Shown here: piece by piece, positions 1 to 64,000 of the stretch
How the letters are laid out: each line of letters opens with the position of its first letter
Numbering within the stretch: position 1 is the stretch's first letter
NCBI GenBank assembly: GCA_000310025.1
Contig: FN649748.1
Coordinates: forward strand, 776,152-840,151
Origin: Ectocarpus siliculosus
Taxonomy: Eukaryota > Sar > Phaeophyceae > Ectocarpales > Ectocarpaceae
DNA length: 64,000 nucleotides
Direction: 5' to 3'
Program-made: the position numbers and the translations under genes
The notes under the pieces: generated by a model
What the model was told of the DNA's origin: nothing
Seen by the model: the letters and a program-made list of their open reading frames with translations, nothing else
Databases searched by the model: none

Positions 1-65
1 TGCAAGTATACCGACCCAATCTCTAGACCAAAAAAGAACACACCACCAGGTCCCCCTCCCCTCAC

Positions 66-2048
66 CAGAGACACAATATCATGGAGAATCCAAAAGCGTC
101 CATGCCCAGCACCACCCGCGTCGCGCCCGTCGAGGTGCCGCAAGAGTTGGCAGTTTCGTCGAAGAAGAAAAGGTCTGGGTCCAGGATGGCCAGCAGCAGG
201 GGTATCAGACCGGTACTCGATAGTAGCAGTACCTGGACCCTGAAGAGTCGAGTTGGACACGCCGGCACGGCGTCTGTTGACTTTCGAGAATAATATGCGC
301 AGAATGACACGTACGTTTGTTTACTACGCGGTGGAACGCAGAAGCACAACAAAAACGCCCAGATGCCTACATGGGAAACACGTGGGGCCGACACTGCAGC
401 TAACCAACAGCCCTTCGAACCAGAAAAAGTTGAGGCTTGCTCCTCCTCAGAACCCTACACCACAGGCGATACCTGTGTTGAACTTACGTTGCGCACCACA
501 TGTTGTCGTCGTGCTTGATCAATATCCTCCACAACCTGTACACCCGAACGACGAACGACATAAAGTGCGCCATAAGTGTCGTCCACGAAATAGAGACCTT
601 GGGTGTAAGAGAAGGCGAGGCGAGCAGGGCCGGGAGGGGCGGGAGAGGCGGGGAGAGTCAGGTACACGGAACGTTGGAAACGATGGCCGGGTAACGAACA
701 GCGGGTGTAGTAGACAGAGAAAGAGACGGGTACACCCAGAATGTAATCGGTGATGATTACACCATGGAAGCCAAACTCCGGTACGCACGCGAGACGAAGG
801 AGACACCCCCGGGCGGGCCGCACGAAAGATTCTACAGAGCAGCCGGCTCGAGACATGAGCAGAAACCAAGGCTAGGGCGACCTCAAAGCGGAGGCTGGAG
901 TTGTTGGCGTACGACCTCCCGGCAAAACCTCCAACCGCGTGGTTCCGGAATATATCGCTTGGAAGTCGTTTCATTCTACAACCTCATCGGTCTTCCGCCG
1001 ACTGTGGCATGTGCGTGTGCACGCCATAATCCCGCCGACCGCCGGCCCTTTGACTTGATTCACTGACATGGTGAGATTGTTATGCGCTGTCGCTCAACAA
1101 AGGTCGATGATTAATTATACTGTGGCCCTTGAAAACCGAGGCAAAGCGAAGGGGCCTAGAGTAACGCGATCGGTTCGTGTTTGCTGAACCCTTGCAGCAC
1201 CACCTAATACCGTATTCTGTGACCGCGCGAAGTACACGTACCTCAAAATAGCAGTTGGCGAGGAAGTCGTCTTCGCTCCTCTGAATAAGGCCGTGGCCTA
1301 CCGCCGCCGCAAATGTCCATGCGAAACCCGCGAATGTCTGCGCGTTCAAGGATAGAGGAAACACGAGTGAGGAGAAGAAAAAGGCATCGAGAGCATGTGG
1401 GGGTAGATAGATGGACATGGAGAGCACTTGGGGGGAGTCACGTGGATCGAGGAGGCGGGGGAAAAGGAAAGGACAAGAGAGACGGGCAAGGGGGTATTGA
1501 GCAGTGGAGGGCAGAGACAGTAGCTAGATATTAGGTAGAGACAGAGAGAGAGATTGAGGTGGAGGCCGAGACGAAGACTGAGACGGCGAGCGAGAGAGAA
1601 ATTGCGGAAACAGCGTACTGCGCGTCAACCAGGGCGGCACAGAGAAAGCAGGTTGGTTTTCTTCGAGAAACCGGCAAGGTGATGGCCCAACAGGACGATC
1701 AAAACTACCGGAAGCAACAAGTGTTGCCGTTTACAAAATTGAGTTCTCTATCGTCGAACAGAAACCGAAGAGTTTTTTTTACCAAAACGGTGAAGGTAAC
1801 TGCCGAAAACGTCAACGACGTCCACAACTGCGACGGCAACAACGACGACGGCAGCGTTTGGTTTGTTTCGTTCGCGTGCTCACCATGATGATGACGATAT
1901 CGACGTTCTTGGTGACGTATGGTGGCCACTTCCGCCAACGAATTAGATGGATGCACACGCCCAGGGCAAAGGCTTGGAAGGTACACACTATGCCCAGCAT
2001 GAGGTAATCGACAAAGGCCAAAGGCTCCCACGGTTCTTTGTCCGGCAT
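66..2048 (-). CDS. 7TM-RGS receptor-like gene 1, 3' part missing (left window edge)
   Basis: First four of ten exons: 2048-1884, 1337-1242, 597-488, 239-66. Exon 4 ends at a GTGAG donor; exons 5-10 lie left of base 1. The visible part codes about 181 residues: ATG, TM1 (about 13-36), TM2 across the exon 1/2 junction, TM3 in exon 3, TM4, extracellular loop 2 and the start of TM5 in exon 4. Phases (0,0,2,2) equal those of the four complete paralogs, so the reading frame is well supported. The protein starts MPDKEPWEP where the others have MSDEE(P/L)WEP. Exon 3 lacks one residue present in genes 2-5 (MSFVRVYR against MSFAVRVYR). Loop 2 keeps the Cys but has CGTST instead of the sequon CNTT. The RGS half is inferred from the paralogs, not seen here. 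A broken 3' end outside the window cannot be excluded. Confidence 0.84.
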
Positions 2049-5000
2049 GTTTCGTCACGTCTCTAGGAAGTCCGCGTCCTATTAGTACGTCGAACCGATG
2101 GCATGCCCTGAAATATCCCCGGTAAGGTCGGGGGGTGGGGGGATGGGGTCGAACTTACGCATCACTTGTTGCTTGTCTCTGTCAGGCCAGGCCCGGGGCC
2201 AGTTTTCGAAGTTCTGGGATGGGAGGCCACACGAGGTACATCGTACCTCCCGCAACTCTCGGTGTCTCTAACGCTCTCTGGAGTACAAGTTCCTTGGTGC
2301 CGTCCTGTCAGAATTTCTGCCGAGGTTCCTATACGGACCCGGTGTGGGGGAGTGCGCTGTAAGGATAGCATGTTCTGTTGAGAGAAAGAGCAATCATCGA
2401 AGAAGAAAAATCCTAATAGTCTAATACCTGAGCAGAAACCCGGGGTGCTGCGAAGTCTTCGTGATACTGAAGTAGGACTGATTCCCTGGGGACTTTCGGA
2501 GCCTCCTCGGCATAGAGCAGACCAATCTATGCCACAGGTATCCAGCTACGCACTCTTCGAATGTTCCGCTGGCTTTGGCAGGTTGTTTGAATGCAGATAT
2601 TCGCGTGTTTCAGACTCTGTGCAGAGTACACACATGCGCCCTTATGCAGGGAACCGTTGTTGTTGCGAACACCATGGCAGATACCATTGTGTGGAGAGTT
2701 CGATACATTTGTTAGGCCCTTCCTCAACAAGGAGTCGACTCGATGACGTTGGAAAAAATGAGAACACTCCAGGAACCTTCGTATTGCTACAGAGTTGCAC
2801 ACCAAAGGTCTCAGAGGCTTGAGCTTGATTCATTTTCCAAACCTACTGTAGTCTAGAGCGTTCACCTACAGAAATTAAGAATCGAACGCTCTGGAACACT
2901 TTTTTTCCGTCTTGAGATTCAGGGGCTGAGACAAAGTACATAGAGGGCGGGACAAATATGGGTGGTTCCCCGCTTGCATCAACGATCTACTTCTTTTAGT
3001 TTGGTGATCCTTGGAAGTCCACACCAGCGGATAAACAAAGCGAAACCACACGCTTAAACCCCGCAACAAAATGATTGATATGACATTTGTTCCGTCATGC
3101 AGCTTTAGAATCTACTGTACTGTATGTACATGCGGCTTCAATATAGATTTGGTTGAAGGTCAGGCCGACGGTTTCCTCTTGGCATCCTCCCCTATTTTGC
3201 GGAGGTAGGTTCGAACTCCCGCTGACATTCCGAAGACAGACGCATCATACCAATCACTGAAAGGACGCATCGGTACATGTGTAGAGGAGGTACTGTACCG
3301 CCTTTTCGATTCGAGCCTGTGGACCGCATGCTTGTGTGTAGACTGGTGTACTACTCAACGAGGGTGTGTTCCCCGCACCATTCGCAACCACACTACACCC
3401 ACATGCAACATGCACGTGTGCGATCGCCCTGTGCGATGGTCCGAGCAATGAGAGGGGTTGGGTGGGAGCCTGAGCTCCCGCAACCAACTTCGCGCTGTAG
3501 AAGGCATCGTTAAATGTCTGCAAAAAGTGCCCGGTTCTGTTGAGATCAGGTGTTCATGCGTGCGTCGGGAGTGACACACCTTTACGTCATTCGTACAGAG
3601 AGAGGGTGACCCGGCTCACATGGATGTTGTTTGACTACGCTCACCGAGGTGGCATCCACTATTTTTCGAGGCCACAAAATGATTTTGTTCGTCTCCATGG
3701 TTTAAGACCGTCCAGGTCGCATTTGGCATGCAGCGGACAGAGAGGGTGGTTGGCGTCCGAGTGACACAAATATGTGCGCCGCTAGAGCCAGGGTTTGAAC
3801 GTGTTCGCAATAACTTCGGGCGTGCAGGTACCACTGCACCGCACACCTTGTAACAACGACGCATTCCAACACCATGGGTCGAGTTTGCCCCATGTCATAT
3901 GTGCAGTCGCTTGCTCTTCTCGCACACACAAGATAGGCTACCACGCAAACTGCAGCGCATCGACTCCGACCACACAGGGAGTGAGACATATGCTGGCGTC
4001 ATCCGAATACTTGCCTCTCTCTCGTTCGACCACCCTCAGGCACAGCCCGGTTCTCGTGCAGTTTATAAGAAGTCCTCCTCCCGTCTCTCTCCACCCGTTG
4101 GATCAGTGATCCAGAGTCCTGTCGCCAACAACAGCTCCTCGCACGGGGCCTGAGGCGTTACTGTTTTCGGGGACAAAGGCTACGGTAGTGTCGCACAACG
4201 ATCGTTTTGCATCAGGGAAATCGCCGGACCATATATATATATGTGGACGTCCGTCCGTCGTCGACACTCATCCCCTCAAGTAGGAAGATGAGCCCTTCTT
4301 CTATTCTTCTTTTCTGTGACTGGCATTCACAACGTGCCCCGCCCACGCACACACGTTAACTACTTGCGCATGGATCATGAACAAGAGTCTACCGCGTGTA
4401 AAACTTTTGACATTTTTTCTTTCACTTCCGGACTGATGTAACTGTCGCTGGGGCGTCGTTTTTTTTTCGGTCATCGAGATGCAGTATCGCCCGAGAATCG
4501 AGGAGGTGCAGTGTGAGCGCGTCTCCCCGAAAACTGTGTAAGAGCAGCCCACAAACAGTTCGAGCAGATGAGCAGTTCCTTATTGCCGCCACGGCACAGT
4601 TTTTGCCTTCTACCTGCAGTAACGCGGGGAGAATTAGGGAAAAGCAACGCTCTCTATTAATTTAGGACACCTAACACGACTGTTAGTCGTCACCCGCCTC
4701 TGGATTCAAAATTGGGTAATGTTCACTCGAGAGAGATTAACGATTAAGTAACCCGCAGTATGTCTTGAGGGAGCCAGAAAGCTTCCCAACGGAGTCGTGA
4801 GTTGGCATGAGTAACATGGCCATAGATAAGGCCATGGCGGCCACGGCCGGGGCGACAGTGAGTGGCGATCAAGGGCGTTTTGCCAACGAAGGCTGCAAGA
4901 CCTTGCTTCAAATAATTCTATCACCATCACATCACTTCTCACGACACAAAATACGAAGGCCATGTGATGCATGATTACCCGCTTCCTTCTTCTGTCGCTT

Positions 5001-5774
5001 CCCGCGTTGTCTTGCCAAAAAAGTACGCCGTATTGGCGAAACACAACACACACCCATATATATATTTAGTCAATTCCAGGCAAACTTGAATAGAAGCACG
5101 ACAACATTTCTAGTACAATTGAAGATATTGTGCTTCGGAACCCTACACACGCGAACCTATTGTAACAAGACGGCCGTTTGAATCAACGGCAACAAGAAAC
5201 GAAAACTTTTGGGGGTCTAGACTACAAGTCTTAAATGCTACAGCTCAATTCCTCGCACGCACCTAAATCCACTTATCTACAAAGACACAGACATAAGCTA
5301 TCGAGTCGCCTTGGACAAACCGTTCAGGCCTGTTATTTAGAATGATATTCACACTCCAAAACTCCCAAAACATCACCGTGTATGTGAATGAATCTGTGAG
5401 TAGGGTCTTAACCACGGGGTCATGTCCCGAGCAACACCATACCGTCGATCGCATCACCGGTAGCCGGGCATAACCCCCCACCCGGCCTTCGGCGCCACTT
5501 CAATGTCGCGGCCTGCAGTAGTACGAGAGTCTCCAGCATACGAAGCAGACTATGTAGTAATCCACTTTTCCAACGGCTAACACCGTCCGCAGTCCTTCCG
5601 TCGGTGATGCCAGTCGCGATTCCCGCATCGCCGTCCTCTTCGTGACCGTTCTTTAATACCATCACACGCTTGACGCTGCGTGGACCGCCTTGTAATATAC
5701 AGAAGTTGACGCCCCCCTCCCGGACAGCATCGCACAGCTCCATGATCCTTTTCTTCACGACGACCTCCACTATC
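2049..5774. other. Intergenic, gene 2 to gene 1
   Basis: No gene recognised. The stretch next to the gene 1 start (2085-2350) resembles the same position upstream of genes 2 and 3. The rest, including the 3' flank of gene 2 (5421-5774, open in another frame, see findings), has only short open frames without recognisable motifs. Confidence 0.6.
2088..2136 (-). promoter_or_regulatory. Conserved block upstream of gene 1
   Basis: On the plus strand GAACCGATGGCATGCCCTG and a G-rich end correspond to blocks at 12383-12432 and 22805-22856 at the same distance (40-110 bp) from the ATGs of genes 2 and 3. It may be 5' UTR or core promoter; conservation may also simply reflect recent duplication. Confidence 0.35.
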
Positions 5775-8700
5775 TCATCTAGCCGCGTCCCCACCCGAAG
5801 ACGAACAAGCGACGGCGTTTCCTACGGTTGATGGCGACGAAGGAGAGAACAACCTCCCTACCAACGGCAACCGTTTGAACGAGTCCAACAGGCGGCCCCG
5901 TGGAGAGAAAGAGGAGGGGGGCGCCCTCCGCCGAATAGGGGTCGGTGAAGCGCTCGGGACCAAGACGCCCTCCGCCCGAAAGAGGCGGATCTCGCGCTGC
6001 TCCAGCTCGGACGCGTCGACGATTCGGCGGAACCCCTCCGTCTCGACGAAATCCCTCTGGAAGTTGGTCTGCACTCGTCGCCAGGTGGGTGGGAGGACAA
6101 GCCAGGACATGCAGAGGGGAATATGGGTGTTTGTTAAGCTGGGTGCCTCCGAAGCAAGCGCAAGAATCTACTCTTGATATTCGTGTGTCGGAAAGCGTAT
6201 TGTCCGGCATTGTTGGAGGCAAGAACAGATCTAAACGTAGAGGTTGAAGTGTTCAATGTGCAATTTTTGCAGAGGAGGGCGGCACTAGCGGGGTGCACGA
6301 TACAGGTGTAACGGCCGTAACAAATCTTCGCATCTGCGGGAAAGGTACGTAAAGGTGCGAGTGATCAGATACGGCTTTCAAAGCTCAACTGCTCCATACC
6401 ACCACACGACTTTCAAAATTCAGTCGCGGCATACCCTTTTAGGGTGGGACGAAACTGACCGGTGCTTGCAAGGAAAGACAGACCTCGAAGAGGTACCTCC
6501 AACCCAACCCTGTTCGGCAATGGCAGGCCTCTCGGCTGTGGTGCAATGCAGCTATGAGAGTCTGTCTGAGGGGTGTGATATCACTCGGACCTTTACCGCA
6601 TTTCGCTAAAAAAACGAAACGTTCCCCATACTTGGTACATCAACGATGTCGAGGTACGCACCAGGACTATCATTGTTTCCTCCTTGGCGCCCAAATCTGT
6701 AAGAGTAGCCTGTGGACGGCATTGGGGCGTATCATTGTAAACATGACACGGGTGAAATTACAATGGTGGTAGGAAGGGACTATAGACTCAACGGCAGTCA
6801 TGTTTGTTTCGTGTTACCTCCATAACGGCCAGAACCTCTGCTCTAGCGCGGTCGAAGATGTCGTAGGCCGTCACGTCCGTCGACAAAATCTCCTCCCGGC
6901 ACTCCCCCGAAATGTTCACCTGCCATCCCAACACCGATGCGGTAGAACAAACACGAGAACCTGACAAACAGAACGCTCGTGGAGTAGTGGGGCGTCGTGC
7001 TGCTGGTTGACAGATGACAGGCATGTGTTCAGCGTTTTCGATATAATTTCGCTGGACGCCGTGCGAGTACTATCAGGACGCTGTGTTATTTCGTGCACGT
7101 GTATAGGTAAACAGCATCGCAACAAGCCGCGGTGCTGGGACGAAAAATAAACATTGGCGTCCAACACTTGTCCACACCTGATCAGGACTCCCTTCCCTGA
7201 TGTACTGTTCCACGATTCGCATCGTCGCCGCCTGTAGAACAATCAACCGGGGGGCAGAGTGGTGACATCTACTGTGAGGTATCTGTCAAGGAAATTCGTA
7301 GATGAGTCCTTTCACTCCCTTTACGGGAAAAAAACAGCGGCAGCATTAGACGAGTGTTTCAACCTCCTCCTGGGCAATTACCAGTAGTTCCATGTTGGCG
7401 TACCATCGATACTTTATTTTTTCTTACGACGCTACTGAAAGAAAGCATGGACGGTATGCCAATATCACCATGTACCACGGCCCGTTGAGGCGCAACAACT
7501 TCCACAGAAGAAGCAAAGCGCCAAACTAAAACGAACAAGTCGGGTTTCAACTTGTGCCTACCCGCAAGCAGAGCCAGTCACGGGGGGCTAGCCCTTCCTA
7601 CGACTACTGCTTACGAAACCAGCATTCAATCGGCGAGCAACAGTGATGCCTAGATTCGATGCCATCGGCGTGCTACAGGTCAAATTACCTCACGCCAACA
7701 CACTACGTATTGCATCTGTTGGCCCACGGACGTGAGAAGCAGCGTATCACAAGCCACGAGGGTTCTATCTCTTCCAGAGCTGTGAAGCGTTTCACTTTCT
7801 AAGGACGACTCAATGTGAAGCTCCATAACAACAAATTGTGGCTCATGTTTAGCACCCCGTGATTCGAAACGTGACTGTGGTAAGACATACGAGCACCTAG
7901 CGATAGCCTCTGTGAAAACAAGGACAAACATCAAAGGCTTATCGGTACGTCAGTGGGCAGGTGGGCGGCAGAACGAGATGAAAACAGGTGTGCGGCAGAA
8001 AGAGATCACAAACTTTCAAAACCGAGCCAGTCTTCTCACAACTTCAAGGGTCGGCCACAAAAAAAGAAACCCTTGCTTTGAAGCACCCCCGCTACTGCCG
8101 CTTCTTCACCTGTCTGCCGAAATAACCCTTGATCTCCTCCCTGTCTAATGAGTCGAGGTAAAAGTCCACCAGCTCTTGGGCCACCTTTGTCTCGATGTAT
8201 CTCCGAAACTCGACCCGAAGTTGCTCTACGGACAGCTGCTCTGCCAAGCTAGCCTTAAGCTGAAATGGTGTGCGTGTGTGATTGCGAACCCAATAGCAAA
8301 AAAAACAAAATATGGTGAAACATGATACATGTTGTTGTGAAACCACGGAAATTTGTGACAGTTGGTGTCGGTAGAATGACCAACTCCGATGATGCCTCTT
8401 TAGTGGGTACTATAGGCTTTGAATTGTTTTTTGGGGGGGAGTTCGTGTGGACCCCTCCCTCCCTCCCTCCCTCCTTCCCTCCCTCCCTCCCTCCTTCCCT
8501 CCCTCCCTCAATACAGTGCTGCACGAAACCTGTGGCATTCGTTAGGCCTGGGATAAAAGAGTGAAATACTGAAGGGTTGTACATAAATCGGCCGGAGTGC
8601 CCTCAGAAATAAGCTCGACAACTGCCTTTCGGTTGATTGATGGAGTCCTACCATCCAAACCGCAAATTGCTATCAAGCCACCTTAGGAGTACGAGCACGA

Positions 8701-10066
8701 AATCTTTCGCAAGGGCAAAAGTGTGGACGTCGACGCTTATTAGTGCTCCGCTTGCTCTGCTCTTCCTGCCCGCGTGTGAAAAGGATCCCGGCTGTAGTCC
8801 GCGTGCTCAACCCAAGCGGGTCACGTCTACCGCGCCGGAAGAACGACTGCCAGTCGCGGGCGGATCATGCTCACAGGCGCAGACGCAGCAAGTCCAACCC
8901 GTTACAGACATGTCACCCGTGGGTCGCCAAAGCCGCGAACGCACAATCATTTGCTGACAAGCACATGCAACAGCAGCAACAACAATGACCCAGCAAACAA
9001 TTTCCTGAAGGCGTGCTAAACAGGCGTGAGCGACAGCCCCCGAACCTGCGCGGGCGAAGGCATCTCCGAGAATCCCTTTGTGAAGGACCACAGGTAGCCC
9101 TCGTCCCCCGTAAACTTCTTCACCACGGGCTCCCCTACGGAGCCCCATAGCAGCGTGTAAGTCGACAGCACCGGGTCTGGATCGTGTCATGGCCGGAGGA
9201 AAGGGGTAAGGGACGCAAGCGACAAAGGGGCTGTCACCATGACTTCCTCGCGGTCTTTTGACGCTCTTCATCGCTGATACATTTCTCAATGGGGACGACG
9301 GCTTCAGGTCATTGCATCGTACCCCATGATCCTGAAGCCAGGCAGCGAACCGAATGCCCACCACAACGATCTCGAACAACGGTCACCGTTAGCAGCAGAA
9401 GGACATAGCAGCACACATCAGTAGCAACACAAGCGGTTTACCACCACGGTGACATCGTGATCGCTACTGCCTTCATCGCTAACGTCTGTATTGGGCGAGG
9501 AAGATTCAATCAGGCCAGGCACCTTCAATTAACCGCCGTCCCATGTTCCTAGACCACAACCTCACGAACAGTAGTCGCCCTCGAAAGAAGCACACGGCAG
9601 CAAAAATCAACAGGAACACGAAGGCAGACCGCGACTCACACACAATGGCCACTCTTCTGACGAGCACATGTTGATTGTTGAGGATTATGGCAACCACGGC
9701 TGCGTAGCTGAACAGGAGCAGAGTCAGGCATGACAGGGTCCACTTCATGGCCTCGTACTCGTTGAACTGCTTCCGGACCCACCTCAGCTGACGGGTGCAC
9801 ACGAACCTGTTTCGGCACAGCATCGACGGAATGGGACACATGAAGCCTGTAGATGGAACTCCAAGAACAACAAACAATTAAACTCCAACTCCAACAACGA
9901 CAATGGCAACACTACGAAGACGACCATCACCACCATCACTACCACCACCACCACCAACAACAACATCCCAATAGGACACATGAGGCCTGTAGGTGGAGCT
10001 CCAAGAACAACAAAAAATAAACTCCAACTTCAACAACACAATGGCAACACTACGGAGACAACCATC

Positions 10067-10098
<32 letters not shown>

Positions 10099-12340
10099 CA
10101 ACAACAACATCCCGAACACCAACAACGACCAAGACAACCACCACCACACCACCACCACCACCGACAACAACAACAACACGCCCTCAAATCTGAAGCACAC
10201 CCTCCTCCGCCTTACTTGACATCACCGCAAAGCCACCCTTTGCGCCTCACCAAAGATAGCAGATGAGGTAGAACCCCAGGGCGTTCATCGCCAGGACCAC
10301 GTTCCTCGAATCCGTCGTTGTGTTGCAAGAATTGACAGTCTCGTCGAAGAAATGGAGATCTGGGACAAGCACGGCCGCCAGCAGAGGGCCCAGGCTGATA
10401 CTCGACATCACCATTACCTGGTACCTGACGGGTGGGGGGTGGATAGAGCGTTGCGCATCATGCACCATATTTGGACATATCTTGGACCGGACCATGGGCC
10501 GCTTCCGTCGCCGTAATCCGGTCCATGAAATTGTCCACGGCGGCCCATGGTGTTCCGAAGAGGCTCATCGGACGCTCCAAGTCGTGCCACTAACCGGACC
10601 GTGGGACGTATTGGAACCCCAAAGTGGACTGGTGTCATGGCACGGGCCATGACCCGGTTCAATGTCCGGCTCGTGACATATTCCAAGAAGTACCTCAAAC
10701 GGGACGTGTGCCGAACCGCGGAACGGACCATGAATCGTTCCCGGACCCCGGGGCATGGGGACGATACGGCACTTCATGGGCGCCGAAAAGGCGATACACA
10801 CACAAGGGCGAACGCCGAAAACGACCACAACCCTCTGGGGGGCAACTCACTTTGCGGGCCACATGCTGTCGTCGTGCTTGATCAAAATCCTCCACATCCG
10901 GTAAACCCGAACGGCGAACGACATGATGTGCACTGCTAGCGTCGACCACGACAAGGTTGTCTGCAATGCAAGCGACGGCGTTACGGATGGGAGGGGAGGG
11001 TAAGATGAAGACACGGACAGGAAGGGTGACATGACGATTCACTCCCGATTGTTTGTGTAAATCTCCTGCAGGGCCATCGATCTCGACTTTTAACGCTAAC
11101 ATGTCACGCCGTGATCGGCAACTAAGTGGAAAGAACAATAAGAAGGGCGTATCCATAGTACGGTGTCTCCTCCCTGGTGTTCAGCACACTCAGCATCCCA
11201 ATACCACCCGTGCGGAGCCCCAAGGGGGGGGGGGCAGAAACTCACATCAATGTAGCAGATGGCCAGGAAGTCCCCTTCGTTCCGAGGGATTAGGCCGCTC
11301 TGCAGAGCAGACGCAAACGTCCACGCGAAACCGGCGAGCGTCTACACGTAGATACAAGGGAAGAGGGTGGATACAGCGATACAGTGAGCGCCGGGGGGGG
11401 GCAGATATATCGAAGGAGAAAGAGGGAGAAATGCGTACACAAACGAGAGAGAGAGGTGGGGGGGGGAAGGGAGAGAGACACACGGCGGAGAGTGAGACAA
11501 AGAGAAAGGGGTCGAGAGAGGAGAAGCACTGACCACCCTTTTCACTGTCACGCTTCAAGCAAGCACAGACCTCAACAGCTCCTACGTCAAGACGAACCAG
11601 CAAGGGAACACCCTAGCGGCAGCGGCACTGCTTGCGGTCGTACTTCACAACAGTGAGCCCCCCCCACCAGCATGATGAGATCCGCGCAAGTCGTAGCGCA
11701 CGGCTGTGTAGATGATCAGAGAACACCAAAACAACCGACAATGTATGACGAGCGGTTAGGCGACTGCATCCAATGTCTTCATAGGACCACTTGAGCGAGG
11801 AGCTCCAGTCACATGTTCGCAAGGCAGACATCGCCGCCGCCGCCGTACCACCAGCAGCTGCAGCAGCAGCAGCAACAACACCACCACCACCACCACCACC
11901 ACCACCATCACCACCGCCAACACCAACACCAACACCAACACCAACATATCAAAATCTTCTTCAAAACCTTCAAAAATGTTTTGAAATCAACACCACCACC
12001 AACACCAACACCACCAACAACAACACCAACAACAACAACACCAACAACCAACACCACCACCAAAAATAACACCACCAACAGCACCAGCACCAACACCAAC
12101 ACCAACAACAACAACAACAACCACGACAACAACAACAACAATGAAACGCGTGCGTTGCATCATGTTCCGACTCACCATGATGATGACGATGTCGACGTTC
12201 TTGGTGACGTATGGTGGCCACTTCCGCCAACGAATTAGATGGATGCACACGCCCAGGGCGAAGGCTTGGAACGTGCCCACCATCCCCAGCATGAGGTAAT
12301 CGACAAAGGCCAAAGGCTCCCACGGTTCTTCGTCCGACAT
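5775..12340 (-). CDS. 7TM-RGS receptor-like gene 2 (ten exons, 480 aa)
   Basis: Exons: 12340-12176, 11341-11246, 10960-10851, 10424-10251, 9806-9640, 9176-9046, 8259-8110, 7231-7178, 6919-6818, 6068-5775 (TGA stop). All introns are GT-AG and the sum is exactly 481 codons. Residues 1-281 hold seven hydrophobic segments (about 13-36, 49-70, 84-110, 125-144, 165-187, 203-224, 233-250). Cys84 at the start of TM3 and Cys157 in loop 2 could form the GPCR-type disulfide; a CNTT glycosylation sequon follows. Residues 282 to about 405 are an RGS domain (AQELVDFYLDS, REGSPDQVNIS, YDIFDRARAEVL, FVETEGFRRI). Expected role from the family: a plasma-membrane protein whose cytosolic RGS tail accelerates GTP hydrolysis on a G-alpha subunit. 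The tail is basic and Ser/Pro/Arg-rich. Introns 1 and 4 contain CAC/CAA repeats. Ligand and direct receptor activity are unknown. Confidence 0.88.
8453..8509. repeat. CCCT/CCTT microsatellite in intron 6 of gene 2
   Basis: Almost uninterrupted TCCC repeats with two TTCCC variants. The paralogous place in gene 3 (about 19231-19268) has a G run followed by CT repeats, so this spot expands repeatedly. Confidence 0.9.
9831..10198. repeat. Duplicated segment of about 140 bp with CAC/CAA repeats in intron 4 of gene 2
   Basis: 9831-9970 and 9971-10112 are tandem copies (GGACACATGA, GCCTGTAG, CTCCAAGAACAACAAA, ATGGCAACACTACG), each ending in CAC/AAC trinucleotides that continue to 10198. A single similar copy lies at 20437-20490 in gene 3. 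Confidence 0.85.
11853..12141. repeat. CAG/CAC/CAA microsatellite in intron 1 of gene 2
   Basis: Long run of ACC, AAC and CAACAC triplets ending just before the exon 1 donor. Open frames through it encode homopolymers and are not genes. Confidence 0.9.
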
Positions 12341-15300
12341 CCTTCTTCACGTCGCTACGAAACCCGAGCTTTTTAGCGCGTTGAACCGATGACATGCCCT
12401 GCGATATTTCCTGTCAGGCCGCGGGGGAGTTGGGGTTGACGAACGAACGTATTGAAAGAAAAATCACACGCAGCCCACTGTTTTCCCACGTCCGTCCTAC
12501 AGTACTACATACTTCCTTGAACCCGTTGTCTCCAACACTCTGTTGCCGAAATAATATGTTTGGAGTGCCGTCCAGTTGGAAATCCGGCACGGTTCCTATA
12601 TGGATGATTGTCGTGAGGTTGGCGGTTTCAGACTGGCCGGAGCCGGATCGTTCAACCCCCTTGTGACATTAGATTATCTGTACTGTAGATTGGACGCGAT
12701 CCGCAGAAGAGGGCCCCTGTCTTTTCATGGCCCCCGCCCGGTAGCTACCGCGGTTGATGATTCAAGGAATCCCCTCAAGGGGTCTCTCAACAGGTAGGTG
12801 TTTTACCAGAAATAATGATGGTGAAATCAAGGAGGATGGTGGTGAAAGCACTCCAAAACGAACTCGAGTGCCTTTTAGCAGCCTTGGCAGTTTTCTTCTG
12901 TTGCTACCGTTTCTGTCTTGCACCCGGAGAATTGCTTAGCCTCCCCTGTGCCGCCCCCTCACGGTGTCCTAGTTAATGACATTTAGAAGTGTTTTGTGTT
13001 TTCAACCGCACCGAGACTGACGTCTTTTCATTGGTCAGCCGGTTAGCGCGGTCGATGTTACTGTAATCTAACAACACACACATGGTCTATTTATGAACCA
13101 AAAAATAGCGGAGGGCGGGTGCTGGTGCCACGGGGATTCGACTACGTAGTACTGTAGAAGTTGTAGCCGAACATCGATCGCTCTCTGCCAGTGGTATCCG
13201 GACCTCTAAAGATTATTAGATTGTGTCGGGAACAGTTACACGCATCTGCTACCCTTCTGTGCTTCTTTCAGATTACGAACGTAGTGTGTGCCTAATACGA
13301 CCTTGGTAAATGTATCGGTATTGAGCAGATGACTGTTGCCACGGAAGAGGTGCACATTTGGGGTGAAATCTTACACTGCTGGAAGAAAATGTCTACAATG
13401 TACGGTAATCCTGTTTCGGTGACCTTCCGGCGAAATAGGACGTGACCAACAGGTTTCCGTAGCAGTAGAGTACAAAAGTGTGTCTCCCTACCCGAAGTGC
13501 AAGACAAGGCGGCCCCCTCAGCAGTGGCATTAGACTCCGATATCGGAACGTTTATTTTCGAGGGAAACAACACCAGCTGACATTCACGCACCCGTGCTGC
13601 TCTGAACTCTCACAAGCGAGGGCGCGCAAACCCAGAACCCTTGACACGTATAGGTGAGGACTGCACGTGGAGTGAGAATACTTGAGTTGCACGTGATTGC
13701 CATCTTGCAATTGCCCCGAGAGACTGCTTGTGGCGCCCGGCCCGCTCGCTATTTTTCCGTCGCTTCTTGGGCCTGGACCTCACTGAATAATACCTGTCTG
13801 TCTCTCCCCGCTTCGCGCGCGGGTCGACGCTCCCACAACCGTGGGTGGGACCCTCTAGCGGACCACGTCTGGTGCGGTGGTGCCGAAATTGAAATGTGGT
13901 TGATTGTTGATTGTTGCCGCGACGGGGCGGAATTTGAATCAACACCGATTGGCCAAGGGCAACTACCAACTTGTTCACCCGTTAAGTCCTAGGGATGCCT
14001 CTTACACCATCCCCACACACAATCAAACCCCTGGACATTGCGTGAGACAGGCTTGGTTTCGCTGGGTGTCAGCCCGCCACGCTGCACGGCTATGTAGAAT
14101 ACGGTTTAACTATTATAATTATTTCTTGCATGCAAAACAACCGTCGGCCGGTCCGGTGTCGTTCTGAACGTCTGCGAGCTGCCGACTGCCGACTGCGGCG
14201 GCGGACAACGCGCACAGAGAAGCTAGCACGTTCCGACAGAATCGACAAACTGACCTCTCTCGTGCAATCACCCTAGGCACGGTGTAGCACGGGTCGCAGC
14301 TTGTACCCTCTGCTCCTCTCTTTTGTGTCCCCGTAGCGGATCTGACCAGGGAGCAGCATCAGGCGGATCGAGGGAAAAGATAAATTTGATCGAGGCGTTT
14401 GTACCGGGAGGGGAGGAAAGGTACAGCGCCGTGTTGAAGACCGTTGGATCCAGGCCCCACAGCCCACAGCCCGCCACCCCAAAACCAAGCGCCTTGGCTG
14501 CCCCGAGCCCCGAGAGGTCCGTGGCTGCTGCTCGTACTCCACGTATGGGCAGCGCAGATATCTCATGTACACTATACTTCTGCTGTGCATGTAGACTACA
14601 GTAATAATGCAATTGCGATGTGACAACCGCAGAGTATTCCCACAAAATCCGGTGGCCACGATGTGGCGACGAAATGGTGATTCTTGTACATGAACGAAAT
14701 TGACGTTTGTACGACTACTGCTGTACCAGGGATACTTTTTCTTCTTCTGCCTGCTGAGAAAGGTACATGCAGTAGGTGGGCTAGGCCGGATGTATGTTAC
14801 AGCTCAGGTCCATCCTTCGATTAGTAGACTACCCGTCTGTCAAGGTTCTTGAGTGAGGGTGTTTTGATGCTGGAATACTGCGTCGGCCGGTTGTAGATGG
14901 ATCAAACACACGAATATCCCTACTACACCGTTGCCGATATGTAGACTATAGATTGCGAAAGATATACAGATGTTACCCCCACTATCGATATCGACCTGCT
15001 TGAAGCCCGATTACTCCACGACGAAGAGGATGCCACGGCAGTACATACAATAGTCAGATGATGCATTTTGGGGACGCTCTCGACGGGACGGTTCGAAAGC
15101 CGTCAAGTTGTTAGCACCGTTCGCGCTTTGAAAATCGCTCCTCCAGGCGGTGTGTTTCATAAAACACCGAAAACACCGATGTTTCGACGGGTGACCGGAC
15201 GTGGATCACCCTGTTTCAAGGATTCATTCCGTGAAGACATACTGTATACGTCGTGCTCAATCCATTCGCCATCAACCGGGCAATCGCATTGATACGATCT

Positions 15301-16460
15301 TCATGATAAGATCAGGCAGGAGTTGACTAGAGAGTCCAAGGCAGAGGGGACTCCGTCCCTCACCAAACGATCAGGCCACGTGCATACCAAACTTCAGAGG
15401 CATACCGACCGCTGGGTACACAAACAACTCATCTTCAGCAGGTCGTTATCGATTTTCAGCGGGATGCTATTTTGCTTGCCAACGCGCAAGAGAGAATAAC
15501 GCGTTGCCAAGAACTTCCGCCTTCAACACGCCCCCCGATGAGCAACAAACATGCTGGGTTTTCGATTGTCAGCACGAGCTATCGCAACGTTTCTCGCTCT
15601 CACCCATCTCTTCTTGACATCAAAAACGACCCCCGAGGCAAAAGGTTTCTGTTTTTCTTAAACGTCATGGCCGTGGCGGCGATGAGGGCTAACCAAACAA
15701 GCTTGATCTGAAGGCGGAAAGGCCTTCCTTCAAATCGCCGTGTGCACAGTAATACCAATCTAAGTGAAATGTCCATATAATCTCAACTTTCTTCTCGTTC
15801 CCACAAACGCATACACAGTACCTCTGTTACAGTACCTCTGTTCTACACGAAACACCACCCAATACATACATTTCTACCATGAGGTGTGGTTTCATACCTA
15901 CAAACGGGGGCATACTAACGCAGGACGGCCGTCGAGACGTCAGCAAATATCAACAAGATACACAAAACAACACAAAACTTACAGCACAATTCCCCCAATC
16001 AAAACCCAACCCCACACCTTCAGTCGACACATGCGCTATGGAGTCGCCTCGGATGCGCCGCCACCTCGCTAGTGTAACAACTTACCTTTGAACACTCGTC
16101 CTGGTGTGTGTGAACCATTCAGTGCATCGGCCCCAACCCCCGGCCTAGAGAACATCCACATTAATTTGTCTTCGTACTAAAAATTTGCCACCGATCGAAG
16201 ACCTTTGCGGCATCATCAGCGGTAGCAGGGATACCTCCCACTCGACCTGCGGTAAGAACGGAACCCTCCCGAAATGTATGTGGTATGAGCTTGTACCGCC
16301 CCTCCCATACAGCTCCCGTCGGTGCCGTTAGGCTCAATGCCCAGATATCGCCGTCCCTTCTTATTCGCAACCTTCTTTCGAACGATCAAGCCACCGGAAG
16401 GAGGCGCCGAGACCCTTAGTGGACTGAGCGCAGACACTGTCGGCCCGGATATCGACAGCG
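12341..16460. other. Intergenic, gene 3 to gene 2
   Basis: No gene recognised. Blocks at 14256-14305 and 14502-14550 are clearly similar, in the same order and orientation, to 25743-25795 and 26183-26235 upstream of gene 3, so the duplication unit included intergenic DNA. A 14-bp tandem repeat (ACAGTACCTCTGTT twice) lies at 15815-15843. The rest is unremarkable. Confidence 0.6.
12383..12432 (-). promoter_or_regulatory. Conserved block upstream of gene 2
   Basis: Shares GACATGCCCTGCGA and TTTCCTGTCAGGCC (plus strand) followed by a CGGGGGAG run with 22810-22856. Located 43-92 bp before the ATG. Regulatory function is inferred from position only. Confidence 0.38.
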
Positions 16461-19400
16461 TCATGCAGCCCCAAACTCCTCCTCACGATGACCCACACTA
16501 TTTCTTCTAGCCGCGACCTCGCCACTTCCTGCACCCGGAGTAGACGACCTAGAGACAGCGTGTGCCACGGCTGAGGGCGACGAAAAAGAAAACAATCTCC
16601 CCACCAAGGGTAAGCGTCTGCACGAGTCCAGCAGGCGGCCCCGTGGAGAGAAAATGGAGGGGGGCGCCGCCAGCCGAACCGGGGTCGTTGACGCGCTCGG
16701 GACCAAGACGCCCTCCGCCCGCAGGAGGCGCATCTGTCGCTGCTCCAGCTCGGACGCGTCGACGATTCGGCGGAACCCCTCCGTCTCGATGAAATCCCTC
16801 TGGAAGTTGGTCTACGCTCGCCGCCATGGTGGTTGGAGGGGGCAAGAGAGAGGGGACGGGGCGAGGGAAACGGGTGTTCTTGTTTCTCAGCTGGGTGCTT
16901 TTGAAGGAAGCGTAAGAATCACTCTGATAAGCGCGTGTCGAAACTATTTCTTCGACAGTGAGGTGGCAGTTTTGAGTTTTGGATTCGTGTCGAGGAGGGT
17001 GCTCCTATAGGCATCCATGATGCCGGTAAAACCTTTGCGGCTGGCAAAAGTACGGTAAAAGAGTGCGAGTGATCGTCCGCCACCCAGCCCGACTTTCAAA
17101 GATCGATTGCTCCACAGCCAAGAGGACACGAAACCTACACGCGCGAAGAAAACTCTCCTCTACACCCTTTCAACAAATGCAAACTTGTTGCCGCCGATTT
17201 GCAGGCCTCTTGCTTCTTGTGTAATCGACCCAAAACGTCGCGGGAGATCGTTCGCACGCTTGCGGTACATTGCCTTGTTCTGGGAAACCCCAGACTTTCG
17301 CCAGACTTGGTAAATCGACAGCAACGATCGGCACCACTTGTCTTTCCTTACACCAAAATCAGCAAGATAAGCCTACGGGCCGCATTGGCGCGCACATCAC
17401 GGTGTTCACGTGATACGGGTGAGTTTTGGATTGCAAAACTGGCAAGTGGAAGAGGCTTGGAGGCTCAACGACGGTCACTTTTCTCCCGTGTTACCTCCAT
17501 AACGGCCAGAACCTCTGCTCTAGCGCGGTCGAAGATGTCGTAGGCCGTCACGTCCGTCGACAAAATCTCCTCCCGGCACTCCCCCGAAATGTTTACCTGC
17601 CAACCCGACACCAACGCGGCAGAATAGACCAAACGGAGGGAATGAGAACTACACGTTTTGTGCAATAGTGTGGCGTCTTGCTGCTGCAGGTGTGCCTGCA
17701 GGTAATTGTTCAGTATTCACGATCACTTCGCTGGACTTGCTGTTACCACCAGGACGGCGGGTGTGTGTCACAGCATAGGTAAGTCACAGGGGATACAATA
17801 CCCCAGTGACAACATTTTGGTGCCGTGTCTGAGATACTCTAGTGATCGCACGCTGTGGTAAGCTGGTTTTCCGTAGCGGACGTCATCATTTACAATGAAT
17901 TGGCTGCGGCGCTGGGAAAAAGACAGTGACATCGGACGCTTGTCCGCACCTGATCAGGACTCCCTTCCCTGATGTACTGTTCCACAATGCGCATCGTCGC
18001 CGCCTGTAGAACAATCCGACGGGGGGGGGGGGGAGCGTCCCCATCTATGGTGAGCTATCTGTAAGGGCATATCTTGGGTAGGTCGTTTCACTCCGTCCGA
18101 GGAACAAGACTCAGAGGCCATGGGTTTGGGAGACGCGTGTTTCTTTCCCCCGTGAGGCTCCTCCGCGAGTCATCGCCACTGCCATCACAAACCGTTCAAC
18201 CTTCTCTGTGCCGTCGGAGAGACACTCTCTCCAGAACCTTGAAAGGTACCTCCTATTCCCTTGTTGGCTTACCACTGGCCGTCCACTTTTTCCGTGACAA
18301 CGGACTACGCGTTCAGAACGTGTGAAAAGCCGGACGCCCTTGTGGATCAACGTGCAATGAAGAAGCAGCACTGCCGAGCTATGTATGTCGAAGAAGGCAA
18401 CTTACGAGCAGAGTCAGGGACGGGGATTGACTAGTCCTCCTGAGGCTAAGGTTACTGCTTTCACAGCCGACCCACAATTGGTTCCTTTCGTATCGTTTAG
18501 ATTCAACGTCATCATCGGCGTGCTTTAGGTCTAACGTAACCATGCCGACGTTACACCCGCTGAACCAACCATTGAGAACCTACACATTTACATGCAGGTC
18601 CACAGAACGATGGAAGTGTTTCGTGTTCTCATGGCTTCGTGATGCATTGCTACGGCACACGCCGAAACTCCACAAACACCTCATATGTAGCTCACGTTCA
18701 CCGTCCAATCTTTCGGAATTTCGATGTGGAGTAGGACGTAGCGACTACGGTAGTCTCTGAAAAAAAAAAAACGTCAAGGGTCCTGGGTAGCGTGTTGGTG
18801 GGTGAGTGACTCGATCAACGGCACATGGAAGTCGCGTGCAATACACAACTTGGGGACAAGCCTTCGTTAAGCATCCCTGCTACTGCCGCTTCTTCACCTG
18901 TCTGCCGAAATAGCCCTTGATCTCCTCCCTGTCTAGCGAGTCGAGGTAAAAGTCCACCAGCTCTTGGGCCACCATAGTCTCGACGTACTTCCGAAACTCG
19001 ACGCGAAGTTGCTGCACGGACAGTTGCTCCGCCAAGCTAGCCTTGAGCTGTAAAGGTGCATGTGTGATAGTTAGTTCGAGACACGGGGCGCCAAACAAAG
19101 TAAGGTAGATTCACTAGCATGCCACGAGTTGATGAAAACGCCGGTTGTTTGCCACCGGTAGTGGCAGTATAAGTGAACAACTCCGATGAGGCCTGCATTG
19201 TGCGTACAATACAAGAGGGCTTGTACTTGGGGGGGGGGGGGGGTGTTCGTGAGAATCTCTCTCTCTCTCTTTGTCCTCCCCTCTGCGTCATCCGTGAAAG
19301 TCGGGAGGGAAATACAGAATTAATATCGAATAGACGGGGAGTGAAACGAAGAAAATAAACTTGACAATCATTATTGAGCTGCTGGACGGAGGTCTACCAT

Positions 19401-22164
19401 GCAAACCACGCACATCCTGCAAAATCCCATCCAGCATGAGCACCACATACGCTTTGGGAGTAATGACGTCTTGGCGTTTGGTGCTTACTTCTCCCTTGGC
19501 TGCCTGAGAATGGAAATATGTCCACATCTGTATTCCGCATGCTCAAACCAAACGGATCATCACGCTACCGGGCCCGCCCATCGACTGTCGGGCGTAAATG
19601 ACGTACTCGGGCGCTCTCAAAAACACCTGCCAGCTACATATTCAAGCCAAATATCCAAGCCAAACTCGGTACAGATATGTCGCGCGTGGCTCGTCAAGCC
19701 GCGATCACACAATCCTCTGCGGACAAGCACACGCAACAACAACGATCCAGCGGCAACAACAAAAGTAACAGCAACAACAACGACCAACAACAACCCAGAC
19801 CAACCAAAACAAGATCATTGCTGGAGTCACGAGCTGCGAGCGGCGGTTCCCGAACCTGCGCGGGCGAAGGCATCTCCGAGAAGCCCTTAGTGAACGAGTA
19901 CAGGTACTCCGTGTCCCCCGCCAGCTTCCTCTTGATTGGCTCCCCTATGGAGCCCCACAGTAGCGTGTACGTCGTCAGCACCGGGTCTGGATCGTGTCAC
20001 AACGGGAGGTAGGGGCAGAGGGATGTAACCGATAAGCGGTTTGCCGCCGCGATGGCATCGTGACCGCCACTGCCTTTATCGCTAACGTGGGTGTTGGACG
20101 AGCAAGATTCTTTCAGGTCTGGCACCTTCAACTAATCGCCTCCCCATGTTCCTAAGCCACAACCTCACCAACGATAGTCACCCTCAAAGGAAGGAAACGG
20201 CAGCAAAAATCATCAGGAACGCGAAGGGAGACAGCGACTCACACACGATGGCCACTCTTCTGACGTAAACGTGTTGGTTGTTGAGGACTATGGCCACCAC
20301 GGCCGCGTAGCTGAATAGGAGCAAAGTCAGGCATGACAGGGTCCACTTCATGGCCTCGTACTCGTTGAACTGCTTCCGGACCCACCTCAGCTGACGGGCG
20401 CACACAAACCTGATTCGGTACAGCATCGATGGAATAGGACATAGGAGGCCTGTTGATGAAACTCCAAGAACAACAAAGGCCTACGGCAAGGATGGCGACG
20501 ACATCTACCGCCACCCCCAACGCAACCAAACACCCTCAAACGTGAAGCTATATACCCTCCACCGCTGTATTTTCTCCACCGCCATCCTCATCATCATCAC
20601 AAAGTCCTTCCTTCGCCTCACCAAAGATAGCAGATGGCGTAGAACCCCAGGGCGTTCATCGCCAGGACCACGTTCCTCGAATCCGTCGTTGTGTTGCAAG
20701 AATTGACAGTCTCGTCGAAGAAATGGAGATCTGGGAAAATAATGGCCGCCAACAGAGGACCCAGGCTGATACTCGACATCAGCATTACCTGGTACCTGAC
20801 GGGTGGGGGACGTGGACATCGCTTAGCGACGTCTACTGACTACCAGGACATCAAACGTCATGCATTAAAAAAAAGATCGTGAATGTTTCACGCAACTTGT
20901 TTTTGCCTTCCCTCGAAGTTTCGCACGGCAGAGTACAAACAGAACACAAAAACTTTTCAAAGCTGATGAGTCTCTGAAACAGCCTCGACAATTGTGGTGT
21001 TATCTAAGATAACAGCGTGCGCACTTTACATCGACCCGGTGCGCCGATGGTAGACGCCGATAGAGACGTGACACACAGCCTCCTGGTTATGGAAGGTCGA
21101 ACAGCGTGACTAGTTTGACCTCAACTCAGTCGCCCCCGGAATTATGAAAACAAAAAAACAGTGTGTTGGGACCGTACTCTAGGTCTAGGACCAACTCGGT
21201 GAACAGTTCGGCAAGGCCTCTTGATAGTCGAAAGCGATGAGGTTTGCTCCGCAGAAAAAATGATTAGAGTACGAACGAAAATCCCGGAACCGACCACAAC
21301 ACCAACCGGGAATGCTCACTTTGCTGGCCACATGTGGTCGTCGTGCTTGATCAAAATCCTCCACATCCGGTAAACCCGAACGGCAAACGACATCATGTGC
21401 GCTAGTAGTGTCGACCACGAAAAGATTACCTTGGGGATGATGAAAAACAGTGAGGGGGGGGGGGGGGAGGGTAAGACAAACACACGAACGCGAAGTGGTC
21501 ACACAAAGGTGATGCCTGGAGCAGCAGATGGAGAGAAAAGGGCACACCAAAGCGCTGAGAGGGAGAAGGGAAGCCGACAGAGCGGAATGTGGAGTGCAAA
21601 CAACGACATGGAACCCGCTTGAAAGAGCCGCCGATCTCCTCTCTACACACGAAACGAGGACACATGTACCACGCAGCGCCGCCCGAGACAAGCCGCAAGG
21701 ACGTCGTGTCGCGCTAAAACAAACGCAACGCTTCACATTAAAGGGAGGGTCCGACCTAACGTTCGACAGTCACACGGAACTGGAACATGCTCATACAGTC
21801 CCGCACCCTTGCCAGCCACTAGGTTCTATGTGACAATAGAGCGCGATCCCGCGGAAGTGGCTCCGATCCATGTCACCCTTCATCCGCCACCTGGCACAAG
21901 TGACCGCCGCCACCACCTCTCCACCCCGTACACCGCCCGTTTGACATTCACTCCCAGTTTTGCGAGAGTCGATCTGGTGCCGTGCCGCCTGCGCCTAAGT
22001 TCGACACCTGAAACGCTAACATGTCACCACGAAAATCAGCAAAAAACCCAGAGAGCAGGACGAAGGGGTGCATGCAACAGTACGGTGTATCCAACTCGTC
22101 CAAAGCGCACCGATGTGTCGCCGCCCAATATCCTCAGTGATGACCCACGACGGATAGAGAGAGA

Positions 22165-22200
<36 letters not shown>

Positions 22201-22754
22201 TGGAGAGAGAGAGATAGAGGCTCACCTCAAAGTAGCAGTTGGCGAGGAAGTCGCCTTCACTCCTCTCGATGATGCCGGTCTCTAGAGCAGACGCAAAGGT
22301 CCACGCGAAACCCGCGAGCGTCTGGACGAAAATACAAGGGACGAGAGGAGAGAGAAAAGACAACGGAAAAGTCAGCGCCTTGGGGGGGAGGGGTTTCGAA
22401 GGAGGAGGTAGTGGGAGAAGGGCGTAGAGGAAAGAAAGAGAGAGAGAGAGCGGATAGGTAACTTCGAGGCACTTTTTTAATTCTGCTTCAAGCACAGACA
22501 AGACAGAGCTAACCGCCTGAGAGAGACAACAACAGCAACAACAAGGACAACGATCAAAAAGGCGTGCGTTGCATCATATTCCTACCCACCATGATGATGA
22601 CGATATCGACGTTCTTGGTGACGTATGGTGGCCACTTCCGCCACCGAATTAGATGGATGCACACCCCCAGGGCAAAGGCTTGGAACGCACCCACCATTCC
22701 CAGCATGACGTAATCGACAAAGGTTAAAGGCTCCCACGGCTCTTCGTCCGACAT
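16461..22754 (-). CDS. 7TM-RGS receptor-like gene 3 (ten exons, 499 aa)
   Basis: Exons: 22754-22590, 22321-22226, 21429-21320, 20795-20622, 20409-20243, 19986-19856, 19047-18898, 18003-17950, 17596-17495, 16811-16461 (TGA stop). They sum to 500 codons with the same phases as gene 2. Protein layout: MSDEEPWEP start, seven membrane segments in residues 1-252, linker ending SEMPSPAQ, RGS domain from residue 282 (LKASLAEQL) to about 405, then the longest tail of the family (about 95 residues, Arg/Ser/Pro-rich, ending EEEFGAA). The paired Cys84/Cys157 and the CNTT sequon are kept. TM2 is split by intron 1, TM5 by intron 4 and TM7 by intron 5, which confirms that the exons belong together. Intron 2 contains a long GA repeat next to the exon 2 donor. 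This is the closest relative of gene 2; its start codon lies 10.4 kb from that of gene 2. Expected function as for gene 2. Confidence 0.88.
22151..22215. repeat. GA dinucleotide repeat in intron 2 of gene 3
   Basis: GAGA runs with occasional T ending about ten bases from the exon 2 donor. Confidence 0.9.
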
Positions 22755-22804
22755 CCTTCGTCACCTCTCTCCGAAATCCGTGCAATTCTAAAGCGTGACT
22801 TCAA

Positions 22805-22856
22805 CCTGATGACACGCCCCGCGAGACTTCCTGTCAGGCCACGGGGGAGATGGGGA
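22805..22856 (-). promoter_or_regulatory. Conserved block upstream of gene 3
   Basis: Counterpart of 12383-12432: TTCCTGTCAGGCCACGGGG with its flanks. Located 51-102 bp before the ATG. Same caveat: it could be conserved 5' UTR. Confidence 0.38.
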
Positions 22857-25800
22857 CGTAGTTTCGAGCGTATTGGGCAGGATATTACACGTGGGCCACC
22901 GTTGTGTGCTCCTTCCACCGACCGCGAGGTTTGACAGAAATATTTCCAACTTTGGGATTCTGGGTATCGTTCAACATATGTAAAATATGGTTGTTCTCCA
23001 TTTAATAAACATGAGCCAGTTGCAGTAGATAAGGGAGACAAGAAGAAGACGCTTATTAGTGGGAAATATCGTCTCTTTAGGTGGTTTGAGTTTGTTTTGA
23101 AGATCGGCGGGGCTTATCCCTCAATCTGACTTAGCCCCACGACGGAGCAAGTGCTTAATCCCGCTACGACATGGACTGGTGATTCGGAGGGCATATTTTT
23201 ATTTGAATGCCGTTTGCGTCTCTCTGAATCCCTGTGACAAGTACGGTTCAACGAGCTCGCTCTTTGATGAAGCATTTGATGGGGTTATTCCTGCGCAACA
23301 TACATTGTTGTTCATTGTTTTCTGCCCAGTGAAACCGTTCCAGGCTCTGCTCATTGGTGCCCTTGAAACATTAGCACCGGTCCGACTGACGTGCTAGGTG
23401 GGGAAGGAGCCAGGTACTATCTACCACGCACAAATTGAGAGTGTGGAGGAAGACGGCTGCGGTGGCAGTGCTCTATCGTGCTTCCATACCGCCACCCTGT
23501 CGGACTTCCAGCGTGGTTCAATTTTTCTCTTTGTTCGTAACGTCCGTGTTTCAGACTGGACGGGCAAGGTTGTGCTGCTGTAGGCTTCATTCGCGTTGTG
23601 CATTGCCTCCTAACGAAGATGCATCCAGGTACGGGCGCGCTTCGCCGAAAATGGGCCCCGCATTTGTCACGGCTAGGGTGGCCGATGACTGAGGAAATTT
23701 CACGCACTGGGAGACGTAAGGCCTCTCGAGATGTCTCTATTGTACCGCATGGACTAGACGACATAATAGAAAAACGTGCCAAACGTCGCTAGCGATTCAA
23801 TATTTGAAGCAATATGTACGCATCAAGGCCCGCTTGTACTTCAAGGGTAAGGAAACATCACAATAAAAACAAAACTAGTGCGTACAATTGTATAGAAAAG
23901 AAACAACACCTGGTGGACGTTGATAATACCCTACTACTTTGAAGCTTGGACGGGGGCAACGATTAAAAAAAGTCAGGCCTGGGGCCGAAATCGACCTTTG
24001 TGTTCCGACGGGCACCCCAAGAAGGACTACAAGTATATGTGTAGTGCTGTTATGTACCAGTATGTGCTTACGTCAGGGAACAATCTCTGAGACTGTCGGG
24101 CACACGCATACCATATGCAGGAACAAGACGGGCGACGGGATGGCTTCCGGTACGACGGCGATTTTGCCAAATGCAAGTGCGTGGTCTGGCCTTCCGAACA
24201 ACAATTGTTGCTGTTGTTGTTGCTGTCTTCACATTAAAAACCGTTCCGATCTCTCTCTACCCAGTACCTTCGTATGTCCGTACTGATCCAACACTCGACG
24301 CGGTCGATTCCCGTGGTCACAGGTTAAGGTACACTCAAATAAACTGGCCCCGAGGGGTCCGCAAGCCAATAGAAATCAACGACAGATATTCTGGAGTTCT
24401 CCATTCCCTCCGCGCGCTATGCGAGGTATCAACTGAGACTAGGAGTCACTATCACGGGCCGGAGAGAAAGAGGTACACCCCCTTGGTTCAATCTTGGTAC
24501 TTCACAACGCAAGCAGAGACAAGGCCATCTGGCACAGAAAAAGAGAGAAAAAGAGAAAACAGAGAAAAAGGAAACAGTAAGGCAAGATGGGACGCCGCAA
24601 ATGGTGTCTGCACAGCAGACGCCGCTAAAGGTTGTCGGAACCTGAACGGTTGCACACGTCAACTTGCGTAATGTTGGTGTAACGAGTACAGCCGAGTCAA
24701 TAGTCTATAGTAAACGCTGTGAGAGATCGGAACGCTTGGTGACAACATCAACGACCATAGCGTAGCAACAGCAGTGTGTACTACGAACACCAACGTTTCG
24801 GTTCGACGACGCTGCCGAACACTGCCTCCCAGCACGGGGACACCTGATGATGGGCGTTAGGCAGGTACTCCTGCCTGAGGTGTAGCTCTCAAGCGAGGTG
24901 TGAGATTGGTGCGAGACACCTCGGTGATCGGAGACTGGAGACCGCTTCGCTTCAAAAGTGTGGTCGTACGGCCATCTTTCTCTCTCGCTCGCAAAGGGCA
25001 GAATATGCGCATCAGGAGGCGCCTTTTCCTCCAACAAGTCCTCACCTTGAACCCCTTTACTACAAGTCGTATGCACAGCACACGTCATAGGTCGTCTCTG
25101 CAACCCGCACACATGACAGACCTTCTCGGCACAACGCCCCGCCGCGGTTGAACAAGGACAAGAGTTTTCACTTGTCTTTGCCATGCCAGGCGTGCGGATG
25201 CGGACCCTCGTGTGAGTCCACATGTATAAGTATGTACGTCCCCGCTCGACACGCCCCCTCTCTTTCCCTCTCTCCCTGCCTAAGTGCCAGCAGGCATGGA
25301 ACTCTGCCCGCCCTCGGCAGTGCGTCAAGCTAATAGGATATTAGGTCGAAATTACCCTCGTTTCCACAACCGAACCTCGTTGTCGTGCGTGACGGGACCG
25401 GAAATAATTGAATCAACACGGGATGGGTAATTTTGAGAAGAGTTTATTTTTGAACGACCGCGCGTTGTTTACTCGCACCGGTGCAATCAGGGTCCGTTGA
25501 GCATCTTACACCCCGCGTGACATCCCCACACAACCAAGCACCAATACAAGCACACGAGAACGGGCTTGAGCGTGCCGAGTGTTACTTAGCTTGTTCTCCG
25601 CTCTCCGTCTCCTGATCATACAGCAGCATGCAAGTTCGTTAAATCTTGAATTCGAAACAAGCGTTGACCGACCCGGTGCCGACTGCTGCAGATTGACCAC
25701 CGCGGCTGACTGTGAGCAGGTTTTCTGACAAACCCACCTTTTTCGTCCAATCACCATAGGCACGGTGTAGCACCGTCCGCAGCTTGTAACCTCCTTGTCC

Positions 25801-25949
25801 CAGTGCTTTGTCCTCACCAGTCACCAGCAGTAGATCAACTACTCGGAGGGAAAAAATGCCGCCCCTCATTGATCAAGAAGAAGGATGAGCAGGCGTTTTT
25901 AGGAAGGGGACGAACACCTTACTTTACAGTAACCGTCCCGTGGTTGGTC

Positions 25950-26010
25950 AACTCATTTTTTTTTTTCCTTAATATGACGAATCCATCTCTATAAAAATAG
26001 AAAAGAGTAG
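25950..26010. repeat. Dispersed T-run repeat, copy 1
   Basis: A T run, then CTTAATATGAC, CCATCTCTAT and ATAGAAAAGAGT. The same order is found at 63357-63413. The family is unknown. Confidence 0.6.
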
Positions 26011-29000
26011 TCTTTCTGTGTGTGTTTTTATTATTCCTTAATAGAAAAAGAGTCTTTTTTGTTTTTTCATCAGTTTTATTATTCCTTAATTAATCAATTA
26101 TATGCGTACGTATGACCCAACGAATCCAGCTTTTCCAAGAAGATCCCGATATCATGTCCCACATCCCCACAAACTCTTGAGGTGCCCCAAGCCCGGGGTC
26201 CGTGGCTGTTGCTGCTTGTACTCCACGCACACATCCGCAGACAGACCAACAGCATGATGTGGACAATTCTTTTCCTGTGACTCGTATTCTTCCAATGTAC
26301 ACGCCAGCAGAGAGCGATTCGAACATGCCGGCAATCGAAGACACACTCTTCTCGTATGTATGCGCTGGCAGATACTAATTAATATATAATGTACAAAGTA
26401 TAGTCCACAACCAACCACAACGCATGTTTTGTAGTGGATGCATTTGTGTTGGCGTTTCTTCGTATCGCTACAAGAGTAGCGTATTTGCGTATCCGCCTTA
26501 TTTGGCGCTGTCGATACTAAAAGTAAAAAATATAAGTAGGGGATGGACACACCGTACGGCAGTACAAAGTTACTTCCGTTATGGGGGTAGCGCACGGCCT
26601 ATCGATGCCAGATAGATGCACTCTGTCAATATAGTACAGCAGTAGTAGCAGTTGGTTGCGGCACTTGCACGCCCACACGAAAACCCAGAAAACTGCACTG
26701 CCTGTAGCGTGGTTATTATTATTATGACTGCCGTCGGGTACACCGCCGTCTTAGATGATTGATTGATTGTTATCTCTTTGACTTCCTTCTTCCTTCCATT
26801 TCGCGGAACGGACGACATGAACGGACAAACAACTTGCCAGCCAAATCGAACGACCGTGGCGGGAATAAAAGATTGGCTGATTCTTTATGTGTATGTGTGT
26901 AAAAAGCGGTAGCTATAGTTGCTATAATACAGTATTGTAGGTGGTAAGCGGTAGGCGGTAAGCGGGTGCATGATCGTCCCGATTGTCCGAGATGGACCAC
27001 AACTGTTTGGCAGCTTTTTCAACGTCAACCTCCTCGCTCACACAAACGAGCACCGGACAACACCTTGGACCTTGGACGCTTGGACGCGACTGAGAGGTAC
27101 ATTACAGTGAGCTTGATTGAAATATGCAGTGGGGCCTCACCTCCGACGGTGCACAGCAGTGTATCTACTGCCGTAAGTAGTGTACATATACGGTAGTTCC
27201 CGCCTGTTGCCGAATGGATTTGTGTGTCCAGATCATGTGCATGCACGCGTGCATACAAACCGGGATGACTTCACAGAACCAGGTTATCATTGTTTGCTTT
27301 GTTGGTGAAAACACTGCTGTACGCACTCTGTTGCTCGTGCGTTCCTCGCCCGGTGGTTCCATGATGCCCCACCAATGGGGTACCATTAACGCTCATCCAC
27401 TCACTGCCTCTCTATGTCCCCCTACCTGGATTTTCTGCTGCACGCTGCGTATGATGGTGATACCCACACTCACTGTCGTTTGCTAGGCAGCAAGACGCGG
27501 GTAAGGAGGTTCCGACCGCGGGTGGCGACGATTCGGTTGTGTGCCTGCTCTTACGTGCGCATTTCTTTCCCTCAAGTCAATCAACCACCTCTGTCAATCT
27601 CGTCCACGTTCCACAGGATCCGATGACGGTCCCCGACACCCACGATGATGATGTTATAAGTAGTCCCCTATGGCTGACGGACCATGTTCTTCCTTCTTCA
27701 TTCGTTGTCTTCTTCGAACGTAAACAACGACACAGTCTAGTCTATGTGCGAGAACCCCGGTCATTTGTTATGCCTCCCGCTACGCCTTAGACAGACAGAC
27801 GTTCGGGAGTATGCATAAGTAGGATTGGTCTCCACAGCTGTCTTGTAGCGTGTCTAATTGTATGCACATTGTTTCCGTTTTCCTCATGAGAGACACCCCC
27901 GAGCCTCTTGTCCGCCGTAGCATGGGACTCGACCTTCATGAAGAAAGATTTTGAGAGACGAAAAACTTGGGAGAGGCCCGCTGGGAATAAATAATATCTG
28001 GGTGCTCGGACACAGAATATTAACCGTTCCGGGTAGACTTCGCGACCCAACTTACTTCCTTCTTGGAGATGCCATTCTGTGCTCGTCGTTGGTCTGATTG
28101 AAAATCCACACCAACCCGTGCTTTCTCGTTCTCTGTATTGTATGCGACCCAAGCCTACGGTACGACGAATGGTTTCGGCTGCATCCTGGTAGATCCGACG
28201 ACGCCGCGGTATTGAAGTCAGGATTAGATAGATATGCCGACCCGTTCGGCCAGCTTGCCATTTTGGGATCTTGTGTGATTGTCACTATCAGTAAAAACGT
28301 GGTGGGGCACCTGTACCACAGATTGTAAATTTCCCTCGATTGTTTTCATTTTGATATCTACTATGCTGAGGTGCAGTAACGTACTGTAAAATTGTCCGCA
28401 TGAAAAGGGCTGTGGTTCCACAGCGGAGGACTCCATAGGGATAATATCATGATACACATGCATCAAAATTGGAGTCGTTTTTCATTCATACGGAGGGAGC
28501 CGCATATTCTTTGTTTTTATCGAATTGGCTTTGATGTATCTTCCTAACAGCTAACGTTGGCGAAGGTTGTGAGGGTCGTAGACAAACGACATGGGGTTCA
28601 CCGATGTCCCGAACAATTCCATCAAGCACGGAATTGCAGTACATATCGGCGGACACCCTAGTATAAGGCTCGCACAGCACGCAACCTGATTTTCAAACCC
28701 TGTTTGCTCCAGACAATCAACCCAAAAGGGTGGTGTTGGACAGATTTGCCGATAGGTTTCCTTCGACATGTCGATCGGCTTTGGCGACCTGTTGGCTACG
28801 GAGCAATCGCTCATAGCGAACGGCGAAGGGGGGTGGGGTCCTTCGGGAGCTCGTGTGACTGAATTCAGAGAAAATAGTTGCGGCTTTTAACTGCGGGAGC
28901 CCACTAACTCCCTTAGGCGCTAGTTACCGAGTGTTTCTGCCGAGTTCTTCTAACCATTAGCACACCCACGACCCCCTTGTTCTCTCGTTTCCTCTTGCTG

Positions 29001-29047
29001 TGGGTATTCAACACCAGCCCACGCCACACCTCCGTTGGCTATTGACC

Positions 29048-32000
29048 ATGCGGCGCACGTGCGAAATCGGGGTCTTGGCCGCGCTGGCGTTGTTTGCTAC
29101 GCCCACATTCGGCGGCTGCCCGTTCCTCTCGGGCCAGAATGTGAGAGAGGATATGTTGCCTGCAAGCCGATGCATGCACGGGGTAGTAGACCAGCAGATG
29201 GAAATGATAAATGTACGACATCATGCCCATCACCTCAGGAAAGGTGTTCTACCTGGCGGCAGCTGTGCGTTTCTGCTTGGTTGGGAATAGAACTGGACAC
29301 GTTTCGTCGGTTCTGGTGCTGTACAGTCCTTTGCGTGCCCATTGTAATGGACAACAATCTCCTGTTCTAAGCACGCAGCGTCGGGTGGAGGAAGGAGCTT
29401 ACTGGAGGTGTTGTGTGAAGCATCTTCCGCTGGTCGCATACGCGGTATGTATGTGGTGTTTCTTTGCGCCAGCTCTTCGATCTAAAGGGATGAGACCACG
29501 CCGCTTCAACCCTCAAGCGCCCCCAACACGTATGCCCCACTCCTATCCGCCTGACCGATATCATGTCTCACAACACCCGCTATTCAGGAGGATGCGATGA
29601 ACCCCGGCGGGGATCGCGCCCTGATGTCCTCCTCCTCCTCCTACGATAGCAGCTCCGGTGGCGCCGACTTCTCCAGCGAGACCTACCAGGCCCTCCAGGC
29701 GGACATCACGACCATGTTCACCGACTCGCAGGACTTCTGGCCGGCCGACTTCGGCAACTACGCGCCCTTCATGATCCGTCTGGCCTGGCACTGCAACGGC
29801 AACTACCGCCAGTCGGACGGCCGCGGCGGCTGCGACGGCGGCAGGATCCGCTTCAACCCGGAGCGAAGCTGGGCCGACAACACCAACCTCGACAAGTCGC
29901 TGACCCTCCTGCAGCCCATCAAGCTCAAGTACGGCGACGCCGTCTCGTGGGGGGACCTCATTACCCTGACGGGCAACGAGGCGATCCGGTCGATGGGGGG
30001 CCCCGTGCTGGGGTTCTGCGCCGGGAGGCAGGACGATGCCTCCGGCGTCGACAGCCTGGAGCTGGGCCCCTCTCCCGAGCAGGAGGCGGTCGCTCCGTGC
30101 GCCGTGAACGGGACGTGCGAGGCCCCTCTCGGCACCAGCACGGTCGGGTTGATCTACGGTAAGATGATATTGTTTCGTCTCCAGGAGAGCTATTTAGGTT
30201 GACTGGGAGGGAAACGTTGTCAGCCAACCTACGAAATGAATTTCTCATGGCATGAAATGCATTCTTCGCGTGAACGTCATGGATAGGCTCGGTTTTCCCC
30301 GTGGCGACCGTGCGGCTACAATACTTCTTCGCGATCTGGACAACGCTTGCCGCCCCCCCCGCCCTGCAGGAAGGACACGATAGAACCTACACAAATCTGC
30401 TCGCTTCTCCGTCCCCTGTGCGTCGTCCCGCTTGGCTCACGGCCGTAGTGAAGTACACCTCTCGAGCTGGCTAAAGGCACCCCGTTCGTGCTTCACGTAA
30501 CATATCTTACAACGGTAACGCAATACCCCCCCTCCCCGTCCCGGCTTTGTAGGGATGCGAGGTCAATGGTCTAACGACTACGGCATGCACGACTATGAGT
30601 ACACCCCCCCCCCCCCCCCCCCCCCAACTCCGTTGGGCACCCCCCCCCCCCCCCCCCCCCCCCANNNNNNNNNNNNNNNNNNNNNNNNNNNNNNNNNNNN
30701 NCGGTGAGTGCGTGTCAGAATCGGCAGCACGTGCAGGCTACAGCCATCCTGTTGCTCTGTTTTGTTTCTCTGGCGGACGTCCACATGTAGCCGCGTCTCG
30801 AGAAGCATCTTCACACGGAGGGTGCACGGGCGAATGCCCACCGGCCCATAGGCAGGTTCCGGGCTGGTAATGTCCGTCACACATAGTCGTATAGATCTTG
30901 CCTCCCCGAGTTTTTCCACGTCTAAGTAGTCTACCACGCCCGATTTTCCCAACCGCCTACCCAAGGTTTCGCGTGCACGTGCCTCCCTCTCCGCTTCACC
31001 GGCCACTCGATAGATCATCCCCAACGACACTGTCGGCCATCCGGCCTCGGCCACCGCGCCTCTGTTTTCACTATTCTACCCTCCCCCTCCGCCTGATAGC
31101 AAAGTACCCTCACCCCCCCTGGTGCCCACGCGCGCGTCGCCGCCATTCGTTGAGGCAGGAAAGTTCCACGGCGCGTGCGCCACCGGCCCCGGCGCGGACC
31201 CGATCGATGCACCCGAGGCCCCGTGGCCTGGAACGTGCGGGGATGCCAACTCCACCACCTTCGGCCGCGCGGAGAACACCTTCACGAGCGGGTTCGAGGG
31301 CCAGTGGACGGTGGAGCCCCTGGTGTGGGACAATGAGTACTTCAAGGACCTGCTCGAGTACGACTGGGTGATGACCGAGAGCCCCGCGGACCTGGTGCAG
31401 TGGTTCCCGGTCCTGAAGGAGGGGGCCACGGAGACGGAGGACGAGATCCCTGACATCATCATGCTCACCAGCGACATCGCCTTGCTGAACGTGAGTCAAA
31501 ATTATTTAACGCAAGAACTCTTTCGAAGCTAAAGCACGAAGAGTGAGTGAGGTGTGTTTCGTCGTTCACGTTGTGTGCTTGCTGCTGCCGCGGGTCGCTC
31601 GGTGGGCCGGGAAAGGGTTGTTCGCTGTGATGTTGCTGTTTATTTTTTGTGTCTGTTGGTGTTTGATTTGTTCGGACGAAGTTATCACGCTGCCAATTTT
31701 CGCTTGGGCTGGTTGTCTGGAGCGCCAATGATCTACTTTCGAAGCGATCCTCTGGCGCTGGACCTCACAGGGACTCCTGAGGTTGTAGAGACCTCCCCGT
31801 CGACACGTACGCAGCAACAGAGAAGCCGCAAGATGCAAAGGGGAGAAGGGGCCACTGATTCACCCCCAACACTTCCCTTCCCCGATCGATCCCTCCGTCC
31901 GCGCTACCCGTGACGCAACTGGCAGGACCCGGAATACCTAGCGCTCGTGGAGCTCTTCGCCAGCGATCAGGCCGCCCTCGACGAAGCCTTCGCCGCCTCT

Positions 32001-34013
32001 TGGTACAAGCTCACCTCTCGCGACATGGGCCAGTTTCAGCGCTGCGTGGGGACCGACGTCGCACCGCCCCAGGACTTCCAGCTGCCGCTCCCGGAGGCGC
32101 CCGTCGATCTCCCGGACAGCGACGGGGCGGCGTCCGCGATCGTGGGCATCCTGTCCAGCGACCCGTCCTACCCGGCCCTCTTCGTCACCCTGGCGTGGCA
32201 GTGCGCTTCCACCTTCCGTGCCACGGACTACCTGGGCGGCTGCAACGGCGCGAGGATCCGCTTCTCTCCCGAGAAGGATTGGGCCGGCAACCAAGGCCTA
32301 GACGAGGTGAGCTGGAGAACCAGGGTCGGCCTCATGCTAATGCCTTTTTTTTTTTTGTGTGCACGCGTAACCTGTTCCCGGAAGGCCGGCTGGCTGGCCA
32401 CTGTCATCGCAAGCGGTACAACTCTGTTTTGTTTGTTTTGTTTGTTGTTTTGCGCTGCTAGTTTGCTACCGTACGGCTGCACCTCGGCGGTGTCCCTCCG
32501 GTTCCTTGAGCACCGCGCGGGTCCTTGGTCGGGTGGGGTTGTTGGAGGAAAGCCGGCTTTTCCGCCCCATAGGGCGTTTAGACAAGGAGAGGCTTCAAGT
32601 GTTGCAAGGAGTGTAGGCCGCCGCCTTGTGAACTCCGCAGAGCCCTCTCGGTCGGTGCTGTAGCTCCCAACTGACCGTGCCCCATCCCACCACTCTCACG
32701 CCGTGCGCCGCAAATGTGCAGGTGCTGAGCCTTCTCGATCCCGTGCGCGACGAGTACCCGGACATGTCCTACGCCGACCTCATCGTGCTCTCCGGGAACC
32801 TGGCCCTCGACATCGACGACCTCCCGTTCTGCGCCGGCCGCGTGGACGCCGCCGAGGGCGACGACATCATCTCGGTCCTCGAGCCCCGCGAGTACGACGA
32901 TGTCATCGTGGGCGTGCGTGACCGCGCCAAGATCATGGGCCTGTCTGTCCCGCAGGCCGTCGCCCTCGCCGGTCGCCCCCGCAGCGCCTCGCACATGGTC
33001 ACGCTCGGCTTCAGCGGGTCCTACACGGTTGAGGAGAACCCGGCCCTCTCCAACGCCTTCTACACGACCCTGCTCACCGAGACCTGGGAAGAGGTGCCCG
33101 ACTCCGAGGGGATGGAGTACCAGGCCGTCGGATCGCCGGGCGTGTACGCGCTGGCCACCGACCTCGCCCTGGTCTGGGACCCCGAGTTGAAGGCCCAGAC
33201 GGTGGTCTACGCCGAGGACAACGACGAGTTCCTGAAGGAGTTCGCCTCCGCCTGGACCGCCGTCATGATCGCCGACCGCTACGATGGCCCGACGGGCAAC
33301 GTCTGCGAAGACTACTACTACGAGGACGACGACAGCGGCAGTGACGGCGTTCACGCTGCGGAGGTCGACGCGGACGCTGAAGCGCAGGAGGACGGCGAGG
33401 TGGGCAGCAGAGTGACTATGCTATGTGTTTATGCCGTCGGGTCTCGATCTCTGTCGAGCACGCCGTGGTTGTCAAGATAATCCTGCGTAGTCTTACGGCG
33501 GTCGTCCGGGTTCGTTCAGATTTTTCGCAATCTGTTTGGTTGGTATTCCTGGCTGTATTCAGGAGCGGATACAAGTACGTCGCAACCCGACGCCTTTGTC
33601 TGTTGGTAGTGGGGAATATAGTGATGGCTCGTCACATGGGTATTTTTATTGGTGCTCTTCAGATCACATCCAACGGTTACATCCTCCAACGGAATTTGTC
33701 CTCCCCCTCTCCCCCGTCTTGAGCTCACCCGTCGGGAGAAGAACATCAGACCCTACCCCTCCACGAGTTTATCCCTGGCAGCTACGAATCTCGCGCGAGT
33801 ATGACTCACATACCCACCGATAGTTCGTTCCTCTTCTGACGATACTTCTACGTCACTCAACACGTCTTTCCGGCTCCCAACGTTTCTGTTGATATTCACT
33901 GTTGCTATGGTCAGGATGACGATTCCGCGGCTCCCACCGTCGCCTTTGCTTCTGTGGCTGGCGTCATCGCTGGTGTTGCTGCTGTTTTCGCGCCTCTGCT
34001 GCTCGAGCTGTGA
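29048..34013 (+). CDS. katG: Catalase-peroxidase, secreted and probably membrane-anchored (one exon in assembly gap)
   Basis: Visible exons: 29048-29140, 29588-30158, 31159-31490, 31926-32306, 32722-33399, 33915-34013; one more exon lies in the N gap and ends at 30703. About 716 residues are visible and the whole should be about 760, against about 740 for KatG. Family role: heme enzyme disproportionating H2O2 and oxidising donors. Exon 1 is a signal peptide (MRRTCEIGV, then a Leu/Ala-rich core) followed by the KatG-like GGCPFLSGQ. The N-half keeps the distal Arg, Trp and His (RLAWH), the NLDKS and GAGR-like (CAGR) blocks, and the adduct Tyr (GLIY) as the last full codon of exon 2. The C-half has AWQCAS, the normal degenerate site. 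After the KatG fold come an acidic linker and 25 hydrophobic residues ending APLLLEL, suggesting a GPI signal or a membrane anchor. If intron 6 were retained the protein would end at 33480 without the anchor. An in-frame upstream ATG at 29000 would bury the signal peptide, so 29048 was chosen. Confidence 0.9.
30537..30664 (+). mobile_element. LINE/SINE 3'-end fragment with poly-C tail in katG intron
   Basis: The block 30537-30603 matches the last 60 or so bases of the LINE at 60350-60413: a CGTCCC/GGGATG stem-loop, then GGTCAATGGTCTAAC, GGCATGC and GAGTAC, followed by C runs up to the assembly gap. No reverse transcriptase sequence precedes it, so it is either a strongly 5'-truncated LINE or a SINE borrowing the LINE tail. 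Confidence 0.65.
30665..30701. other. Assembly gap (37 N) hiding a katG exon
   Basis: Thirty-seven Ns follow a poly-C run of more than 50 bases. The first bases after the gap are C-G followed by GTGAGTG, a strong splice donor. The upstream katG exon ends in phase 1 after GLIY and the downstream exon starts with the two bases completing a Gly codon before KFHG. From the family, about 44 codons including the proximal heme His belong between these points. They are not present in the readable sequence, so the true gap must exceed 37 bases. Confidence 0.9.
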
Positions 34014-36137
34014 GGCGGGCGCGAGCGCGTTGCTGCTACGGCGTTAGCTGCGCCCCGTTGTCATGGTGGAACTAAAGCAGAGGGCCAGCTATTCCTCTTG
34101 ACGACGGGCGCGCAAACATCGAGCCCTCATTTATGGGCTCCAAAACGAGGGGGTAGGGGGAGGGGTCGGCTTACATTGATCACAGTGAACAGCAACAACA
34201 AAAGTAGAAGTACTAGGATTGGCGGCCGCCGCCCCTGGGGCGCGTGGCCACCAGGATCACACTACATACGTGTTGACATAGAGGTAGATCGGTTTGAAAG
34301 TAGGCCTGTGTGGGCCTGTGGGCAGTATCGTCATCTGAGCGTGGGAAGCCGTGGCGTTTCGCCGAGCGGTCTTACAGTAGTGGCATTCCTCCCGCGCATC
34401 ATCAACGCTGTAAACTCTTCATTGCGTCTGACGATTTTGATTCTTGGAGAATAAACATGGAACGGGTGGTGTGTGCGAGAAGTGACGGGTGCGAATGCCA
34501 AGAGTTGTCTTGGGGAAGATCGCCTTTATTGCTCCCTGTACAATTTTCTGATATCCTTGATGCAGCCATAAGCAGTTACCAGAGGAGGAACCGCGAAAGC
34601 AGGTGGGAAGTTCAGCTGGATGCCGAGCTCAGAGATGGATGCATTGTTCGCTATTTGCGGGGCCTTTTGGGGTATTCGGTTTCACTCCTGTATCCTGCGG
34701 ACGGTTGGAATCATGGTTGCTGAAGGACGGTTCTTGTGGGTGATAGTAGGGTTTGACTGCAGTATCAAGTTTGATAACCGCCAGATGGGTGGTGTAAGGG
34801 ATTTAATTTACAGGTCATTGGTACGATTCTTCTGATAATAGACTAGGGTAATACGGTTGCGGAATTTGAAACCGACGATGGACGCATCATTTTCATTAAC
34901 GGCGTCTGTCGTCGTTTGCCGATCAATGCGTGTTCTCGTGTGAAAATAAGTGCACCATGGTGTAGAAATGTCGGACTGAACGGACTCTATTGCAACACGC
35001 TCATGAGATGCCTACGCCCGAACGAGGAGGGAAGCTGCCTTGCGTGGATCGTTTACAAGCATTTTACCGGTGCGACCAAACAACAGCAGCAATGCAGTTC
35101 GCTGTAATGGAGGACCGCCATTATCTCTGGTCAATTTGCCTTAGCTGCACCCTGCGTCGTATCTTGCCTCTCACCACAGAAGAAGCAACTCCTCTTCGCA
35201 ACGTCCTTGCCTAAAATTGGTGAGGCGAGAACAAGGAAAGGGTCACCCCGCCCTTCCGTCCGGTTACCTGCTGACCTACTGCTGTAACATGCTGATCACC
35301 CGGAGCGACTCACGAGTTGTGTCGTTTGGAGGAGATTCATTTTCCGTTGTTCCATCTTTCTACAAATCTATGCTTCCTCTCACCAACTTTCTACGGTAAG
35401 CCCTGGCACACAACAACACGACGGTCCAGAGGTGCCGAAACATACCAGAACTTGAACCCGAGTGCTTCCCGCTAAGAGACATCGCCGTAACACCGGGTTC
35501 ACAGTCACGGTTTTGGTGGTTTGACCAAGGCCTGACACGGAATGGGACATCAAGAATACGAACCTCGGTATGAATCGTCGATTTTTCATCAACCGGCAGC
35601 ACCTTAGTCCCCGCTCCTCTATTACGCTTGTGTTGAACCGTTCACGCGCCCTAGAAACGTACATCGACCTGCAGTAAGGCAACATTTGCGACACGACTAA
35701 AACTGCCAAGCCGCAAAAAAAAGGACAACAAAATGAGGTGGTACATCTATTCGACACCCTCATTCTTAGGGTGCAAAAAAAACTTCGGGTGCATCAGACC
35801 TCTGCGGGTAACGGCTGCGGTATGACCACGTTTCGAATACCGTGCCTTGGTGGCACCCCGTGCGCGCATCGAACGCACCTCCTCCCGAAAACACGAGTAA
35901 ATACACTACTGTACTGGGCGAATGAATCGCGCCTGCCTGAAAAACCTTACGCATTACTAAATACATGGGATCCAACGTATATCGTGGAGTGGATCGCGCC
36001 TGCCCCATGTGATATCCAGCCTGGTTCTTTCGGGTCTGGAGGGCGACAGGCACGGTAATCTAGCACGCCGTTCAAGCGATGGTGGTGATTCAACAGATCG
36101 AATAACACAGACCAATCACAGTAGAAAACGGACATCG
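34014..36137. other. Intergenic, katG 3' flank to gene 4 3' flank (convergent)
   Basis: The stretch between two convergent genes should contain both 3' UTRs. No recognisable coding sequence, RNA gene or repeat was found in it. Confidence 0.5.
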
Positions 36138-39100
36138 TCAGACGCAGGGACCCGGCGGGGTGCTCGGGGGCAAGAACCCCCCGGCCCGCAGGAGACGTTT
36201 CTCTCGCTGCTCCAGCTCGGACGCGTTGGCGATTCGGCGGAACCCCTCCGTCTCTACGAACTCCGCCTTGAACTCGGCCTGTTCTCGTTCGTGTTCATTG
36301 CGATTGGAGTGGCAATAGCGCGTGCGCGAGGAGAAGAACAAGCACGTGTGTGACAGAATTTGGGTGAAACTTGGAATGAAAATACACCCCGATTTCATTC
36401 GACGGTGACTGCGGCGGGCGTTGAATGAAACATGAGTAGTCACACGCCGCCGTTGTGCCTTTCAAACACGAAGACCCTCCGACAACAATTAGAGGTACGT
36501 AATGCAAGAGCCCACCGAATGGCACACAAGAAGTTCGCAACAATGGGAAGCCTCACTCCACAGAATGCCTTAACGTCTGTCTTGAACTGAATGCTGTTCG
36601 TACCCCCTCCTTCTACAAACTCCAGACTGACACTCAACATCGCTTGTGTCCCATGAGCGCTGGCGACCATGCAGGTTGCATGAACGAACGTGCTGGAGTA
36701 GCAGCCCGAGATCAAACAAGGGACTATGAGACTTCACGGCAATCCCCTTCTCCTCACCTCCATGACGGCGAGAACCTCTGCCCTAGCGCGGTCGAAGATG
36801 TCGTAGGCCGTCACATTCGTCGACACAATCTCCTCCCGGCACGCCTCCGATATATTTACCTGCCAACGCAGCGTATCGAGTTCTAGATAAAACATAAGGA
36901 CCGGGTGGAAGTTCCGCAAAACTATTGCGAAACCTTCGCCGGGGGAGTGGGGAGGTCAAACGGCACGAAATACTCACTCCGTAGGTCCAACTCACTCCAT
37001 CGAGGGGGGGTATTGTTCGAATTGTTGACGCAACTCAATGAATGGGAGGCAGTTTTATGCAGGATAGACACGGCGTAGACTATTTTACGGGGGGTTTCCA
37101 AAGGGGGCGTGTCTGTCGTAATGATTTTATGCATTCGCCAGAACTAGTGACTTCCCGTGCTTGGTTGTGGCGGATCGACAGGTATCACCACCGGTTTGCG
37201 CAGCGCCCCGAAACTGCCACGTCGAAAAAAAAAAAGTTATCTTCGGTACTACAGTACTCCGTATTGGGAGAAAACCCCATCCGGGGCCAGCTCAAAACAT
37301 TCCTCCGCCATTCATTTTGGGCCCTTTCGGCGGGAAGGGCGAAGTCCACGGGGGGGGGGGGGGGTACCATAGATCACACCCCGGCATACTATACGTACAC
37401 GGACCTTGTGGGGGCGTGTTACCCTCGCTTACGCTTGCATTCACTTGCAGCAGGTTCGGTGCTCCCGTCGCTACTGCTGCTATCATACCGCTACTTTCCT
37501 CTGGGGAAAAAGGAAACTCAGTAGATATATCAACGAACTCGCTACACGCCACACCTGCTCAGGGGCGCCGTCTCTGATATATCTCGCCACGATGCGCATC
37601 GTTGCCGCCTGAGAACAGCCAAATGGTGGGATTGAGGACGACCGTCGTTGTCAATGTCACTGTGTCAAGGGCAGGTCAGCCTCAATCGTGATGCCGAAGA
37701 GAGGGACGTGTCAAGGGGATCAACATCGCTTCCACCCGACCTTTTCGAGAGAAAATGCCGCTTCAACCACGCCGCATTTGTCCCATCGCTCCGGGGTTCG
37801 GTCGTCGATGTGCGTCACGTCTTGTCGAACACCTACTTCAAGCTCACTACAGCTCCTGCCGCAAGATATATGAATGTCCCCTCTTCACGTTTGTCCCCGT
37901 TGGACTTGATCTTGGCGCTACCTAGGAGTAATTCGAGTGCTGCAAATGCATGCTGCGTTTTCAAATGATCAAATGATGGATATATTCATAGATGTCGGAG
38001 CGGTTCCCAAGATGAAAAAGAAGAACATTTTTGTGCAAAGGCCAGAACCACTGTCTCTTTGTTCGGATGGACTAGCAAGTGTTTAGCGGAAAAATATCGA
38101 CATGTGCATTTCGCCCACGAAACAAACATGAAAACAGTGCTTCACACATTACCTGTCTGCCGAAGAACCCGTGGATCTCCTCCCTGTCTAGCGAGTCGAG
38201 GTAGAAGTTCACCAGCTCTTGTGCCACCTTGGTCCGCATGTACCCCCGAAACTCGTCCCGCAGCTGCTCCACAGAGAGTTGCTCCGCCAAGCTAGCCTTG
38301 AGCTACAGGGGTTTCAGAAGGAGTGGGAGGGGGGGGCGTACTTGTTTACGCAAAGGAATCACCTTTAGGGTTGATCGGAGCCCAACCGGCTGGTGACGAG
38401 CTGATTTCGTCACCTCTTCAAAATCCACTTGCGCCGTGTTTTAACGGGTGCACTACGTGCGTCACTTAATCAGAAAGCTGCACAAGAGTACCTTTGTGTT
38501 GTTGTCATCCCCGGCCACTTCTAGGTGGGAAGTCAAATTTGAACCCGGACTGTTCGCCGCCACCAACCAGACACCTCGCACGACGATGCCAACATCAAGA
38601 CAGGGAATCTCCCTCGGCAGACAGGCTGGTGAGACAGATCCCATTTTTCACTACTAGTAAATTCTTGTCTTTCAAATGGCCAACTCCCTTTTCAAACGGC
38701 CATCTCCGCATGACACACGCTCCTAACACACCCTCAAGCCCAGTATTCTCCGCAACTCCCCCCCCCGCCCCGCTGTCGGGGGATCACGCAGTCGACAGGG
38801 AACGCCGGCGTTCGTTTTGTCTCTTTTCGGCCGAGTCATCTTCACTTGCTTTAGTCGTACGGCCGCCCACGGTGAAGACCAAAAACAAAAAGAGGTACGT
38901 GGCGCGCACAGTTCGGTAGCTAATTTTAGGGAGTCGCATCTCACCACAAACAAGCGTTTCGCCGGAACTTTTAGATAGAGAATATATTGCGTTGCTTTTG
39001 CAAGAAAAACAACAACGGAAAAAAAAAATGAAGCAAATGATAATACCTGCGCCGGCGAAGGCATCTCCGAGAAGCCCCTGGTGAACGACCACAGGTATTC

Positions 39101-42100
39101 CCGGTCTCCTTCCCATTTCTTGAGCAAAGGTTCGCCGATGGAGCCCCATAGCAGGGTATGTGTCGTGAGCACGGGGTCTGTACAATAATGGATGTTGAAG
39201 GGGGGGGGGGGGGTAATTGGGTTCCTACAACCTAGATGCATCCTGCGTAGTCCCGAACCATGATGATTCACACGCCTGGAAGGACAAACCGGGCACGTGA
39301 TCTATTCGTAACGTTCGTATCTCTTGCTTCTTCGTCTGCAAGGGGTGACCTATACTCCTCTCAGTTGCTCGGTCACTTCCTGACTGCGAGCGAGACAAAA
39401 GGTTCTCCTTTCGTAACTATTTTCACGTCTAAAAGCCGCACCCAAACTCCCCTGCTTGCCATGTGGTACAGGGGCTCCTAGGTCTGGAAATTCCATCTAT
39501 CCGAATGATTCCCCTCTTCCCTGCTACGAACACCAACCGCCACATACAACGTGTTTGTCTTCTAGAGGTTGCCATAGCTGTGTCTCGACGTACTGGGCGA
39601 TGGAATGCTGTGTGGTCGTTCCCCACCCCAGAAAAACAAGATCAACCCAGGTGAACAACTCTGAAGAGAAGGCCACCCGCGCGGCGCCAGCATGAGGAAA
39701 AAATAGCACGGGCATACAGCAGAAGCAGCAACTGCAACCACAAGAATAACATGTAACAGCATCACCACCACCAACAGCAACACGACCAGCAAACAGCAAC
39801 AGCAAAACAACTGCAACAGCAACGACAAAGTCAAAACCAAGGAGCAAGGGACTCGACTCACAAACGATGGCCAGTCTTCTGGCGAGCACGTGATGCTTGT
39901 TGTCGAGGATTATGTTCACCCCGACGGTGTAGCTCAAGACGAGCAGAATGAGGCAGGACAGGGTCCATTTGATCGCCTCGTACTCGTTGAACTGCTTCCG
40001 GACACGCCTCAGCTGACGGCCGCACACGAACCTGAAAAAGAGACACCAGAGAACACGTGTAAGACACAAAGGGGGTCTTGTGGATGGAAGCCAAGTGTAC
40101 GCCACCACCACCACCACCACCACCAACAGCAACAAGAACAAGAACAAGAACAAGAACAAGAATGACGGCAACGACGACGACCACAACGGCAAGGCCAACG
40201 ACAGCGACATCGACAAATACATCACCAAGTTGAAACAACGACGTCAAATTTTGCCATCGAGATTGGGTTTTCGTCGCTTGGTAACGACGTTGTAAAACAA
40301 GCCGCCCCCCCCCCCGGTGTTTGCCATCCGGGTTGGTTTTTGTCCGTCGCTTGGCAGCGATGTTGTAAAACAAGCCGATCACTTCGTGAGCTCAGCAACA
40401 AGGTTGCAACTACCGCTTTTTGTGTTGCCTTTTTTTTGCGGTAACCATGAATGGTGGTGGAGTAGATTATGTTGCACGGGGTCGAGAACCCTCACTCCGC
40501 GCAAAGGGGATAATCACACCACGTTGTGTTAAATTGGCCAAGCACCCTCGAGGCAGTTACACAGCAGTGCTTATAATTGTCTCTGGAAGTGGACGCACCA
40601 GAAAATAACCTAAGTCATACGCAGCTGTCATCCGTACGCAAGGAAGCAGGCACAAGATGCCGAACACCCTTAGCAGGATGCAGCTCACCCTTCATGCGAA
40701 TCGCCGAATACCTCACGGCGCTTCGCGCTTGGTGATGTGAGAGTCTGGTTCGGTGAGAACCTGGCGTGCTCCGTCCCGGCTGTGTAGGGATGCGAAGTCA
40801 TTGGTCTAGCGACTACGGCATGAACAACTATGAGTATCCCCTCCCCCCCCCCCTCTGCTCACCAAAGAAAGCAGATGGTGTAGAACCCCACGGCGTTCAT
40901 CCCCAAACCCACGGTCCTCGAAGTGCTCGTGGTGTTGCACGAGTTGATAGTCTCGTCGAAGACGTAGGCACCGGGAACAAGCAGGGCAATTAGCGGCGGA
41001 ACCAGGCTGATGCTCGAAAGCAAGAAGATCTGACCCCTTATGGTTGAGTGGCGAGGCGTGGTCAGCAACAGGTGGGGCAGAGCGGCATCCAGTCAGCATC
41101 GCCGCGGCGTCTCAACCAACGCGTGAGGCAAAAGGCCGAAGAAAAGCTTCCCCCCCCTAGTGAATCTACGGGACTCCGCCATTTGGTGCTTCGTAAAATA
41201 TTGATTCATGAAACGGTTCCGATATCTGGTCAGTACCGTCAGACATCCATAACGGCTCAAGCTACGCGAACGCCTCCCGTGCGGTCACAGGTCAACGATC
41301 CGAAAAGTGTACAACTTCGAAAAAAAAAAAGCTACAAGTAGGAGGACCCACAACCCCCGTATGGAAACCAATTATCCCACATAGCCGACGTCCGTCAGAA
41401 CGTAACCAAGACCGGTTTCAAACTATACGGACTGCTTGTCGGCGGTGGTCCCTCCCGCCGTAGAAACAAAAAAAATCTGGCATTATCCATCGTTCTCGGC
41501 CGATGTGTCACGCGTGATTGCTCAACGATGAAGGGCACCGGCACCGAAACGCAACGCCCCTATTTCGGCGCAACGGACATGGCGGAGATGCCGACCGCGT
41601 AACCTCAGACGGCGGGATATGTGAAACGTCTGGGTAAGTGAGACGTAAATAATGACCTCCACAAACACGAAGACCGCAACCCTGTCTTCGAAACGTCGAC
41701 ATTCACGCCGTCGGCATGCTCTACCAGGCTTGTTTCTCAACTCATCCGCAACGGCAATGTCCTCCAAATCAGTAGAGGAGAAACGTCTCTACTAACACAC
41801 GGGAACCGAAGCTCACTTTGGAGACCCCACGTCTTCGTCATGCCTGACCATAATTCTCCACATCAGGTACACCCGGATGAAAAACGCGAACATGTGTATG
41901 CACAGCGTTGACCAAGTCAGTAGTTTCTGTAGAGACGAAAAGGGAGGGGTGGGGAGGGAGACTAAACATGCGCCATAACGATGCCGGGAGGTGCATCACC
42001 GAGATCAGGCAAGCACCCGCCACAGGCATTAAGGGGCGCTGGTGACCAGGCAACGCGAACGGTTCCTACGATGCGAAAAACCTAATAACGCTTGTGTGGA

Positions 42101-43069
42101 TAGGCGTTGCCCAACCAGCGCCAGAGACGAAGGTACACAGGAGAGACAAACAACAACACGGCAGTGGTCAAGAGGGGAACAGGGCGAGAAATGGCCGTCC
42201 CCCTCACGGGACCACCCTGAAACACTCCGTGTGAAGGGAATAAGGTGACCACGACTTATGGGCTCATGACCCCCCCCTCCCCCCCAAGAACATTCGTTGG
42301 GACTCCCGAGAGAGGCGCGTGCGCACCTCTAGGGAGCACTCGGCAAGGAGGTCGCCCTTGCTCCTGTGGACAAAGCCAACGTCCAGAGCATTCGCAAACG
42401 TCCATGCGAAACCCGCGAAAGTCTGCACGCGCATCGGAGAGGGGACACGAAAATATTGTATCGATGAGGCAGCCAGGGTCGGCCGTGGGGGGGGGGCAGG
42501 GAAGATCGAAGCGGGCACATTGAAAATATGGTAGAGGGACGGTGTAGGCGACAGAAGGATGTAGAGAGAGTCCGCTTGCGGGCGGCAATTTCGATTTAGC
42601 GGAGCATCATCGAGAGAGGTAAATCTCGGCGACAGAAACAACACCATGAGTACATCCTCGCACAACTCCTGTCCACTTGCCATTACCACGACGAGCAACG
42701 CCAGGTGAAACTGTCGTCGGTTTCTGCATTGCTGTGTGGGGGTGAACAATAACAAACCACCCAACGTTGGATAATGAGTAGCGGCTTCGGCCTCGTCAAT
42801 CCAAGCGGCTTGCTTGGAACACTGACTGAACGATTTTGAGCACCAGCAACCGCAGAAAGAACGACAGTACAAACAGCGATTGGCCGTTTCAAGTACCCAC
42901 CCACCATGATGATGACGATGTCCACGTTCTTGGTGACGTACGGTGGCCAATTCCGCCAGAGAAAGAGGTGGACGCAAACGCCCAGGGCGAGAGCCTGAAA
43001 GGTCCCCACGATTCCCAGCATGAGGTAGTCCACCATGGTCAAGGGCTCCCAAAGCTCTTCGTCCGACAT
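36138..43069 (-). CDS. 7TM-RGS receptor-like gene 4 (ten exons, 430 aa)
   Basis: Exons: 43069-42905, 42422-42327, 41926-41817, 41036-40863, 40031-39862, 39177-39047, 38302-38153, 37608-37555, 36859-36758, 36278-36138 (TGA stop). Sum 431 codons; exon 5 is 170 nt instead of 167, adding one residue after TM6 (DNKHHVLARR). The seven hydrophobic segments, the Cys pair and the CNTT sequon are kept. The RGS domain starts at residue 283 (LKASLAEQL) and includes ELVNFYLDS, VNISEACREEI and YDIFDRARAEVL. The C-terminus is short (about 46 residues in exon 10, ending PPGPCV), unlike genes 2 and 3. Exon 4 uses a less usual AAG acceptor, with a codon GGT where the paralogs have TAC or TAT. A LINE 3'-end fragment abuts the exon 4 donor. 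The ATG is preceded by GTAAGGTAAG. Sequence is closest to gene 5 (LLVPGAYVFDE, GFFGRQ, IVARYIR). Confidence 0.87.
40103..40161. repeat. CAC and AAGAAC repeats in intron 4 of gene 4
   Basis: Perfect CAC triplets followed by AAGAAC hexamers. Another CAA/CAG-rich stretch lies in intron 5 at 39715-39840. Confidence 0.9.
40768..40854 (+). mobile_element. LINE/SINE 3'-end fragment with C-rich tail in intron 4 of gene 4
   Basis: Same 3' module as 30537-30603 (TGCTCCGTCCC hairpin, TTGGTCTAGCGACTACGGCA, TATGAGTA, then a C/T run). It ends about eight bases from the donor of exon 4 of gene 4 and is antisense to that gene. The upstream part (40600-40767) shows no recognisable coding sequence. Confidence 0.6.
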
Positions 43070-46000
43070 CTTACCTTACCCTTTCACGAGATTCGTAGAA
43101 CAAAGACCCGCGAGTCTGGGCTATATACCTTGAGACCTCTCCTGTAACGCGTGCGGGTTGGGGGGTAGATGTTTTGTTCAGGGTAATGAACAGGACGCGG
43201 GAAAGATCTCATCTCGAAAGATGCCCATGCATATGACATGCTGCCGTGTGAATTGACTACGTTTCCCGCCTAGTCTAGTCGATAATGACATGGCAGGGAC
43301 GGAGTGACGCGGGGGAGGGTGAGCTGGGAGCGTTCGTTCGACCGAGACAGTCGGCACTAAGTGTGGCGGCGTGTTGAAGGCCTTGATATGCAGACAAACT
43401 GGGATCCCCTATGTCGGGGTCTACGTCTGGTCATCACACACTGCATCACCCTTCACTGCTGTTCACCGCTCTAACTCGTTGTCACGACTCACACGTTCGC
43501 AACTCAGCTTCCAAACAAGAACGATGGAATCTAATTCGTCCCACAAGTACAATGGGATCTAGTTCGTCCCACCCCATGTGGTCTGTGATGTATTTACGGT
43601 AATGAAGGACTGAACAAGCACCAAGCCTGATCACCCCGATTCTTCCTGTCACCTTGCCTCTACAAACACGTCCTATCACATCCACACCGCCGTAGATATT
43701 AAAAACGATGACTATCAAATCGTCCTGTTGAGCATCGTACCCACACAGGGGAGAGATATCGCTTGCGGTGCTCAGGCGTTAGTGGAAACACGGGCTGGGC
43801 AGGAATGAATTCATTGTTCGTTTCCTGGACTGCTACATATCTATGTGGATAGAGATGTGGAATTCGTGGTGCTCTTGTAATAAACAAACACGGGAGTGGG
43901 CGCCCCGGGGCGCTTTTCAGTACCGAGTGATTCTGTGCGTTTGTTTTGCCAGAGCGTTCGCTAAGAAGATGAGAGAGCGCGATTGCCCCCGACTCCACAT
44001 ATAGACTATGCGACGCAGTTCCAGTGTGGAGCGAATCCGACCACTCACTCTCTGTGTGCAGGTAGTTAGCGGCTCCGTTTCTGTCCAGTTTCCCTTTCCA
44101 CTCCCTTCCTTTCTATCGCAGTCGCTCGCCGTCGCTCACTCCCAGGGAGCACCACTGCTGTAAACGATAAATATGCATAGAATAAACCTACAGCTTGCTA
44201 TGTAAATAAACACCCCTTGCTTGTATGAACACAGAATCGATTATGACAGATATACGTGCGGAGATGGTATCTGTAAGGCTAAAATGACAGTTCCCTGTCT
44301 GCTGCGAAAGGATGACGCCTCTACGCCATATGCGCGCCCACGATCAACTGTTGTGCATGCTCTTGTCAAACCTATATGCACTGTGGGTTTCGACCACTCT
44401 CAAACCACGCTGCATGATCTCAAAAACCACCCCATATTTTCCCGTATTTTTCCGTGAAAATAGGACACGTGGATTTGGGTGTGTGGATATAACAAAAGAG
44501 AAAAACAACCGATCGATAATGATGGTACGCTCTCTTGACCCTTTCGGTGTACACTCTTCGAGGATGACCACACAGCAGGCGACAATCCTCGCGCCGTAAC
44601 AACCTGCGCCATACTGGTCTGGGTGTAGCCACGCTCTGTAGCGCAGCTGCCAGCAAAATTGTCCAGCCGCAGGTACTACTGTGTAGGTATGCATACGCAT
44701 TCCGCGGCAGGCAGGGATCGGAATCGATGCACGTGTGAGTACAGCAGTAGGCTAGTCTGGTGGTTGATGGAGCAATCAATGATGTCGATAACAATGACCT
44801 CGGGGTTGGGCGTGTTCATGAGTATGTTGTAGCTCAACGAGCAGCCGATAGCGACGGCGAAACACGGTGAAACAACCCAACTCGTCCAGCATCCAGCACA
44901 CACACACCTGCTGCCGCCTGCTGACACCTGCGGGAAGAGGCGAGACTGGGTTTCTTGATTCGTGTTGCCACCGCGAGATGAAGATCGTGATGCTCCCGGG
45001 AGACGGCGACGGTACAATAGACGCATTCAAACCCTACTAATACGCTGACCTCGACGTCCGCTGGCACGCCTCGATAGGGTATGTAGCTCGCGTTTCGCTG
45101 CAAAGTGTAGTATGAAAGATCCTGCTCTCTCATCGAAACCGTGATCTACGGAGAACACCAAGAACGACCGCCGTTGTTTCGAGGCGTTATTTATTGCGGG
45201 GAGAAAAGCTACAGTGCCTTCGGGTCGGCCTCCCTCGCTCCCTGCTCCTGCTCGTTTGTCCGTACCTCACGCGCACACAGATGACACAAGTATGAGTGCA
45301 CTGCGTCTCCTTAGCCTCGTCGTTCGGGTTTGGGAGCCACCGGTCGGACCGAGACCACAAAGGGTTGCTGACGATCTGTGTTCGCAAACCCGCCTTATTA
45401 TTTGAAACGTATCTACTATACAAGTAGTACTGCTGTATCCACAGCGTAGACTCTTGTACATACCAGAGACCAAGACCCTCCACTTTGGGGGACCACTGCG
45501 AGACGACGACGGCACACTAAATGGTACAGCAGGTAAGCTCTGTGTTGATACACTAACAACACTGCTGACCGCCGGCTGCGATTGCGCAGGCTGCAACCAA
45601 CTGTGTATTTAAAATCGTTCGACATCATGTGCAGTGGGTTGAAAAAACATGAACAATTTGCGGACCCAAGGACGGCAGTGAAGGGTAGCAGTGCAAGACG
45701 GCGCTCTCGTCCTAACTCCTAGGTTACTAGGTTGCATGAGATATCGCCCTTACATTAACGTAGATACCCCCCCGAAAATGTACACAATGTGCTATTTTTA
45801 GAATCCCGAAACGTCATTTATTTACACACGGTGACATAGATGCCACACCCCACACCCCCTAAGTTGGGCCACATATTATCGACGGAACCCCCGCTCATCG
45901 CACGGTGTGGCACCGCACACGCGTTCGCGCCTACATATTGGAAATTGAAACAATATAGAGGCAAAAAGTCGCGCCGCCGGTTTCAGCGGGGTCAAGTTTT

Positions 46001-46869
46001 TTATCCCCTCCCCAGATTGGACACGGCTGAACCCAGTTCTTTCACCACCTACCTTCGCGCTCCTCACACAGACCTCGTCGTTCCACCAAAGCTCAAGCAA
46101 GTCATACCCTCTATCGGAAAGCTGATTTTACCATTTGATTTTACTTTGGGCCGGAGAAAGGTCTCGCGATCAAATGAACCAGTGCAACCTTTACAGCTAT
46201 TGGGAAGCAACTTCATCCAAGTTGGTGACCCACTTCAGAGGTCTCAATCCGGCCAAAACTCCGCGCCAAATAGTAGAGATAAAAGACCATTGAACGAATG
46301 CATGATGTGCTCGATTTCGGATCTGCACAACAGCGATCGCAGTGGGCCGGCGAAAGTCGGCCCAAATTCAAGTCTAAACTCCAGCAGTCATGAGCCTACC
46401 TCCAACAATATCATGGTAATCCAAGCCATGGAAATAGGCAACGGACTTATTTAGATGTCTTGGTTACCTACTTTGGGTAATCAAACCTGACGGATATTGG
46501 TGTGTGTGCGTCTTTACACGTGGGTAACACATGGACGATGCGCACGCACCACAGCGAGAGTTGTAGCAGAAATGACCAAGTCCGTCGCGGAAAGACTCGT
46601 CCGCGGTGTTATTCCAGGATTTTGTTTTGTTTGTTTTTTATTTTTTTTGTCTTCACTTCAGATCAGCGCTCACAGCACTAGAGCCGTTTACTCCAACCCG
46701 TGGTCACACAGAAGAGCCCCTCTCTACCCTCCCCTCCTGCGGTACTTTGCCTTCGATTTTTTAATGCGAGAAGAGTTCAGCACACTCTTCCCTCTGCGTA
46801 CACACAAACTAGCGCTATCCACTTGGCCAGGAGCGGAAGCGAGAGAAAACTCACTTTGCAAGAAAAGCT

Positions 46870-46930
46870 CGCTTACGCCGGGATTCGAACCCCTTTAGAA
46901 GGTTTCGAGGATACCAACTAAACCCCCGGG
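46870..46930 (-). repeat. tRNA-like fragment (A-box and B-box), probable SINE head or tRNA pseudogene
   Basis: On the minus strand GGGTTTAGTTGG resembles a pol III A box and GGTTCGAATCC is a perfect B box within a T-arm-like sequence. Only about 22 bases separate the two, too few for an anticodon arm, and the T stem does not pair fully. It is therefore not a functional tRNA gene. Confidence 0.45.
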
Positions 46931-47877
46931 GCGACCGGAGCTGCAATGTCTGCCCTAAAAAAATAATAGGCGCGAATACGTGTGAACATGAGAGCGCGAG
47001 ATCACAAGTACACAACTTGCTCGTAAAAGCCATGGAGGCCGACAATGCCATCCAGGGGGGTGTACTTAACAACACTGCTGAAAGCCCCGCGGCTCAGACT
47101 GCAATGGGTAAGACTCCAGCGTCGGCTCCACGCTCCATAGCGTCCTTTTCAACCCGTCCGACGGGGAACGTGCAGCCCCTGCTGAGCCGACTGCCTCAGC
47201 AGCCATGCATGACACCGTACGTACTGCTGAAGCCCGCGGAACAGAATCTACTGCTGCTGAGACTCCCACAGCACCGGCTGCGCCTGCCACCGCGGGTGCC
47301 GCTGAAACCTGCGGAGCAGAGTTTATTGACTCCCGCAGCACCACAGCACCCACGCCCGCACCCGGAAAGGCAGCTCTCCCTCGAACCAACACCCTGAGCG
47401 GGCTACTGCTGAGAATCCTGCAGCAGTACCGCGCTGGGGAGAACCGTCGTACCCCAACAAGCCTGTTTGTGGTCCTTGGATATGAGTCCGATCTGTGCAT
47501 CCTCTGTGGGGGATACGCGTATGGGAAGTATGGGTGTGATGGGTATGTATGCGGTTGAGGTCAAAGTGTGGGGCCTCCGGGTGAGCACACGGTGGTGTGC
47601 TCCCGGCACTTGCTTGAGGGGCTCGCGTGTCGGATACCAGCTTGCCTGAGGGGCTTGCGTGACGGGTATATATAATACATGGTCCTTTTTCATCTGCTGT
47701 CCCTGGGATAACATAGTACCCAGTCTCAACACCACAGACCGCTGAGGGCGGCAGTGCACACTAACAGAGCCCTTGTGGGCAGGGCCTCTGTGGTAGTTGT
47801 TTCTAGCTTTGGTTGGTATGTTGCTGACACTTGCTTGCGTCCTACATAGTTCCCCACGACAAAATTTATTTGAAGCC

Positions 47878-47929
47878 GAAACCAACCCATCAGACTAGTC
47901 AGCGCTGACCAGTCTAATGGTTTGGTTTC
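47878..47929. repeat. 52-bp near-perfect palindrome
   Basis: Arms 47878-47903 and 47904-47929 are inverted copies with three mismatches over 26 bp and no spacer (centre GTCAGC/GCTGAC). It could form a cruciform or be the end-to-end termini of a foldback element. Confidence 0.8.
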
Positions 47930-47939
47930 AGCTCCTTAA

Positions 47940-48360
47940 AGCTTGAGTGATGAACGCAAGTCTTGCAAGTAGTCGCGTCGTCCAGGTACTGGTGTGATAA
48001 CAAGGGTGTGTGAATGGGGTGTGATAACGTCGCCCGTGTGATGAAGGGCGCTCACAGGACCCGGCCTACAGGGTGTGTGATAATTTCGCCCGTGTGATGC
48101 AGCGCGCTCGCAGGACCCTACCCACCGGGTTGTGATACAAATGTTGCCCGGGTGATCCAGTGTGCTCAAAGCAGGAAACCACGTACCAAGGGCGTCGTGA
48201 AAGGGGTGTAAAAAAGGTGTGACACTCTAGGGTGGCACACGCCACTTTATCACGTGCTCTCCCGCGTGCCACCTACAAAGGGCGTTATGAAACGGGTGTG
48301 AAAAAGATGTGATAGCTAGGGTGGCACACGCCACTTCATCACGTGCTCTCTCGCGTGCAT
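47940..48360. repeat. Degenerate tandem repeats with GTGTGATAA and a duplicated unit of about 95 bp
   Basis: 47980-48140 carries several copies of GTGTGATAA/CCCGTGTGATG. Two units (about 48180-48274 and 48270-48360) share AAGGGCGT, GGGTGTGAAAAAG, AGGGTGGCACACGCCACTT and ATCACGTGCTCTC. Related motifs occur at 62850-63050. Confidence 0.65.
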
Positions 48361-49950
48361 TCTCGCAGTATCCTTTGGAGTGCTTCGCACAAACAACAGA
48401 CGTGTAGTGCTGATACCTCATAGCGGTTGTGCAGATGTTGTGTACGACCAAACAATAGTCGGAGTCGGGGGCGGTGTAATGGCCTGAAGACGAAACATTG
48501 CTAGTCCTACCTGGTCGTCTATCTGGCATCCACCCTGAGGAGATGGCAGCAGTTTCGATTCACCTGTATGAATCTCCAAACGCCCCCGCCCGTGTAATGT
48601 GTCCCGAACTACATGTATCTATCTAGCAGGACAAACGACTTCCACCGCACCAAGACACCGATGGTGTGGTCATCGGAATCAAGTTCGCGCATGAAAGCGG
48701 TGCGCATCTCCAGAACCCTGCAAGCATCGTGATTCCACAACTTCCCACACAACAAGCAAACAACAAACATCGGCGAAATAATCCGTCTACACAAACCCTA
48801 CCTACTGCTACATATTGGTCCATCGCCTTCCTAAAAGACGCCGTTCTCTCGGACGGGGTGAACGATATGGTAACAATAATCCGTGCATGCGCACGAGACG
48901 CACGGACGAAAACCAAACAACACGGAAAATACAGCCGTGCAAACAAACAACAGTTTTCTACACGACGTTCGTCGACATACTACATACACGATACCGACAT
49001 CGAGTCATCCCTTCCAGTACAAACCGCGTTCGACCCCTCCCTAGACGCAAAAAGCCATCCGCAGGACGCAAAAAGTCATCCGCAGAGATGGAAAATGCTC
49101 GTAGAATAGTCACTGTAGTCTTCATCGGTGGTTTCAAACCGGAGGCCACACCGGCCTGTCCACCGTCTCCCGGCATCACTCCGGGCGCTGCGGAGCCTCC
49201 TGTCCACCTGGTTCTATCCCGATAGGACCGAAGTGTTTTCCTTGGTCACCGGGTGTGCGCAGTCGATGTGAAGAAAAAAACTATTTGAGCCGCGTCGGTT
49301 GCACCGTGCCACCCGTTCACAGGCCGCGACATCCCCCGCAAGAAGTACTGTGTGCGGTAGATCCTGCGTACAAGCCCTCCCACACTCAATACCCATACGA
49401 CCGGGGGGTCCGTCCTGTTGGTCGTCCACGGACGCCTTCGACCCCAAGCACATACCGCGGTGACTTTAGCACCTTCCAGTCTTCTTCTGAGGAGCCATCC
49501 GATACATGTAGCCTGCGGTGGCAGCACCACGGCCAGTTGCGGCGGGAGCACAACCTGTGTGCGAGCATCACCACCTTCCCTTGCCACCAGCGCCACCATT
49601 TCCATCACCGCCATCAGGCTCAACAGTCATGTCGCCATTCCAATCGTGACACCTCCCTTCATCGACACGATCACTCGCGGTAGCACACGGGACATCCTCG
49701 CACTGCCGCCATCAATGCCACATTTGACAGTAGCATCGAACTCTCCACCTCTCCACTTTGACCTACGGCTTCCCCGCCAGTCCGGATTTCGATAATACTT
49801 ACCTCCAGACCAGAAAACGAAGCGTAAGCGGTCCCGGCAGCTGCTGAGGAGGAGGAACGCGACGAGGGTGTCAACAACTCTCTCACCGGGAGCAAGCAAG
49901 CATGAGTGGGCCCAAAGGAGTGACCCATCGAGAGGAACAGGAAACACACG

Positions 49951-52900
49951 TCAGGGCGCTGGCAGGGTATCCGCCGGCAATAAGCCCCCGGCCTGCAGCA
50001 GACGATTCTCTCGGTCCTCCAGGTAGGACGCGACGGCGATTCGCCGGAAACCCTCCGTCTCCACGAAACCCGCCTTGAAGTCACCCTGTTTTCGTTGGTG
50101 TTCATTGTGATTGGAGTGGCAAGCGAGGCGCGGAGAGAAGCGAATGACAGATATCGTTGAAAACTGAGACGAATGTTCGTGTGTGGAGTTCATTGGACGC
50201 GGCCGGCGAGCACCAAATGAACAGGAGGGTGGTTTAGCACACCGCTGTTCAGCCGTTCTGAGTGGCGAAGAAAGCTGATCAAGCGACAACAGCGGTTCGC
50301 CTTTGATCGAACAGACTGATTGGGTAGCACATGTCTCGAACCAATCGTTGATTCGTATCTCCGGAGGCCAGACATTCTGAAACGTCATCAATGATATCAA
50401 AGCAGCCCCTACAGCCAGGTTCCACTCTGACAGCTCTACATTATTTGTGCCCCCCTTGTGTGCTGATGGCCACGGCGGGTTGCAAAACAAACAAGAACGT
50501 GTTAGCGTTGCAGCCTGAAATCAAGCAAGGGAATGACAGGTTTTCCCACCAAGCGCCTTTCTCTCGACTTACCTCCATTAAGGCCAGAACCTCTGCTCTA
50601 GCGCGGTCGAAGATGTCGTAGGCTGTCACGTCTGTCGACAAAATATCCTCCCGGCACGCCCCCGATATGTTCACCTGCCAGCGCAACGCATTGCGGTCCA
50701 ACGTAAAACATATATCACGCCTAGAATCGGGTGCGTATTTCGCTGCCTGCGTAACGTTCGCCAGGGGGGTATTGTTCAAATTACTGTCCTCCCAGGTTCC
50801 AGGTCCAACAAAAGAACAAATACAGATCACAAAGGGTTCCGTGCAACTATGGCATCGCCGACGATTTTCTGCCCCGTGATCACCTCTGGCCAACACATTT
50901 GACACCGCCGGTGCTCCCCACACAGACCGCTACTTGCCATGGAAACAGCAGGAGGCGTCAAGCATTTCGCGTTCAACACTTGCACATCTCGGATACGCCC
51001 TGGGTTCGCTCTGAACCTGGCAAATGCCGTGTCTTGACGAGTGAACGAGCTTTTAATTCACGCCTTACTCCCAGCTCCGAGCACCAAACTTCACACGCGG
51101 CAACGCACCGTTAGAGGAACTGACCAACTCGCTCGAGACTTGGCCAGAGTGAATTTCGTAGGCCTTGGTAGCATTGAGGGCGTGGAAAGGCTTTGGTTCG
51201 CCAATGCGAGGGCCGATGCAACGAATGAAGCCTTCTATTCGCCTATCTCTCGTTACCACGCTCAATGAACCTATCTCCAACTTTGTTTTGGAGGTGCCCA
51301 GAAAACCACCCCCCAATACTGGCTTGCAGAGCTCTGCCCACCGTCAAAACAGACCCCGTCCAAAACATGCCAAGCTGTAGAAACAAACACAAGTATATTT
51401 CGATGGTTCCCCAAAGTTTGGATCGCCACTAAAGCCGGAGCTGTTGAGGAACGACGGCCTGTCCCCCGTCGGGCGCGGACTCCTCGTTATCGGTGCTTTG
51501 TGGCTACCGCCGTAATAGTTGGAGAGATGGCACCGGGTGCGTTTTTTTTTTTTAATGTTTTTTCCTCAGGTTTTTTATAGCACCCCGGTGCCATCTTTCC
51601 GACCGGTGTCATCTCTCCGACCCGGTGCGGATATGCAATGAATTCAGTTCGTTTAATATTTTCAAGGCACCCAGGTGCGATTTCTCCGACCGGTGCGATC
51701 CCCGATGAAATACACAGGTGTTGTACGCACGCACCCCGGTGCCATCTATCTGAACTAGTATTGATATCAGCATGGAACCACGTGTAGGCACCGTTGCTGG
51801 TTGGAAGCAAATCGAGAACGGCAACGTAGGCTGGTACGTAACCGCTTTCCATGCAGCAGCGAGTCTTGTGTTTCATGCCAGTTCGGCTCTGTCTTGACAA
51901 CAAACAATGTCGTTTCCATGTGAGGTGCCGGTACGTACGGTATCAGTTATCTCCCGCTTTCGTTTCGGGCTTCCTCTACGGATACCAGGACGTACGCAGC
52001 AGTACATAGTGGTAGTTTTTTCGTGTTGTCCAAGGTGGGGTAGGGTGCGGCTTGCGCGTTGTGTGTTTCGTTGAGTGTACGGTTGGCAACCTCCGTACAA
52101 ATTGAACAACGAAAACAACTGGCATCCCGCGTGAAACCGCCACCATGCATACGTACATACAGGATTGGCGCTCCGCTGACACCGTCCCCACATGTAAAAG
52201 GTACGCACCTGTACCTCATTCCGGCAGCTGAAAAGGAGCTCAATCTTAATCTTGGATTTGGGAGAGATACTCTCCGACCCTGGTGCGTAAATCGAATTAA
52301 ATCATGCCGTTCTGGTATTTTTCTGCGCACCCCGCCGGTGCCATCTCCCCGACCAGTGCCATCTCTCCGACTCACGATTCTAGTGGGGACAAGCAACTTG
52401 GGCATGTCACCCCTGGGCATTCCTGGTTGGGGAATGAACTTTGTGCAGAGCACAGCAAGTTACGCCCCGCAGATTACGAAGCGTTTCTAGGGGAGCGTGT
52501 CCGTCTTAATGATACATACGTGAAATCTAGTATGAAAGGGAGGCCATGTGGTTTCTATTGTTGTAGCCCCGGGGTAAAAAAAAAGGGGTCTACCACGCTC
52601 TATCTTATGATCGTCCAAGTTTTTACCGCGTTCTACCTTGTGAGCGTCCAAGTATAGGAGGGAAACTTGCACTTTCAGCAGGTTCGATACGTTCGGTCGC
52701 TACTGGTGCAGTTATACGAAGTACTATTGTAATCTCGGGGAAGTTTCAGCAGACGAATTTCAGCAGCCATAGTCGGATCGGCTACAGGACACACCTGTTC
52801 GGGGGCCCCCTCTCTGATATATCTCGCCACAATGCGCATCGTTACCGCCTGAGAACACAACCGACAGCCGAATGAGGGGGCAGTGTGGGTTGGGTTGGGG

Positions 52901-55900
52901 GCAAAAAATCGCTGTTGGGACTGTCCTTGTAAAACTAAAGTCGTCGGAAACATACGGCCGTCTCAAGGAGTGACATCTCTTCCACCCAAGATTTTCGAGT
53001 GAAAATGTCACGTCGATCATGTGATCTTCGTCTCCTCGCCCCGAGAGTCAGGTACCGACCTGCTCCAAAACACCCACAGAGTCCAGCCTCTCGAATGAAA
53101 CAGACTGCCTCGTCTCTCAGCAAAACCCTGCCTCAAGTTCACCACATCACTTGCCGCTACATGTTCATGCCAATGCTGCAGGATTTTGTCCCCGTGAGAC
53201 ATGGAGGTCTCGACTCGGTTGCTACACATTGAGCTTTCCGTGTTGTTGGGAAGATGTATCGAAGATCGCGTTCTTCTTGCATAAGGCACACGTCTGTCAC
53301 GTGGCCTACTTTGGATGGTGTTTGCTGTTCCTGAGACAATCGGCACATGCGTTCCGCAAGGAAGAAAGCACTATCTGTATTCTTTAATTCATACCTGTCT
53401 GCCGAAGAACCCGTGGATCTCCTCCCTGTCTAGCGATTCGAGGTAAAAGTCCACCAGCTCCCGGGCCACCTTGGTCTGCATATACCCCCGAAACTCGATC
53501 CGCAGCTGCTCCACAGAAAGCTGCTCCGCCAAGCTAGCCTTGAGCTAAAGGGGTTTCAGAAGGGGAGACACAGGGGGTCGGTGTGTATCCGCAACCGATA
53601 CACATCACAAACAAAACGGTGCCTCGAGGCACCGCAGGTCCTGTTTGGCACCTCGTGTTCTTTCTCGGTCAACAACAACATCTCTCACTGTGGCATACGA
53701 TAAATGTCTCAGCCAGATAACTTAGGACACGGGGGAAGTTTCGTTGTTTTCTAACGGAGGTCATCATTGCTGAAGTCCTTCCCTCCCCATCCCACCCCCG
53801 AACCCCGAACACGCGTTTGGAGTGCGGTATTCTATCGTGGCGGACATGTGCTCTGCCGCAGCAACGGTTCGGTGAAGGCAGGGATACGAATCCCAACAAA
53901 GATCATCACCAGCGACGAAAGCAAAAAATCCCCAACAAATGTCGGGGGAGGTGTGATCCATAAAAAAAGGTCGTCTCCACCCCCCACCCCCACCCCCGTT
54001 TCTTACGAGTACGCCTCTTGTTTTTCCGCGAGAAAACACTGTAGAGGCAACCAGAGTCCGACCGGCTGGTGGCGAGCTGATTTCGTCACTTCTTCAGAAT
54101 CTGACGGTGCATACTTCAGATCCGTCACATCACCGAACGTTCCTTATACCAAGTTCGAAATCTGTGCTTTGAGCTCGCCGCCACGGTTGGGTGGGAGGCA
54201 ATTTGAACCCGGATTACTCGCCACCAAAACCACACATCTCACGACGACGCCAACACGAACAGAGGGAAAACATCCTCGGCAGACGTCGGGGAGTTTTTGA
54301 CTCTTGTTCAATGGTCGCATCGCTCCTGAAATGGCCATCTCCGCACGGTGCGTTTTCATAACACACCCTCATGCTCTCCTCCGCTACACGCCCCCCCACC
54401 CTCCTGTCGGCGGATCCCGCGGACGACAAGAACGCTGGCCTTTATCTATGTGCCTCTTTAAACGCTGGGATCTTTTTCACTTTCTTACCGTGTGTCTGAC
54501 GACGGCGCATAGAATGAAAGCATAGAATGAAAGCTGGCACGTTGTACATACATCAAATCGTTCGGTTGGTAAATCAGGCCACCACACCAGAACAGCATTG
54601 TTCCCAGGAATTTCTTTCGGGCTAGAGAAAAAAAATGTATGTTGTTTCAAGAAAATACAATAGAGGGAATCCACGTGTTGTTGAAATGACATGAAAGATT
54701 GACATTTCAGGAAGTTTTGACGTGACGAGGTTACGCCGCGTTTTTGGAGGCACACTCTGACGGCGAAATGTTTGTGAAAAAGCGTCAAAACGTAACCGAC
54801 GCGAAGAGATTGACACTTCAAATATCGCCAGACTGTGGCTCACACACGCTTGCTCTGTGCTCTGTTACCATCAGCAAATCACGAAAGGAGTGCGGTCAGC
54901 AGCGAACACATTGGCCATGCCTACTGATTGCTCCTAGCGGTCCTGCACACACACGTCTCGGCAGCTCTCACGGCGGCCCAGTGGCCGGACTCGCGTGTTC
55001 GGCGCGCTCGTTCGGTAGATGAGCCATCGCGATTGCGCACGGGCTTTCGGCAGCAAAAAGGGGCATAGGCAGTAGTCGGGGGAGTCCCGCCCTCGAAGGG
55101 AGCACATATAGAGGATTAAGGGAGGGTACACGGACTTGGCCAGTCAGTAGGTGCATTTCGCCCGCCCCCTCACGGGGTTCGGTGCTCTGCTGCCGCAGTG
55201 ACATCGGTACATAGCAGTACAGCGAGCAGCTGCCTCACTCATCAGCAACGGCAGTTTGACGCCTGGGAAGTCGCCGCGGCAAAAGAGGGAAGGTCGGCGG
55301 GATGAGGCGGAGGGGTACACCTAGTCTCCTGGGAGCCTGGGAGTGTGAGTCTTCGCTTCAGCATGTCGACCCTGGGTGGCATCCCGAAACATGACGGGGT
55401 CGTGAACATGACCGGCGTTAACGCGTCAACTCTACACCACCATTTTGTATTTTCCCTCCCACGTGCAACGGGCACACGCGGTGCGAATTTTTTCCCGTCA
55501 AAACCCTCAACCGTTACTTTATGTTGGCGTCAATCCTCAAAGGTCAAAATTCCGCGTCAATCCATAGTGGATACCCTATAATATCGAGGAATGGTTACGA
55601 CAAGAACAACCTGCGCCGGAGAAGGTAGCTCCGAGAAGCCCTTGGTGAACGACCACAGGTATTCCTCGTCTCCCTCCCACTTCTTCACCAAAGGCTCGCC
55701 GATGGAGCCCCAAAGGAGGGTATGCGTCGTTAGCACGGGGTCTGTATAGTGATGGGATGTTGCGGGGGGAGGAAACGGAAACGGGGGGGCGTTGATTTTG
55801 CGTTTCAGGGCTGAAATTGGCGAGCCTGCACCCATTCAAGTATCGGAGGCCTGAGTTCACCTCCTTCGGATGTCAAACTCCCCCAATAGAGCCCGAATCT

Positions 55901-58900
55901 GCATAGCCCCGAACCAAGACGATGTAGACCGAAAATATGTGTCCGGTGGATGATCTACTCGCACCCCCCTCTGCACCAAGCGTATCTCTCGCTTATCTTG
56001 CTCAAAAAGGGGCAACATGTTCTGTTCTCACTCGCTCCGCCAATCGCTCCTGTCCGAGGTACAGGGACACCAGATGAAGGTCTCCACCGGCGATCTCTCC
56101 CGATGACTTCCCTCTCCCTACCGCGAATGCGAACCGCCAAACACAACGAGAATCAACAACCCTCATAAAGTTACCGTAGCTCTCCTCGATGTACGTAGCA
56201 AAGAGGATTTCGTCCTGTTCGGTAAAATGATACGATTCGACTGAGGGTGACCCCACCATCTCGCAAAATACGATAAAGCCAGGTGAACAAACTTAGAAGA
56301 AATTGTCCCACCCGCGTGTCCAACAACAACGGCGATGGCAACAGCAACGACAACAGGTACGCAGCCAAACACAGAACAAGGGACTCGACTCACACACGAT
56401 GGCCAGTCTCCTGGCGAGAACCTGGTGGCTGTTGTCCAGGGCAACGACCACCACAAGCGCGTAGCTGACCGAGATCAGAGTCACGCACAGCAGGGTGCGC
56501 GTCATCTCCTTGTACTCATTGAACTGCTTGCGGACCCACCTCAGCTGACGGACGCACACGAACCTGAAAAGAGACACCGGAGGGGACGTAGGATCCCGTG
56601 AGTTTGGCGGAGGAACACGACGGCTAGGGCGCCGCGCCTCCGACATCACAATCGGTAACAGCAGCAGCGACGACGACGACGACGACGACGACGAAGACAA
56701 CGACGACATCGATAAGAAACCTACCGCGCTGACGTCAACATCAACCCCCCTTAGGCTCACCAAAGAAAGCAGATGATGCAGCAGCCGAAGGCGTTCATCG
56801 CCAAAACCACGGTCCTCGAAGTGCTCGTGGTGTTGCACAAGTTGACAGCCTCGTCGAAGACGTAGGCACCGGGAACAAGCAAGGTAACTAGCAGCGGAAC
56901 CAGGCAGGGGCTCGAAAGCAACATGATCTGATACCTGATTGGTGAGGCGTTGCCAGTACGGGTAGGGGAGGGCGGCATCCGGTCAGCGGCGTCTCGCCGC
57001 ACATGTTCGACAAAGGGTGAAATTGAATTCTGCGGCGCCCCTGCCCCGTGCAGGATTTGCTCCACATTCCAATTTGGATTCTTGCTCTTGGCTTTGGGGG
57101 CCTCCAGCTCCGGCCTGTGGTCTCATTCTGCCAGACGGCGGCCTACCCGGTTCAAATTTTGTAGTCCCGATTGTCAGCGGTGGTTCCCACGGTATGCGGC
57201 AAGCTACTGCTGTACGCATGATTGTGCCGATCTCTCCAACACAATTACTCCACGATGGAGGTGCTCACAGCGAACATAGCCCGTCGCTTTCGGCACAGTC
57301 GATGTTTTCGCGATCGAGACGCGGGCCTCCCGAACTCCGTCCACGGCATTCCCGACCCTTTTCGGGAAGCGAGATGCAAACGGGCTCTACAGACATGAGA
57401 GGCTAACACTCCTGCCCCCTAAACGTTCGCAGCAATCGTGAATCGTGAGAAAGCCCCACCATTACCCTCGACCAGGCGCGTTTGTAACCTCATCCGCAAC
57501 ACGAGACCCTCCCAGGCGAAGATCTCGGCACACAAACGGCCACCGAAGCTCACTTTGCGGACCACATGTTGTCGTCGTGCTTGACCAAAATCTTCCACAT
57601 TTGGTATATCCGGATGGCAAACGCCGACAAGTGTGCGGACAGCGCCGACCACGCCAGGAATCTCTGGGGCCGCAGACAAAGCGGGCGAAAGGGCCAGAGG
57701 GGCGGTTGCAGACAGAAACGAGAAACAAGGGCGAACAAACGAGAACCAGAGTAACGCTCCATGAGGGACCGGCAGACCAAACCATCGCCTTGTGAAACCA
57801 CAATCGGGACACAAGGTCGACGCAAGTGCACCACCCGTTTGGGATAGTCCAGTTAGCATGTTGACAACCAATTCACCCCACCCCCCACCCCTCCAATGTA
57901 GAGAAGTCTTCAAGCAGTACCTGGGTGAGGGGTCTGAAGAGAGTTGGGAAAAGTACAGGGCCAAGAGGAAACAGGTGAAGGGACTAGTGAAAAAGAAGAA
58001 AAAGAGCATTTGGGACGAAGTAGTGCAGAAGGCCAACGGAGGCCTGGAGGGGAACGTCAAGCAGATGTGGGAGGGGATTAGTGGGATGGTAAAAAAGACC
58101 GCGCAAGGGGGGGATACAGGGGTAGCAACATTGCGAGGTGTGAACGGTGGACTAGTCAGCAGTGGGAAGGGAAAAAGGGAAGTTCTAGCAGGACACTACA
58201 AGAGACTTGGAGTGCCTTCGGAGAATGAAGATTTTGACCAAGTGTTTAAGAAGGAGGTGGACGCATGGGCCCAGAAAGAAGAAGAGACATCGAAGGCAGA
58301 CGTTGGGAACGTAGAACTAGAAAAGGAGTTCACTGAGGACGAGGTTGAGGCGTGTGTGAACAAGCTGCAGTGCCACAAAGCAGCAGGGGCGGATGGGATA
58401 GTAAACGAGTTCATGAAGTTTGGGGGGAAGGGGATGATCCAGCTGATGGTACTGCTGTACAACTGGGTGTGGAAAAACGAGTATGCGCCAAGTAGATGGA
58501 GGGAAGGAGTGGTTGTGAACCTGTTTAAGAAAGGAGACAAGACTGACCCAGGAAACTACAGGGGTATCACACTGTTGAACACAGTAGGAAAAGTGTTTTG
58601 TAAGCTGCTGAACGATAGGATAGTGGGAGTATTGGAGAAGAAACGTAGCATTAGTGAGGGCCAGGCAGGTTTCCGACAGAAGAGGGGGTGCGTAGACCAC
58701 GCATTCACGGTAGGGAGAATCATCCAAGGTAGAAAGAGGGCGGGAAAGCGGACGTACTGCTTCTTCCTGGACGTGAAAAAGGCATACGATACCGTATGGA
58801 GAAATGGGCTGTGGAAACAATTGTCCAAGTACGGGATCAAGGGGAAAATGTGGAGGGTACTGAAGAAGATGACAGAGTGTACGAAAAGCGCGGTCATGCT

Positions 58901-61240
58901 AGACGGAGAACTGTCTAAATTCTTCGACATTGAGCAAGGGGTCCCACAAGGTTGCACGCTGTCCCCAACATTGTTCCAGGTGTTCATCAACGATCTGTTG
59001 GAAGTCGTAGAAGCAGTCCGGAAGGGAGTAAAAGTAGGGGACACGGAAACTTCGGTGTCAGGAATGCTGTTTGCGGATGACTTAGTTGGTATGTCGGACA
59101 CCCCTGAGGGACTGCAACTGCAAATTGACGCGGCGAAGAAGTTTACTGATAAGTGGAGATTGTCTGCCAACGTTGCGAAGAGTGCCGTCATGGTATGCAA
59201 CGAGGGCAGGGAGGAACCAGTAGAACATAGATGGAAGTGGGGGATCGAGGAGATTGCAGTAGTGGACCAGTACACATACCTCGGAGTAGAGATCGCAAAA
59301 GATTGCTCGTGGAATGCACACATGTCCAAGGTAGCGGAAAAGGGCAAAGCACGAGCAGGGAATCTGCACCCAATACTCGCAAACCGGCACCTTGATACAC
59401 GCATCAAACTGACGGTTTTGAAGAGCGTAATCGTACCGCCGCTAGAGTACGCCGGAGAAGTATGGGAAGGAAATAAGAAGGTAGTGAAAGGACTCGAGGC
59501 GGCGCAGATGAAAGCAGCGAAAATCATCCTAGGATGCTCCAAGCGCACAAGTAATGCAGCAGTCAGGGCAGAATTGGGGATCCAATCCCTACGGTCGGGA
59601 AGAGACGTAAGGAAGCTGACATGGCAGTATGGCATGTGCGGGATGGGAGAGGAGAGGTTGCCGAGAATAGTATGGGAGGCGAAGTGGGCAAACAAAAAGA
59701 GGGGTAGACAACCCACGGAATGGGTCAAGGTTGTAGAGGACGTATGGAAGGGATTGGACATCGACGAAGATGAAACGCTGGAAACGGAGGGTCTACAGGG
59801 GTTCAAGAAGAAGATATCTGTTGCTTGTGCCGACAGAGAAGAACAGAATCTAAGGAAAGAATCCAAGGATAAGGAGGGTCTAGAAGTGTACGGAATGTTG
59901 AAGAAGGAATAGGGTTCAAGGATTACCTACATGGACCAATGGATGCAGGGACAAAGCTTAAGGTCAAATTCAGGACCGGGGACATAGGCCTTCGCGAACG
60001 TCGACGAAGACATAGGACGGTAGACGACGAAGACGACAAGTTCAAATGCGATTGCGGCTTCGAATGCGAAGACAGTGTTCATGTAGTCGCGGAATGTCCG
60101 TGGTACGAAAAGGAGAGGGAAGTGTACATGACTGAGCTGGGAAGAATACAAGGGACGTACAGGGAGATGTTTGAGGCATGGAATAGAGAGGAGAGGACGG
60201 TAGCGGTACTGGGGAGTAGAAAGTGGTTTGAAAAGGCGGGAAGTGACATCGGTAGGATAGACAAACTAGGCAAGACATTTTTGAGCCACCTTTGGCAAAG
60301 TAGGAAGGAACGATTGGCCATCGGTGATCGGTCCTGTGGGAACAATGCTCCGTCCTCTCGAGGACGCGTGGTCAATGGTCTAACCGCTAAGGCATGCAAA
60401 GCATAAGAGTACGCCCCCCCCCCACCCCTCCAATACTATCTGCTGTGACGCTCCGACAGAGAGGCGCGCGCGCACCTCGAGGGAGCAGTTGGCAAGAATG
60501 TCCCCCTCACTCCTCCGGATTAGACCGTTCTCTAAAGCGCCTGCAAATGTCCACGCGAACCCAGCGAACGTCTGGAGGTATGCAGCCGGCGGGATCGAGG
60601 GGGTGAGAAGCACGAAAAGCGCAAGAGAGGGGGACAGCCGGGGGGTGGTCGAAGGAGGCAGAGGGAAACGCGTAAAGAGACCGAGAAGTCAACGGGAGAG
60701 GGATACAAGAAGATAATGAGGTAGAGAGAGAGAGAGAGACAGAGAGATGGTTTGCAACTGGTGGTAGCTCTTGAACAAGGGCAACTCACAGGGAAAGGTC
60801 CTGGTGAGACGGGCGAGCAAGCGCGATAGCACACCCTTGCAACAGCAACTTGCCCTCACCACGAGCACCAGGTGCAGATATCGACGTTCGCTGTATCCCT
60901 GCGTGGAAGCCGGCCACCTCGGAGCACTCAACCTTGCAGGATGAGCGACGACTTCAACCAGGCCGATCCGAGAGGCACGCACGGCACGCTTACTGAAAGT
61001 GGCTGAGCGGCGGCAGCCGCAGAAACAACAGCACCAACAGCAATACCCCCCTCATTAACTACATACCCCACTCACCATGATGATGACGATGTCGACGTTT
61101 TTGGTGACGTATGGTGGCCACTTCCGCCAACGAAATAGATGGATGCACACGCCCAGGGCAAACGCTTGGAAGGTGCCCACAATTCCAAGCATGAGGTAAT
61201 CCGCCATGGTCAAAGGCTCCCACGGCTCTTCATCCGACAT
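49951..61240 (-). CDS. 7TM-RGS receptor-like gene 5 (ten exons, 428 aa)
   Basis: Exons: 61240-61076, 60571-60476, 57663-57554, 56934-56761, 56563-56394, 55741-55611, 53544-53395, 52848-52795, 50674-50573, 50085-49951 (TGA stop). Sum 429 codons, all GT-AG, same phases as the other copies. It spans 11.3 kb because intron 2 holds a 2.5-kb LINE and intron 8 a cluster of repeated 18-bp motifs. Protein: seven hydrophobic segments, loop-2 Cys in NLCNTT, RGS domain from residue 283 (AVTMRIVARYIREGAPEQ, VNISGACREDI, DIFDRARAEVL), short tail ending LPADTLPAP. An in-frame ATG two codons upstream (61246) also exists; 61240 was chosen because the paralogs start at MSDEE. The LINE is antisense and inside an intron, so the coding sequence is intact, but its effect on splicing is unknown. 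Confidence 0.87.
51521..52372. repeat. Cluster of an 18-bp motif in intron 8 of gene 5
   Basis: The consensus GGTGCCATCTCTCCGACC appears at about 51587, 51604, 51673, 51738, 52338 and 52355 with variations, and inverted at 51521-51540. The inverted copy and the copy at 51580-51600 make a stem of about 20 bp with a T-rich loop. No coding sequence is linked to it. Confidence 0.7.
56665..56708. repeat. GAC triplet repeat in intron 4 of gene 5
   Basis: About a dozen CGA/GAC triplets. Located between exons 4 and 5 like the triplet repeats of genes 2 and 4. Confidence 0.9.
57881..57897. repeat. Target-site duplication, left copy
   Basis: Seventeen bases identical to 60418-60434 on the other side of the LINE. 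The site is C-rich; the corresponding intron of gene 4 has an unoccupied C tract at about 42271-42286. Confidence 0.9.
57898..60417 (+). mobile_element. LINE (non-LTR retrotransposon), 5'-truncated, in intron 2 of gene 5
   Basis: An open frame from 57898 to 59912 encodes a reverse transcriptase: KAAGADGIVNEFMKFGG, GNYRGITLLNTVGK, AGFRQKRGC, the motif A region FFLDVKKAYDTVW, motif B QGVPQGCTLSPTLF and the FADD catalytic box at about 59070-59081. A second frame (59939-60406, continuous with codons from about 59903) carries the C-terminal Cys/His segment CDCGFECEDSVHVVAECPWY. The two differ by a one-base shift near 59900. No endonuclease domain is present, so the copy is 5'-truncated. The flanks are a 17-bp direct repeat, CCCCCCACCCCTCCAAT, at 57881-57897 and 60418-60434, a target-site duplication. 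The 3' end is a CGTCCT/AGGACG hairpin (60351-60366), a short conserved stretch and a C run. The first codons upstream of 57898 that appear open are intron sequence, not element. Confidence 0.92.
60418..60434. repeat. Target-site duplication, right copy
   Basis: Identical to 57881-57897. It merges with the oligo-C tail of the LINE, so the exact element/TSD border inside the C run may shift by a few bases. It ends about 40 bp from the exon 2 donor of gene 5. Confidence 0.9.
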
Positions 61241-62845
61241 CTTCAATGAAATGCCTCTCCTGTACGTGCTTCGTGTAATCCAGACTCTTTGAGGCGGCTA
61301 CGGCTGAAGAGTTATCTTGAGGAACCTCCTGCGGGGCGCGAAGGCGGGGAGCAGCACGCGCGGGAGGGAGGGCTTGCTGGACACATTTAGCCACAAAACA
61401 CATTTCGAAATTCATGCAAAACTTTCCCTTTTGCATGGCTGCGTTTCCCGCTTTAGCCTGTGTGATAGGATGGCAAAGAGCGGCTGCTTGCCGGGAGGGT
61501 GAGCTGGGAGTGTTTGTTCGAGAGGCGGAGAGCAGGCACCAAGGAAAAACAGTCCCAAAACCTGAGCCGAACTGAGCTGGGTTGTTTTGAAGACCTTACA
61601 ATGATCCTTTTTGGGTTTAAGTTCCGTAGGATTACAAGTCTGCATCTCTCTTCACTACTGTTCAGAAGCCTTCACTCGTCGTCGTGGCCTGCACTAGCTG
61701 TCGCGAATCTACTGCTGTACTCCCGAAGAGACGCGGTATTCTAACTCTTTCCGCCGTATGGCTACGTCCACCATATAGTGTCCGTCAATCCAGCGACATA
61801 CATTGAAGGCACTTCATAAAATGCCCTAGGGAATACACATAGAGCTCTAACGTCATGATGTGTTCAAGTGCAACAATACCGCTACAACGCCACTGCTCTG
61901 CATGTGCGTGGGACGTGGGGTAAGCGGGCGAACACGTTATCCCTTTCAGAATATAGAAGTATGTGTAGAAGGCAACTTGCTGGATCGTGAGAACAATGGT
62001 ACTCTTTTTTTTGCAGAATTGCAGGGGGGGCGATATAGTCTAAGGGGGCTACCGCCGTATTCAGGGTTTGAGAATGAATAGGTTTACAGCGCGTCGTTGA
62101 GTAGAAGATGGTCACATGGTCGCGGCTCATGTATTCACACATGTAGACGAGCCTGATCACTTGCAATCGTCTGAATCAAATAAGCAGCGTATGTGTATGT
62201 ACTTTCAATGCCAGTACGACACAAGCCCTGCGGTACTCATGCTCGGCATACTCGTCACAAACACCATGTGCTCTTGGGTGCCGAAGATGATCACCGCCAT
62301 AAGTTTGGGTTTGAGATGTAGGCAGTTATTACCGCCTTATATACAGGGCATACAGGGCCAGACCCGAAATAAGGCGGTTGCAGCCGTATTCCGGGCCTGA
62401 GTTGTGGGCGCACATTTCGGCCGCCTTATACATAGTCTATCGGGTATACCGCCTTATTCACACCGCCATATGTCGTGCCCCCTGTATCTGGGAAGTGCAG
62501 TCGTCATGTTGCTAGTCCCACGGCAATAGAATGAACCGAAGCACAGCAGGCTGGCACAACCTATGGCACGATGACATGCTGTGAACTTGTGCCCCGAATA
62601 TCAGTGCTGAGATTCAACTGAGAAACTTCACAAGAATTGGTATCTCTGCGATTTCGTGAACCTGCATCTCTGGGAGGGCTGTCTGATGTATGTGTAAGCA
62701 TCTGCCATCTGCCACACGATCCTCTAACACTGTGAATGTGGACATGTTGCATATGCACACACACACCCACACACGGCTGCCATCTTCATTGCGTTCGACT
62801 TGAGTACGCAGTACGAAGTCTTGCCTGGGCACCTACCGTAGACGA
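61241..62845. other. Intergenic, upstream of gene 5
   Basis: 61492-61580 resembles the region upstream of gene 4. At 62030-62470 the motif CCGCCTTAT or its variant CCGCCGTAT recurs about six times, including a 10-bp inverted pair (62330-62339 and 62368-62377). No gene recognised. Confidence 0.55.
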
Positions 62846-62916
62846 CACAGGATACCACACCCCGGTGATAACAGTTTGGGCTTAAAAAATATTATCACCG
62901 GGTGTGGTATCCTGTG
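62846..62916. repeat. Inverted repeat (25-26 bp arms, 20-nt loop)
   Basis: Arms 62846-62871 and 62892-62916 are perfect inverted copies apart from one extra C. The arm contains ACCACACCC and GGTGATAA. A third partial copy follows at about 62921-62956, and the motif resembles the repeats at 48 kb. Confidence 0.8.
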
Positions 62917-63158
62917 GGGGATGTGGTATCTTATGTAGCCCGGGTGATAAAATTGCAGCTCGCAGGGGCCCCAAGGGGTGTAATAGCACGTCCGAGCACC
63001 CACAAGTTGTGTTTTGGGGGTGTGATAAAAGGGGGGGTGATACTGTAGTACAGCTTGTAGAGCTGAGCCGCTGCTGCCGCACACTTGAAGGGGTGTGGCT
63101 GCTGCTGGTGAGGTGATGCGGTGGTCATGATGGCGCCTGTTGCCGTTATTAGATAAAG

Positions 63159-63227
63159 TTAGACCATCTGACCAGTCAACTGGTCAGATGATCTGACCAG
63201 TCAACGTTGACTGGTCAGATGGTCTAA
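63159..63227. repeat. Nested palindromes
   Basis: The outer arms 63159-63180 and 63206-63227 are perfectly inverted (22 bp). Between them, the core ATCTGACCAGT is repeated in alternating orientation, giving two inner palindromes (63166-63189 and 63189-63220). The core TGACCAGTC resembles that of the 47.9-kb palindrome. Confidence 0.8.
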
Positions 63228-63292
63228 TTTTTTCAAATAAAATATATGCTCAGAGCTCGTTAGCACCCGGCTGGAACACGTGGGCTTGTGAA

Positions 63293-64000
63293 TGAGTAGA
63301 GATCTCCGGGGCCGGACCCCTCGCCAGACGCTGATCGGTGAATAAAATGGCGATTGTTTTTTTTTTTTTTTCTTAATATGACACAACGAAACCATCTCTA
63401 TCATAGAAAAGAGTCTGAGACAGATTAGCAATGGATTCATAGCGTCAGAAAGTACCTGTATGTCTACGATTTCCCAGACAGCATATAGGGACATCTCCCC
63501 TGCGGGTAACAGGCTCAACAAGACAGTTTGGTAGCTGTCTTGTGTGTCTCATATATGTTATGTTGGGAAGGTGCAGATGATATGTGTTAGGTACTGGTCG
63601 GGCGTATTGTGTTTGGCACCCTTTTAAACGTATTTTCAATGTGGTACGCGTATGTACCGGGTATTTGGGTTGTATATGTGTGGATACATTTCGGAGGATG
63701 TGCGGACACACGGGCGTGGTCTCACCATTTTCTTACCTTTTTGTGTAATTTCGTGCTGTTATATCTGCAAATGGCACAGGAGAACATTTTTTTCCTTCAT
63801 TGCCTCCTCACGTGGTCGTCGATAGAGGCATGTGGTTGAGGTTTCATCACCGATTGTGGGTGTGTGTTAAATGCAGTGGGTATGTTTTGTAAGTGGAACC
63901 TTGTGTAAGAACGCTCCGACCATTAGACCACTCAGTCAGCAGACCACTCAGTCAACGTTAACTGAGTAGCGAGGGGTTCGGCCCCCGAGATCTCTACTCA
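63293..64000. mobile_element. Putative TIR-flanked non-autonomous element
   Basis: 63293-63324 and 63969-64000 are 32-bp inverted copies with two mismatches, both beginning TGAGTAGAGATCTC when read inward. The 708-bp interior has no gene. The right end coincides with the window end, so the target duplication and true terminus cannot be checked. Confidence 0.5.
63350..63413. repeat. Dispersed T-run repeat, copy 2
   Basis: Matches 25950-26010 over about 60 bases with small indels. It lies inside the TIR-bounded segment 63293-64000, so the first copy may be a relic of the same element. Confidence 0.6.

Follow-up and report, generated by a model that had tools for sequence, protein, structure and literature searches.

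The brown alga Ectocarpus siliculosus carries a tandem array of genes that encode a seven-helix membrane part fused to an RGS domain, and we read it, with a probability of roughly 60%, as a tandem expansion of integral membrane RGS proteins, most likely ligand-regulated, membrane-bound GTPase-accelerating receptors. The window (the whole stretch of 64,000 nt that was analysed, from contig FN649748.1) holds these genes between positions 66 and 61240, all on the minus strand. The first-pass annotation had placed a tandem array of five intact genes there; the array is real, but reading the whole genome shows that it has eight copies over about 125 kb (seven complete and open, and one that runs into an assembly gap), and only four ten-exon genes (c1-c4) are complete in the window. 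The fifth (c0) is present there only in part, and proves intact once the exons outside the window are added from the genome sequence. The array is likely a multiplied and diversified sensing device in this alga, and we found no earlier description of a 7TM-RGS array in brown algae in the open literature that we searched.

Gene c1 (12340..5775, minus strand; 480 aa) encodes its seven-helix part in exons 1-6 (12340-12176, 11341-11246, 10960-10851, 10424-10251, 9806-9640 and 9176-9046) and its RGS domain and tail in exons 7-10 (8259-8110, 7231-7178, 6919-6818 and 6068-5775). Gene c2 (22754..16461, minus strand; 499 aa), which shares 87% identity with c1, has exons at 22754-22590, 22321-22226, 21429-21320, 20795-20622, 20409-20243, 19986-19856, 19047-18898, 18003-17950, 17596-17495 and 16811-16461. 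The exons of c3 (43069..36138, minus strand; 430 aa) are 43069-42905, 42422-42327, 41926-41817, 41036-40863, 40031-39862, 39177-39047, 38302-38153, 37608-37555, 36859-36758 and 36278-36138, and those of c4 (61240..49951, minus strand; 428 aa) are 61240-61076, 60571-60476, 57663-57554, 56934-56761, 56563-56394, 55741-55611, 53544-53395, 52848-52795, 50674-50573 and 50085-49951. The window contains exons 1-4 of c0 (2048..66, minus strand; 2048-1884, 1337-1242, 597-488 and 239-66), corresponding to TM1-TM4; exons 5-10 lie to its left in L001 (C23:774888-771629, minus strand; C23 is the sequence that carries the array), and the full product has 529 aa.

Three more array copies are found to the right of the window (first exons at C23:850556, 861760 and 896822), a second cluster elsewhere in the genome, on C8, has three more copies (d1, d2 and d3), and three divergent relatives of the array genes occur at other genome sites. 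Close copies in the genome number at least 11, and with an eight-copy array plus a second cluster of three the local expansion is larger than had been claimed. Scanning viral contigs with two short first-exon patterns gave 86 stretches that fit a pattern and 0 relatives, and Rfam gave 0 matches at the gathering threshold on the 64-kb window. Another family, the EsV-1-7 repeat family, which is expanded in brown algae, has at least 150 matches in this genome (all 150 scored, from 880 candidates), which fits a brown-algal lineage very well.

The array genes have ten exons in common, with intron phases 0,0,2,2,1,0,0,0,0. Splice positions fixed on c1 were carried over to the other six complete copies, where 54/54 introns have GT...AG at the predicted place, so the proposal that the paralogs share one ten-exon, same-phase structure is well founded. 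Taken together, the 54 GT-AG introns and a Pfam RGS match in each of the seven complete members exclude chance. The RGS match (PF00615) is found when the exons are joined, with a best E-value of 1.9e-11; in c1 it covers residues 290-398 (E=5e-11, 43.5 bits vs a cut-off of 23.9). In PDB, each of the 16 sequences that match at E<=0.01 belongs to an RGS protein (best 9.7e-6). An exon-blind genome-wide PF00615 search gave three matches (on C15, C14 and C10) and none in the array; the RGS domain of the array genes is divided among four exons. E310 and N351 are invariant in 7/7 members, and we take them to be the equivalents of E87 and N128 of RGS4 and of E320 and the corresponding Asn in AtRGS1. 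This Glu and Asn matter for the function of both RGS4 and AtRGS1.

The seven-helix call is based on hydropathy, and the topology is accordingly a predicted one. The family-averaged hydropathy has seven peaks and none across RGS (listing threshold 0.9), which agrees with the seven-helix part fused to RGS of the first-pass annotation, two of the peaks being weak (TM3 and TM7, with average hydropathy of 1.18 and 1.26). Per copy, seven peaks are seen in 7/8 copies at a threshold of 1.1 (c7 has six), 5-7 segments at 1.25, and 3-5 at 1.6. TM1 begins at about residue 14-18 of the modelled protein, and an unrecognised upstream exon is possible. In 8/8 copies there are cysteines where TM3 begins and ahead of TM5, and the conservation of outer vs inner loops shows no significant difference (P=0.14). 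Dicty_CAR family members were detected neither in the genome nor in controls, so this search is uninformative.

Every measured pair has a dN/dS between 0.11 and 0.42 for the 7TM and RGS parts, with medians of 0.30 in the 7TM part (28 pairs) and 0.20 in RGS (21 pairs); since these values are well under 1, they give, at this resolution, no indication of positive selection. The 7TM part diverges more than RGS in 21/21 pairs (97/241 invariant sites vs 71/114), and TM3-TM6 have fewer invariant sites than TM1/2/7 (21/86 vs 36/66, P=2e-4; grouping chosen post hoc). Diversification of a sensing module, as suggested earlier, is compatible with this pattern, although the pattern bears no mark of diversifying selection. 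The family tree is poorly resolved: one of nine inner branches is strongly supported (c5+c6), c3+c4 is fairly supported, the C23 array forms one clade in just 38% of bootstrap trees, and the C15 row is long and unreliable. We therefore claim no duplication history.

Among known systems, AtRGS1 and the plant 7TM-RGS proteins have the same order (seven N-terminal helices and a C-terminal RGS) and a comparable size (459 aa for AtRGS1 vs 428-529 aa here), and AtRGS1 shares the Glu and Asn key positions and, in most copies here, a similar helix-8 pattern; one difference is the multi-copy tandem array. The AtRGS1 sequence that we used was a provisional one, controlled for its length and residues. 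By RGS domain, c1, c3, c4 and d3 are no closer to AtRGS1 (22-27% identity) than to RGS16 (26-28%). Full-length hhalign with this AtRGS1 sequence gives 329 columns at 23% identity, and its 7TM part alone gives no signal: hydropathy-preserving shuffles score at least as high as the real sequence in 316/495 and 322/497 cases by hmmsearch and in 38/60 and 39/60 cases by hhalign. Because the 7TM score does not rise above that of shuffles, the sensing half may be of separate origin from that of AtRGS1.

The statement that 7TM-RGS fusions are mostly single genes may overstate the case, given a recognised GprK-like RGS receptor class in fungi (PMC12842992) and a pair of RGS genes per species in Brassica (PMC5794992). 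The GprK-like class (class 6) is also defined by its RGS domain, a likeness by description only, and is placed among fungi just in Ascomycota and 'EDF' by PMC12842992. Oomycete GPCR-bigrams, which also come from stramenopiles, likewise join a 7TM part to a signalling domain, but as described in PMC6033456 their partners are catalytic (e.g. adenylate cyclase) and RGS fusions are set apart as a plant type.

On our preferred reading as membrane-bound GTPase-accelerating receptors, each chain would run from a short outer N-terminus through seven helices and a short linker to a cytoplasmic RGS, and each protein would keep this GTPase-accelerating domain at the membrane next to a G-alpha. A ligand in the TM3-TM6 bundle would alter the access of RGS to G-alpha and, after the AtRGS1 model, lengthen (or shorten) the GTP-bound state. 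Both the helix bundle and the predicted RGS contact for G-alpha have diverged among the copies, which might suit these to distinct cues and to distinct G-alpha partners; at least five G-alpha loci with the catalytic Gln motif DVGGQR are found in the genome.

As a tentative alternative, the copies may be bifunctional receptors, in which a class C-type GPCR 7TM part acts as a ligand-driven exchange factor and the fused RGS as a fast off-switch, giving sharp, local signals. The 7TM part of c4 alone has a weak, near-full-length match to Pfam 7tm_3 (E=5.8e-6, 26.6 bits, under the curated cut-off of 33.5; positions 11-237 of 251 in the profile), and 0/10 shuffles of it that keep hydropathy match; yet the other eight of nine chains have no 7tm_3 match (c1 was searched as full length, the remaining chains, c4 included, as 7TM parts), and the array is not among the listed matches of a genome-wide 7tm_3 search. 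The only four PDB matches of the family profile up to E=10 are GPCRs (two mGluR7 and two CX3CR1), and the mGluR7 alignment covers TM3-TM6, including an ICL3 'FNE' stretch, but the best E-value (0.26) is not significant and the c4 7TM alone has no PDB match up to E=10 (phmmer). ICL1 and ICL3 are well conserved (21/31 sites), as this alternative would have it, though ICL2 is not (5/19). There is no Venus flytrap domain in these proteins, whose N-terminus has about 14 residues; such an outer ligand-binding domain is absent in some class C receptors too, and GPR158, a class C receptor without it, works with RGS7 to end signalling according to PMC8611064, whereas here the RGS is in the same chain.

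It seems to us quite improbable that the RGS domains have lost catalysis and serve just to anchor a partner, be it G-alpha or another protein, at the membrane. Read through the RGS16 and RGS18 alignment, and in what we take to be RGS4 numbering, N88 is changed to L, D130 to S, D163 to N or another residue and R167 to D, E or G, with S164 also substituted; several of these are presumably G-alpha contacts in RGS4, so GAP activity is not assured. The predicted helix-8 G-alpha contact segment also varies among copies (TNFQRDF in c1, AEFKAEF in c3, GDFKAGF in c4). Against loss of catalysis stand the invariant equivalents of E87 and N128 and the tighter constraint on RGS than on the whole 7TM part, and AtRGS1, in the provisional sequence, likewise has none of those RGS4 contact residues. 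AtRGS1 is GAP-active (PMC3718340). Decaying duplicates without functional note can hardly be what the array consists of: exon 4 of d2 is interrupted by an in-frame stop and the d2 locus, with 1902 N in it, yielded no exon 10, and c5 has no readable RGS part, but the region missing from c5 is an assembly gap (L002, with 7190 N), so RGS loss in c5 was rejected. For the seven complete array copies decay is contradicted by full open frames, canonical introns and coding parts under constraint, and a pseudogene array was rejected likewise.

AtRGS1, the best-studied 7TM-RGS protein, is a plant regulator linked to glucose (PMC3718340), and for Ectocarpus gametes six G-alpha paralogs and sex-biased GPCRs have been reported, a GPCR being suggested as a possible pheromone receptor (PMC3879662). 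We consider it unlikely, though worth stating, that the array is a chemosensory repertoire built in brown algae from membrane RGS proteins, in which cues (possibly with gamete pheromones among them) would be read through control of G-protein shut-off instead of activation, and every copy would have its own G-alpha. The array genes are concrete candidates for brown-algal receptors. At least 11 close copies together with at least five G-alpha loci would show RGS-controlled signalling expanded in another complex multicellular lineage, a stramenopile one.

The array of 7TM-RGS genes (a seven-helix membrane part and a C-terminal RGS domain in one chain) continues on both sides beyond the window, which spans C23:776152-840151. 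The first-pass annotation had placed a local cluster of five intact genes at 66-61240; copies c1-c4 are complete there and are the only complete copies in the window. Position 66 closes exon 4 of c0, of which exons 1-4 alone fall within the window; its exons 5-10 follow in the adjoining 10 kb on the left. On the right, c5 begins with exon 1 at C23:850556 and contains exons 1-6 followed by an assembly gap (7190 N in locus L002), and c6 and c7 are complete. Because c0 runs out leftward and c5, c6 and c7 are found rightward, the C23 array comprises eight copies across about 125 kb; the local expansion thus stands, but with eight copies instead of five.

Comparing the window with itself revealed five sets of repeated blocks, four fuller and one partial, with the longest blocks near 450 bases; from these blocks c1 (minus strand) was read as ten exons with joining phases 0,0,2,2,1,0,0,0,0. 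Using c1 as the reference, we placed its exon proteins on the other copies by tblastn (matches a few residues short at either end were lengthened without gaps) and then read the expected splice sites. A GT donor and an AG acceptor are found at the position expected from c1 in 54/54 introns of c0, c2, c3, c4, c6 and c7 (63/63 GT-AG introns in the seven complete copies, c1 included). After exon joining all seven stay open from their ATG through to the stop codon, with products of 529 (c0), 480 (c1), 499 (c2), 430 (c3), 428 (c4), 429 (c6) and 463 aa (c7), which bears out the common ten-exon, same-phase structure proposed for these paralogs.

Other features are interspersed with the array genes. 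A 715-aa open frame at window positions 57765-59912 (+) encodes a PF00078 reverse transcriptase domain (E=3.4e-34) and lies inside intron 2 of c4 in the opposite orientation; it is probably a retroelement insertion, and the c4 exons are intact. A 67-base repeat (85% identical) at 14244-14433 and 25728-25931, roughly 2-3 kb ahead of the first exon of c1 and of c2, is possibly a shared upstream element or an untranslated exon. Between c2 and c3, haem peroxidase (PF00141) coding stretches at 29555-30199, 31914-32660 and 32632-33477 (+) are apparently two tandem plus-strand genes, and a G+C-richer stretch contains or adjoins them.

Pfam identifies the RGS domain in the joined exons of 7/7 members, as had been predicted. 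A PDB search using the c1 RGS part returned 16 sequences at E<=0.01, all of them RGS proteins (best RGS16, 9.7e-6). Aligned to RGS16 and RGS18, the array RGS keeps the equivalents of E87 and N128 and does not keep those of N88, D130, D163, S164 and R167 (RGS4 residue numbers). AtRGS1, the plant 7TM-RGS protein, is similar to the array RGS at these places; by overall identity the array RGS (c1, c3, c4 and d3, the last from a second cluster on C8) is no nearer to AtRGS1 (22-27%) than to RGS16 (26-28%). Three residues of the AtRGS1 sequence used agree with known residue numbers. Its length and four other residues agree with PMC5575782. The helix-8 segment, a predicted G-alpha contact, varies between copies (e.g. 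TNFQRDF in c1, AEFKAEF in c3).

The proposed seven-helix part is seen in the family-averaged hydropathy, which has seven peaks (TM3 and TM7 are weak, averaging 1.18 and 1.26) and none over the RGS part. Copy by copy, at a threshold of 1.1, seven peaks appear in 7/8 copies (six in c7), falling to 5-7 peaks per copy at 1.25 and 3-5 at 1.6. Searched against PDB, the 7TM profile had four matches with E no higher than 10. All four are GPCR sequences, with mGluR7 the best (E=0.26, not significant). The c4 7TM alone matches 7tm_3, the Pfam class C GPCR profile, over nearly its whole length (E=5.8e-6, short of the curated threshold). None of the eight remaining chains (c1 full length; the 7TM parts of c0, c2, c3, c5, c6, c7 and d1) gave a 7tm_3 match, nor did any of 10 hydropathy-preserving shuffles of c4 up to E=1. 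The AtRGS1 7TM scores no higher than shuffles against the array family. On these results the array 7TM is GPCR-like, and perhaps class C-like.

The 7TM has a median dN/dS of 0.30 (range 0.24-0.42, 28 pairs) and the RGS one of 0.20 (0.11-0.30, 21 pairs), and amino-acid divergence is higher in the 7TM in 21/21 pairs. The short linker (0.07-0.64 on 27-32 codons) and the tail (0.24-0.91, one pair not computable) are looser. Invariant sites make up 21/86 in TM3-TM6 versus 36/66 in TM1/2/7 (Fisher P=0.0002, with the grouping picked post hoc), and 14/39 in outer versus 26/50 in inner loops (P=0.14, not significant). This pattern fits a variable helix bundle upon a constant signalling part. It may reflect ligand diversification of the copies, but looser structural constraint would produce this pattern as well.

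Relatives are found elsewhere in the genome (189 Mb in 492 contigs), in which the EsV-1-7 repeat family, associated with brown algae, is also abundant (at least 150 matches, 150 being scored out of 880 candidates); this abundance points to a brown alga as the source. Three copies make up the C8 cluster: d1 (exons 1-5 read; 3766 N in its locus), d2 (exons 1-9; 1902 N) and d3 (exons 4-10; 4979 N). In d2, exon 4 has an in-frame stop (locus L008, C8:1672602-1672772) and exon 10 was not found in the locus, where the 1902 N are present; d2 is possibly a decaying copy. C15, C489 and C9 each carry a divergent relative. Exon 7 is split in the C15 relative (L012), and exons 8 and 9 share one frame in the C489 relative (L013); since their intron positions differ from those of the array genes, the ten-exon layout is characteristic of the expanded set, and introns changed after the split. 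The family has at least 14 members (91 matches in the genome search); this is a minimum, as only the best candidates are scored. An intron-blind PF00615 search of the genome gave no match in the C23 array; three matches over the cut-off away from it are at C15:1092552-1092812, C14:1831781-1832131 and C10:1490009-1490197. 7tm_3 matches elsewhere are at C17:1175605-1175802 and C27:2818226-2818360, one of them over the cut-off.

We found no description of the array family in the open-access literature searched on brown-algal or stramenopile GPCRs, RGS and G proteins, or on 7TM-RGS proteins, GPCR-bigrams and GprK; subscription papers, such as a survey from 2014 of GPCR systems across eukaryotes, may note it. 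The Ectocarpus gene Ec-20_003070 carries the annotation 'similar to G-protein coupled receptors' (PMC6027523).

Out of 22 matches to the G-alpha profile in the genome, five loci (on C1, C3, C7, C19 and C479) carry DVGGQR in switch II; this count leaves out an N-terminal piece on C11, and also a C2 piece, rejected as ARF-like (DIGGQ). A study of Ectocarpus gametes (PMC3879662) reports that G-alpha has six paralogs, every one of them expressed in gametes, that three GPCRs are male-specific and that three partial ones are higher in females; it proposes a GPCR as a possible pheromone receptor. The main rival reading of the array proteins is that their 7TM would itself be an exchange factor. By analogy with the AtRGS1 regulator model (PMC3718340), the best reading is that they would be AtRGS1-like regulators: G-alpha would be loaded with GTP spontaneously or via another receptor, the GTP-loaded G-alpha would be reset by the membrane RGS of the array protein, and this reset would be altered by ligand.
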